Part shown: piece after piece, positions 1 through 64,000 of the stretch | How the letters are laid out: each line of letters starts with the position of its first letter | How positions within the stretch are numbered: the first letter of the stretch is position 1 | NCBI RefSeq assembly: GCF_910592395.1 | Contig: NC_088319.1 | Location: forward strand, 11,284,001 to 11,348,000 | Length of the DNA: 64,000 bases | Direction of reading: 5' to 3' | Origin: Lineus longissimus | Lineage: Eukaryota; Nemertea; Pilidiophora; Heteronemertea; Lineidae | Notes under the pieces: generated by a model | What the model saw: only the letters and a program-made list of their open reading frames with translations | What the model was told of the DNA's origin: nothing | Databases searched by the model: none | Position numbers and translations under genes: made by a program

Positions 1-2621
1 GTTAATCGCATTATATCACAATGACAAGTTCCTCCATTCTCTTTTAAATGTAGTATTTTCGACTTTAGTCACTAACAATGTGTTTGGTTTATCAACTATT
101 CCGTTGACGTCACGCAGAAGATTAAGCATAGTTACCAAGTTACGGAATAGTGCCATTTTCAAACAGGCACACCACAGAACCGGCTGACATTAACAACTAA
201 TGACTTGCCCCCAAACAGGCTTCAATTTGACATATGTCTGTTGTAATCTATGCTATACCAAACCATGGGCAATATATACTTGTGCTGATATGATGGTGTA
301 TACGAATTCTCAAAGTTTACCATGTTCATTGCGCGACACGAAATCATTGTACATGTATTAATTCCTTTTTGATATTTTTTTTCAAGTTACAGCAAAACGC
401 AAGTGTTCAGCAGTAAGACGATATATGTTGCTCCGAGGGAAGATCATTTATTTATAATGTAATCGCCAATACCCCAAAAGGCTCTGAAATTGTTTACATC
501 CAGCTAATTTTGCCAGAATCCTCTAAGCCTCTTTCAAATCATATAAATGTAGGACAGTGGACTTGTTTTCAAAATTGTTTGAGGTTTGAAAGTGATAGTA
601 CGCCGGCCGTATAAAAACAAAAGTACAATTTCAGAAAGATAAGTATTGTAGGTTATGTGTTATGAAAGGAAATATGTTTCTGGGAGCCAAAAACGTAATT
701 TTACAAAACAGCTATTTTTTAAACAAAATTACAGGCAATTCTGGTCACGGCAAACGCCTTCGATCTCGGGAGTATAGTCATGAAATGTCCAGCGAACTGC
801 CATTTCTTACGGTCGTTTTCATTTCGCAGATTTCGTAGATAATCTCAATTCGTAAAAAAATGTAACGCTAAAATATTCATTTAATGGAACCAACATAAAA
901 ATCGTGAGTAAGAAAATTTCAGTTTCTCTTTAAAGTAGTTTTCGCGCATTGCAAAAACAAGGAGACGTAAAAATTGGTTTACAGGAATGTGGAGTGAAAA
1001 TTGACTGAATCTCGGTTCCCTGTAATTCAATATAAACCTTTCAGTAGTTTTGTCATAGATAGTGTGTTTTCCCCCGGCTTGTTTAGCTTACTACTCTAAT
1101 CTATCTATGCTGTAGCCAGCTGCGAAGCTAGCATCAATATTAATCACCATTTGAACCGCCAGGTGCGAAAAGGTATGTGTATGTTCTAGATTGCGGGTGT
1201 CTGATCATCTCAAGTATCTATTTACACCAGAAATTCAGGAAGTTCAATCAAGAAGCGTTTGAAAATGGTTCCAACAGTCTGGTAATAGGAATACACGTAG
1301 GGAGGATGGATATTATCAAAATACGTTGTTTGTTATCGTGGTGAATTGGAGAGTGATGTTATGTTATTAATAAGGCCTCGAGAGTTTCATCAAACCCATC
1401 AGACATCACGACAAACCGACATCTGATGGAGACGCAAGGCATGACTAGGATGCATGCGGAGACCACGCCATAGGCAGAAATTTTTCCCCAAACTATACAT
1501 AATCATTGCGGGAGAGACCCAAGAGCATTCTGAGGCAATTTTAATGCAATAGTAACGAGATTCGTTACCAAAAGGGGTCTTCACATTGGAAAATGATGTG
1601 CTCGACAACAGGATTTTCGGGCGCATGAGCTCCACAAGATGGGCCATTTTTGTGTAGTATGAAAATATCAACGGCAAATTTGGTGTTATCCCACAGCGTA
1701 TTTTTAAAAACGCACGCGTCGTTTTAGGGGAGCCGACGTAGCACTCCAGGCAGTCCTCAACGTCACAACATATGTAGCCTCATCCATTACAATATCGTTG
1801 TCTCCGAAACATTTTGGTTGACAGGTAACAGGCCAATATCCATTACTTACTCTCGCGGCTCAACGCGAAAGATAAACTTCATTAACGGATTCAGAGGAAC
1901 AAATTATATTTCTTCGCAGATTTGATAATCTACAACTGAAAAGAAATATATCCGTGAATAAGATTTTAGTGCAGAGCATCATTACTTTAATAATTAAACT
2001 CTTATGATTTTATATAAAGTGCTGGAACTTCTCTATAAACCTACACGTGAAACTATATTTTCACCAGAGCTTTTGGCGCGAGATCAGCGACATCTTTTAT
2101 CGTGCCTTGGGGCGTTCCAACCCAATCCCTGGGTCGAGGTTTTAAAACGTGTGGGCCATTAGTAGCTCTGCTTCCTATTGGTCATGAGATATGGCTTCAC
2201 AATGTATTCAACATTGAGCAAGGGTGGATGTTATGATGCTGCCTCTTTACCGTTAATTGGTAAAGTGCACTCTTTACCTAGTTAAATATGTGATTGCTCT
2301 TGGTGTGAGGAAACTTGCCGAGTTTCCGGTGATACGAAACCTGTCATTGAATATCATGAAGTAAAATCTTCTGAGAGTTATAGGGGTACGCCGATCGTAA
2401 TTACTGGTGGTCTAGTCTAATTGTATTTACGCAATGTCACTCCCATTGTCAAGCAAAAGCACACATGCTTCCACCGCGAACTAGAATACTAAATGCAACT
2501 ACTTGAACATGCTGCTCTTTGCATTACAGAGCTAAATTAGAATGCTTTTAATTTCAGGGAACCCAGTTGACAATGCTTCACCAATGAGGTTTTTCATAGC
2601 AGATATCATTTCTCTTTTCAG
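1..2621. other. Non-coding region upstream of the LRR gene
   Basis: No supported coding exon was found. The sequence is AT-rich with frequent stops in all frames. A short open frame on the minus strand around 1.4-1.7 kb resembles no family and has no splice context. The right end looks like the end of a 5' UTR intron: a pyrimidine tract and AG at 2620-2621 lie 22 bases before the LRR start codon. Confidence 0.6.
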
Positions 2622-2643
2622 CTAATCACCAACACATACCAAC

Positions 2644-3879
2644 ATGAAACGGACGATCCTTGACCGTCTCGTGATGCTGCGAGGATACATTTGGTTGGTC
2701 CTAACGCTGTACCTCGTCCACTCCTCTCAGGAAAACGTGAACAGGAACGGCTGTCCCACGCCCTGTAGCTGTACCATCGTACAACTAGTTCAGCCTGACC
2801 AACAGCAAGCCATCGTAGACCTCCAGTGCCAGAATCGAGACATTGACATGATACTCCCGAACTTTCACAGCCTGACGAAATGGGACATGAACTTTACTGT
2901 TGACAAGATACTGCTGGATCAAAATTACATGCGGACCATACCGGCAAACATTTTCAAAGATTTGACAATTCGTTCAATATCCTTTGAAGGCAACCCTTTA
3001 AACTTCGTACACCCCGATGCTTTTGCAGGAACAAGGGGAATAACGGATTTAAATTTCAATGAGTGTAACTTAACCTCAGTGCCAAACATTTTCAAACACG
3101 TGCCTGATATTCAAACATTAGAATTAAGAGGAAATAAGCTAAAGTTTATCGAGAAGGGGTCATTTGAACCTATTTTGAACTTGCGTCTAATCGACCTGTC
3201 GCATAACTTCATCGAAAATTTGGATTTTATCATTAACAGATGCAGTTATACGAAAGCATTCACGAGTATAGTATTAACTGATAATCCGCTTAAGTGTACT
3301 TGTGACGCGTATGAGTTGGTGAAGTCGAGAACAGTTCAGTTAGTAGATGGTGTGTGTGCCGCCCCCAAACTGTTTCAGGGTATGTATATTGGGACGGGCA
3401 CCGCCTTCGATGATGACGAAGACGACAGAGATGCGTTTTCTGTGTACGGTGGACGAACGTGCCAAGACGAATGCCCGCATGCAAGTGGTCTGCGGTTCGA
3501 TTGCTTCCGTTCTATATGGACTAATGGCGCCGATCTAAACTGTTACAAGCGCCCTCTGTGTGTAAACGATAAACTAAAGTGCCAAGGTGGCGCTGTTGCT
3601 AATGTTTATAAAACAACAGACGCTGTTAATTACACAGAACCGGACAGTGGCGACGACGACGATGATGATGATGATGATGATGATGACATTGATGGCAACT
3701 ATTTATCAAAAAATGAAACAAGGATAAAAAATCGGCCATCGTATTTATTAGAAAAGATGAGATTCCAACATGCTGATCATTATAACAAATCTGGTGCTAC
3801 AAACTTGTTTCGGTCAAGTGACCAATCAAGCTGCTTTATGGTAATATTAGCTTCATTTGCATATTGTTCTTTTTTATAG
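2644..3879 (+). CDS. Secreted or GPI-anchored leucine-rich-repeat protein
   Basis: A single coding exon of 411 aa. Residues 1-29 form a signal peptide with a hydrophobic core (YIWLVLTLYLV). A cysteine cluster of LRRNT type follows (C37, C41, C43, then C62 region). About five leucine-rich repeats lie around residues 95-205 (for example LELRGNKLKFIEKGSF and LIDLSHNFIENLDF). An LRRCT-like cap begins at NPLKCTCDAYEL. The C-terminal third has a run of about 15 Asp residues. The last 17 residues are hydrophobic with no basic tail, which fits a GPI-attachment signal better than a receptor TM with a cytoplasmic domain. LRR ectodomains of this kind usually mediate protein binding at the cell surface; the ligand is unknown. 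A likely 5' UTR splice acceptor sits just before the ATG, and an AATAAA lies about 70 bases after the stop. Confidence 0.85.
   Translation: MKRTILDRLVMLRGYIWLVLTLYLVHSSQENVNRNGCPTPCSCTIVQLVQPDQQQAIVDLQCQNRDIDMILPNFHSLTKWDMNFTVDKILLDQNYMRTIPANIFKDLTIRSISFEGNPLNFVHPDAFAGTRGITDLNFNECNLTSVPNIFKHVPDIQTLELRGNKLKFIEKGSFEPILNLRLIDLSHNFIENLDFIINRCSYTKAFTSIVLTDNPLKCTCDAYELVKSRTVQLVDGVCAAPKLFQGMYIGTGTAFDDDEDDRDAFSVYGGRTCQDECPHASGLRFDCFRSIWTNGADLNCYKRPLCVNDKLKCQGGAVANVYKTTDAVNYTEPDSGDDDDDDDDDDDDIDGNYLSKNETRIKNRPSYLLEKMRFQHADHYNKSGATNLFRSSDQSSCFMVILASFAYCSFL
3655..3690 (+). repeat. GAC/GAT trinucleotide repeat encoding poly-Asp
   Basis: An in-frame run of GAC then GAT codons inside the LRR gene encodes the Asp tract. 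Pure GAT units in the second half make it a likely length-variable microsatellite. It lies between the LRRCT-like region and the hydrophobic C-terminus, so it would form an acidic stalk next to the membrane. Confidence 0.85.
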
Positions 3880-3945
3880 AAGTTTATATTTGAATACGAC
3901 AATAGCTACTGTGAACGCGCCTCTGTGCCGCCCACCAACAGCGTC

Positions 3946-3951
3946 AATAAA
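3946..3951 (+). promoter_or_regulatory. Candidate polyadenylation signal AATAAA (LRR gene)
   Basis: Canonical AATAAA about 70 bases after the LRR stop codon, in the same orientation. Position fits a short 3' UTR; not otherwise tested. Confidence 0.45.
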
Positions 3952-5070
3952 ATCATACCACATGCAGGGCAAATAATTTTCTGAGATTTTTGTGAACGAC
4001 ATGTCTCAAGTATAGTCGACTTGATAAGTGAACAGCTGTATGCCGTTTGGCTCAGAGCTATAGCTCCAAGCAACAGGCATAAAAAGCTTTGTCCCTCCAC
4101 AAGTCCGATATCCCACAAGTCCGAATTGAAAGTCATGTAGAAGTTCCTTAAAATTGTGAGAAATTACTGATGTACAGCCATTCCTTTGTAATGTGAGGTC
4201 ATTCCTTGTATATTGATAACGGATATCATGCATCTCTACAAAATTGATACGTTTGCATTTTAACAGCATCAGCTGTCGATCATTGATCATGTTGGCTTAT
4301 TATCTGTTTTTTCGCAAGTGATGACTTGGATATCGTGGTACATGGATTTGCTACCCGTTCCGAGCACCAATTCACCGTGATTGGTTCTCGTTCCCTTTCC
4401 CGTTATCGAATCTATCAATCGGTTTCACTTTCCCGTTCGAGATTCACCAGTGTGCAGTCAGTGTGTCAGCAGCGACTGACGTTTTCTTACGGTTTTCAGT
4501 GTATCGATCGACTGTTAAGTGGCGTAGTACATGTAAGGCCTCTTTATCATGCTGTCGCGATATGTGAAAAGACTTTATACCGTAATTGGTCAATAAAATG
4601 AAGAAAAATATCCTTTACCGCCGAAATGTCCCAAAACTTTGCCATCATTCGTTCGCGATTGAGCCACCGTTGCCTTTGGTGCCACTGTTGCTTGAATAAA
4701 TATTTAGATTTTTGCCGATTGCGACACTCTGCTGGTCTATTTTGGTGCTGTTTATACAATTTTTAAGAGGTGATAGGATGTGTAGACGTATATTGTCTAA
4801 CCTCTAGAATAGAAACAGGCTCCTGATGTTTTAACATATAGCAGGTACAGCCTGACTGCGTTAAATAATACCACTTTTTGGCACTTTCGGAAGTTCAGAA
4901 TGGGTAAAAAGTTAACGGTCCGTGGCAGTGCAGGAACACAGGTTCTCTTGGTACAGGGATATTGCCAGTGGTCATCACCATGATCATCGTGCAATTGATG
5001 TTGCTGACCGCCGTACATCTGGAGTATAGTTTCTTGTTCTTCCACACTTCTTTCTGTACATGTACTGGTA
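3952..5070. other. Convergent intergenic region between the LRR gene and the CUB receptor
   Basis: This separates the 3' ends of two genes on opposite strands and probably contains both 3' UTRs. Imperfect repeats of a CCCGTT-containing word occur around 4350-4450 (ACCCGTTCCGAG, TTCCCGTTATCG, TTCCCGTTCGAG) and resemble the arms of a foldback near 57.4-57.7 kb. No coding exon was recognised. Confidence 0.5.
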
Positions 5071-5352
5071 TCATTTTTGATGGGTCGTCTGTATTTTCTT
5101 TGCAATTGAGGATAATTGTAAATGGTCATATGTATCGTCGTCATTCCCACCTGGATTCTCAATGGACTTCCCCAAGTCAGGCCTATAATGAACTTCAGCT
5201 TTGGCGTCGCCCGAATTGATGTCGGCATACTGGTAGTCTGATGAATTTGGTTCCGAGGATGTAGCGTCTACCACATCAGCGCCATTTTGATCCCATTCGA
5301 CAGTAACGGGATCTGTAGTTTGGGTCAGTGTAGCCACCGCAACAGGCGCTTG
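5071..5352 (-). CDS. In-frame tyrosine-motif extension beyond the TAA of the CUB receptor
   Basis: Directly after the TAA at 5353-5355 (context CAG TAA CAA) the same frame stays open for 93 codons and ends at 5071. The segment keeps the character of the receptor tail: it is acidic and Asn/Ser-rich, and it carries SDYQYADIN, EVHYRPDLG and DTYDHLQLS, all plausible SH2-binding tyrosines. Open, biased sequence in the same frame is unlikely by chance. Explanations are stop-codon readthrough, a nonsense allele or assembly error at one base (CAA to TAA is one transition), or an undetected splice that skips the stop. A GT...AG pair that could remove the stop (about 52 bases) would shift the frame, so I do not favour splicing. 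Confidence 0.5.
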   Translation of the reverse strand, partial: QAPVAVATLTQTTDPVTVEWDQNGADVVDATSSEPNSSDYQYADINSGDAKAEVHYRPDLGKSIENPGGNDDDTYDHLQLSSIAKKIQTTHQK

Positions 5353-8300
5353 TTACTGACTAACATTCGGCAAGGTTGTCTTCGGTGTTCCGGGCGAATT
5401 GGCGCTTATACTGGAGTAACAGTGTCCATCCGAGTCAGTGCCACCCGTAGTAGAGAGCGAGCTCTCAGGTCGGTAGGAAGAACCAACGTCGGAAGGTGCC
5501 AAATCAGGTTGTCGTTTCTTCTTGTTTACCTGAGCGTATACCTGTTCACATGGATCAGCGTGTTCGTCTGGGGAGTCTGGCGCCTGGTTTGCACCGTCGG
5601 TTAGTAGCAAAGGTATCGCTGTCAAGGTCGGTTGCCCTGCTGCTGCTTTGGAACCAATGGCAGGCGCTGTCCGTTGCTTTTTCTTTATGACCTGCGCATA
5701 CACCAAATTCTGTTGAGAGTCGTCGCTTTCATCCACTTCGTCCAGACATGTCAAGAAAGCATCTTTCTTACCAGCAGTAGCACCAATTGCAACATTTCGA
5801 CCGTCCTTTCTCTGGTTGCATTTGTTAACTTTGGCATACACCGCATCGTTCGGAATGGGTTCCTGATTCATCTGGTTAAGAAGTTCATTCTGCAGGGCAG
5901 TTCCCTCACGGCCCTTTAGCACACCTTTACCGGAGTCAGGAAAGGTGGCCGTCGCATAGCCCACCTCGTTTCCTACCGGTCTCGAGATTTCTGCGTACAT
6001 TTCGAACCCCTTCTCTGCGTCGGGGTCGCCGAAGTCATTCTCAGACTCCTGCCCATTGCTTTCGGCGATCTCCGCATAGACGGCATCACCCTCTCTGGTC
6101 GTCAATTCAATTCCTTGGTTCAGGTTTTCTCGACGCCTTCTACTTTTTCGTTTTGCTCTGGAATTACATACATGCGTTTTTTTTATCATGTGAAACATTC
6201 CTAAATTGTAAGCTACAACTAATTTATATCCATGGTATGTTAGTAAATATTTCTGATCTGTATATTCTTTTCAGTTCATTTTATCGAAAAGGGATTTTTA
6301 AAGATGTATTCGTTCTAATTCTGAATAGAGGGCTTCTTGTGACAAAATTAGCTCTCATACATAACCAATGAACTTATCAGATTGCTTCTGCCTAGATGAT
6401 TTTATTCTAACGTCAAATACAGGTACAAGTACAAAGAAACATGTGTCAATAGCGCGAAATACCAGAATAAGAACCAGAAATCAAAGGAAGACTGAGTACT
6501 CATCTTTCTGTACAATTACGTAATTAAAAAATAATAGATTTGCGTTGTAGTATTTTCTATGTAAAATACGATGTAGCTCGGTTTTTTGATAGAATGAATT
6601 CTAAAACACCTTGATTACAATTAACCACAGTATATGGTGTATATTGCACGAGACGCTAATAGTGCCTCGTTTTGACGGCAGTGGTATGGGTTGGTGCATA
6701 AAATCGATAATCAATATAAAAAGAAGTCAACATCATATTTCATTTTTTAGTTTGACGTGTTTTAGAATATAAATTGATACCTCACTGTCCGTATCATGGC
6801 TGAAATTTCGCCCCAAACCTCGGCTGCCGCCTCGGTTTCGGTCTCCATTTTTGCCCCACCCGCGTCGTGTTTCGTGAGACAACCATATAACACATCCAAT
6901 ACCTCAAGTTTGGTATCAATTCAAGAAAGGCATCATTCTGTTTGCAGTCAAGTGCCTTGCCTTCAATAGCAACCCCTGCAAATGCTAGGAGGAAAATTGC
7001 AAGCGAGTACTACTGAACAGACAATTTCAGCGTTTTGTTATTTGTTAATGTCATCATAATTATATTAAACAATACATGTACAATGAAATGTCACTGCGAA
7101 AACGCGGAGTTCTTAATTCATGAAAACCGTCCGGCGTGACGTAGTCACGCGGGAGAAAATGACGTCACACCCAATATGCCAAAGTGGTAATTTTTAGTCA
7201 CGTATTAAACATAGGCAGATCGCATTTTCGGAAGAAATTCAAATGGTTAACTTAATTCAGACTCCTCTGTTACTTACGACAAATAGATCTAGGACAAATG
7301 CGGCAACATCAGATGCCATAAAATCTTGCGGGAGACTTACATGTCTGGGAAGAAGGTTTTTTTTTCTTTCATGTTGCAACATCAGATGCCATAAAATCTT
7401 GCGGGAGACTTACATGTCTGGGAAGAAGTTTTTTTTTCTTTCATGCTGACACGAAGCGACATTCAGTTTGGTTCTAGGTATAACGTCATTGTTTCTCAGG
7501 TGACAGTCTTGCATGCATTATGAATTCCGCGACTTCCGCAGTGAATGTTTTATTGTACAGTTTATAATTAGTATAATCATTATAATATCAACTTACATCA
7601 CGTTAAAATTGTCAGTTCCCCTTTGAATACAACTATTTTAGGTTATTTTTGTCGCAAGCGATCATGATTGAAGGTCGCAGCAATTAAATTCGCTCGTCTG
7701 CCCGGTGCTGTACCTACCTTTTGACAGCGATGATTGTCCCAACAATGATCACAATGAGCACAAGGACACCGCAACTAACTCCTATGACTAAGTTTAAGAT
7801 CGAAGACTCTGTGGAGGGAATAGAAAATAGAGTCGGTAAAACTTGGGCTAATATGCTACTTGGGAGGAAAGTAGGAAATGCGTATGGTACATCATGAACC
7901 GTGTTGGTACATGTATGCCAATACGATATTGGTAGCAATCTGGTCAATATAGGTCAAAATGCATCGTAGACAATTAAAATGATAAGGCGCCTTGCGAGAA
8001 TGCAGTTGATACACTACATGTATATTCGACTCGCTTGCGACTATATCATAATCGACCAGCCGCATCGGAAAGAGCCCTAAGAGGCTGACGCCCTGACCAC
8101 TAGGCCATCGGGACATTTATATTCGAAATTATGCTTCATCAGATTATTCCATATTCTTACCTTGTTTCACGTTGTGCTTGTTAGTTACAATTGTGTCTCC
8201 TATGCTGGTTACCATGATTGTAACGTTCACAAAACCCTGGTCCACCAGTGGTGTGGGCGCTGTGCTTGTGGTGGGTGTGGTTGGTTTTTCTGTGATCAAG

Positions 8301-11294
8301 TCTTTCTCGCTGCAGATGAAGTGCAGTGATGTATTGGCTGAAAGTAAAGGAAAGTAAGGCCAACCATCACATATTGCGTTATTGTAATTCAAAAGGCGTT
8401 ATAAGGGCAATTTTGTCTTAGGCCGTAAACAATCCAAACTCTGGTAGTCCTTATTCCACCGACTTTGTTTCGGGTTTTTGATTTGACCTACATTTTCAAG
8501 GTCACTGAGGTCAAATAGAGTGAATTGGCTTTTTGAGTGTAACTGTGGCACGTTTCTTAACCGCTGAAGTTATGAACTTGCAATTTGGTACACATGACTC
8601 CCTTTGTCATACAACCTCTGACACCGAATTTCGGTCCGATCTGATTCTCGATTTGGACACCAGGAGGCCAAAAATAAAAAAGATAATAATTGCAGTACAT
8701 GTATTTCATTTATTAGTGACTTTTTTCAATAATATTTTTATGTTAGGTACTCTAAGCAAGGATACATCACTTGTCATACCGATTTGGATTACCTACATAC
8801 TTCACATGCTCATATTTCTTAACCTTCCTATTAACCTCCAAATATCTACACGATGAGCACAATGCCCCGTGGCCTTTTCATTTTAGCTAGAACTAATTTT
8901 ATGGTTAGGTTTTACTAATTTCACAGTTGGCGCAATAGGAACTACCAAATTAGTTTGTGTTTTTCCCAAGGTGCATTCTTGTGTGCAGTTCGTTTTTAAC
9001 CGTCGATAGGGAGGGTTTGCAGCAGACGAACGAAGAATTGCGAAAGACGTCATCAATTCCAGCGCAAATTTGATGACGTGAGGCTCGTCATTCTGGGTTA
9101 GGACTTCGTGATGAGTACGAGATATCTCTGAAATCGTCGTGAGGCGTTCGTAAAAAGATTACACGTTTACGAATTCACTTATATATGCCATCACAGGCCA
9201 AATATTCTGGGAAATTACGTAGCTTTTGTAAGCTTACGCCATATTTGTGCGGGGAGTAAAACTACGCGGGAAATAGGAGAAATTCCAGTTGAATATTGGT
9301 GTACTTCGATCAAATTTTCATGCGTGTGTCTCATGATAGTCTGCAGTAAAAACTCAATCGTTTTTCGTCATTTGTCGATCAGCGAAATCAGAAATTACGA
9401 ATCATAATGACGAAGTAGGATTCGGACCTGCGCCGTTCGTCATTCGTCACTGGTGCAAAACTTATCTCAGGCTGGTCTTGCGACCCTTACGAACGACGAA
9501 GTACGAAGTATATTGGTGTCATCAAGTTTCGCGCAAATTCATTATCGCTCCATTCGAGCACCGGCGGCATGTGCAATACAGGGAACAAAAGCACAAGAGC
9601 ATCTGGGGAGGGTAATGCCTTACAAAAAATGCAACACTTACCTTCAACATATATTTCGAACTTTCCTGAGCCTTGCAGCGGCTGAGAAATCGGCCTGATT
9701 TCCATACTGAAGTATCGATGTGTGATCCGTGTCTTCAGATGCGCCCGTGTACTCGATTTTTCAAGCTTCAAGGGGTAAGTGTAGTTATCCCATATCCGAG
9801 TCCATCGTAAGTTTAATTGACTGTGTACCTTCAAGATCTCGGCAGATATATTAGCTGATGAGGCCAGCCTCACGTAGCACGAACAATTTGAAACAGAATT
9901 ATATTTCCAGTATTCTGCTTTGTCGTCTTTAGGGTTCGAGAGAATATATCCATATCCAGTTGGAGAGTGCCTGGTTTCTGTAGTTTTTGAGATACAGGTT
10001 TCTGCTTCAGCTTCAAAGAAAGAAAATGTATTATAGATCGACTTATCTAAAACACCTTGAGTATAATGACTGTAATGTACACATGTTTGCGCCTGATGTG
10101 CCTCGTTTTGACGGCAGCAGTTATGGTACATGTAAGCAATTAACCATAATCGCTTGGGTTGGTTAAAAATATGTCATTTCGCCCAATAACCTACCGTTTA
10201 GCTTCACTCTCGCTGTGATTGGGGAGAAATTCTGAGACACCTGGATTGAGAATGAACCATACTTTACAGCGTAAATGCACTATGCGCCAACGAAGCCTCG
10301 TTTTGAATTCAGCGGTTATGGTTAGGCCACCAGAACTGCTTGGGTTGGTGCAAATTATGGACGCGGTCAAAGGTATTTAAAACCACATTATTCGTTATCT
10401 AATTTGAGATGTTTTAGAATAAAAATTCACACCTCACTGTCGGTATTGGCATAGGTCCAGCTCCATAGCTCGGATAGAGCTGTCTTTTCGCAAAAAATCT
10501 ACAGTTTAGCTTCACTCTCGCGGTGCTTAATGAGAAAGCCAAGACGCCCAGTTCGGTGTCATCAATCCCGGAAACATTACAGACGGCTCTCGCATAGGTA
10601 AAACGATTCAGCGTGGGTCGCATCCACTGAGAATAGGTTGCATGCAGAAATTTCAAGTCTATTTCCAAATTTAAAAGAGCTATTTGTGATAGAGATATAT
10701 TTGTTGGCAAACTGTCTCGTTCCCAAAAGCGACGCTGCACAATATTTCATCTTTGATTTCTTTAGTAGGGAGGAAATATTCCCGAGATACACAAACTGAA
10801 CGGCTTATCCCAAAGGTCATCAGGCCAATCTTGAAAAAATGGACCCACCAAAAGGGCTAAAAACGAGAAACGCAATGAAAGACACCGTGTTTGTCATAGA
10901 TTTGGGATTTCTACACAGACTTTTCATGGATTATTTTGCTTCGGGAAGGTGGGCTTAAATGGCTAACAGTACTGTAAATTATTCCATAGCATCTGACTAT
11001 GCTCCCATCTTGATTACATAGTGCATGTACAAATGTAAGTATTAAGAAGTATGCATCAAGAACTTCAATAATGGACACACAGAGAATCGTTCCAAATTGT
11101 TCAGTGTCACGAACATTCAAGGGAACACAGCCCGGGAACACATGGTGATGGAGTCACGGGGAAACACAGTTTATCTGAATAAGAATCAAACCGAACATCA
11201 TTATATCATAATTTGAGGAAATGAATTCCGAATTAGGCCTACCTGCAAATAAATGCATCAGTATAATGATGCCTCCACCGGACAGCCATTCCAT
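5353..11294 (-). CDS. CUB-domain single-pass receptor with multiple YAxI/V cytoplasmic motifs
   Basis: Five coding exons join with consistent phases: 11292-11243 area (11243..11294), 9642..10010, 8161..8337, 7718..7808 and 5353..6157, giving 1,494 nt and 497 aa. Exon 1 encodes the start and signal peptide (MEWLSGGGIIILMHLFA). Exon 2 (residues 18-140) is a CUB-like beta-sandwich domain with several N-glycosylation sites. Exon 3 is a Thr/Pro-rich stalk. Exon 4 is a TM helix (about 203-227). Exon 5 begins with a basic stop-transfer stretch (RAKRKSRRRR). The 270-residue tail has AVYAEIAE, EMYAEISR, GYATATF, AVYAKVNK, LVYAQVIK, QVYAQVNK and HCYSSIS. LVYAQV fits the ITIM consensus; the others are close SH2-binding variants. 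The family reads as an innate immune or phagocytic type receptor, which is inference. The three extracellular junctions are phase 1, as is usual for shuffled modules. See also the in-frame extension after its stop. Confidence 0.82.
6600..6800. repeat. Dispersed repeat shared with 10.05-10.45 kb
   Basis: Words such as TAAAACACCTTGA, GTGCCTCGTTTTGACGGCAG and TTTTAGAATA...CCTCACTGTC recur in the same order at 10047-10115 and 10400-10445. Both blocks lie in introns of the CUB receptor, one beside its CUB exon. This may be a segmental copy of the CUB exon neighbourhood or an unclassified mobile element. Confidence 0.55.
7303..7447. repeat. Tandem duplication, 2 x about 73 bp
   Basis: Two adjacent, nearly identical copies run from GCAACATCAGATGCC to the poly-T/CTTTCATG end. 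The second copy begins at 7376. It lies in an intron of the CUB receptor and is a recent duplication by its high identity. Confidence 0.9.
8040..8118 (-). mobile_element. tRNA-derived SINE fragment
   Basis: On the minus strand the sequence has a tRNA-like A box (TGGCCTAGTGGTCAGGGCG) followed about 40 bases later by a degenerate B box (GGTCGATTATG). A matching acceptor stem is absent and the spacing region is not a clean cloverleaf, so a SINE or tRNA pseudogene is more likely than a functional tRNA. It lies in a CUB-receptor intron. Confidence 0.5.
10190..10740 (-). pseudogene. Decayed or alternative CUB-like exon copies
   Basis: Two stretches look like ends of extra CUB exons. At about 10197-10270 a short open segment ends SFSIQVSQNFSPITARVKLN followed by a GTAGGT donor. 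At about 10500-10740 a longer open segment ends LAFSLSTARVKLN followed by GTAGAT. The shared ARVKLN end shows that they are related to each other, and both end in a hydrophobic strand like the functional CUB exon (GKFEIYVEG). The longer copy cannot be read cleanly in one frame from a phase-1 acceptor, because the plausible start CSVAFGNETVC runs into a stop. Either these are dead duplicates or they belong to alternative isoforms. Confidence 0.4.
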
Positions 11295-13002
11295 ATCACC
11301 AACAACATAGTTTCTCCACAGCCACTAGAATACGTTTCATCATTGGCCTAATATCGTAGGCCTATGTAACCCAACAAGGAATCCGCCTCGATATATATAG
11401 GTATGAAGGAAACTACCACTTTGAATATAAGTTAAAGGAAATGATATAATAATGCAGACATATTTAGATTAATTTGTGCACCCGATCTGAGGATGCTTGC
11501 GTCGAGGCCATGCGTGAGTAATATCCTTGTTGTCGGAAGGTCTTAGTCCGTCATCCGAGAATGTGGATGGGTCGAACACTTCAAATCTAGGCCTGCTTTG
11601 TGATTGGTAGAGAAAGGAGGTCTTCAGACCGAGACCTGGCTCTTTATCTGATGACGAGGAAGTAGGAAGTTTCATAAGCCTGTGATAAAATGCGACTTTT
11701 ATCGGGTAATGCGACTCATGAATAGCTTGGAGTGTTGGTTGTACTGGCCATTGATTAATTTCCACAAAAGTAGCTATCACCCACGAATTACCGACGATCG
11801 TTTAACTAAGTACTCCTAGTACATGTACATTGTTGAATGCCCATTATAGCATCTAGTGAGGACGGCTTTCTTTGGCCACATTTAACGACTGACATCAGAT
11901 TTAAGGAAACAAATACATAATCAAAGAGATCTCACCAAACGTGATTACACGTCACAAAAGTTCAAAGCTTGTGAAATGCAACTTAAGTCCAAAGTAAAAA
12001 AATTGAATTTTCAAAACTATAATATGGCGGCCTTGCGTCGTATCGAGTCAGACTTTTCATACGTCGACAGCAATATACATTTACCAGTGTTTTCTTAATG
12101 TTCATAATTATCAAGTTGCACAATTTGGAAAACGTTGTTATCAGATGACATGCTGGAGGCGTACATAAAAATAATCAACGCCCTGTATTGACTGCAGTGC
12201 TAGTTTCGACCCACGATTATGAGTCGTTTGATGGTTGTACTGCCCAAGTCCCCGCCATCATTGATCGACATGGAATAGTCGCCGATATGAATCGCACTTT
12301 AAAACATCTGATTTTTATCTGCAATTTCTACCGACGATCAGAAAGTCATTTAGCATTGTTAGCTGCGTTTATCTTTGACTTGGACGGAAGGATTGTGAAA
12401 TAAGAAGAAATCGTTAAGGAAGGAGAGGTGTATCATACACAACCGCTACACTCAAGTGAGCTAATTGTTTGCTTTGCTCATCTTTGGCGCATTCGAGGTA
12501 GCCTGGACGTCTAGTCTCGAAAATACAGACATTTGTCTATCTAGCTATCTCTCTGTCCCCCAGCCATGCGCCGATTGTGGCTACCCGTTTGTATGTTTGT
12601 CTGTCGATCACCAATTCAAGTTGCCAAGCATATCAACAAATATGCAGGTGTTTCAAAAAGTCACTTCGATGAACCTAGACTCGTCACAGTGAGGTTAACC
12701 TGGTATTTTCCAAACCAGGGCTCGTCGCAGTGTCGAACCTAGGTTTGTCGAGTAAATGAATCATGTTAATCTGTGGCAAATCTCGATTTGACATAACTGC
12801 CACTTTTTTTATCATTTCTATTTTATATTCAAGCTGGAGTAGGCGAACAGTATTGCAATTCGAGTGTTACATCCAGCATAAACGGCGACAACTAAATACT
12901 TGAAGCCAAACAGCCTCTCAGAAAATTTCGGAAGGCGATATTATGCTGCACTGAGCACTGCAATATATAGACATATATACGTTTCTTCCGAAGCCCTGAA
13001 AT
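11295..13002. other. Divergent intergenic region between the CUB receptor and the GPCR
   Basis: The 5' ends of two genes on opposite strands face each other here, so promoters for both should lie in or near this interval. No coding exon, TATA box or other element convinced me. A segment near 11470-11780 is open on the minus strand but resembles no family. Confidence 0.4.
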
Positions 13003-14633
13003 ATGGAAAACAGAACATCAACAAACTTGCAAATAGTTAGGCAACCCACAGATTACGTCATCACCAAATCTCCAGAATATCCCTTTCTGCTCGATTTCTA
13101 CAGACTCCTGTCTTGTTACATGTGGATGATCCCTGTGGTGGTTGGCGTGCCTGGAAACATCGTATCAATCCTCGTGACCAACAGGAAGAACAACCGGGGT
13201 TTGTCCGCGTGTATTTACATGAAGGCAATGGCTGTAGCAGACACGTTCGTACTTCTTGAGCATGCTCTTGGCCTGCCAATAATGCACTGGGAGATAGGGA
13301 AAAGCATTCTACACTGGAGGGATGTGTTCTTCATGTGACTATGCTAAAATTTTCTTTTCGCGCCACTGTTAACTTTGACATCAACTAACCTTATACATAT
13401 CAAACTGGAGTTATATGATATCCACTAGCTTCTTGGACCGTGCTCCTGTCATGTATAAGTTTACGTTAAGCTTTCGTTCTCTAGCTAGTATAGCCTACCG
13501 TTTGTTTTAGATTTTTTCGGGTTTACCACGCTAGAAGATTTTTTTCAAACCTCAAGGGTGCTCAATCCGAATTAAAATTCGATACAAGTGAGAGGAGAGG
13601 GAGCAAATAGATTTTCGTAATTTTCATTTTCGCGAATTAATATTATTTGCGAAATTCCCGAAAATGTTAGACAACCAAAGATAAGATTCGGAGGATTTTA
13701 AGTATAAGTAACAAGTACTTGGTAATATTTTATAGTTAAATCTACAATTAAACACGTGTCTTTCTTTCAGGTTCCATTACTATGCGTCGTATGTTTACGC
13801 GATGCTGTCGGGTTTCTTTCTCACCGAGATGAGCATAGACCGTTTGATTGCTGTGCGGTTTCCGATGGCCACTCCCAGGATTTGCACCTCATCAAGGGCT
13901 ATTAGAACAGTAATCGTCACCACTGCTTTGGTAGTGATCTTTAATCTCCATATACCATTTGTGATGGTTTATATCAAGAACCCCGAAACAGGTACTTTTT
14001 TCTAAGCTTTCGACGTTCGCTAAAAATTTGTAATTTGGAGTTGAAGTTAAAAATTCCACTTGTAAATACTGTACGCACTGAATATGATTTTCATCATAAC
14101 TGTTGTGTAGGCAACTAATTTTAGTTTCCTTCTCGCCAGGGGCCGAACTATTGATATTTGATGTGCCAGGCCACCCCACCATCGAACTCTTGGCCTCCTT
14201 GTTCCAAACCCTTCTGGGGACAATCTTTCCTTTCTTCATCATCCTTGGAAGCAATATCATCATCATTATCACTGTCAAAACTGCATCGGCAAAACGTGCG
14301 CAGATGAAAAGAGGTCAAGGTCAAGGTCATCAGAAACAAGAACAGCACTTGACCCGGATGTTGATTTTCATCAGCTGCGCATACGTCGTGACGTCATTGC
14401 CTTTTCGGTTGTTTATTATGTTAATGGATGTCCCGGCAATCGGGGGCATTTACGATATGGAGGACACGTACTGGAATCTGCGTTATACAGTTCAAGTCAT
14501 TTTTCTGATGATAATTTGGATGTTCAATTATGCCATCAACTTTTATTTGTACTGTATAGGGGGAGGTGCTAGATATAGGAACGATGCAAAGGAAGTGTGT
14601 AGACCCTTGATCTCATGCTGTATTGAAATTTAA
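13003..14633 (+). CDS. Class A (rhodopsin-like) G-protein-coupled receptor, peptide-receptor type
   Basis: Three exons (13003..13334, 13771..13991, 14140..14633) join in phases 2 and 1 to give 348 aa. TM1 has GN (VVGVPGNIVSILV). TM2 keeps the sodium-site Asp (AMAVADT). TM3 ends MSIDRLIAVRFP, a DRL form of DRY. TM6 contains SLPF in place of CWxP. TM7 ends NFYLYC, a variant of NPxxY. The overall look is that of the large invertebrate FMRFamide/GPR139-like orphan expansions, which is a family-level impression only. No Cys sits at the usual start of TM3 and none occurs in extracellular loop 2 (KNPETGAELLIFDVPG), so the conserved TM3-ECL2 disulfide appears to be absent. The N-terminus is short with one early N-glycosylation site and no signal peptide. 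Confidence 0.88.
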
Positions 14634-17600
14634 GTTTGGGTTGATAGTCTGGAACATGTACATGTATCAACAATAGGGATTGTCATCCGACTTATTACTT
14701 TTACCCAAAATCGCCTTGAGCAGGGAAACCTGGAAAAGCGCTATTTATAGTAAGAACTCAATATTATTATCATTATCATTATCCTGAAAACTTTCAGTGG
14801 AACTCAATTGAGAAGGCTCAATCAGCGCTACAGCCTGATTTTCCTTTTAAATTATATCAGAGATATCAAACTATTCGCTACAGGATATTCCGTACAATAA
14901 ATAGAGAAACAAATTGAAGCCGAGCTTTGATTCGTAACAATCAAATTCTAATTGTTACCCCGTAGCACTGGGCTGTGTAGTTCCGTAACAAACTGATGAA
15001 AGCGCCATTGGTGATACTAAAATGCGTAGATATACATTGTAGTTTGAATTCTTAAAGGAACTCTCCAGCGGAACGCTTATGATAATGGGGAGTTTTGAAC
15101 GGCCCGAAGAGGTTGTCATTCATGTATCTGAGGAGTTTCAAAGACACCAGACCATGAATAGCATCACCATTCAGCTTGCATTGTATCAAATAATCTACAT
15201 CAGACCATGCATCAACTAATTCCGTCTGGCGTTGAACATTCCATAGCCTTTGTTACATTACGCTTCATTAATAATGTTCTTTCGTCTGCATAGAGGCAGG
15301 ACCTCTTTAAGTACACTCATTTCATCGTCGGTCATTCCCTTGCTTTGCTTACCCTGCTAATCATAATAAAGAAACATCGACAAGATACAGGCCCATTCCA
15401 ACTCCGGAAAACGGAAATATCTTGTACATTTTACCTTAAAGGTTGTACATTATATCAAACATCGCTGTGCACTTTACGAGTGAATGGTACTTTCTCAAAA
15501 CATTACACGCCTCCAATAAATAAACCTCGGCGGGCAGGAAAGTGCCTTAGGTCACTGTCGGTGATATTTGGATAATGAAGGTCCAAATTGGCCGTTACAC
15601 GCTCCAATGATTTTCTGGGACAAAGTTATGAGAGGTGTTCAAAGTGATCCCAGATTTGGCAGTCGAAGCGAAATTATCTTTGTCATATGCTTGTTCATCA
15701 GAGGATATCAATATGACTCTACCAGGGACATAGGCCAATATAAAGTGTGGTCATTGCTGTTTCGCAATCAATGTCTTCGGGAGTGGATTAGGAAAAGCGG
15801 ATTATCTACACGGATTTTTGAGAATATCGTTGCCGTTGAAATGGCTTCAGCGAAAGGCCCGGCGGTAAGTCACGCGTCTTACGTCAACATTCAGAAAGTC
15901 CAAAAAGGCATCGAGGTTAGGAATTTGATGAACAGAAATAAGTGATGATGCCGTGTTGATCATAATGAAGATTAATTGGAAAGAGGAACATTACCATTTT
16001 TTCGATCAACTTTGATTTTGACGAGTCGAGCTTGTGGCACTACCGTGTTTTCTTCGGACCAAATGAAAACTTACAAAAACTAGCAATAAAAAAGTAAAAA
16101 ATAAGCGCAATCTCTACTCATTAAAGTCAAAGTTGCTTAAAGAAAGTATTGTCATGTTCCTCTTTCCAATAACGGTGGTAAGAACCTGAGCGAAGTGAAA
16201 ACTATTCGAAAGATATCCTAAAAAGTGCTTACTATACTGTAAGTACAAATACCAATTACCAAGCCCAGATTGAGATTCTTTCAGAAAATTTGAAGCATTT
16301 GCCAGTGTTCTTATCATCTATTTAAGAACAATAAAAAGTGATTAGATTTCACCAGGGGTTTGTTTCAATTCAAGGTGAGTAGTGCTGCTTTCATATTCTA
16401 AGTCAGATCTTGTTGTGACCGACCAGTTTATGGTGTCTTCCTGTACGCCACATCGCTGAGAACCAGGATATCTCGAGATGTTTCAAATACAGTGGAACCT
16501 CCCTTAACGGACACCACTCTATTAAACATTATTAAAAACACTAGTTTTTGTCCCAAACAACATTTGTAGTTGTTTCAATTCAATTTTACGTCTCTAATCA
16601 GGACACCTCACTATTTATGACAGCACTTATTGTCAGTCCCGTGAGTGTCCTTAATAGAGAGGGTCTACCGTAACTTTTGTTATATGTATAATAGTATGCG
16701 TAAAGTACATGTATATATGATTTTTTTAAATTTCAAATTAATTTAAAATTTGTATTATACAATGTAGCTTGTTCATTATATTTTCGGCTGACCTGAAGAC
16801 ATAGACGACCGCAAATGAGGTTGCCAATGAATGAAGGTTAACCACAGCATTTCTTGTGAGAAGTTGATATAAGATGACAACGATGTACCTTTCTCGAAGT
16901 CCGTTGTGAATATCTCATAGGTTTAAAAGTCACTGAGGAAATGGCAGCGAATTGTTAAGTCGCGGGCCTGACTGGAGAATTAACTGCCACTTGTTTGCCC
17001 CAATGATCAATGCCTCTTATTTTGTCAATCGAATTGAGGCTGAGGGTCGTTTATTGAACATGGCAGTGAATTGTCGAGTGGCTCCAATGTGAGACAAGTC
17101 CGGTCCTTTTGTTAAAGTGAATAGAGTCGCCGAGTCCCTTTGTTGAAGATTATATAGCTAACCCGAACCAAACCATTAACGACATTCGTTGAAAATACGC
17201 AGCTAGTGTATGGGGTCCTGCATCCTAGGTCGTCCATTCCTTTAACACCGGGCCTGTTGCGTGGTAGCGAACTAGGCCATGAGGCCTCTTACATTGCACT
17301 TCAAAACCACTTTCTCGTGGCATCTCCATCACACCAGCATGACCGCCTTCTCGCACCCAGCATGCGATCGAGAAATTATCTTTATGGGCAAATCGCCAAA
17401 TTGTAAAAGAAATGTATTACTTTGGGTCGAGATTCACATTGAAATACATGTTACATCTACATGTTGACATGACTTTCATCACATATATAATAGATATATG
17501 ATCATATCGGAAGTGATAACAGTCTTGAAATTACACAATCTCATGATGATTCGACGTCTCACTTCCGCCTCGATTTCTTGTGCCTGCAGGGCAACATGCA

Positions 17601-19770
17601 CAATCTGTATTGCACACTGTAAAACTGATCAAAACACGTCCACGTGCATAAATAACAATTGAAATCTATGACCTCAGAGGAAATACCTCGTGAACCATGT
17701 ATGAAGTCACCAGTCATGTTGTGATGACCACGGCTCCAGTCAAAAATGATCATGATGCAAAACATATTACATTCTGATATAATTCCAATTGCAAGAAGCT
17801 AAGAGAATGGAATAATGAAGGTATAATAAGTATCCATTGCAATGGTAAGTTTAGCTTTTTATATCACGAAAAGATTGGAATATCAATCTAAAGATGTCCA
17901 ACTATTGGATTTGCCGTGCATGCTCATAGACACAGCTCAGTCTGTAGTCAGGTCGGAAAAGCGGCATGTTTCAAACATTCGCCACGAATAGTTAGCAGCA
18001 GAATTTGCATTGCGTTTCTTCTTAAAAGTCAATAGGAAATGCGTTGTGCCTGGGTTTGGGTGGTGCTGGTGGTGGAGGCGGGTGAAGGAGGGGTGGGATG
18101 GGGTGGTTATTGTCTACCTTCTAATACCATAACATTAAATGAATAAAACTGTACGCGCCACTTTTCATCGTATTCCACGCAGTCAGGGCCCCAAGCTCTC
18201 AAACTAGTTCTCAGAGAACTATGTTTTCAATAGCCGCTTAAAACGTGGACATTCTTTGGCTCTGAAATGTGAACAGAAGGTGATTTGACTTCAAAATCAC
18301 ATGTGTTTAATAGGGGGTGCTCTTCCTAATTAACTTGCCCAGTTCTGAACATCTGAGAGGTAGTTCATTTACCGTTAGAGATCGCTATACAACACGCTGT
18401 TATGTTCGCCTGGTGATCGCTGGTTCATAATGAAAAAGTATCATGAAGAATGACAAACAATGAAATTCAATCGACCAAAGATCTTAAAATTCCACCCATT
18501 CGCACGGCACTGGGTAGACTGTTTGATACGTAGTATCCCCAAGGCTTGGTTAAATTCTTTCGTCAAACAGTCGTAGACACAGACGTCTCACCCCATCAGT
18601 CCGCCAAGATATTTCAAAAATGCGTGCAGGACTACAGTTACAATTTTCTATTGATACGTTTAGTGTGCCATGCGGATTGAGGGTTCTTTCTCAAATTCTT
18701 GTTCACTTTAGCAGCAAAAACAGAGGGGTAGTTACTCTAAGCGGAGAACTGGTGTGTTGGCAACATATGCACCTGTTTATAAACTCAACCACGCGGTCAT
18801 GTAACGCACAGGCACACTTTTTACATTTTGCTGGAGAAATCACATGCATATAGCGGCAACACAACTTTGGATATCCACCAAATCTACCAAGCTTCCCCCT
18901 AAGAAAAGTTTGATATATCAGGTATGTAGCAAGGAATAATTATTCATCGTATGCAAAGATTTTTCCGATTGCAAATCTCACTAAGGCAATTTTTGGAATT
19001 ACTCAACACCAAGTTAGGGTAGCCAATATACAATACTTTAAAGACGTGATTCCACTGTAGGACGGTTTTCCGTTGCGGTAGCTGCGGCAGGAAAACTACA
19101 CTCGGCCTCAGCGAGTGTTAAGTACATGTAATAAGATAAACTGCAAGGGCGCGGCGCAGTTAGTGTGACGCGGAGGTACAATGCGTCTACAAAAGACGCC
19201 AAGCGCATCCGACGGTATCTTTAACTGGCAATAACCGCTTGGGACGATCGCAGAAAAGTTTGAAGTACCCTTCATGACGAAGATAACGTGAGTTACAGGG
19301 CTTTAAGTTCTGTGCTATGAAGCTAACCCCCTGCACCGCGCCAATCCAGATACGCCTTTGAGCAAACGCAGACGAAAGAGACGAACTATGAGACGTTCGA
19401 GTGCATGTGCTCACTTTCCTATCATAAGCATGTAGTTTCTTTTGTGTGACATCCATTTATAAATTTTCTACCCGGAATATAAGAAGAATGTATTTTTCAC
19501 ATATCCACTAGTGTTGATATGTGCCAGGCTTTATAAACATTGCCAACAATTGGTGACCAAATAGATGAGTATATTCTGGCGCACCAACTGGGGTTCGCAA
19601 ACATTGACTTGAGGAGGAATTCCAATGCAAAACTGGTATATTGACCCCATACTTACAATGGGCGTATAGTGCTTTCAACACTCTTCTAACTATGGATACT
19701 TAAATTATTTGCTTTTAAACACTCTAAAGAAGATCCGATTAATAATAACAAAGTCTAAACGAAATAGTAA
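14634..19770. other. Gene-poor interval after the GPCR
   Basis: About 5 kb without a convincing gene. An open stretch of 125 codons at 15568-15945 on the plus strand matches no family that I recognise and has no clear splice context. The interval also holds a dispersed repeat at 16490-16675. The rest is low-complexity AT-rich sequence. Confidence 0.5.
16490..16675. mobile_element. Short TIR-type repeat, copy 1 (GGAACCTCCCTTA family)
   Basis: It begins CAGTGGAACCTCCCTTAACG and ends with GTGTCCTTAATAGAGAGGG...CTACCGTAA. The ends are roughly inverted, and GGACACC/GGTGTCC words recur inside. Related copies lie at 22950-23083 and 58376-58542. It is a non-autonomous DNA-transposon-like element with no coding capacity. 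Confidence 0.6.
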
Positions 19771-20095
19771 TGTAATGTAATGTAATGTAAATACCATATT
19801 TCTATAGCGCCCGTTTCAAGCAAAATGCTCGTTCACGGGCGCTTTACAGATAAAAAGATCACACCTGACTAAACAGCTCTGTCTTCAACAATCCGCGAAA
19901 TTCCTTAAGGGTCGCGGCTGTCCGGATGTTGGTCGGCAGCCGGTTCCAGAGCGTGGGGGCCGAGTGGCCAAATGCCCGCTCGCCGTATGTTCTTTTTGCA
20001 CGCGGAACTACAAGTGATAGGTCGTGTGCTGACCGCAGGTGCCTTTCTGGCTCATAGACATTGATCATCTCAGCGAGGTACTGAGGGGCCTATGT
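19771..20095 (-). mobile_element. 3' end of a non-LTR retrotransposon (CR1/L2-like)
   Basis: Minus-strand translation of 19859-20068 gives the typical C-terminal tail of LINE reverse transcriptase: VPRAKRTYGERAFGHSAPTLWNRLP, then IRTAATLKEFRGLLKTELF. Downstream lies an inverted pair (AGCGCCCGT...ACGGGCGCT) able to form a 3' stem-loop, then a short-unit tail of TTACA repeats (seen on + as TAATG units at 19771-19790). Only the tail of the element is present, as expected of a 5'-truncated insertion. Confidence 0.8.
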
Positions 20096-20393
20096 CTTGG
20101 GTACAAAAACGATGATATTCTCTTATACAACACTTACACTAAGAGGTTACACAGGCCGACGTAGACCGTCATAGGCCTAATTAATCATTGACTCATTTCA
20201 GAGAAGGGATCTTACGGTATGTAAGTGTGTGAAAAGTCATCTTAAATATAGTAACAGGAAGTTTGTGACTGATCGACGACTTTGGAATGAAATAGGTCAG
20301 GTATCCTGAAAAAGCTTATGATGACCTTATTGGTAAGATTGATATCCTTGATGCAGATGACGACACGATAATTTTTCAACGTCTCGCAATACT

Positions 20394-21830
20394 TAAAGGG
20401 GTACGTCGTTCGTATCCACATATACCACCGTCTACTGGTGGTCCAGGAAAATAGAAATGTAGTATATGCATACGAATTCGCTGAAACTTATTATTTGTAG
20501 TCTTTGTGTATCTGTCTACACAATGGGCTTATTATAAACCGCGAGATGAGAAATCGCGAAATCGCGAGATGAGTAATGGGCAGAGACATGTATTCATCCA
20601 CGACCGGAAGTCACATAGAGCTTATTAAAATGTCAAGTTGTGGTAAATACATGGAGCAAATATTAATTCTCAATCTGTGGTCGACTCTAAATCTACAGAG
20701 TCAGGCCATCACAGAATTATGCTTTTTGACAATATACTTATTTAAGAAAATGTGGTCTCACTGGTCTGTTTAGAACTCATATTTTGATAGGGTCGTATCT
20801 ATGCGCGTGTCGATTTGACGGATATGCTGTACAGAAGTCATTTCTTCTCATGGATTTGGTATTGAAATTTAAATATGATATTGGTCAAGGGTTCTTTTCA
20901 ACACATATAAAATTTGGTGAGGATTGATTAGCCCTAGGGGTGCTTTTTTACCAACACCTATGACCAGCAATGAACACGAAATATTCACAGCGTTTAATAG
21001 AGGGCTCTGGCCTAATCATTATTTTCTGCCCAAGATTTTCTATTTCACTTGATCATGAAAATCACCATTTCCGATGCTCCCGTGAACTTCTCCATTCAAT
21101 GGCAGCTGGTGGGGCCGAAGACAACACAGAGGCTACTTGCAACACACGAGACTGCTGGTTGCTATTTTGAAGAGGCCACATTGAGGATCAACTTCTTTCA
21201 CCCTGCATTCTACCGCGATGGGCATTGCATCCAGTAGTCCAAGCTGGCGCTAGAATTTGATATATATACTTTGTTGGGTTGACTCAGTGGGGTAATTTTT
21301 AGTTTTCACTACATTGGCTGAAAGCCGTTTGTAAAGCCACGTACAATCGCGGGGATTTCCAATGTTTTGTCAATTAATGTGTTCAACCTTTTCTAATGAT
21401 ACTACATGTAGTAATGCAAAATCATCGCTCGAGCATCTCGGACACTGAACTAAGAGAGTAGCTTCACGGCAAATATGGAATCTGAAATGTCAACAGAAAA
21501 CAATCGGTGAGAACGGAATTGGTTTGCGACAGTTCACCATGAATGAAAAAAATCCCGCACCGAAGTGGAAGTAAAAAAAGGATAGCTCCCTACTGTAGTC
21601 TGGTCACATGAATGTTCGCCTTTTCAGGTCAATATTTGCAATACATTCTGTGGCGGATGGTACTCTCACCGAGGTTGGCATCTCGCGATTTCGCATTCCA
21701 TATCTCGCGGTTTATAATAAGCTCACGCAATTACATTGTTTAAATTTATATTTGATACGGATTTACACAATTTAACATTCCAAATACAAATACAAATTTC
21801 AAATAATTAACAAACGGCGTATACCTTTAA
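20394..21830. mobile_element. TTAAAGG-family MITE interrupted by another transposon
   Basis: The left half (20394-20524) starts TTAAAGGGGTACGTCGTTCG. The right half (21725-21830) ends AACGGCGTATACCTTTAA, its approximate inverse. The body follows the intact copy at 38975-39217, and the match is broken at CTACACAAT, where a separate inverted-repeat element is inserted. Related copies: about 24400-24560, 58543-58610 (3' part), about 61060-61152 (reverse) and 62073-62262. Confidence 0.7.
20525..21724. mobile_element. 1.2-kb inverted-repeat DNA element inserted in a MITE
   Basis: Arms of about 48 bp face each other: GGGCTTATTATAAACCGCGA... on the left and the inverse of GAGCTTATTATAAACCGCGA on the right (21677-21724), both continuing into GCGAAATCGCGAGATG. 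The interior has no transposase that I can recognise, so the element is probably non-autonomous. No target-site duplication could be fixed by eye. Confidence 0.7.
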
Positions 21831-22230
21831 CAAATGAGAAAAAAAGGATATTCGAAGAACGATACAACACAATTCAGTACATTACAGACAGTACGATCCA
21901 ATACATTGTACAATACAATAGTATACAATGCAATGCAAGGCAATGCAATACATTGCAATACAAAAGCGTATAAATATAAGGCCATTTACATTTTTTTGGT
22001 ACTTAACCGTGCCCAATACGAACTTCCTGTTCTATAGTTTAATGCCTGTGATTTTTGTCAAAACATGTCCATAGTACAAGTACTATGATGACAAACACAG
22101 ACAACTGAAGTGCACCATGAAACTATTTTCATTTGATATATGGTAGAATGGGGCTTGTGGCGGGTTGTGGCATCAATGACATTGCTTGAAACTCTGTATT
22201 AAAAACAAGGGTAGCTCCCGCTGGCTAGAA

Positions 22231-22440
22231 CAGGCCTTATCGAATTGACGAATGTTCGGAATATGATGGAACGTGATAAAATCATGCTTAATCGTCGCCA
22301 GAGGTTTTCCAACTTGCGAGAGTAGTAGCGGGAGATAATGATGGACCAATACTAATGATACAATGTATATTAGATAGTTACAGTTTCGAGGGCAGCTCTG
22401 GCATGTATTCAGCATGTGAACCACCAGGATTGCATATACC
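22231..22440. mobile_element. Palindromic element, truncated copy (CAGGCCTYRTCGAATTGAC family)
   Basis: The left arm matches the end of the element at 35219-35592 (CAGGCCTTATCGAATTGACG, then GTGATAAAATCATGC). The interior shares GGGCAGCTCTGGCATGTAT and AGCATGTGAAC with that copy. The right arm is missing or too diverged to see. Confidence 0.6.
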
Positions 22441-22949
22441 CAGTTGACATACCAAGATTTTCGTCCTGGGCACTTCAACTTTAACTAATCACTCCTTGAT
22501 TTGCCATCCTACTGCATCCGGCCTTTCAATCGTTTCTAAAAAGACGTTCACACGAAAATCAGGCTTGGCCGATTCAACAGGGCTTTGATTAGGTGTGCGT
22601 GTATTTTAAGAACTATACACATGCCTGCCGAAGAAGGATTTTGATTTTCATGCCATACATATTTAAATCTCAGCGGTCTGATACGCAGATACAAGGGGCA
22701 AGCCGTCCTGTAGGAAGTACATGGATAGTCCAGAGATATCGTCGCCCCGGCCTAAACCGCTGGTACAAATCGACACAATGTAGCACATATTTTCATAATT
22801 TCTTCTTCATTTATTATATTATCATCCATGGGTCATTCAAATTGTTCAAGAAAGTTCACTGGGCCGTACGCGTGCCAATGACCTACATTGCCCTACTTAG
22901 GTTACGTATACAAAAGAACCTCCCTATTGGGAACACACTATACCTTGGC

Positions 22950-23083
22950 TATCCTTGAGTGGTGTTCTGATAACAGAAGTCAAATTGCATAAATATAATA
23001 AGCTACCAATTGGGACAAAATTCGCTGTCCCTAATAGAGAGGGTGTTCTGCTTAGAGAGGTGTCCACTTAGGGAGGTTCCACT
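22950..23083. mobile_element. GGAACCTCCCTTA-family repeat, copy 2 (reverse)
   Basis: It ends GTGTCCACTTAGGGAGGTTCC, the inverse of the start of the copy at 16490, and has TAATAGAGAGGG internally. It lies about 0.3 kb upstream of gene A. Confidence 0.6.
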
Positions 23084-23369
23084 TTTACATAGGCATGTAT
23101 ATGTAAGGACACCGTTGGGACTGGTAGCTTATTTATTTGCTGGTGAAATGTGTTTAGAATACCCAGGGATGATACTGTGAAACCTCCTATCCCAGGGTCC
23201 CCCTCTATTTTAAGTCTCAAAGATTTAAGGAATAGTTGTCTTAACCGATGGTGTTGGTGATGGCAACCAATATAGTCTAGCGACTTTTATCTAACATGAA
23301 GGCTACACATGATTTTAATGTGTTGTGGGACAGAGTACGCCTACATTGTAGCTGACCATTTTTGAAAAC

Positions 23370-26300
23370 ATGCTTATGACACTCGTACCGTTTGATCATT
23401 CTCATACATTACTTCGCCAGGTTGCGTTTCACAACCCCATCTACAGCCTCAGCCCAGCTGCCTCTGGAAACGATGCATCGGTGGAAATGTCAGGATTTAA
23501 CTCGGACGATGTCTCAATGGATGACATCCGGCTTATTGACCAATCAGCGTCTATATGGCAGAAAATTAAGTCACACAAGCTGGTTTCCGGTATCCTGACC
23601 CTAGTGGCTGTTGGCATAGTGGTGGTCATTTCAGTGGTGGCACTTTATTATACAGGTAATCAGAACGTTTTTTATTGTATTTTTATCATTTCTTTGAAAA
23701 CTTCGTCAACAATATCATGAGTAACAAATGAAAATAGCCGAGTAAAGTGACTTTTGTATCGTGTAACTCCAGTGAATGTTTAAGAGCCTCCTTTTTTATT
23801 TTTTATTTTACCTCCAGGAAACTTGTCCGGCCTAAGCTCACCTTTGGGGAGCAGGAGCGGGAATCTCACCACAGCACCTACCACTACCCCACATGTCACA
23901 ACAACTTTGTCCAGAGCCTCTACCACGCAAAAAACAGCCGCAAAAACGCCAACGACCACAACAACTTCGTCCAGAGCCTCTACCACGCAAAAAACAACCG
24001 CAAAAACGCCAACGACCACAACAACTTTGTCCAGAGCCTCTACCACGCAAAAAACAACCGCAAAAACGCCAACGACCACAACAACTTTGTCGAGAGCCTT
24101 TACCACGCAAAAAACAACCGCAAAAACGCCAACGACCACAAAAACTTCGTCCAGAGCCTCTACCACGCAAACAACAGCACCAAAAACGCCAACGACCACA
24201 ACAACAACAACGACGACGACAACAACAGTTATGCCTCCGACAACAACAATTGCAGCACAGAACAAATGTGTTTCAAATGTCTTTTTCGACGAGGTGTGTT
24301 CAGCTTTGGCAGGCTGGAAGACGACGATAAGGCCAAACTTAATGAACCAGACGAAATTCGTAAGTAACATGTTTTATTGGCTCATAGTAGAAAGGGTAAA
24401 CAATAAACCCTATGTATTAGTTTTGGTACAAATAGTATCTGTCTACACAGTGGTAATGTTGAGGTTTCTATTCAGTTCGTATTTACGCAATTGAAATTTT
24501 CAAATTCAATTACAAATTACAAATTTTGATTTTTTAACGAACGGAGTACTAGGCCTTTAAATCAACAGCCGTCAGTGACCACGGTGTATTAAGGGCACCC
24601 AACAAACTCTCTGTCTGGTCGTTGTAAATATTATTACTTAAGTGATAACATCGTCTACCACTTACTCGCCAACCTTGATAAGATGACAGTCAGCTCACAT
24701 GATAACAGTTCAAGTGCCTCACTATAGTAACATAAAATTTATCAGTGAAAGACATAGGTTTCAAAACTCCCCATGGGGGCGTAACATACCTTGGATTCAA
24801 AACATTTCTACTTCAGGGTATACATGTGTGTACTGGTATTCCACCATCTACACCCTAACAAAATCTTGCAGATGATTCGAAATTCCAATCACAATTACGT
24901 CGGGCGTACTGGTGAACGCCGCAGCAATGCAAGTTGCTAAAATTGCTATACTTATAATACCTATCTATTTGCAAGACACAAATGCAGTTCTTTTCAAGTT
25001 TCTTGTTAAATTTTCCAGCTTGTAGCTCGGGATGCGGTGAAGGCGATTCAATCCATGTCTCTACATGATAGCCCTATTTGCGACAGAAGGATCCTGGTAC
25101 ACTTCGCCTGTGCCGTCTACTTCCCAAAGTGTGTAAACGACCAGGCCGTGTTGCCCTGCAAGGAGTACTGCATTGGTAGGTCATCATGGCAAGTACGTGA
25201 ATAGCCAGGGCGTGTTGCCTTGCAAGAAGTAGTGCATGAAAGCATGAAAGGAATAAACATGGTGAATTGAATCACAAAAATAAAGGGGCGCAAAGGTTTG
25301 ACAGTTTGGTATACTTACATGTATATCATTAAAATTCATCCTTTCAGATACATACAAATTCTGTTACGGCCTCACTGCGCTCGATTCCCTCATGTCTGAA
25401 TGCATCAGGAACTACCCCTCGAGATCCCCTGGTGGTACATGCGTCCGACAACCGCAACGTGAGTACACTCCAGGCCTCACTTTGAAAATTTCTCCTAATT
25501 TTTAAACTCATCATATGACTCTTACCTTAGAGAAATCAAAGCTCTTATTACGCCACTAGGAGTTAGGTCTTGCGTGCATGATACCATCGTGATGGTCGAC
25601 ATCAAGCTGTTGCAGCTGAATTAAGTCAAAGTTATGATTTTATCATCTTAAATCATAACACAGTTAATCAGTGACCTTTAGTAACAACTGTAAATCGTTG
25701 CAATATCGGTTATTGCGTAATACATGTAGACAAAATACGTCGATGATTTCTCAAAGTGACCATGCCAGTGTGCAATTTTTCTGAAATTGAGATAACAGCG
25801 CCATCTGAGTTGCACTAGCCATGTATACTTGTACACCAATTATCATAGTGATATTCAAAGCCATGTCGATTCTATAACTCTTTATCCTCTATTCATGCAT
25901 TTCGTGCCATTATACTCTTAATGCACAGAGTCATTCAAACTGAATCTTTGAGTGGAGTTTTCTCAAGATGAAAAGTTTGCTCATTTGTCACTGAAATCAT
26001 CGACGAATACTCCTAAAAAAACGAAATCTATATTTTTACCATATCCTCACTGTTACCATTGTATCCTGACCTTTTCCATTGTATCCACTTTTACCGTTCA
26101 TATCATATCCTCACTTTGATCATTGTGACCTAAAGTTTAGCATATCGTATCCTAACGCTTACTGTCAGCACTCCACTGTCTAATAACTTTTACTATTGCC
26201 TTCCCCTTTGACCATTATCTGCTAAAATTCGTCTCGATCCTCACTTTCTAAAGGATCGAATTGTTGTAGACTACATTTTACAACGGATGTAGAGCAAAAA

Positions 26301-29300
26301 AACCAAACATCCCGAGTGCTCTACATCCATGATTTCACCGTTGTCTACTCATTGACATTGCCTATATGTACTAACTTTTACCATGATTGTTTCACCCACT
26401 CTTCCCCGTTTCTGCTCACTTTTACCAAGACTGTAAACTTTTAACCGACTTCGATACATTTTCAGTGTTCAACTGTAGTGCAGGTGAGTTCATGTGCATG
26501 AATGGGCCAATGGTCTCCAACAAGACTACGTGCATCCAAGCAGACAGGCGCTGTAACTACCAGTACGATTGCTTAGACCTGTCAGACGAGAAGAACTGCA
26601 ATAGAACTTGTCCTTTAGAAGAATACAGGTAAACACAGTCAATGCATGCACTATTGAAGATGAAGGGTTTTGAGCTTCAGAAAACCTTTTTAGGTTTCAG
26701 CGAACACAAATACATGAAATATGCAAGCCGTAAAAGTTTTTCAGTGAAAATGACAAACCTTAAATAATTTTGAGTTTGTGAAAAACCTCAAAGGGTTTTT
26801 CGTTTTTTCGTTTTTCGTTTTCCCCTGAAAAACCGCTACTTTGTGTAGGCTGAAGATTTTGAAGCCACCACCTCCAGTTAATTGTCTAATCTCAAACAAC
26901 CTTCTATATGGAGATATTCAAAGCACCGGCCAACTACGTGTTTCAATTGCCACCTGTTCTGAATGTAAAACATTCAGATTGCGATTACTCAAAATTAAAT
27001 CTTTGCTGATCGGCCACCGCGACGATACATGACCTTGGTTGTTCATTCCAGTTGCAAAAATGGCAGCCGAAGTATCTTGAATCCATCCTCGGTCTGCATC
27101 AAGGTCTCCGAGCGCTGTGACGGCAAGAACCATTGTAGTGATGGCAGCGACGAGATGGACTGTGATGGCGACTGCGGAAAGGATTGGTTCAAATGCGAAA
27201 ATGTAAGTACATGTAAAACTAGCTTTTAAATAGCCGCTTCACATCATGATCAAAGCCATTCAGTATCCTGGAGTGTCCCGGGTGATGTGCCGTTAAGGAG
27301 CACTGGACTGGGAGCAGCTTCTAAGCGCATCCCTAAACTTTCGAACCATTAAACGTGGTAACGATTTGATTGGACGGTGCAGGAACATGACCCGCCAATG
27401 CGCGGGCATTAAGGAATAAGAGACGGGTCTGCATTGACCCATTTGCATTAAACATATATTTCCTCTCCAAGGGTACCGACACCATCACAGGAGGGCATTG
27501 CATCAACATGACCCGCCACTGTGACGCCATCAAGGACTGCACAGATGGCTCGGATGAGAAGCATTGTCCGGAGAGACAGTGCCATAAACATGAGATGAAA
27601 TGTGACCGCGGCATTAACAGGTAGGCTACATGAAAGGGTACTGCGCTGTACTGACTACTGCTCATATACCTCTGTCGGGTAGTCTTAAAACCGCGCGGAG
27701 AGATGAAGGTTTTAGTTAGAAAAACGCTTCGTCGCTCGTCATTTTGGTGCAGAAGCGCTTTTTTGCTGACCCCGTGATGAAGTGGGATAGATAACTTTCA
27801 ATGATAACTGTTGTGAACAACTGTTGTGAGTGCGCAAAAATCTGCCTGCATATTCACAAAACCTCTATTTGAATTCAAGTCCATTCCAAAGAGAAATTCC
27901 CCTAAACCCATTGGTTGATACGCGTGTGTGTGTGTGTGTGTGTGTATGATCGTTTTCGATTTTGCGTTGACGACCGATTCTTAGACACCTTGGTTGCAAC
28001 GGACTTTACCTCTGGCCGAAGACAGAGTCAAATGGCGAATTAACCCAATTGGTACTTAACCGTAGTGGCACGTAAATGCGCTCATCCCGCCTTGCAGAAA
28101 GAATACCTGAAGAATAACATGGCACCTCCTTCAAAGTATAAAGTGAACGCTGAGGAAGAAAAGGAAGAAAATGTTGTAATGCATTTTCACACTGCGCTTC
28201 GTTTTCGCTGCAGCGGTTAAGTGGTGCCACAGCCCAGTACGTTACTTCCTCTTGTACATCAACTTACCTGCTCTCATTTATTCATTTATTCAACAGATAT
28301 ACTAGAACAAACTGCCTCCTGAATATTTACGCATGTGATCGGGACAAAGATTGTTATGATGGCTCCGACGAGTCAGGTTGTAACTACACATGCAGGGCTG
28401 GTTTCTTCGGCTGCAAGACGGGAAAGTTAGCAATAAATCCATTTTACGGTTACTGCATCAATAGCACAATGGTATGCGATGGGATGGCCGAGTGCGAGGA
28501 CTTTAGTGATGAGTTGAATTGCAATGGGACCTGTCCTAATGGCGGATTTAGATGTTTGAACGGCACTGCTAAGTACTCATCCCCAATTAGCTCTAGGAAA
28601 TCACACTGTTTGCCGCGATTCTACAGGTGCGACGGAATAGGACAGTGTGAAGATAACAGCGATGAAAAGAACTGCAATCGGACTTGTAAACTCAGCGAGT
28701 TTCGATGTGAGAATGGGACTGATGTTAACAACGGCGATGACTGCGTGACCCGCTACGAGCTGTGTGATAAAGTTAACCAGTGTAGTGACGGCAGCGATGA
28801 AAAGAATTGTAAATACATGTGCCTCCAGGGGGAGTTTATGTGTGAACAGGGGTCAAAGTCGGGTAACATGAGTGGCTACTGCATCTTCGCAAATCAAAAG
28901 TGCGATGGCATCGCGCAGTGCGAAGACGGGAGTGATGAAAAAGGATGTACGAACATTATCTGTCCTGAAAAGTTCAAAAGATGTCGGAACGGGACCGATA
29001 AAATTGGTAACCAGTGCATACCGGATGATGAATTTTGTGACAAAAAGTTCGACTGCTCCGATAAATCAGATGAGTTAAATTGTACTTTTAGGTGTTCTGG
29101 TAACTTTAGTTTCGAGTGCGCAAAAAGCCCTGCTGTGACAAGGCGCGTTGGGGTTCCCCCTTACTGTGTTCATTGGTATCAGCATTGCAACGGTCCCAAA
29201 GACTGTATAGACGGAAGTGACGAGCTGAACTGTGCGTCCGTACCGTGTCCACCGCAACATTTCCGCTGCTTGAATGGGAAGGACTGGTTACACGGCGACT

Positions 29301-32300
29301 ACTGTATCAGGGGACAGTATAAATGCGACAGGACGCGCGACTGCACGGACGGTAGCGACGAGCTGGCATGCACCTACCGCTGCCCTACCGGCCAGTTTAA
29401 GTGTCAAAATGGAAGCATCATGACCTCGCCCGGGCGTGGGTACTGCCTTGCGGAGGACAAAGTCTGTAACGGAGTCCACGATTGTGCCGACGGGTCCGAT
29501 GAGTTAGACTGCAAAAAGAAGAACTGCTCGGATTCTGAATTCCGCTGCAAGAACGGCACCAACAAACACAGCGGATCCACTGACTTCTGTATCAACAAGG
29601 ACTACACCTGTGACCGCGATTTCGACTGCACGGACAGGAGTGACGAGGCGCCCATCTACAACTGCACGTACTCGTGCTCGCCCGGGTACTTCTCATGCAA
29701 GAATGGAACAAGGACAGTGGGATTTGGTCACTGCATCCCGGGCTACTACGTCTGCGACAAATGGGCGGATTGTATAGACCACAGTGACGAAAAGCTTTGT
29801 AACCATCGGTGTAGCGATAACGAGTTTAAGTGCCTGAATGGATCAGACCTGGCCAACCAAAAGGTTTGTACGAAGCGTGTTTATCGTTGTGACAAGAAGA
29901 AAGACTGCTCTGACAACAGTGATGAGGAGGCTTGCAATTACGTCTGCCCAAATGGCACCGTGAAATGCCACATTGGCGTTCTCAAGTAAGTACAGATGTT
30001 GCATGCATGTCCAACATGTCCAAGGGCAGACATACAGCACCCATATGGACAACATCTATATTTGACTGGGCTTGTCGCATGTACCGATCCGCGGATGTGC
30101 CTATGTGGACACAATACCTCCATATGCAGGCCTTGTTGTCCACATGTTCATCAGGTCGAGTCTAGCTTGCTCATCTGCGCTAGACTTTTCAACAGGAAAT
30201 GAGAAGGCTCATTTTCTCTGCCCGAGAAATGTAAAATGTTCGCCGAAACGTTGGTCGTGCGAAACCCCTTTTAAGCAAGACGTTTAGACTAATATAATAC
30301 CAGTTTAATCGCAATCAGTTGGATCAGGGTTGAATTAAGATGAATCACATTTATTCGAGATCACTCGAGATGCCCAAAATTGAGTTGTATTCAGTTCGAT
30401 TTCTTTGAGTTGATTGACTACGGCTCCCCTCCAGATCAGGGCGTGGCTTCTGTTTCAACACGAATCAGGATTGTGACGGCAAGATCGACTGCGCAGATGG
30501 GAGTGATGAAAGAGACTGCGGTGCGAAGCAGTGCCCCACGGATCACTTCAGATGCCTAAATGGTAAAGCTATGTAAGTACCTCTCGATATTTGAACGGGT
30601 GAGTGTGGTCCACATTTTCTTCATATCCAGAACAACTACCAAAATCGTGTCTACTTCCGTATTCAGTGAATGCACTGGACGGACATAATTCCGACTGCAC
30701 CTACGAAGACTTGTGGTAAACGGAGCGATGAAACGTGTGCGGATGATGTGATCTAAACCCTTATAGTGTATGAAAAAAATAATGTCACATGTCGATTGAT
30801 TTTTTTATTTTGACCTAATCGCCTTGTACTTTGGTCTGTCTGGCCCGCCGTCTACACTTACCATGGCGAACTGACCTGCTCCCACCAATGGATTCCAACT
30901 TGTTCCAGCTAAAAAAAGGTTGCCATTCTCACATAAACGACCAGCTCTCTTTACCAAGCCTTTCTTACATGATTCCAGTGCCAGTGGATCCTACTGCATT
31001 TACAAGGATCTCCGTTGCAACCGCAAACAAGACTGTTCAGATGGCAGTGACGAAAGGGACTGCCCGCCTTACGCATGCCCGGATGGAAAGTTCAAGTGTG
31101 CGACGGGTTCGGCCTCCTTGAGATACGCCCCGTATCAAGGCTTTTGTGTCAACGCTACGTCTCGCTGTGACGGTTACTTCGACTGCGCGGACAGGAGTGA
31201 TGAAAATTCTTGCAACGTGACAAAATGTCCCACCGGAGAGTTCCTCTGCAACGGGGAACATGCAACAAACAAACATAACGGGCATCGTTGTTTACCTTTG
31301 TCGTACAAATGTGATCGCGACCCAGACTGCACGGACAAAAGTGACGAATGGAACTGCACGTACACGTGTCCTAACATAAATCAAGTTGCATGCCAACAGG
31401 GAACACTTAGGCGGTTCCCGTTTTACGGATTCTGTATCAACAGGGCTGAAACGTGTGACGGATTTTTAGACTGTGTTGATGGTTCAGACGAGAAGGACTG
31501 CGGTAGGCGCTGCCCCGCGAACATGTGGGCGTGTAAGAACGGGGTGAGTGTCTACACCATGTCCAGGTGCATCAAAAGTACCTACAAGTGTGACAGAGAT
31601 CGCGACTGTACAGACGGCAGTGACGAGGCGGAGTGCACCACCGCCTCGTGCATCTTTGGTAACTTTACCTGCAAGATTGGCACGACGAACTACAGGCCAT
31701 ACCAAAGGTGTACGCCAGTCTCTACAAGATGCGACGGAAGCTGGCACTGTATGGACGGAAGCGATGAAAAGGGTTGCAACAAGGCGTGTAATGCAACGGA
31801 ATTCAAATGTGCACAGTCGTTAGCCGCCGCGGACGGGGAGCGATGCATCAACTTGAACCACAAATGCGACAGGATCGAGGACTGTCTGGATAAAAGTGAC
31901 GAGAAGGACTGCAGTTATCAGTGCCCCGCCTCCGACGACTTCATGTGCACAAGTGGCGCCATTAACAGGTATGTGGCACCATTTGTTAAACTAATAGGAA
32001 GTTCTTGCAAAGCCCCCAAAACGCCAACGTGAACGCCTATCCCATTGTTTAACCTCCTGACAACGAAGTTAAATCTTTCGGGGGCTTTTTTCGAAAAATC
32101 CCTATTGTCGGACCAGAAATGATAAGGCGTTTTCACCCGGCCTGATTCAAGAATCAAAATCAGAATCGAAAACAGGCTAATAAAACATATTATTTGTTAA
32201 CGACCAAATAAGCACAGTTGTGACAATATTGTGAAGAGATCACAATTAGCATGCGTCGGATAGGCAGTTGCAGACTCAGTTTCATTTTATGGTAAAAGAA

Positions 32301-34244
32301 GAGTCAGTTCCATTCCTGGTCGTCGGATTCTCCACGGGTGCGTGTAATAACTTTCAGTCTTTACAATCTATTAAGCTGAGATTTAGACGGCGGCGGGGTT
32401 CAATCATAGCTTGCGGCCAGTCCGCTTCTTTTTTGAGATCCTCTGGCGGTGCGACAGCGTTGCAGAAAATGTGGAGGGATCGGCCTACCTACCCTTGTGT
32501 CCAGCAATGTGTAAACCCTTGGTGAAAAAAGTGTAAATCAGCAACAGAAAGTGTAATTCCTGAGTTTTATAATGATTTTAGCTTGATTTTGAAACAAGTT
32601 GCCTTGAGTTAAAATGTAAAACAGCCCGAAGAAAGTGTAAACAGGCCTTGCCATGTGTAAAATTTCCCCCAAATGTGTAAGGGTATAGGCAGCCTTGGGG
32701 GATAGACATCCATTCATATTGCTCGAATGAGCTTAATTTAGACATCCTAACTGTGATTACATTCGTTTTCATTTGACGAGGGTGAATAACGGTAACCGCC
32801 TTCCACTTTAGCACCTTCCTTAGAGAGCGTCGCTTCTGCGTAAATAAGACGCAGCGATGTGACAAAAAAGTGGACTGTAGAGATGGAAGCGATGAAAAGG
32901 ACTGCATCAAATGTGCCCCGACTGAATTCAAGTGTACCAACGGCACCAAGAAAGGAGGTATGATCTTAAAGGGTAACTCGTGTCAAATTTCACCATGTTT
33001 TAGCTGTTTTTGACAAATGACTAAGTCACTTTCTCATAAATCGGTAAGGTTTTCGAATCGAAATGCACATTTTTCTAGAAATTGATGGTTTAATCCGGCC
33101 CGGACTGCTCGCTTCGACGACTTTTTCGTTGATGACGTCACAACATGAACATTTTCGCGGTCGCGGTGATTTACATTCAGCGATTTTATAATAAATCTAA
33201 TAAAAAATGGAAAATTTGAGCTTTACATTTGTGATCAACAATTAAAAACGGACGTATTTACGCAAAGTTGTAAATCACAATATAGTATCAGGGGATTGCG
33301 CGCGAACAGGTTTAGCCTAATGTTTACATTTTCACCACCCGAGATCAAATATGAACCTTCTCATTTCCTGTTTGAATGTCCAGCGCAGATCAATAATCAT
33401 TTTTTTCAGACTCTACGGAATGTATTGATGCGGAGGTCAGGTGTGACAGGGTTGAAGACTGCACTGACAGTAGCGACGAGAAGGCATGTAACTATACCTG
33501 CGACCCCACTATCTATTTCAAGTGTGCCACTTCCACGATTGTGACTGCCCCATATAGAGGATTTTGTGTCAAAATTTCACAGGTAGGCCTAATGCGTTAT
33601 TTTCCTCCTACATTTTCTTTAACGAAGCCCGCTCGCACCTATACACTAGGCCTGAACTCTATAGGTTCTACTGTCTTATCAAAGGGTTCACATCGTGATA
33701 CCATCGACCCCCACGAAGCATGTTTCATGGAGAAGGCCTAAGCCGACAAGGGCAAATAAAGGCAATGTTAGATTATTTGTAATCCACTACAATTACATGT
33801 AGTTCATTGATCAGAAATGCCTCTCCCTGTTTTCTCAGAACTTCTTGTTCTGCTGGCTAATACCAAGAGGCGGTTGTCTTTAGACCATGCCCAGGACCTT
33901 CCGGCTAAGTCTTTTACTTTCCCTGGCATAGGCAACAGATACACGGGACCCGCTCGGTTTTACCGCAATACAATTAGCGGTGAAAGCGCTAAGAAGAAGA
34001 AGACTCAGTTAGTTTTACTAAATAATGAACTGAAATTGCTTTTCATTTACAGAAATGTAATGGGTTGTACGACTGTCGCGACAAAAGCGATGAGGCAAAC
34101 TGCTCCTGTCCATCCGGACATTTTCTCTGTAAAATTGGTGCAAACATCGACGGCACGGGGCGATGTATTCCTAACGCGAAAAAATGTGATAAGAAGCAAG
34201 ATTGTACCGACAATAGCGACGAAGATGGCTGCTCATCGGGCTAG
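23370..34244 (+). CDS. Gene A: type II membrane protein with FZ domain and 27 LDLa repeats
   Basis: Thirteen exons keep frame throughout: 23370..23655, 23818..24359, 25019..25175, 25348..25458, 26466..26628, 27052..27202, 27472..27620, 28297..29985, 30435..30572, 30979..31968, 32824..32957, 33410..33582, 34053..34244 (4,875 nt, 1,624 aa). The N-terminus has no signal peptide. The cytosolic segment carries FHNPIY (NPxY) and DDIRLI (acidic dileucine type). TM is residues 71-93. A Thr-rich repeat stalk follows, then a Frizzled-type cysteine-rich domain (about 246-363), then 27 LDLa modules to the stop. Each LDLa keeps six Cys and the calcium-binding D..DC.D.SDE pattern. There is no protease, EGF or YWTD module. 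AATAAA lies at 34322. The start is uncertain: an acceptor-like CAG before GTT at 23421 aligns with the exon start of gene B, so residues 1-17 may instead come from an upstream exon. I infer an endocytic or ligand-trapping receptor. Confidence 0.88.
23818..24359 (+). other. Gene A Thr-rich stalk and first part of the FZ domain (exon 2)
   Basis: This exon encodes the extracellular stalk next to the membrane, made of Thr/Ser/Pro/Lys-rich 20-residue repeats ([16 protein letters not shown] core) and likely O-glycosylated. It then starts the FZ domain ([12 protein letters not shown]...IRPNL), where the PNL motif matches the usual FZ sequence T-x-x-P-N-L. It ends in phase 0, as does the equivalent exon of gene B. 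Confidence 0.8.
23897..24197 (+). repeat. Coding minisatellite, 5 x 60 bp
   Basis: A 60-bp unit (ACAACTTTGTCCAGAGCCTC...ACGCCAACGACC) is repeated about five times with few differences inside gene A exon 2. The unit is a multiple of three and lacks stops, so several other frames are open too; those are by-products. Copy number is likely polymorphic and would change stalk length by 20 aa per unit. Confidence 0.92.
24400..24560. mobile_element. TTAAAGG-family MITE, partial copy in gene A intron 2
   Basis: The sequence matches the family body (GTATCTGTCTACACAGTGG, then ATTTACGCAATTGAAATT) and ends AACGGAGTACTAGGCCTTTAA. The 5' terminal repeat is not evident. It lies just after the exon 2 donor. 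Confidence 0.55.
25019..25458 (+). other. Gene A Frizzled-type CRD, second and third exons
   Basis: 25019..25175 encodes [18 protein letters not shown] followed by LPCKEYC. 25348..25458 encodes the last part with two further Cys. Together with the preceding exon they give the ten-Cys FZ pattern. The first of these exons is exactly 157 nt, the same as its counterpart in gene B, with identical phases. FZ domains bind Wnts and lipids in Frizzled; here, next to LDLa repeats, the closest known arrangement is corin. Confidence 0.75.
27923..27945. repeat. GT dinucleotide microsatellite
   Basis: About eleven GT units in a gene A intron. Confidence 0.9.
28297..29985 (+). other. Gene A giant LDLa exon (about 12 modules)
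   Basis: A single 1,689-nt exon encodes the end of LDLa 4 through the start of LDLa 16 without an intron. Modules run in tandem with linkers of only 2-4 residues between the last Cys of one and the first Cys of the next. Many linkers form N-x-T-C (NYTC, NGTC, NRTC), so a glycosylation sequon abuts the domain. Both ends are phase 2 and cut inside a module. Long intronless LDLa blocks differ from vertebrate LDLR, where most modules have their own phase-1 exon. Confidence 0.85.
31995..32107. mobile_element. 113-bp palindromic MITE, copy 1 (TAGGAAGTT family)
   Basis: It starts TAGGAAGTTCTTGCAAAGCC, contains AACGTGAACGCCTATCCCATTG and ends near GGGGGC...AATCCCTATT. Its ends and body match the copy at 60679-60794. 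It lies 26 bases after a gene A exon. Confidence 0.7.
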
Positions 34245-34321
34245 AGGGTTTTGGCAATTTCAACAACTTTTGATATGTTTCGTTCTTCACAGTAAATTAT
34301 TGGTCAACAAGCTAAAGCCTC

Positions 34322-34327
34322 AATAAA
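34322..34327 (+). promoter_or_regulatory. Candidate polyadenylation signal AATAAA (gene A)
   Basis: AATAAA about 78 bases after the gene A stop in the same orientation. It suggests a very short 3' UTR. Confidence 0.5.
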
Positions 34328-35218
34328 CTAATCACCTAAATTGAACAGGCAGAATGGCATCCACCGCCCATAAACCTGTATCTCCAGGTTCAGAAACTGT
34401 CTCAGATCAGAGAACGATACTATTTTGAACACCATTCAATCGGTCAAGGCCTGCGAGCGCGAGTTTTAATGATCTCAAAATTTGTTTTGCGTGTTGTTGG
34501 ACATGAAGTTTGTCTATATCCGAATGTGTTCGTGTTGGCTACTGATTTGCAAGTGACCCAACTTCAGCCGAAAATGATGATTTCTACAAGTGACGTGTCT
34601 CAATTCTAATACGTAAATGTTTTGGCAAACCTGTTAATCGTTGCGACTATTTGCGATTTGATTCTTTAAAAATTTCACGGTCATTGCATTGGGTTTGTAA
34701 GGGAGGAAAAAACGCTATTCACATGTTTACAAGTTAGCATGTGTACTGTGTTCAGTACGAACAATTTTATTATTTTTATACTTATTAGGAGTTAACTGTG
34801 ATGTCGTCGTATAAGCTTATTTGCATCTTGTATTATTTACTCAAGAATCGATACGATATAGTTAATCATACAAGAGTGTTTCAAATATTTGAAAGACTAT
34901 GATCATATCAACGATATTGGGTACCCTACAATGCAATTACATGTGTGTGTTCAGAATACTTAACAAAAATCTATATTAGAGGGGTACTTTCAGTTCCTAG
35001 CATTCAGTTTAACCAGAGTCTTTCATATAATTTATTTGAAAGAATCTTACCTATGTATGCGGCGGTAAAATCAAATGTAAATTTGTAGAGTGATATAAAA
35101 TTTTATAAAATTTGACTGATAAAACCAGAGCATGTTGTTTATCGATAGCTACACTTCATTATCTGCTAGAGTAAACTATGAAAAGTATTTCACTCTTCAA
35201 GAATTTTATCTTGGTATT

Positions 35219-35592
35219 ACGACCTCATCAAATTGTCAGAATGAACGGAATATAACGGCACGTGATAAAATCATGCTAATTTCCAATTTAAGGTACATGT
35301 AGTAGTAGCAGAAGATAATGCCGGACCGACACTAATGCTAATATAGAGTTACTCTTTAGAGGGCAGTTCTGGCATGCATCTAGCATGTGAACAGGAATGC
35401 AAACTTTTGTGTCAACTCGAGAGTGTATATCTCTGGCGCCCTCTCACATAAACCATGTAGCCTATCTCCTGTTGGTCCTCCCTTCAATTCAAAAACATCT
35501 TCGCAACTATTCTTGTTTTTGGCATGATTTTATCATGTGCAATCGTATATCGTTCATTCCGTTTGTTCTGTCAATTCGACGAGGCCTGATAT
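35219..35592. mobile_element. Palindromic element, full copy (CAGGCCTYRTCGAATTGAC family)
   Basis: Long imperfect terminal inverted repeats: the left arm CATCAAATTGTCAGAATGAA...GTGATAAAATCATGC is mirrored by GCATGATTTTATCATGTGCA...TGTCAATTCGACGAGGCCTG on the right. Length is about 374 bp with no coding capacity. A truncated relative is at 22231-22440. Confidence 0.72.
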
Positions 35593-38500
35593 TTATAACC
35601 ACTTGCTCTCGTTTCCTTGAGAGTTGTTGAGCGATTGAGGGCGATATAGGCCTACACAGTTTGAGACCTCTTGTTATTTCCTATTGTCTTGAAAAATATT
35701 CCTTTAATCCGTCCATCTCATGAACTAAATGTACTTTGCAGGTAATCATGTGCCGGCAAAACAACCTCTGTGACATTTTTTAAAGTTTATATGCAGGAAC
35801 GTCAATTGGCATGATTTACGTACATGTACTGATGCCCTTCTTGAAACACTAGGGAAACCAGGCTTACTGAACAGATGAAGAAATACACACTTATCCGAAT
35901 TGACATCACATCAGAGTCTTCAAATAAACTCTGAGAACATATTGTGTCAAACATACTTACTAAATAGTACATGCTAGTTCCTCTTTCGTTAAGTAGGTAT
36001 CACCCTTAGTATTTCAAGGAGGGTAGAGTGAGGAACTGTGATAAGTAATACTAGCAAAATTTTGATGTAAATACTGAATAATTATATTAGTATGCGTGTG
36101 TTGTGTATAATTATTTAAACGTGTCTGTATTTTATTGAATAAATGCCTCTCAGAAATCTATTAAAGGAACATGTAACTCATTAATCATTTGGTCTTGTTG
36201 TGAATTATGCCTAGTCCATGAACACAAAGCAAGAGGTATCATTCTTGCTAGAACCAGTGAGGTCGGATCCAATGACCTCAGCTAGAATACGTTTGGTGCC
36301 CCCCTTCCCTAACAAGATTTGTCCCAACTCGATGATGTACGATTCCGCAGTACGACTTTTTTCCAAAACGGAAAAGTGGAGTTAACGAGGCAGCCTGGGC
36401 GGCGCACGATAGAGTTAAATGACAAATGTGCCTTCTTAAAATTCAAGGGGAGCCAGCGATGAATTAAGGGGAAGCGAGACTATTGAAACCACATTCGAAA
36501 GTCGGCACGCGGGTAATAACTTACATTTCTGTATACATCTCGACAATGCATCCCATGCCGTGCACGCACGTGTATTGCCTGGGCATACTCCGGGTTGACC
36601 GACTTTCAAATAGGCTACTGTACGCACGACAGTCATGCTAGCGACACTAATTTCGTTTCCGTTTCGAAGGGCAGTGGAATTGTCAGCAAGTATGCTTTTC
36701 TTCGTACAGCTTAGTATTAAATTAAACGCATGTTTGCACTGTATGCATTGATGCTAATGTGTGTTAAATTCCTTCAAATCCCAGGCTTTCGAAGATTGTA
36801 AGGTGTGACATAATGTCCATATGTCGATCTAAGGAAATGTGGGGTTATGTTCACTTCTCCTCCAACGCTGCACGCGGCCCGCTCCTTGTACAGACGTACA
36901 CGTTACATCAAACCCATGACTCAACTACCAGCCTCGGTCCAGGCTGATGAGTACATCTAATTATGAACTGAAGTGGCTCTCAGATATCCAAGCCTAGGTT
37001 AATTTACTGCGAGATGCAACCAATGAAAATGCGAGTTTGGATTCTTTGCCTCGACAGCGTTGTTGAAATGCTTTGATTGGGTGCATTTCGCTTCGGGCCT
37101 TACTTCAGTCAATGGGGTGGTTGTATGCAGGGCCAGAGAGGCGAACATTACCCCCTGATTTCCGAAGGAGGTGCCTGACTTGTTCGAAAGGATGGAGAAC
37201 GTGACGGAAATCCCGCCCTCCTGACCCAATTACCCTAAAACTTGATATATTCATTGACGCTCAACGACAGCGGCTCAGTGACCGAGGGCAGGCCGGGGCA
37301 CAAAAATAACTTTGTCCTACAGTGTCAGAATGTCATACAAATCCGAGAAATTTCCCTTTTGTTACGCGACCACGAGTCAACCAATAGGTGTACAAAAACA
37401 CAACGTAAGATTATGGACCCTTTTGCGTGCATTGTGACTGTAGTGTTTACATTCGGGGGCTATTGCCGAGGGCATTGACGTTTCGTGCACAACTCATATA
37501 TGCGTCAGTTTTCCCCTACTAAAATCGCCGAACAGGGTTTTCGCTAGACTTTTTGGCGACAAAACTTGTATTTTGCCGATTATGTTATAACCAGCAAAAT
37601 ACACTAATTGAGGAAATTGTTTGTTCGGATCAGAAACGCGGTGCTGAATCGAGCAGTTGACAAAAACTGTTTTGGAAATATGGCGGCAGCTTCTGGAGAT
37701 GTGGTACGTATAAAACCACGATGCGTTTCTTATTGTAAACTACATAATGTTCATTTTCAGCTGGGTAATCGATTTGTGTTGAAACTGTCGTATCCCGGAT
37801 TACTGTCAATCACGGACTATCGATCCTGGATTTGGAATGATTTTAAAGATTAGTTGATTTTTAAAAAGTGATCTTGTCATCTCCCACTGCATCTCAAGTT
37901 GTCTGTGAACAAGTCAAAATGTCCGAAAAACCATTTCGGAGCGTAATCTATCCGACTGTTGGGTATCACCTCTTGTTAAACTGTAGATTGAATTTATGAT
38001 TTCACCCAAACAGTAAAACTGCTGTGAGCTGAACGAGTCCGAATATATCTGAAAAACAATGGTCAATATGCAACCAATTTATTCTGGAATATTGATTGCA
38101 TCAACTGACATTTACGCTACTAACAAACCATGTCCGTGACTTAGGAGAGAAAATACTCTAATAATAAAATACATTGACGAAGTACTGCTTGACGTGATTC
38201 CTGTGACGTAACGCATGCTACGAGTGAAAGTATTGGTTGGTCGTGTATATCACTTATTGTATTTATTGTATTTTGAACGGCCTTGTGCATATGTACGACT
38301 TACCATGCAGCATTGATAATGTATATTGTATACTGGGTGGTATTCGATTTTGACCGAGAGTGTACGTACGTAGGCCCTGGCTAATTTAATGCTTGAAGAA
38401 GGCGCTCGGAATCCATTGCACTATGTTTAGAACAAACTGGATTTCTCGTAAAAATGCCCCAACGTTTGTTCAAGCAAAAAAAGTTATGATTCAAGCATAG

Positions 38501-38974
38501 GGACCTACGACTTAATATTTGCTCTATTTAATGGGCATGTTGGCCCACATGGGCAGGCCAAAAGGTTCAAAATGCCAGGTTGGTTGACGAAAAGGAAGGG
38601 TTAGAACTGTGTTGTTTATGTACTGGATAATGGATAATTCCTTGCAGCTCTCAATTAGATGTTGTTGGAATATTTGTACGCCATAATACAGTCCAATATA
38701 GTGTAATAATCACGGTATGCTGTAAAAAATGTTGCTGAAACATCGACCGATCCATTCCTTTTACGACACTTTTGCAATGTCTGCCTTGATCCTGTCTTTG
38801 ATGATATGACCAATCGCACTTCGATTCCGATGGGCACCAGAGTGATGAAAACAAATTTTGACCTCACTTGATGTTTCAAACTTGATGGCTCCGTCCAATG
38901 TGCATTTCTCAGGCGTTTAGGCGGTACGTACCATCGAAATCCCGGTACTATCAATCATTAACCGGTGATAGTTG

Positions 38975-39217
38975 TTAAAGTGGTCCGCCGTTCGTCAATT
39001 ACTGCATGGTGGTCCAGGAAAACAGAGCAGTCATACACAATGCTATAGCGCAGTTTGTTATGCATACGACTTGCTGATACTTGGAATTCATAGCAACTGG
39101 CACTGTATATCTCTCTACACATTAGCATTGTTGAAATCTACATTCAGTAGGGCTACGTATATTTTCACAAATTCAATTCCAAATTTCAAATATTCAACGG
39201 ATGACGTCGGCCTTTAG
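38975..39217. mobile_element. TTAAAGG-family MITE, intact copy
   Basis: It begins TTAAAGTGGTCCGCCGTTCG and ends AACGGATGACGTCGGCCTTT, roughly inverse ends. Total length is about 243 bp, which defines the undisturbed size of the family in this window. Confidence 0.7.
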
Positions 39218-40348
39218 GAATACTATAATTGATGAAGAATAAATTCCTATCTTACTTTCTGCTTGAGAATGATGAATTGCGTGCAATTTGGACATTGGAC
39301 GATCTCATGATTATAAGCGCCTTTCGCCTTCGACCCAATGCACCCAATTGATTCATCAGTAAGTCTGTAAGCTCACCGGGTACAGGATAACACTATTGTT
39401 GTCTTAATTTATTAATCTATTCTTATAATACATATCACAAAGTGCCAAAGCAAAATGATTTGTCAAGAAGTAATATCCCCATGATGTCAAATTCAAACGG
39501 ATACATTGTATACCCAATTACCAGATGATGACTTCTCTGAGAGTACTTGATGATGTCAAAGTATGTACATTTCATTTTATTGCATGCAGTGTATCATGTT
39601 CATTCCTTAAAACAAAAGAGGCAGCCATCCTCCAGTACCAAACCTGTATCTGCGTTTAAAGTGGTTAATTGCATGTAGCTACGCTGAGCGATCCACCGGA
39701 ACATGCACCCGCGGCAATGGCAGGAAATTATTCTATTTAGTTCTTCTATTAACTGACTCATCAACCAGTGGCATTACCATTTTCTTTAAATCCATACAGT
39801 GTTATACCGTTTTCTTTCATTGAGACAGTTACACCATTTTCGTTTATTCGGATAATTATACCACGTTCAAACATTTTTTTAATTCAGATTGTTAGGTAAT
39901 TTGCCGTTTTTTTGTGTTATTCAACTTTTCTTTATTCTGACGGTGTTGTGTCATTTTCTTTATTCAGATGGTGTTATATATACATGCTTCCCGAAATTGG
40001 TGGCTTGCATTGGAACTACATGTAACTTTTTCCCCCTTGTCCGTCATTAAAGGCATTCAAGTGTGTTGGTCAACCATGACTATCTCCTTTGTCCCTCCAC
40101 CATAAGGCCTAATTTCCCCTTATGACATCACTATTTCGGACACTCAGCGCCCCATTTCTGGAAAGGTGTGTAGATATACATGTACCACTTTCATTTATTC
40201 AGTTAATCTGATATAATTGTGTGTTTTCTTCGTTTAATTAGATATGTTACATTTTTATCCTTTAATATCAAGATTTTCATGACATGTACCATTTCTATTG
40301 ATATTCAGATGGTGTGAGAAAACGTTTCGTTCGTGATTTACCAAAACA

Positions 40349-40579
40349 ATTGTGACTCGCTCTACCAAAACTAGGCGCTTGTCGCATCTGAACTAATTGA
40401 CAAGTTGATACGGACTTGTTGTTCATTTCCCTATTGTAGACCTTTTGTGAAATCTATTACAAACTGATTTGGTTACATTTCACCAAAGGTCTACAATAGG
40501 GAAATGAACAACAAGTCCGTATCAACCTGTCAAGTTCAGATGCGACAAGCGCCTAGTTTTGGTAGAGCGGGTCACAATC
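40349..40579. mobile_element. Foldback element with about 100-bp inverted arms
   Basis: The arms 40349-40452 and 40478-40579 are near-perfect inverse copies (for example CAAAACTAGGCGCTTGTCGC against GCGACAAGCGCCTAGTTTTG) around a loop of only about 25 bases. Few mismatches and a 3-base indel indicate recent origin. No coding potential. Confidence 0.9.
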
Positions 40580-41241
40580 TATTTGATTCAACCAATTAAG
40601 GAACGGAAAGCGTGTTCGCTATCTATTTGTGGTTGGTGTCATATTTAACTCGGAATGGAGTCATGCAGCTTGATGTCCCTCTTTATATCTGAAATATGTG
40701 TAAATAAATGTAGCTTACGTTTATCTAGTCGCTGTCATGTCATTTTCATTCATTGAGATGTTGGTGTCAAGGTTCCGGCAGAAGAGTCCATTGATTACAC
40801 GTCTGTTCTTTTGTGAAACAGGGTATTTCAATGCAAATCGGGTATTTTCTCAATCGGCTATACCCCATCGGCATTAAAATGTGCACTTCTCCACCCCAAA
40901 CAGCAAAGAATTTGATCATTGGAATATTCTTTCTGCTGGTAAAGCAAGCTCTTCTGCTGAGGCGCTTGAACACGGTGAGAATGGTGTCTTGCAGTTTTAT
41001 TTCATTCAATTGGCCTCATGTCATATTCTTCTCGTTTACCCCATTAGCATCACCCAAAAACTTCACGGTCTTATACTCGCAGTAAATGAAGGGTTTTAAT
41101 ATGGTGAAAAACATTGGTGATCAGTATGTACATGTGGTATCATATCATAGAACATGTTGGGTTTTAAATCTTTATAAGAAGAAAAACCTTGGTGATCGAG
41201 ATGAAGTGTTATATTATAGAACAATTTCTCTTCCTTTTCAG

Positions 41242-44200
41242 ATGGTTTCTTTCGACAACCCTGTATACAACCAATTCAAAGCTGACGAAGTCACAGACGT
41301 CAACTTATACGACGGCATCAGTGAGCCCAAGTCCCGCTCGGGCTCTGTTAGTTTCGACGCCAAAGATGACGTCAACATCTTCACAGGGAAACCAAAATCT
41401 TGCTGGGGATATTCGTGGAAGACCAGAATCGTGTTGATTTGTTTGGTGACTTTGGCGATAGGGGGTACTATTCTTGGCCTGGTCATCCATTTTGGTGAGT
41501 CTTCTTCGTTTGGTTCAATCGGTACATTAATATCATATGACGTGTATTTTCTTTTATGGGCAAATAGTAACCAACATCCTTTTGTCTGTAAATGTATGAG
41601 AACATGAGATGTGATGTACTTGATAATTTTGTGTAACAAGTAGTTCGCATTCTCTATTGTTGATCTTTTGACTTTGTGATACATGTACTTCATAAATTAT
41701 ATTTTTCGAGGAATTGTTCGTCAGTTTTGATAGGTTTATAACCGTTCCAGAGTATCCTTCACTCCTTTGTTTACAATGCACTTTGCCTATGCATTGCCAT
41801 GCATTGATAGTGCTTCACTGTGCACCATTAAGCATTTGGAGGCGTGGTGTCCATGAGTGACAGAAGAGCCAATACGTTTAAATTAAAACGCCAAACTACT
41901 TTGGCCAGATTTTATTTTTAAGGTGGCCCCGAAAAATCTATTTTCTCATGAATGACTATAAACATTCTATGTTTTCAAGTTGTGTCCATCCCTCATCCGT
42001 CGGCAACAAATTCTAAGCAGGCCCAACAAAAGCTGACCGGTTTATCTACAACGACAACCACCACCACCACCACTTCCACCACCACCACAACAACAACATC
42101 GGTCATTGATGGTAAGTTTGTGTCCAGGTTATGGTACATTTATTCTCTGGAAAGGTGTAGTGTTATATCATCAACTAATTTCCGCAGGTTACTTCTTGAT
42201 GATGATCTGCGCAAAACGCTGAAAGATATTTGTTAATGGAAGTATCTTTTGGCATTTCGCGCTGATTATTATCATCTTTAAGACAATTTAAAGGGATTTA
42301 GGCAGGAGCTAGGTGGGCCAAATTAACGTACCAATGAAGTTGTTGCTGATAAGTGCCACCTCTACTCTCTCAGAGCGTAGATCACGCCTGGACGAGGAAT
42401 ATTTTATTCCTTGTAAGTCAAACCAGTGACCCGGTGCGGTAGATTTACTGTGCTAGGCCAAAAGACGTGATTAATCACCTGAAGATGGCAATTATCGACC
42501 ATATATAAAACAATCTATTTTCAGGAAATAAAGTGGTATCGGGAAACTTAAAAATTATAGGGGGAGAGTTTGCAACTTTTTCGCCACAGTTAGACGACAA
42601 GTCTTCATCAGAATATAAAACTTTAGAACTCAAGTTCACGAACATGGTAAGACAATTTATTTTCGGGTGTGTCGACGATCGATAGAGTTTTCGAATTATC
42701 AACGTTCGCGTAAATGTCCATTGTTGTATCAATTAGCCTCTTTACTGCATTGAATGTTTTGATAGCGGAGTTTCATGCATTCGTAAGTGCATGGACGCAC
42801 ACACAACAAACATTACGCGTCGTGGTCAGAGTATACAAGCTTTACTGTAGTGTAGGCCTAATCTACAGTTGTTGGGAAGGTATCTAACTGTCACGGCCAG
42901 GGAGTGAATTGAGTTTGAAAATGTTAAACCAATAGCTAGATTGGTGGGCCGTCATTCTGTCAATTATGCAAAACATCATCTTGTCCAAAAACCAGGAATT
43001 ACGGGAAGTAGGCATGCCGACTTCAGTTTATATTCATTACTTTTATTCGCTAGCTAAAACCTAGTAACCCTCATCAAGCTGTTCGTGGGGGGGGGGTCGA
43101 TGTTAAATATTTGTCATGATTATCCTTTGATAGGACAGTAGAACAATATGAATGCAGGCCTAGGTGCGAGCGGGCTTTGTATAGATAGAGCGTGTATTGG
43201 GCTAGGTACGGTGTAAGATAGCGTGGTGTTAAGTGATTTTTTTCATTTCTTTTTTGTAGATGGATTCGATTTACAAAAACAGTTCGCTCAAGGGGAACTA
43301 TGACAAGACAGTGGTAGTGGGTTTCAGGTATGATTGGATATTTTACTTTTTGGCGCTAGCCTTATATTGGCCTTTTTTCACAAATCGTAAGGTTCGGATT
43401 TGGAGTGGGCAATATTGAAAGTCCGCGCATAACGCACGAACAGAAATTAGTGTATATCATGGCAACCGCGTCTGACTGGTGAAGAAATTTAAAATGTCCT
43501 AAGACAGAAAGTCCGGGGAAGAAAGGATTATATTCATATGATACGCTTATAATCTCTGGGATATTAACAGTCATCATCACCTTCATTGACCCATATGTCA
43601 TAATCCGTCAGAATACAGGGCTGTCGGAGTGGCGCAACGGTAACACCAGCCTGTCACCTCTAAGGTCCCGGGTTCGATTCCCCGTCGTTCCCGGTACACT
43701 TGTGTGAAAGAATGGGCGACTCTTCGACAGCGTAGGTTTTCTCCTACTTACATTACAATCGCCCATAATTGTTTAATAATGGAGCTAATAATGTCGTTGT
43801 TGACGCTCAGCTCTCAATCCTATATTTTTAGAATACACGGCCAGACACTTTCTGCTTCTTCACCGGCAATATCATTTTCAACACACAAAAATGCATGTTG
43901 CCCCAAAGCTGTAACTATAGTACACACAAACTTTTGGTTTTATATAGCACCAGCAAAAATTGCAAATGTATGTGTGTATCTTTTCTTGCCCCCAACAGCA
44001 AAGGGTCCGTGAATGTAGCCTACTACACACAGTTTCTCGACACGTTGCAAACCCTGGGCCAGGGTGACGCAAGCCATGCTGCTTCCATTGTTGAAAATGT
44101 TATCACGATGGCCATCGGTAGCCCGGCCGTGCAGGATACGTTTGTCATTGATAAAGACACTATCAGCATAACACCAGGTCAGTCAAATTTGAATCGATCA

Positions 44201-47200
44201 TACTTAAGTTTAGATTTAAAAAGGCACAGAGTGCTAGAGACTTCACAGACAATTGACGACCTTGACTTTGAAGCAGCACCGCCATCGGCATCCCATCGGC
44301 AGAAGCTCAAACAAATCTTGCATCCGGTTACGCATGCGTATGACTCAGTATCCTTGGTTAAGGATTGGTTATACCTTGGTTACTTATCAATATGCAATTT
44401 GATGGAATTTCCCCTATCGGTATTGCAACCAAATTCCAAACATTGTTCGGGAGTGGGCCAAACTTTTTGAAATGCCAATCCATTAAAAGAAAAAAAAGTA
44501 AAGTAACCCTTTAAAACTGTATTAATGTGGATTAAAATTTGCATTCTTTTACAACGCGACAGGTACATCACCTCCACCGATAAAATCAACCACCGCGCCA
44601 AGGTCAACTCCAGCGCCGGCGCTGACTACCGTCTCCACTAAACGATCGACAACCACGTCCAGACCACGTCCGACTCAACGTGCCACCACACCACGGCCAC
44701 CACAACCTGTCACAACCGCTGAGGCATTCGATAAATGCGTGGACCCTGACGACTTCAGACGATATTGTGGCCATGCCGTTCATTGGAATTACACGCAGTT
44801 TCCAAACTATCTGGCTCACTATAATACAGTAAGTTCAATCAAGAACAAACACATTGTATTGTTCATCTTATCGGCACTTTTCTCACAGCAGCTTTGGTAA
44901 GGGGCGAAATTATGTAATGCTGATTGAGCAGTCCATCTGAGTTCTACTAAAAAGTGTCCAGATGGACCATGGTATAAATGTAAAGCACTTTGTGAATGAT
45001 GTGCAGTACAAAGCACTATATGACCTAACACCCTTCTGTTCCTTCAATATTATTCCAAATTATCGTCCAAATTTTCACAGGCACAAGCCACGAGTTTCTT
45101 CGACAAGGTTTACGCCAACATTGAACATTGGGGCGATGACTGCATGGAGAAGGTGGAACATTTTTTCTGCACCGTTACTTTCCCCGAGTGCCTCCCGAGT
45201 GGCACTAAAATACCACCGTGCCGGGAGTACTGCTTAGGTAAATATTCATGCATACGAAACCTCTGCCCTCTAACACCGAGTCTACCAATGTTAACGACAC
45301 CCCGACAGAATCTCCAGAACTACATATAGCAGCCCTGAGTAAGGAGTTCTGGCCATCCGCGTCCATCCCATGCCACCATCCAGACAACAACACTATTGTC
45401 TCCAGAATAGGAATTCTCCATAATGCTTTTTGTGCAGGCAGCTCCCCTCTTTGCCTTCTTGAGCATCTTATCAGTCATGGACATCTTCCTAGAACATGAT
45501 CCACATCAAAAAGCGTTTTTTTTATGGTTTCAGATACATACCAGAAGTGCTATAGCGTCATTGAGAAGCTTACCATCACCGGTCTTCGATTCCTGTGTGG
45601 GTCATTCCCTTCAGATACGGGCAATCAGACATGTGTCCCAGAAAGCAATGGTAGGTAACTCAACACCCCAATTGCGTAATTCTAAGTGAAAGTCTGTGGA
45701 CCTAGCGAAGAGATGGTGTTTTGAACAAGCAGGCCCCGATCTGATATTGTGTCGATCTTGTTTCAGGTGCGAAATGTCAGCAAAACGAATTCCTGTGTAT
45801 GAACGGGCCGACTGTCTCGGCTGCCAGTATTTGTATCTCACAGTCTCGAAGATGCGACGACCACATCGACTGCCTTGACGCCTCTGACGAAAAAGACTGC
45901 GGCAACCAATGCGATATCACTCAGTTTCAGTGCGTCAATGGGACGTCCAAGCTCAAGGCCGGGGTCTGTGTTGAGCTGGACCAGCGGTGTGACGGACTCG
46001 AGCAGTGCTCTGACGGGAGCGATGAAGTGGCTTGCGACGGCCAGTGCGGAAAGGAGGAGTTTGAATGCCTGAATGGATTCGACCCCGTGGTCAACAGCAG
46101 GTGCATTCAGATGTTGAGAAGATGCGACGGCAATCGGGACTGCACGGGCGGAAGTGACGAAGCAAATTGCCCTGATTCTGCAGCAACTTGCCAAGCTGGC
46201 GAATTCGCGTGCACGACAGGTTTGAACCGGTTCACTCGTGGGCGCTGTGTCCTGGACGAATACCGTTGCGACTCTAGTCACGATTGTTACGACGAGTCTG
46301 ATGAAAAGGGTTGCGAATACCAGTGTAATAACAACACGGAATTCCGCTGTTTGAACTCCACAGTCGCCAGTTACCCATACCACGGGTTTTGTATAGAGAA
46401 TTGGGAAGTCTGTGACGGCTACATCGACTGTGCCGATAAAAGTGACGAAGCCGCTTGCGACGGACTCTGCAGCAGGAAAGACTACAAGAGGTGCAAAAGC
46501 GGTGAGGACATATACACCAGTAGCGCATGCGTCGACATCGAATACTGGTGTGATGGCGTCGCAGATTGCACAGACCTAAGCGACGAAACTGACTGTAACA
46601 AAACATGCGAAGCCAACCATTTTAAATGCATGAACGGGAGTGACACCAATACTGGCTCGCCCTGCATCCCCCAGTCGTACGTCTGTGACAAGATGCGAGA
46701 CTGTAGTGACGGCAGCGATGAAGCCAGTTGCAACTACACTTGTCCCATCAATAAATTCCAATGCAAGAACGGGCCAATCTCTCACTACCCCTACCAGGGC
46801 TACTGCACAGATTTAGAGAACCTCTGCAACGGCCAAAAGGACTGCTCCGACCACAGCGATGAGGAAAACTGCGGGCCTGTTATCTGTGAAACTGGTTACA
46901 AAGCTTGTAAAAGTGGCATCGACGAGTACGGCAACTCTTGCGTACGGGACGTATACTTCTGTGACAAGTACCGCGATTGCAGCGACTCCTCCGACGAGTT
47001 GAATTGCAACTACACATGTCCACAGCCGAGAGATTTCATGTGTAAAAACAGCACTACTTATTTTGATGACTATTGTATTGATGAGACCTATGTCTGTGAT
47101 GGTGTCAATGATTGTATGGACTTATCAGATGAAGATGACTGCGGCGGGGACATCACTTGTCCAAACAACTATTTCAAATGCAAAAACGGCCGAGACTGGT

Positions 47201-50200
47201 ATACTGGGGACTATTGCATTCCTGATATGTTCCTTTGTGATGACGATGATGACTGTACGGACAGCTCGGATGAAGTTGGCTGCGACAGGGACTGTGGCAC
47301 TGGAAAGTTTTCCTGCGTGAACGGGACAATAGATAGGTTGGTACAAACTGATTACAATTCTCAAAAAGATAACCCATACGTTTTTTGTTTGGAGGATAAT
47401 CCTTCTAATCCTTCTTAGCATCTGTTCTACGTCCAGACTATTCCGTGTCTAGGTAACCACAAGCCGCTACGAACCGAGAAATGTGCTTCACTACTTGGTA
47501 TCATATGTAGATGACCTCACACTGTTTATGACAGCGTCAACACTAACAGAGACTTTGCACTCAATGTAAAAAACTAAATTGAATTAACTGGATTGAATGA
47601 CGCCGTCATGAAAGGTTAGCGTGCCATTGGACATAACAAACTTTTGAATATCAGTAACCAGTCCCTGAACAAAGGTAGAATAAGATTACTATGGGATTTC
47701 ACCATGATTTGTTCCACGACCCATTGCTTATGTACTCACTGTCGTTAATACATCAACAGACTATCAGTTTATTCTGATTGTCATTCTCAAACCATTCCTC
47801 CTGCCTATTGTTTATCTTAGCTATCCGTTCACCAGTCGCTGCATTGACTCAGATGAAGACTGTGATGGCTATTCTGACTGCACCGACAACTCCGACGAAT
47901 TGTTCTGCGAATTCAAACCCTGCCACTCCGGGCATACCCGGTGCGAGAACGGAACGGACGTGTACAATGGCGACTTCTGTTACAAGGATGAGTACAAATG
48001 CGACCGAGACTACGACTGTTCCGACAAGAGTGATGAAAAAGACTGCGACTATTCGTGCCCCGATGGGAACTTCTCCTGCACCAATGGAACCATATCGTAC
48101 TTCCCTTACTTCGGCCATTGCGTGGCTGACGTGTACCGCTGCGACGGTCAGTCACATTGCACTGATGGAAGTGATGAATTGGGCTGTGGGCAGACCTGCG
48201 CGGCGCACCAGTTCAAGTGCCTCACTGGTGCTGATGTGGCGAATGGAGATGTTTGTATCAGGATCGAGCACCACTGCGACAGGGAGTACGACTGCACTGA
48301 TGGCAGTGACGAGGCTGGATGTAACTACACGTGCAAGGCTAATGAGTTCAAATGTGAGACTGGAAGGATTAGCAAGTATGTTATTCTGCTTCTACTTCTG
48401 CGTACGGAATCTTTGAGATGCACGCGAGACAGTCAGTCCGTTTTCGGTTACAAAGTCGTCAGTCCTGGAGGGTTCCACCACAGAGCCCCAGAGCTTTCGT
48501 GGTCAGGGTGGTGTCCTTTGGCCAGTATTCAGCTCTATTCTTAATAATCATCGTTCGACCTCCTGATCACGATTTCGAACAATATGGGCGGGACAGGCGT
48601 TCAGGCAGACGTTTCGGGGGATTTGCGATAGCTCACTAATGACTCATCCAGACCCGAATCTCATGCCTACATCGTGCAATACAATAGGTATCACGTATTA
48701 TTTCTAGGCTTCAAACTCTGCTTTATGCGCCATTGCAAGTATGTGAATTCTACAATGTACGAATATCACTCTTTTATCATTCATGATTTCGTTGTCCAAT
48801 TCTAGGTATCCTTACCGAGGATTCTGCTTGTCTGCTGATGAGAAATGCGACAGCTTCATGGACTGCGTTGACGGAAGTGACGAAAGGAGTTGTGGAAACA
48901 AAACTTGCCCGTTAGGGTATTTCCGGTGCCAAAATGGAACAGACAGGTAGGGTCAAGCCTAGTACCAAGTCATTGCGCCTCCACCAATTCCTGACGCAAG
49001 GTTGGATTGTAGCTACGTTAGCCAGGCTGGGTTAGGTCACTTCAACATGTTCAACATGAATTTTGTACCTGCTAAGTGCTAGTTTGTGACTTATTGTCTG
49101 GGTTTGCCATCTCTGTAGAATAGTTGTTCGGTAGGGTCGTCTTACCAGCAGTAAGTTTTAAGGGAGAGAATATGATTTCTGATATTCATTTTTTGAGTTT
49201 CCTCGGTATCAAACCTAGTACCTCAAATTCATTCCCGATATGTCGTCGTTTACTGCGTTTATGTAGGAGTGTTTAAGTTACTATTTACTATTTGAATGTG
49301 TTTGAACACCGAAAGCAATTCACACTTAAAACTAGTATGAAAGGAAATAACGCATTTGATATTGACTGCATGCTTATGGGAATGACCAAAACTATGTGTA
49401 CTGAAGAGTATTTCTCCAACTTAAATCATACTACACTTATTTACAAGCATGAACGTTTAACCAAGCTGTGAAATACAACTCAAAGACACAATGAATGTTC
49501 TTCGTCTGCAGATATAACGGGCATGCCTGTATCCTCGAGAACTACCGCTGTGATCGTGACGCCGACTGCACCGACAAAAGTGATGAGATTGGTTGCGACT
49601 ACTCCTGTAAGACGGGCCAGTTCAAGTGTGAGACGAGTACAATCGCTATCCCGCCGTACACTGGATTCTGTCTGAACGTCTCATTGAGATGTGATGGCCA
49701 CAATGACTGCTTTGACTCAACGGATGAGGAGAATTGCAACGTGACGTGTCCCCCGGAAGAGTTCAAATGCGTAAATGGTACAAGCGTCCACAACGGCGAC
49801 CGCTGTATCAGGAAGGAATATCTTTGCAACAGGGAACCCGATTGTTCTGATTCTTCTGATGAGGTGGGGTGTAACTATACGTGCTCTCAAGGACAGTTCA
49901 AGTGCCACACGAGGAGCCTTAGGAGGTCCCCGTACACTGGCTACTGCCTTGATGCGGCCGAGGAGTGTGACGGGTATTCGGACTGTGAGGACGGTTCGGA
50001 TGAATTAGACTGTGAAAACAAAGGCTGTTCATCTGGTCTCTTCAGATGCCTCAACGGAGTAGACAACTACAATGGCGACCGCTGCATTAAGAATGATTAT
50101 GTTTGCGATCGTGATAATGACTGTTCTGACAACAGCGATGAAGAAAATTGTACATACACGTGTCCCCAGGGAGAATTTTCATGCGCTTCGGGGAGCGTCG

Positions 50201-53200
50201 CCGTAGCTCCTTACATTGGGCACTGTATCAGCTTTTCCCAGGTGTGTGATGGACTATCCCAATGCCTGGATCATAGCGATGAGTTCAACTGCAACCACAC
50301 TTGCCCAGCCGGAGAGTTCCGGTGTCTAAATGGCAGTAACATTTACTCTGGTACGGTGTGCATTCGGAGAGAATTCCATTGCGACCGTGACATTGACTGC
50401 GTAGACGGAAGTGACGAAGAAAACTGTGTATACACATGCGCAAGTGATGAATTCAAATGTGCTACCAATCACATATCTTATGACCCGTATCACGGATTCT
50501 GCATACCGAAAACAAACAAATGTGATGGAACGCCAGACTGCTTAGACGCCAGCGATGAACAGAACTGCGCAGACTTTTGCCCGGTTGGTCAGTTTGCCTG
50601 CGTTGATGGCACAGACGTCAACAACGACAAATGCGTTCCAGGCTCCTATCAATGTGATCGGCATATCGATTGCAGTGATCAATCTGATGAGAAAAACTGC
50701 ACCTATGTCTGTGGCGCTGGCCAGTTCAAGTGTCGCATTGGTCATCTCATGAGGTACGTCCATAATAGGCAGGTTAAGCAACAGAAATTTGCAGTAAGAT
50801 TTTTAACAGGCTGTAGTTAACTGGAAAATGTTAGTGTAGTTTCAATGCACTCGTCCCTATAGTTAATATATTGGACATTTTTTGGACACACTCCTGGTGT
50901 GTTCCTTATAATCCGTTATTTTGAAGATTAGTATATATGACTCGTATTTTGTATGTTATGACCTTCAGGTACCCCTACAACGGCTACTGTATAGACATAA
51001 ATGAGCGCTGTGACGGACAGAAAGACTGCCAAGACGAAAGCGATGAAAAGGACTGTGACGTCAGCTGCGAGTCTTATGAGTTCAAGTGTGCGAACGGCAC
51101 AGATTTAAACAGTGGAGAAAGGTAACAATGGTACATGCAGACTAATTACTTTGGATAGGCAGTTAATTTCAAAAATGGTCCCAATTTTCCTTGCCTGTCT
51201 GAATCAATGCTCGTCTTATTCATTAGCGTAGTGGCTGTCTCCTTTTTCATTTACGCTCCGCATCCGCCTCTCATCAATGCGTCATACAAAATTAACTTCT
51301 CCTCCCCTCCTTTTCTATTCATGTTCCCTCTTGTTGATCAGTTGACACATTTGTGTTGACTTCCATAGGTACACTTACATAATGATATCTTCTTTCTTTT
51401 CCCAAGGTGTATTTTCTCATCCTTTCGCTGTGATCGCCAACAGGACTGCACCGATAATAGCGATGAACAAGGGTGCGCCTACGACTGTCAGACGTTCGAG
51501 TTCGCCTGTGCCACGGGGACAGTCACGGCATGGCCGTATCATGGCTACTGCATCAGTGCGCAAAGGCGCTGCGACGGAAAAAACGACTGCGTTGATCAAA
51601 GTGATGAAATGAACTGCGACGCCACAACATGTCCTCCAACACAATTTCGCTGCGAAAACGGGACGTCTGTATACGGAACAAATTGTATCAACCTCTCATA
51701 TAAGTGCGACAGGCAGCGCCACTGCCTTGATGGTAGTGATGAAGATAACTGTAATTTCACTTGTTCTGCTGGCCAGATCATGTGTGAAACGGGGCGTGTG
51801 AGTTCCTATCCCTTCACAGACTATTGCATCGCCTCCGGCGCCAAATGCGACGGACATAAAAATTGTATTGATGGTTCAGACGAGAAGTCCTGCGGAGTAA
51901 TTCAGTGCGCAATTGACGAATTCAAGTGCGTAAACGGGACAGATTATCGTGGTGATTTGTGTATTCCTACGCAATATCTATGCGATAGGGACAATGATTG
52001 TTCGGATTCCAGTGACGAGGGGGCATCTTGTAGCTACTCGTGCCCGAAGGAGGAATTCATGTGTGTTACTGATTCCGCCATCGCGACCGCAGCCAACTCA
52101 CGGCGCGGTTATTGCATCGCTGCCGCCAATAGATGCGACGGTACAAAGCAATGTTCAGATGGCAGCGACGAAGAGAACTGCCCCAGAGACAACTGCACGG
52201 CGTCAGAATTCAGATGCGTAAATGGTGCGGACTTTTACGGAGAACAATGTATCGCCGGGCACTATAGGTGCGACAGAGAATATACCTGTGATGACCAGAG
52301 CGATGAAGCCAATTGTACCTACTCGTGCGAAGCGGGTGAAGTCAAGTGCACCACCGGCATACTAGCAAGATACCCTTACAAAGGTAACGTATCATCTTAT
52401 TCGTTGCGTATGTCACCTTAAACAAGATGTATGCTAAACAATCACCTCCCAATTGGGCTTTTAAGTTGATAATCAAACGCTGAGATTGTGCTGCCTAGTG
52501 TTTTTCAAAAGGCAATGTGTCAGGTCGTCCGATCCTAACCAGAATACCACCCTGCCTCGGAGGGGCATGGGCCACTCTACCTTGCTCTAGAAATTTGTAA
52601 AGGGTTCCTATAGGGTGACCCTGCCTAAAATTGCTGGCCATCCGACCTTGTGTTACACACTGGAACAAACTGTTTAAATATCAAGGGTACCACCCTACCT
52701 CGGGAAAACCCTGTGGAAGTGGAGAATCCTGCACAGTGGCATGCGTTGATCACGCCCCATCAGTCTTGTGCCACAGCCTAAAAGCTCAACTATCAACCTA
52801 CTTCTGCAGCATATCTTAACTTTCGATCTTGTTTTCAGGTTTTTGCTACGATGCAATCGAGAGATGTGACTCATACAAAGACTGTCAAGACGGATCCGAC
52901 GAGGATGGATGTGACATTACATGCAACCACAGCGAACAGTTCCGGTGTACCAATGGTACTGACCAACTGACCGGCGAAAGGTGTATTTGGGATTTTATGA
53001 GGTAGGCCAATGTTCTTTGACGGAGCGGCACGCTTCCATATGATGACCAGTTCCTCAATCAAACGTAGGCCTACTTACACTGATTTATCAGCCATACAAT
53101 CATAAAAATAATACCCTTGGATCCTTTGTTTTCATACGACTCGTTACGTTCAGGTTAGTGGGAAAATCGGCACTTAGTATGGTAACAACCTTACTAATCA

Positions 53201-55105
53201 AATTTCTGATAACTCCATCACGCTTCCGTTGTCGTCGGTTTAACTTAGTGCCTCCGGCTGTCCCGTTGACGCCGAATTATGTCCTCGGTGGCTTCTTTTC
53301 TTATGGCCTCGTTAGTGCAAATAGAGATCTATTGGTGGATGTCGATCCAATCCAACAGACATCTACCTAACAAAGTGTCCAACTGTCATCACTAGGCTTA
53401 CCTTGTAGTTAGCAGTAGGACACATATCGTTTTGAAAATATTAACGAAATGCGCCAGATTTCCCTTCTTCCGTCATGTACACACGTGTCGTGGATTTTGA
53501 ATAATAGTAGCTTGATTTTCTTCTGATGTATGTGCTGGATATACATGTATCTATATATTTTACTTTTACATCCGTAATTATAGTCATAAATAGGCTATTT
53601 TTCAAAAATAAAAAAATGGCGTTTTTGATTCATTTGAGGGTAGGGGAGGTGAAATAATTACAGCAAAAAACAAGGTAGTTCTTTGCACTTAACTTGACCT
53701 AACCCCTCGTTTTCAGATGCGACAAATCTATCGACTGTACCGACGGTAGTGACGAGCTTGCCTGCACCTACCAATGTCCTACTGATTACACAGCTTGCAC
53801 CAATGGCTCCATTTCCATCTTCCCCTACCAGGGCTATTGCGTCCCAGACCACTACCTCTGCGACGGCGCCAATGACTGCGAGGACGCCAGTGACGAGGCG
53901 AACTGTGACCACGGTTGTCCTTCAAGCCAGTTCCGTTGTGCGAATGGCACGAATCGGCACGGTATGAACGATTTCACACCGGGGTTATGTTACGTCCCGA
54001 TCGTCTGATATACCGGCGTGGCCCTGCCCACTCCCACAGCGGATCGGAGCCTATTTCAATGGGCTTATATTCTGACCGTTGCCTCTCTGTGAAGAAAATA
54101 AGAGTGACAAAATTATCTGTGTTTCGATATTGAAAAGACATTTCAAGGACTTGACTATATCCGTAACATGGCTTCCAAGTAAAGTGGACGAGGCAGACAA
54201 AGCGAAATTCTACAAGTCCCTGGTTATGGTCTCTCTAGCCCTCTATTGTATAAACACAGCACAGATAAAAATGTTACACCAGGAATCAATCTATCTTTAG
54301 GGTAATTCGCTTCAAAGTTTCTAACTGTAAAATTCGTAATAAAGTTTCTTTTTCACGCAGCTTTTGGTGTATCCCACTGCGTCCACCAAGATTACGTATG
54401 CGACCGTGATCCTGATTGTACGGACGGGAGCGACGAGTTCGGATGCAGCTACACCTGTAATGATGGGGAGTTCGCCTGCCTTAGCGGGTCCATCGCGTCC
54501 TATCCATATTTTGGATTTTGCATCGATATGGCCAATGTAAGTGCTTTTATTGTTGTGAACTTGCCACTGCTTCATCTTGCATGCCGAGAACACGTCCCAA
54601 TGAAACTGGGCCCATCCTTTTACTGTGAAATGACGATTTTGTTGAATGAATTTAATGAAAATCTGCTGGCTTCTTTGGTTATTCCAATCAACCGTCGTAC
54701 AAACTCTCTCATGTAGAATTAATTCTCCCGGGTAAATTCCCTGTTATGATTCTATGATTCCAGAGATGTGACGGAAGACGCCATTGCCTTGACGGAAGTG
54801 ACGAACATGGCTGCGATTACACGTGCAGCCCCAGTGAATTCCAATGTGCCAACGGAAGTGACGTTTATAATGGCGATCCCTGCATATCCAACACCTACCA
54901 CTGTGACAGAGTCCAGGACTGTACGGATTCTAGTGACGAGGTTGGGTGCGTCTACCGGTGCCAGGATGCCTCAGAGTTTATGTGCAAGACAGGGGTTGGG
55001 AATTCGTGGCCGTACAACACCTACTGCGTGGCAGCGTCGGCGAGATGTGATAGTGTTCAGAACTGTGTGGACAATAGTGACGAACAGGGTTGTCCGCCTA
55101 CATAG
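41242..55105 (+). CDS. Gene B: type II membrane protein with SEA, FZ and 40 LDLa repeats
   Basis: Eighteen exons keep frame: 41242..41494, 41980..42111, 42525..42646, 43260..43327, 43999..44177, 44563..44828, 45081..45237, 45534..45650, 45767..47336, 47821..48375, 48806..48946, 49512..50753, 50969..51121, 51407..52383, 52839..53001, 53717..53961, 54361..54536, 54764..55105 (6,858 nt, 2,285 aa). The cytosolic N-terminus starts [12 protein letters not shown], with the FDNPVY signal of vertebrate LDLR. TM is 62-84. Then come a poly-Thr stretch, a SEA domain (about 129-251), a Pro/Thr linker, an FZ domain (about 303-430) and 40 LDLa modules to the TAG. It is paralogous to gene A in domain order, FZ exon size and phases, with SEA as the main addition. 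There is no catalytic, EGF or propeller domain. The ATG directly follows a good acceptor, so a 5' exon exists; it may be UTR or may add residues. I infer a high-capacity endocytic or scavenger receptor. Confidence 0.9.
42048..42099 (+). repeat. ACC/ACA repeat encoding poly-Thr
   Basis: An in-frame ACC/ACA microsatellite in gene B exon 2 encodes about 16 Thr with one Ser. It forms a likely O-glycosylated stalk close to the membrane, and its length probably varies. Confidence 0.85.
42525..44177 (+). other. Gene B SEA domain (three exons)
   Basis: Exons 42525..42646, 43260..43327 and 43999..44177 encode about 123 residues with the SEA pattern: an N-terminal strand (KVVSGNLKI), LELKFTNM, a short [12 protein letters not shown] segment, then [23 protein letters not shown] (codons at 44003-44017) corresponds to the G/SVVV autocleavage site of SEA domains such as MUC1. 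SEA domains occur in type II proteases and mucins, where cleavage leaves two non-covalently held chains. No equivalent was found in gene A. Confidence 0.75.
43618..43790 (+). mobile_element. tRNA-derived SINE in gene B intron
   Basis: An A box (TGGCGCAACGGTAACACC) and a strong B box (GGGTTCGATTCCCC) with tRNA spacing are followed by a non-tRNA body. The flanks do not pair as an acceptor stem, so this is a SINE head rather than a working tRNA gene. It sits between two SEA exons. Confidence 0.75.
44563..45650 (+). other. Gene B Pro/Thr linker and Frizzled-type CRD
   Basis: 44563..44828 encodes a Pro/Thr/Arg linker and then [14 protein letters not shown]...FPNYLAHYN, the first FZ block. 45081..45237 encodes [17 protein letters not shown] and PPCREYCL. 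45534..45650 encodes the last two Cys. The phases (0, 1, 1) and the 157-nt middle exon match gene A exactly, which is good evidence of tandem gene duplication. Confidence 0.8.
45767..47336 (+). other. Gene B LDLa exon, modules 1-12 (first part)
   Basis: A 1,570-nt exon holds eleven complete LDLa modules and the start of the twelfth. All keep the C...C...C..DC.D.SDE..C spacing. Modules from about the fourth onward alternate a C-D-R/K type with a C-D-G type that has a PYxGYC-like loop. The exon ends phase 2 after NGTIDR, inside a module. Confidence 0.85.
48560..48650. mobile_element. TAGGAAGTT-family MITE, degenerate partial copy
   Basis: GGGCGGGACAGGCGTTCAGG then CAGACGTTTCGGGGGATTTGCG resembles the inner and terminal part of the copy at 60679-60794. 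The other arm is not clear. It lies in a gene B intron. Confidence 0.4.
49512..50753 (+). other. Gene B LDLa exon, modules 17-26, clear two-module repeat
   Basis: The 1,242-nt exon shows the alternation most clearly. One type reads NG-x-x-x-x-NGD-x-C and then aromatic-x-C-D-R-D-x-D-C ([30 protein letters not shown]). The other reads x-P-Y-x-G-x-C and then x-x-C-D-G (LRCDGH, EECDGY, VCDGL, NKCDGT). The strict ABAB order implies that the array grew by duplication of a pair of modules of about 85-90 residues. Confidence 0.85.
51407..52383 (+). other. Gene B LDLa exon, modules 27-34
   Basis: A 977-nt exon continues the alternating array ([10 protein letters not shown] / RRCDGKNDC / [10 protein letters not shown] / AKCDGHKNC and so on). 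It starts phase 2 inside module 27 and ends phase 1 inside module 34. Its neighbours 50969..51121 and 52839..53001 each carry parts of two modules, so introns repeatedly cut between the second and third Cys. Confidence 0.83.
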
Positions 55106-56040
55106 GGGAGTACGCACTCAGGCAGAGAGAGATATTGACTGAAACTGTGAATCCGTGCGCTTTGTAATGCTTTCAGGGGATGAGAGGGACCTTCATACTG
55201 GGATCGAACATTTCATCTCTTTGGTTTCGTATAACTTTCCGATGACATACTCCTAATAGGCGAAGAGAGTACATTGTTCTCATTAGTAAAGTCTTTACAT
55301 ATGATTCCCGATGTCACATGTCACGTACGTGTCACATTGTATATTACTCCTAAGGCAGTTCATTCGCCATCCTAATACGTAAAATTCCTTCATGAGGGAC
55401 GAGTTCGGTTCACTGCGTCCAGAGTGTAGCGTCATTTCACTAACCACGAACATATTCGCGCATTGACAAAGACATGATCTGAAAACATGGCATGATGATG
55501 AACTGTGACATTGTGTATCTTAGGCCGGAGTTATATAGGGTTCACGCTGTCACTTGTCATGTTTCACGTGTCACGAGTTTACTGACTTAGGCTTGAAGAC
55601 TCGCCTGCACTTTGAAAATGACTTCTATGAAAGGTGACAGGTTACAAGTGACACCATGAACTTTATGAAAACCATGCCTTATGCCTCTTGTGTCCTGGAG
55701 TTTGAGTTTATTATTTACTATCTATAATTTCTGTCGCCTTCTGCTTTAAAATCAACATCACAAATATTTCCACTTGTCCTGTACACAGATTAACTGGCCC
55801 CGAGAAAATGAAGAAAAGGCGAGTTTAAACAAAGAATAATAGGAAGAAAGAAAATGATTACCGGTATTTAATGGTTATCACAACTATTGTGCTTCTTGTA
55901 CTGTACTTGTAGTTCCAAACGATCTGATATCGATATATGCCAAATTCGAATGATATGACATAACGTATGATACACTCTTTTGTACATTTTGTAAAGAAAT
56001 ATTTGGTATATTTTCAATAAAGATTATGCTGTTTATTTGT
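55106..56040 (+). other. Probable 3' UTR of gene B
   Basis: Non-coding sequence after the gene B stop up to AATAAA at 56016-56021, about 0.9 kb. Within it, words such as TGTCACRTGTCAC recur near 55310-55340 and 55545-55575. No other gene was seen. Confidence 0.5.
56016..56021 (+). promoter_or_regulatory. Candidate polyadenylation signal AATAAA (gene B)
   Basis: AATAAA followed by a T-rich stretch, in gene B orientation, with no competing gene before it. Confidence 0.5.
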
Positions 56041-56092
56041 AGACACTATTTGACTTTGAACTTCATTATACATGTGTCATATGAATGTAGGT

Positions 56093-56770
56093 AATAAAGG
56101 CACTGGAAAAAAAGGCACTGGAAAAAAAGGTACGGAAAAACTAGCTTGGATAGGCAGGGAATCCTTATAAAAAATGATACAAAGATCATCCGATTTGGTC
56201 GAGTAGTTTAATCAAATTAGATTCAGGGTTCCCTCACCAATAACCTATTTCTACAAGATACAATAGTTTATCACATGAGTGTCAAAAGGTAAGCGACGAC
56301 GCTAAGATCGACATGATGACATAAAATCACCCCCGGAGCTCACCCATGTGAACTAAAACGGGTTGGGGCAGGTTTGCAGGTTTTTACCTAAAGAAAAAAA
56401 CTAACAAAAAAACACATACACATTTAGAAATGCATGGGGGGCACCCCATATGAATTTTGGGCCGAGGTGAATTTTTCACCTAGAGATTTCCTTGTGCCTT
56501 TTTTTCCAGTGCCTTTTTTACCTAGTATAGTGATTTCCTGGTGCCTTTTTTCCAGTGCCTTTTTTTCCTAGTGCCTTTTTTCCTAGCGCCTTTTTTTCAA
56601 GTGCCTTTTTTTCCAGTGCCTTTTTTACCGGTATCCAGTAAAATAGGTACGGGTAAAATAGGTACGGGTAAAATAGGTACGGTAAAATAGGTACAGGTAA
56701 AATAGATACAAGTAAATTAGGTACGGGTAAAATAGGTACTAGGTAAAATAGATACGGGTAAAATAGGTAC
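56093..56770. repeat. Simple-unit repeat block (GGCACTGGAAAAAAA and GGTAAAATAGGTAC units)
   Basis: On the left, AAAGGCACTGGAAAAA units occur two to three times (56097-56145). On the right, the inverse CTTTTTTTCCAGTGCC recurs several times (56498-56630), then about nine units of GGGTAAAATAGGTAC (56635-56770). The inverse arrangement suggests an element bounded by satellite-like arms. Open minus-strand frames here are by-products of the repeats. Confidence 0.85.
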
Positions 56771-57123
56771 ATTTATTGTAGCCTGTCAGTGCTTAGGGGA
56801 TAGACACCGCCCTGGATATATGGGTTGTCTCACCAAACACCACGAATATGCAACAACAATGGTAATGGTATTCTGACACCTTTTCTGAAACATCCCGTCA
56901 TATCTATTATCACTACAACATGTTCAAGGACAAAGAGGGATGTTCTGTTGTACACTTAATATTGGGCGTATATGATTAAGCAAGTTTTGTTAACTTTACG
57001 AAAGGCGAAGTGAGCAGCTTTGCCAGCGCGAATCCATCGACACGACACTCGTAAATCGGCTTCCAGATAAGTAAACGAAGAATCAAGAAAGTCGCAATAA
57101 TGCAATCATCAAAGAGATATATT

Positions 57124-57330
57124 AGGCAGGTTTTGTATCCCCTCACGAACGACGAAGTACAAAGCACGAAGGTCTGTTTGGTTGTGTGAATTCCTTTACT
57201 CGTAAATTATCTTCTATTTTCAGCTAAACGAGATATCGTGCAAATTTAAAAAAACTTCGTCGATAAAGTACATTGACATACTTTGTAGCTGCTCGTTCGT
57301 AGTTTTTCGTGAGGGTTGCAAAACCTGCCT
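57124..57330. mobile_element. Foldback MITE (AGGCAGGTTTTG family)
   Basis: The left end AGGCAGGTTTTGTATCCCCT then CACGAACGACGAAGTA is mirrored by CGTTCGTAGTTTTTCGTGAG then GGTTGCAAAACCTGCCT. A single arm with the same sequence (GGTCTTGCGACCCTTACGAA) occurs near 9474-9505. Confidence 0.72.
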
Positions 57331-57439
57331 ATTTACAGACTTCTTACTTCGTCGTCTAATATCAAAACACCATGCTTTCAAAGAAGAGCAGGACAGAAAA
57401 CGATCAGTGTGAGGCTCTACCAATTTTGTGTGGTTTCGC

Positions 57440-57729
57440 TATCCCGTTCCGACCCGAGAACCACTTCACCGAGAATGGTAGGTTTCTTTCTATGAGGTCA
57501 TCCTGTTCTCGAAAGCGGATACCGTGCTTCAGGCCGTGGAACCAGGTGGTGAGTGGATAAACAGGCCGTGTTACGCCACTAAAAACAATCGGTCTCAACA
57601 GTGAAAACCGTGAAAAAACGCCAGCCACTGCTGGATCTTGGTCAGGATTGCGAAACTCATTACTATTTATCAGATAACGGGAAAGGGAATGAGTACCATT
57701 CTCAATCAATTGGTTCTCGGAACGGGATA
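57440..57729. repeat. Inverted repeat with TATCCCGTTCCGA arms
   Basis: Arms TATCCCGTTCCGACCCGAGA (57440 on) and its inverse ending GGTTCTCGGAACGGGATA (57712-57729) enclose about 220 bases. Similar arm words occur at 4350-4450. Probably a foldback element abutting the next one. Confidence 0.55.
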
Positions 57730-57744
57730 AAACCTCACTATTAT

Positions 57745-58127
57745 TGCAAGTATCAATTCGTGTCTTGTACCCCCCCCCCCCCCCCCCAAGGGTACGACAC
57801 CTTATCACCCTATAACGACATCTTAAGGCTCAAGCATCACCCTTTTTTCACCAATGCTACTTTTTCTTTCGTCAAGACATCACCATCAACAATATATCAG
57901 TTATCACCATCATATAAAGTAACCGGACTAATTTTACTGGGTAAGGCTGTATGTTCGACAAGACATCGACACATTAGCATCCTTATTCTTTCCAGCCTCG
58001 CCATATTTTCACTAAAGGAAAAATAAATACTACTCAAGCATCGGCAAAGATTAGTGGTGATAGCTTAACTACCCTTGAAGAGGGGGGGGGGGGGGGGGGG
58101 GGCACAAGAAACGAATTGATACTTGCA
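57745..58127. mobile_element. Inverted-repeat element whose arms contain poly-C and poly-G tracts
   Basis: The left arm TGCAAGTATCAATTCGTGTC runs into 18 C (57770-57787). The right arm has 21 G (58082-58102) running into CACAAGAAACGAATTGATAC then TTGCA. The homopolymers are therefore part of the terminal repeats of a single element of about 380 bp, with AAGGGTA just inside each tract. Confidence 0.78.
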
Positions 58128-58153
58128 TATGTGTACACTGTACTTCCGACTTT

Positions 58154-61100
58154 TTAATCTACAGGGTGATCAGCAAACTGATCACTGAGTTGTTCAGCCA
58201 GGTCGTACTTATTGGTCTTGCTCAATGTTTCGAAAATGTCCACCAGCACCTCGTCTTCCGTCTTCTCCGCATTCTTATCCCTCCATTTCTCCAGGCCCTG
58301 GTGAGGAAAATGCGAAAGAGCTTTTTAACATCTGTTGCCCAGATTTGAAACAGAAAACAAAGAAAATAACAATAGAACCTCTCTGAAAGGACACCCTTGA
58401 GACTGCCAAATATTATCCTTAATAGAGAGGTGTCCTGATAAGAGAGGTCAAATTCAATGGAAGTGACTAACTGGTCAAAAATATGTGTCCTTGATGAAGA
58501 GAAAGTGTCCTGTTAACAGTGGTGTCTACTTAGGAAGTATTTACGTAATTTGAAGTATTCGAATTCAATTACTTATTTCTATTTTTTAACGAACGGCGTA
58601 GGTCTTTAAGTTCTCACCTCCCTTATGATGGTCTGTAGGTTTCTTCCGTGTTCGTATTCAATAGCCTCAATTTCAGCCTTAGTGAGACGACCGTTCTCAG
58701 CCTCGGATGGCAAGGCCAGCAAGAACGACTGGAACCCGTCAAGACCGTGGTTGGCTGCCACCCAGATAAATATGTCCACCAAATCAACACCTGTCAAAAA
58801 AGACATCAAAAGACGCTAAATATGGCACTTGATGGTATTGAGTCGTCCCTTTCCTTTCCATATGTAGATAAAGACAGCCTTGGCGAGTAAGCTTTGTCAA
58901 ACTCAGTCAATCTCTCAATCAATCAATCACAAGACCCTGTGCATGTGGGGGATGGTGCGATTCCTGCATTGTTCACTTCAGTCTGCATTTTATCGGAGCA
59001 GTATTCATCTCCCTATACCTGCAGATCTACTGTTAGCAGCACTGTCCACCTGATGAGATATTCTATTTATAAACCAACTCGGTTGATCTCAGTGCACCAA
59101 GCAGTGCTTTAATTCATGATCGAGCAGCCTTGATCGAGCAGCGTCTATTTTCTTAGGAAGTGACTATTTGGCAAGCCCGGTGTAATGTTTTTGAGTGTTT
59201 CTGTTTTTGAGTGTTTCCCCTCATTGTTTGGGAACGCTCAAAAATAGATTGACAAGTTTTTCTGTGTATCCCCCCTATTGAAAAGTCGTGGTCTCTCTAG
59301 CTGCCTATTGTTTGGAAACACTGACACATGGGGAACAACCACAGATGTTACACCGGCTTACCAAACAGCGCCTTTTTTCTGCCCTAGATGGAGAGCCGAA
59401 CTCATGCATATTCAACCATCCAGGAGCTCATTATCATTCGTGGCAACACGGTCAGCAACACTGGAGTTACAGTGAAACGCCTTTAGAAATGCACGTAATG
59501 CATTTAACATGCTTATCAGTTAAATCACGTTTTATGACTTTTTCTGTAAATCCATACAGTCATGTACATGTACATGCTTCTTCATGGATTATTGACCAAA
59601 ACCGGAGTTTAGTAACAGAAATTGAATCGAGAGCGGGAAGTCGGCCATTGTTAAATATGCGCATATAAATTCGAATATACAGTCACTGCTCTCTGATTGG
59701 CCAACATGTTGTAACCTCTCCGGCTCGCCAAAGAGGGTAGTATTTTTGCCCTGTTTGGCAAGCCCGGCTTGCCGAACAGAGTTGATTTTTAGTGCTGTTT
59801 GGCAAGCGGCTCTCCAAGCAGGGCAAAAAAGATGCCTGTTCGGCGAGCCGCTTGCCAAATGGACCCGGCCATTTTCTTATGGAATCTTGGGAGACCAGGT
59901 AATCTATTTAAAACTATCCTTAAGCTTGGTGCTCATGAGGATGTATGGGGTGATGGCAAGAATAATACCGCTTCTAATTAACTGCTGCTTCAATGGAGAA
60001 TGGTTCAATTTCATTGCAAAAAGTATTGAAAACGTTTAATAAACTGTGTGCTATATTTTTGCTGCGACCACTCATTGGATAAAAACAACACCAACCTTCT
60101 CTCTTCTTACTTGGTGGAAATGGTGGCATCCTATCCATCTTTAAGAGGGAGGGCGACCTGGGCCCCTTGTCCAACCCAATCTTATCGATCCCAGACGGTG
60201 CGACGGTTGATGACCGCCGTCTACAAACATTTCCCGAGTTCGAAGATGCTTTAGTATATTTGACCACAACCTCGGGACTTCCTCCAGGATTCAGCGGTTC
60301 TGCAAGTGGGAAGAAATAGCGCTTACGATTTGCATGATGTCTCAAACCGCTTTAGGCTAGTTTTGCCGTTAGTGTGTATCTTCATGAAACAGTACAAACG
60401 TTATTACACCTTGGGGGAGGGAAAACGGCATCACCGCTGTCTATATTCGCATGCCCAAGACATGTGAATAGAAACCAAGGGCCATCTTTCCTTGTTGTTA
60501 CTGACTGAACCCCCTGTTTCATTTACAAGTTGCCAAACCTTGTGAAGAAATACTATGCACATTTAGTTTATTCGACAGGTGAATATCATAACTGCAAAGC
60601 TGTCTCGAGAAATAAACCGATAGAGATTCATGAAACCACGTCCTCAAAGATCTCCGCATCGCGCTCATTCAACTCATAAGGGACTATTCGCAAAGCCCCG
60701 AAACGTCTACGTGAACGCCTATCTCATTGTTCGCCGTTAGAGGATGAGATAGGCGTTTACGTCGACGTTTCGGGGATTGGCAAAAACTTCCTACTGTGGC
60801 ATTTTACACTCACCTTGTGACCCGTGCTCTCCCCCTTCTACATCTTTCCTGAAATGGTCAAAGCGTTTATTCGGTGGGATCATCCGTACTTTAAGAGGAG
60901 GCACAAGTGAATAAAGCAAACCGATCGGCTGATTTCATTGATGCCAAGGTAATCTGATATTCCTACATACTCTCTGATCTGATAAGCGCCGTCTTGACCG
61001 TGATTTTGGCCCAAAAAGTCCAAAAAGCGTCATTTTGCCGTTTTTTGAGAAATATACAAATACTAATTACACTGTGTATTGACAATGTGTATAACTGTAT

Positions 61101-63680
61101 TATTTCTATTTTCCTGGACCACCAGTAATTTCGTACGACGTACCGCTTTAAGTCATACCTTTTGATATTGACAGATTGCTTTCCTATCCGACGCCTGTAT
61201 CTATAAAGAACTATTCCAAGTATGACAAGTACGATGATGACAGCTGCTGCTGACGACAGTATGATTGTGTTTTGATCAGCTGCAAGTAAATACATCTATG
61301 TATGTACACTATTACATGTCATCTTGATACATAGTACTCCGAGATCGACGGACCGGTGGCACCATACCTATACACAGTTGCTGTTGAAGCGTATCACCAT
61401 ATCATACTCTTATATAGCCAAAGATGTTAAAGGGAGAACACGGGCATTGACGAACCATGCTGTAGCCTGGCAAGTTACAGCCAGCTAGATGTCACAACTG
61501 GTCAATCTGGGACCTATTAGCTCATGTATACAGTGCAAAGCCTGGCCAACGAGCGAGATTGTATCGAGTAGTGACGAGTGCTGTGTGCATGGCGCCATGT
61601 ATTGCAATGTTGAATCTGACTCGCACATGATGATATAAAGTTTCCGATGACTGCACAACATTTTATTCCACGGATCGGATAATGTAGCTATAGGACTAGG
61701 AGCAGAAATTAAACGGTTTTTCTATATTTTCAAGGTCAGGTTAAACCCTTCCTGCAATTGCGGTTCTGTTGGTAGCTGATTTCGTGCGCTTATTCAGGCT
61801 TTAAGAGTGTCTCATCAACGAAATCTGTAATCACTCTTTGTATTAGAGTCGGTGACGCTATGACGAACATCATAATAAAAGTTTACTTTCAATACAGCTT
61901 TTAAGACGTTATACTTACTCGGACTCGTTTGATTTGATATGCGTATTGGTTGTCTCGAAGCCGGGTTTGCCGATACTTCCTCGTTTGGTTTTGGTGATTC
62001 CGCTGAATAGAAAACGGGACCAATAGATAGGACTGCACGTCATAATTCTATAGACAAAGAGATCTAAAGAGGTTAAAGGGGGATGCAGCTATACACAATG
62101 CCGTAATGCAGTTATCATGCATGCAATTTCGATAAAACTTGATGTCAGACTAAACAACGGCAATATTGAAATTCATATTTTACTCTCTATTTATGCAATT
62201 GAATTTTTTCTTCAAATTTAATTACAAATTTCAAATTTTCAAGGCACAGCGTCGACCTTTAATTATGACTAAGGCCCAGTTTATTTATAGGCCTACTAAA
62301 AAAAACCTTTCAAGTACAAGTTCAATTATTTGGGGGGACTCGCACAGTCATGCATAATATTATGTTGTGTCAGTCTTCAAAGAGGCAATGCTTACATGTA
62401 CTATAATTTGACCAATACCTTATATACACATACGTTGTACTATACTTACTTGTGATAATGTTGCATGCAGCATCCGACACGGTTGTGCACGCTTGTAACT
62501 CCTCCCACCCTAGGTCTTGGCATTGCGTACACGGCTTGCATCCGGCGAAGCTGCTCCTTACATCGGAGAATGTCTCTCCCTTAATACACTCCCCACAAGT
62601 AACGTCACTGACGTTAGTGCCTGAAGACAAATATTTTAGGTCACGCACCTGTAATAAAGTTTTTAAAAGCCATTTTCCCTTTCACATGGAACAATCTACA
62701 TACTCATAACTTTTTCCGTAACCAGGGAGGAACGCTTTCACAACCAAACAGACCTGTCCTAGCCTGTCAGACCATGACATTTTTGTTGTATATGCATTAT
62801 AATTTCAGGGTTTGGGGATCTGAAGTAAGGGGGGGGGTAATTTTTTACGGCTTTTAACCTGCGAATCAGCTTTTTCACCACGACGGGTTAAATGGAACCT
62901 CAAAACCACATAAGTAAGCCAATTGGACTGAAACATCACACTAATGCTGATCTCTTATAAAGATTTTGCCAGTGTTGCGAGGCAGTGGACATAACTTGTG
63001 AATTTCAGACAGACATACGGTTACGACTAGTTCTAGTTAACTGCTTATTGCAGTTCAATGGCTTTTCATTCATCTTGATTGGAGAAGTCACTGGCCTGCT
63101 GGAAGCCGTTTTTTGTATGAAATACCAACATATTTATCTAAAAAATGCCAAGTTGTGCCAGAATGACTCTGTTAACTGTGCGATGCGCCGTGAAGACATT
63201 TTGTAGAATGTACCAACAACTTTTCATCAATGATAAACGCATAAAACTAAAAAAATCCGAGAACTACCGAAGCCTGAGTTTTGGTAAACTCTTCCGCAGT
63301 TTCTTTTCGCCTGATCCCGCGTCCGTCGATTTTACCGTGTCTTCGGGGTTGATATTAGTTTTACCAAGACTGTACATACCTGGAATTGTCACTCCAAAAC
63401 CACTGTCGCACACCCTGAGCGGAAGACACTTCGAAGATTTGGTGTTGGGCTTATAGTGCCAGGAACCACTCCGACAACCACATTGAAGGTCATGAAGACG
63501 CCTGCAGGGTTTCTTTGGGATTTCATCATACCCGTGACAGTGCCTTTTACAGGGTCGACAGTCAATTGCTCTGGTCCAACCTGGATTGTATCTACCTGGT
63601 ATACAGGCTACGCATGAAGGGGTAGTGTCTGTACATGGGGGCTTAACGTGCGTCCCTGGGGGGCAAGGTTGACACGTCAT
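58154..63680 (-). CDS. p75NTR-like TNF-receptor-superfamily death receptor (5' end outside window)
   Basis: Eight minus-strand exons keep frame: 63380..63680, 62450..62620, 61919..62002, 61159..61279, 60814..60848, 60111..60299, 58618..58790, 58154..58297 (1,218 nt). The first two give the end of CRD1 plus CRD2-CRD4, with C-x-x-C pairs such as CKPCTQC and RVCDSGFG...CGEC, close in spacing to vertebrate p75NTR (TNFRSF16). A short stalk follows, then a TM (IILSSAAAVIIVLVILGIVLY) with a basic RYRRRIGK anchor and a Ser/Pro-rich linker. The last two exons form a death domain; its end has LEKWRDKNAEKTEDEVLVDI and ETLSKTNKYDLAEQL. The signal peptide and start of CRD1 must lie beyond the right edge, since the exon opens at a splice acceptor with no hydrophobic leader. 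Such receptors signal cell death, survival or NF-kB responses; the ligand (neurotrophin or TNF type) is unknown. Confidence 0.87.
58376..58542. mobile_element. GGAACCTCCCTTA-family repeat, copy 3
   Basis: AGAACCTCTCTGAAAGGACA at the start, CTTAATAGAGAGGTGTCCTG internally and CTACTTAGGAAGTATTTA at the end match the family seen at 16490 and 22950. It lies in the intron between the two death-domain exons. Confidence 0.6.
58543..58610. mobile_element. TTAAAGG-family MITE, 3' part
   Basis: AATTCAATTACTTATTTC then AACGAACGGCGTAGGTCTTT matches the 3' terminal part of the family. It directly abuts the preceding repeat and ends eight bases before the exon at 58618. Confidence 0.55.
59353..59868. mobile_element. 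Inverted-repeat element with GGCTYRCCRAACAG arms
   Basis: The left arm CGGCTTACCAAACAGCGCCT then CTGCCCTAGATGGAGAGCCG is mirrored on the right at about 59815-59865 (CTCCAAGCAGGGCAAAAAAG then GTTCGGCGAGCCGCTTGCC). A second partial arm at 59750-59780 is itself palindromic (GGCAAGCCCGGCTTGCC). It lies in a death-receptor intron. Confidence 0.55.
60679..60794. mobile_element. TAGGAAGTT-family palindromic MITE, intact copy
   Basis: It is nearly a perfect palindrome: GCCCCGAAACGTCTACGTGA...CGCCTATCTCATTG on the left faces ATGAGATAGGCGTTTACGTC...GTTTCGGGG on the right, with a loop of about 15 bases. It lies 20 bases downstream (in gene sense) of a 35-nt death-receptor exon. Confidence 0.8.
61060..61152. 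mobile_element. TTAAAGG-family MITE, reverse partial copy
   Basis: On the minus strand it starts CTTAAAGCGGTACGTCGTAC then ACTGGTGGTCCAGGAAAATA, the 5' part of the family. It lies seven bases from the TM exon donor. Confidence 0.6.
62073..62262. mobile_element. TTAAAGG-family MITE, diverged full-length copy
   Basis: It starts TTAAAGGGGGATGCAGCTAT and ends CACAGCGTCGACCTTTAA, with TACACAATGCCGTAATGCAG and ATTACAAATTTCAAATTTTC inside as in the other copies. It lies in a death-receptor intron. Confidence 0.6.
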
Positions 63681-64000
63681 CTTTCCTTAATGTGCATTCG
63701 CCAGAACTTCCCTAATTATGTAGAAAATAGAATATGAATAAAATGCTGCATGAAATCTCGTGACTTGACTTTATCACGCTACCTCCTCTAATCCGGACTC
63801 GTCTCTCGACTCGGCACAACCACCACAGTTGAATGATATACATGTACCTTTATTTTGACATTTTATAATGTTTAGTTTGTAGCTGGTGAATGCCTTTATC
63901 TTGCCAGTCACAGAATTGTCGACGGGACGGTTATACTACTTTGATAGGCCTGGATGGCGTCCCACCGCATGATGTTTACCCGCTTAGCAAATGACACTTG
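63681..64000. other. Intron sequence of the death receptor at the right edge
   Basis: A splice acceptor AG (seen as CT at 63681-63682) precedes the first visible exon. I found no signal-peptide exon in the remaining 320 bases, so the 5' part of the gene is outside the window. Confidence 0.55.

Follow-up and report, generated by a model that had tools for sequence, protein, structure and literature searches.

This locus of the Lineus longissimus genome raises the question of what kind of protein combines an FZ domain with tens of LDLa modules and has neither a catalytic nor a propeller module. Two such genes, here called A and B, lie within the analysed stretch of 64,000 nucleotides (the window, in which positions below are counted unless a contig is named). 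A sequence-only reading had described them as inverted-topology, type II receptors of a separate family, with the same architecture in both. The present analysis adds to that description a SEA domain in B, an FxNPxY motif in the tail of each protein, enlarged module loops and a two-module periodicity in B.

The gene models, rebuilt by hand from the raw sequence and checked by script, place A and B as tandem neighbours on the + strand, on which all features of the two genes listed below are located. Gene A (23370–34244) is predicted to have 13 exons and to encode 1624 aa, gene B (41242–55105) 18 exons and 2285 aa, as in the exon chains followed earlier. All 29 introns of the two genes are GT-AG, and the reading frames join across every one of them. 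Each predicted protein has one stop codon, located 3 residues past the final cysteine of its last LDLa module. A single gene spanning A and B was rejected, since A possesses its own stop codon and a candidate polyadenylation signal AATAAA 78 bases 3′ of it (34322–34327), and B possesses its own hydrophobic segment. Open frames arising by chance were rejected as well, because the + strand of the window contains the LDLa core pattern 57 times, and neither the − strand nor any of 50 two-base-block shuffles contains it. A profile of the A and B modules produced 82 domain matches in the window, a count that takes in partial ones; each falls on the + strand, in an open frame of A or B. No matches were returned by Rfam at the gathering threshold or by a tRNA scan.

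Predicted protein A runs from an N-terminal tail through a hydrophobic segment, a Thr-rich stalk and an FZ domain to 27 LDLa modules reaching the C-terminus. Exon 1 (23370–23655) encodes the predicted cytosolic N-terminus and transmembrane segment, including the sequence FHNPIY (residues 20–25; 23427–23444) and the hydrophobic segment (residues 74–92; 23589–23645). The start codon may be ATG 23370 or one on an upstream exon joined before 23421, as the stretch over which the A and B tails are homologous opens at a splice acceptor in B and, in A, at a potential one; FHNPIY is unaffected by this choice. Exon 2 (23818–24359) carries the stalk, composed of 20-aa repeats, and the start of FZ, which continues in exon 3 (25019–25175) and ends in exon 4 (25348–25458). 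The array begins in exon 5 (26466–26628; LDLa 1 to part of 2) and proceeds through exons 6 (27052–27202; parts of 2–3), 7 (27472–27620; parts of 3–4), 8 (28297–29985; 4 to 16, ends partial), 9 (30435–30572; parts of 16–17), 10 (30979–31968; 17 to 24, ends partial), 11 (32824–32957; parts of 24–25) and 12 (33410–33582; parts of 25–26) to exon 13 (34053–34244), which holds the end of LDLa 26, LDLa 27 and the stop codon. Inspected by eye, the stalk contains about five near-identical 60-bp repeats (23900–24200), each encoding a Thr-rich 20-aa unit; their number could differ among individuals.

Predicted protein B has an N-terminal tail, a hydrophobic segment, a Thr-rich stalk, a SEA domain, another stalk, FZ and 40 LDLa modules up to the C-terminus. 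The predicted cytosolic N-terminus and transmembrane segment are encoded by exon 1 (41242–41494), with FDNPVY in the tail (residues 4–9; 41251–41268) and the hydrophobic segment behind it (residues 63–81; 41428–41484). They are followed by the first Thr-rich stalk in exon 2 (41980–42111), by SEA, divided among exons 3 (42525–42646), 4 (43260–43327) and 5 (43999–44177), and by the second, Thr/Pro-rich stalk in exon 6 (44563–44828). FZ starts in exon 6, continues in exon 7 (45081–45237) and ends in exon 8 (45534–45650). The array occupies exons 9 (45767–47336; LDLa 1 to part of 12), 10 (47821–48375; 12 to part of 16), 11 (48806–48946; parts of 16–17), 12 (49512–50753; 17 to part of 26), 13 (50969–51121; parts of 26–27), 14 (51407–52383; 27 to part of 34), 15 (52839–53001; parts of 34–35), 16 (53717–53961; 35 to part of 37), 17 (54361–54536; parts of 37–38) and 18 (54764–55105; end of 38 to 40, with the stop codon).

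The profile check that had been suggested for SEA, FZ and LDLa was performed with Pfam. It recovered FZ (A, E = 4.5e-8; B, E = 4.1e-14) and LDLa in both proteins; SEA was recovered from B alone (E = 1.5e-14), and the remaining Pfam rows are below cut-offs. A SEA domain in A was rejected for want of a Pfam match, and the single architecture assumed for both genes does not hold. LDLa was found in all 10 of the array exons scanned (10 of 19 taken; E from 5.4e-79 to 2.5e-9), with overlapping matches to the LDLa-like family LDLRAD1_C in five of them. The six-cysteine pattern gave the 27 and 40 modules reported before. Adjacent modules are separated by 1–6 residues, which leaves no space for a further domain inside the arrays. 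EGF, YWTD propeller and CUB domains were not detected by Pfam in the N-terminal parts of A and B and the 10 array exons, and the SR (SRCR) and trypsin-like protease domains are absent from both predicted proteins. Motif scanning of the window revealed no trypsin or EGF motif and just two FWSD strings, both on the − strand. The 20-kb flanks on each side contained no LDLa match and no protease, EGF or YWTD motif in short-motif scans (motif set without SRCR); FZ or tail matches there were non-significant (E 0.09–0.94). Thus, the reported lack of a protease, EGF or propeller module agrees with Pfam, module gaps and motif scans.

Each protein has exactly one strong hydrophobic segment, with Lys and Arg on its N-terminal side. 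This predicts, as proposed earlier, a type II topology for A and B, with a cytosolic N-terminus, the rest outside and the LDLa array membrane-distal. If so, the array is positioned as in the LDL receptor with the chain direction reversed. Both predicted cytosolic tails contain an FxNPxY motif, FHNPIY in A and FDNPVY in B, at a matching place of the alignment (VAFHNPIYS versus VSFDNPVYN), the tails being otherwise divergent. According to the excerpted text of PMC4584282, FDNPVY is the motif of the LDL receptor, and clathrin-mediated uptake follows when Dab-2 binds NPxY. We infer that the N-terminal FxNPxY of A and B may work as an uptake signal. Among the literature matches listed, none describes a type II LDLa protein with FxNPxY in its N-terminal tail. 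By itself, NPxY is hardly a rare sequence: A has a second one, NPFY, within an extracellular module.

Two further short motifs bear on the fate of the ectodomain. The SEA domain of B has GSVNV (44003–44017) at the place of the autocleavage motif; in the excerpt of PMC6954182, GSVVV or GSIVA in SEA domains gives self-cleavage with the halves staying associated. The match to these is inexact, and the cleavage site in B is a putative one. Compared with solved chains, the B SEA gave five matches up to E 10, three of which were to named transmembrane proteases (E 0.25, 0.71 and 1.4, none significant). The sequence DSSDE occurs once in A and five times in B. The excerpt of PMC7605860 describes it as an apical-sorting motif of the corin and CD320 LDLa modules, hinting that A and B may likewise be sorted apically.

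The modules themselves form a distinct class. The c2–c3 loop is enlarged in all 67 A and B modules, to 10–17 residues, versus 3–6 residues elsewhere in the genome (30 modules from five other LDLa loci). Acidic residues of the Ca2+ site are retained in 55/67 modules by a relaxed rule and in 45/67 by a strict one. At the usual docking position, two residues ahead of c4, Trp is absent from all 67, and LDLR-style lysine docking is therefore not assured; Tyr or Phe occupies this position in 28 modules (8/27 in A, 20/40 in B). Two module classes alternate in B: from one module to the next, the loop class changes in 31 of 39 cases (permutation p 0.00025), and docking Tyr/Phe is present in 17 of the 22 modules with a loop below 13 residues versus 3 of the 18 with a loop of 13 or more. 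Similarity among B modules 12–40 is 120–129 at even lags and 75–78 at odd lags, corresponding to a two-module repeat unit. For A, the idea that loop classes alternate strictly was rejected (12/26 switches, permutation p 0.68); docking Tyr/Phe is unrelated to loop class there (5/17 short, 3/10 long), and even lags are somewhat higher than odd ones (86–93 versus 77–84). B modules 21–24 were modelled with AF2 from an alignment of 12 rows taken from window stretches, some of them overlapping (mean pLDDT 84.7, pTM 0.56). A Foldseek search of the PDB with this model placed megalin/LRP2 on top, with low TM-scores (0.27 for the top row). Model confidence and the megalin/LRP2 match suggest that the single-module LDLa fold seems to tolerate the enlarged loop; the arrangement of modules is not fixed by the model.

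A and B share the three introns of FZ, with phases 0, 1 and 1 at the same aligned positions. Their arrays are also collinear: for 7 of the 11 modules A1–A11 (A2 being a tie) the best B match bears the same number, a count reached in 0 of 20,000 permutations, and this holds for 2 of the 16 modules A12–A27. Zero offset gives the best register for A1–A11 and A12–A19, and for A20–A27 an offset of −8 is slightly above 0. Judging by the shared FZ introns and array collinearity, A and B are most likely duplicates of one gene that already possessed a long array and grew differently afterwards.

Comparison with known systems is best started from LDLR/LRP receptors (LDLR, LRP1, LRP2/megalin). A and B share with them the membrane-distal LDLa ligand region, the module fold and a cytosolic FxNPxY, identical in the case of FDNPVY of B, although at the N-terminus and with predicted activity. 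They differ in their predicted type II topology, as opposed to type I with a C-terminal tail, in lacking EGF and YWTD, in having FZ, and SEA in B, and in their c2–c3 loops, which are longer than in the 30 LDLa modules measured at other loci. A and B are thus predicted to work like LDLR/LRP yet are not members of that group, as EGF and propeller modules are absent and the predicted topology is not type I. Corin, against which they had also been weighed, is type II with FZ followed by LDLa modules (PMC7605860, excerpt). However, A and B have a single FZ, where corin has two, and 27 or 40 LDLa modules against its eight; they lack the SR and protease domains and have an FxNPxY tail and, in B, SEA. 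The earlier comparison with LDLR/LRP and corin left out MFRP. This type II protein is non-catalytic, with a spacer, LDLa and FZ outside the membrane and without an enzyme domain (PMC12036977, excerpt). It is the nearest non-catalytic type II analogue of A and B, although, as described in that excerpt, it has two CUB domains and two LDLa modules, whereas A and B have no CUB, an FZ ahead of tens of LDLa modules and, in B, SEA. We place A and B among the type II FZ/LDLa mosaics, as a variant. SEA-bearing type II proteases, such as TMPRSS11 and enteropeptidase, resemble B in topology and SEA and differ from both proteins in having a protease and lacking the combination of FZ and a large array. No description of the A/B architecture was found among the listed titles and abstract starts of open PMC papers.

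We give about an even chance to the reading that A and B are giant, non-enzymatic type II receptors of clathrin-dependent endocytosis, acting as scavenger or lipid-carrier receptors of inverted topology. The membrane-distal, calcium-dependent LDLa array would capture ligand, and FZ near the membrane would bind a lipid or lipidated ligand. The cytosolic FxNPxY would recruit PTB/clathrin adaptors of the Dab2/ARH/Numb type as in the LDL receptor, though from an N-terminal tail. The SEA domain of B would cleave itself at GSVNV, the ectodomain remaining attached until force or ligand parts it. LDLR-type uptake receptors are type I and carry EGF/propeller release modules. A distal LDLa array with a cytosolic FxNPxY on a type II protein would amount to LDL-receptor logic rebuilt on a corin/MFRP-like chassis. 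We counted in favor of this reading the complete exon chains, the Pfam domains, the single hydrophobic segment with its basic N-terminal side, FxNPxY, the retained Ca2+-site residues, the megalin/LRP2 fold match, GSVNV, the A/B collinearity and DSSDE; against it, the missing docking Trp, the independence of Tyr/Phe from loop class in A, the enlarged loops, SEA in B only, the inexact GSVNV, the possible occurrence of NPxY by chance and the low TM-scores. We propose, more tentatively, that one lineage may have independently rebuilt the LDL-receptor uptake machine as a type II family, with an N-terminal FDNPVY, a dedicated long-loop LDLa class that grew, in B, by units of two modules, and a SEA release joint in one paralogue. 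If true, a receptor of reversed polarity that does without a propeller and has the same array and sorting signal would reveal which LDLR parts are truly needed. A without SEA and B with it would offer a natural test of the role of a cleavable joint, and the long-loop module class a new scaffold to study LDLa loops and ligand choice.

A rather unlikely alternative is that A and B are structural or barrier glycoproteins, namely long, mucin-like, multivalent surface filaments, shed or tethered, serving in the glycocalyx, particle trapping or adhesion, with FxNPxY anchoring scaffold proteins. The share of Thr, Ser and Pro (62% of A residues 96–245; 38% of B residues 87–320, SEA included), the N-glycan sequons (35 in A, 38 in B), the very long arrays and the SEA of B, a domain also found in cell-surface mucins, are consistent with this explanation; FxNPxY, kept in both tails despite divergence elsewhere in them, and the Ca2+-site residues, retained in most modules, argue against it.

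We consider it distinctly unlikely that A and B are co-receptors or antagonists for Wnt or another lipid morphogen, where FZ would be the working part, the array a spacer or matrix binder, and SEA cleavage in B would free a soluble Wnt trap. The FZ of B has Frizzled-2/7 as nearest solved chains (E 1e-7) and that of A Frizzled-7 (E 2e-4), and ten cysteines were counted by eye in each, which would suit such a role. However, the LDLa array makes up by far the larger part of the proteins, and FZ is present in corin and MFRP too. To our knowledge, the roles of corin and MFRP are other than Wnt reception.

That the gene models are incomplete, real transcripts skipping the last exon to reach a protease, SRCR, EGF or propeller exon and encoding corin- or LRP-like proteins, is very improbable: corin is also type II with FZ and LDLa, and the nearest AATAAA/ATTAAA of gene B lies about 0.9 kb beyond its stop, but both stops closely follow the final module cysteine, A has its AATAAA nearby, and the short-motif scans described above reveal no protease, EGF or + strand propeller motif in the window or flanks.

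Similar arrays were sought elsewhere in the assembly (391,118,348 bases, 30 contigs). A four-module query from B, with 150 of 176 candidates scored, matched 22 times at E ≤ 1e-10; 19 of these matches are within A and B and 3 at short-loop LDLa loci. The notion of a separate family therefore stands within this genome; set beside known proteins, A and B are the mosaic variant described above. A combined FZ-plus-LDLa query, for which 145 of 173 candidates were scored, yielded 96 rows at E ≤ 0.01. Outside the window, none of its FZ rows had an LDLa row less than 100 kb away; a row at C11:553373–553639 covers the end of the query's FZ and a small part of its first LDLa. An FZ family search of the genome returned 25 rows, and the window contributed just a weak, intron-split row of B, below the cut-off, and none of A, so that FZ genes elsewhere can escape the search if introns split them. 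The genome LDLa search scored 150 of 575 candidates; none of these genome searches is exhaustive. The N-terminus of A had no relative among viral contigs, a collection unsuited to animal genes. In related genomes, the same gene may presumably carry automatic LRP2-like or corin-like annotations.

The FZ search also revealed a single open frame of 1021 aa with eight FZ rows (C6:3431397–3434357, +) and two loci with three FZ rows each (C11:14647667–14648653 and C11:13367533–13368531, the latter with a TGA inside one row); these loci would encode multi-CRD proteins. Within the window, other features include an LRR protein (2653–3879, +), a rhodopsin-type GPCR fragment (14100–14633, +), two TNFR cysteine-rich exons (62373–63686, −) and the sequence TAGGCCTA, present in 8 copies versus about 1 expected under uniform base use. 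Among the short-loop LDLa loci, three open frames of 530 aa (L009, L010 and L012; C17:7005443–7068176, −) are built of modules that are near-identical by eye, as after recent tandem amplification. Three other loci (L015, L017 and L018; C11:4.67M, C17:15.9M and C11:13.17M) have frames of 1100–1156 aa with LDLa c2–c3 loops of 3–5 residues, followed, by eye, by an apparent leucine-rich-repeat start, in a manner that we take to resemble LDLa-LRR receptors.
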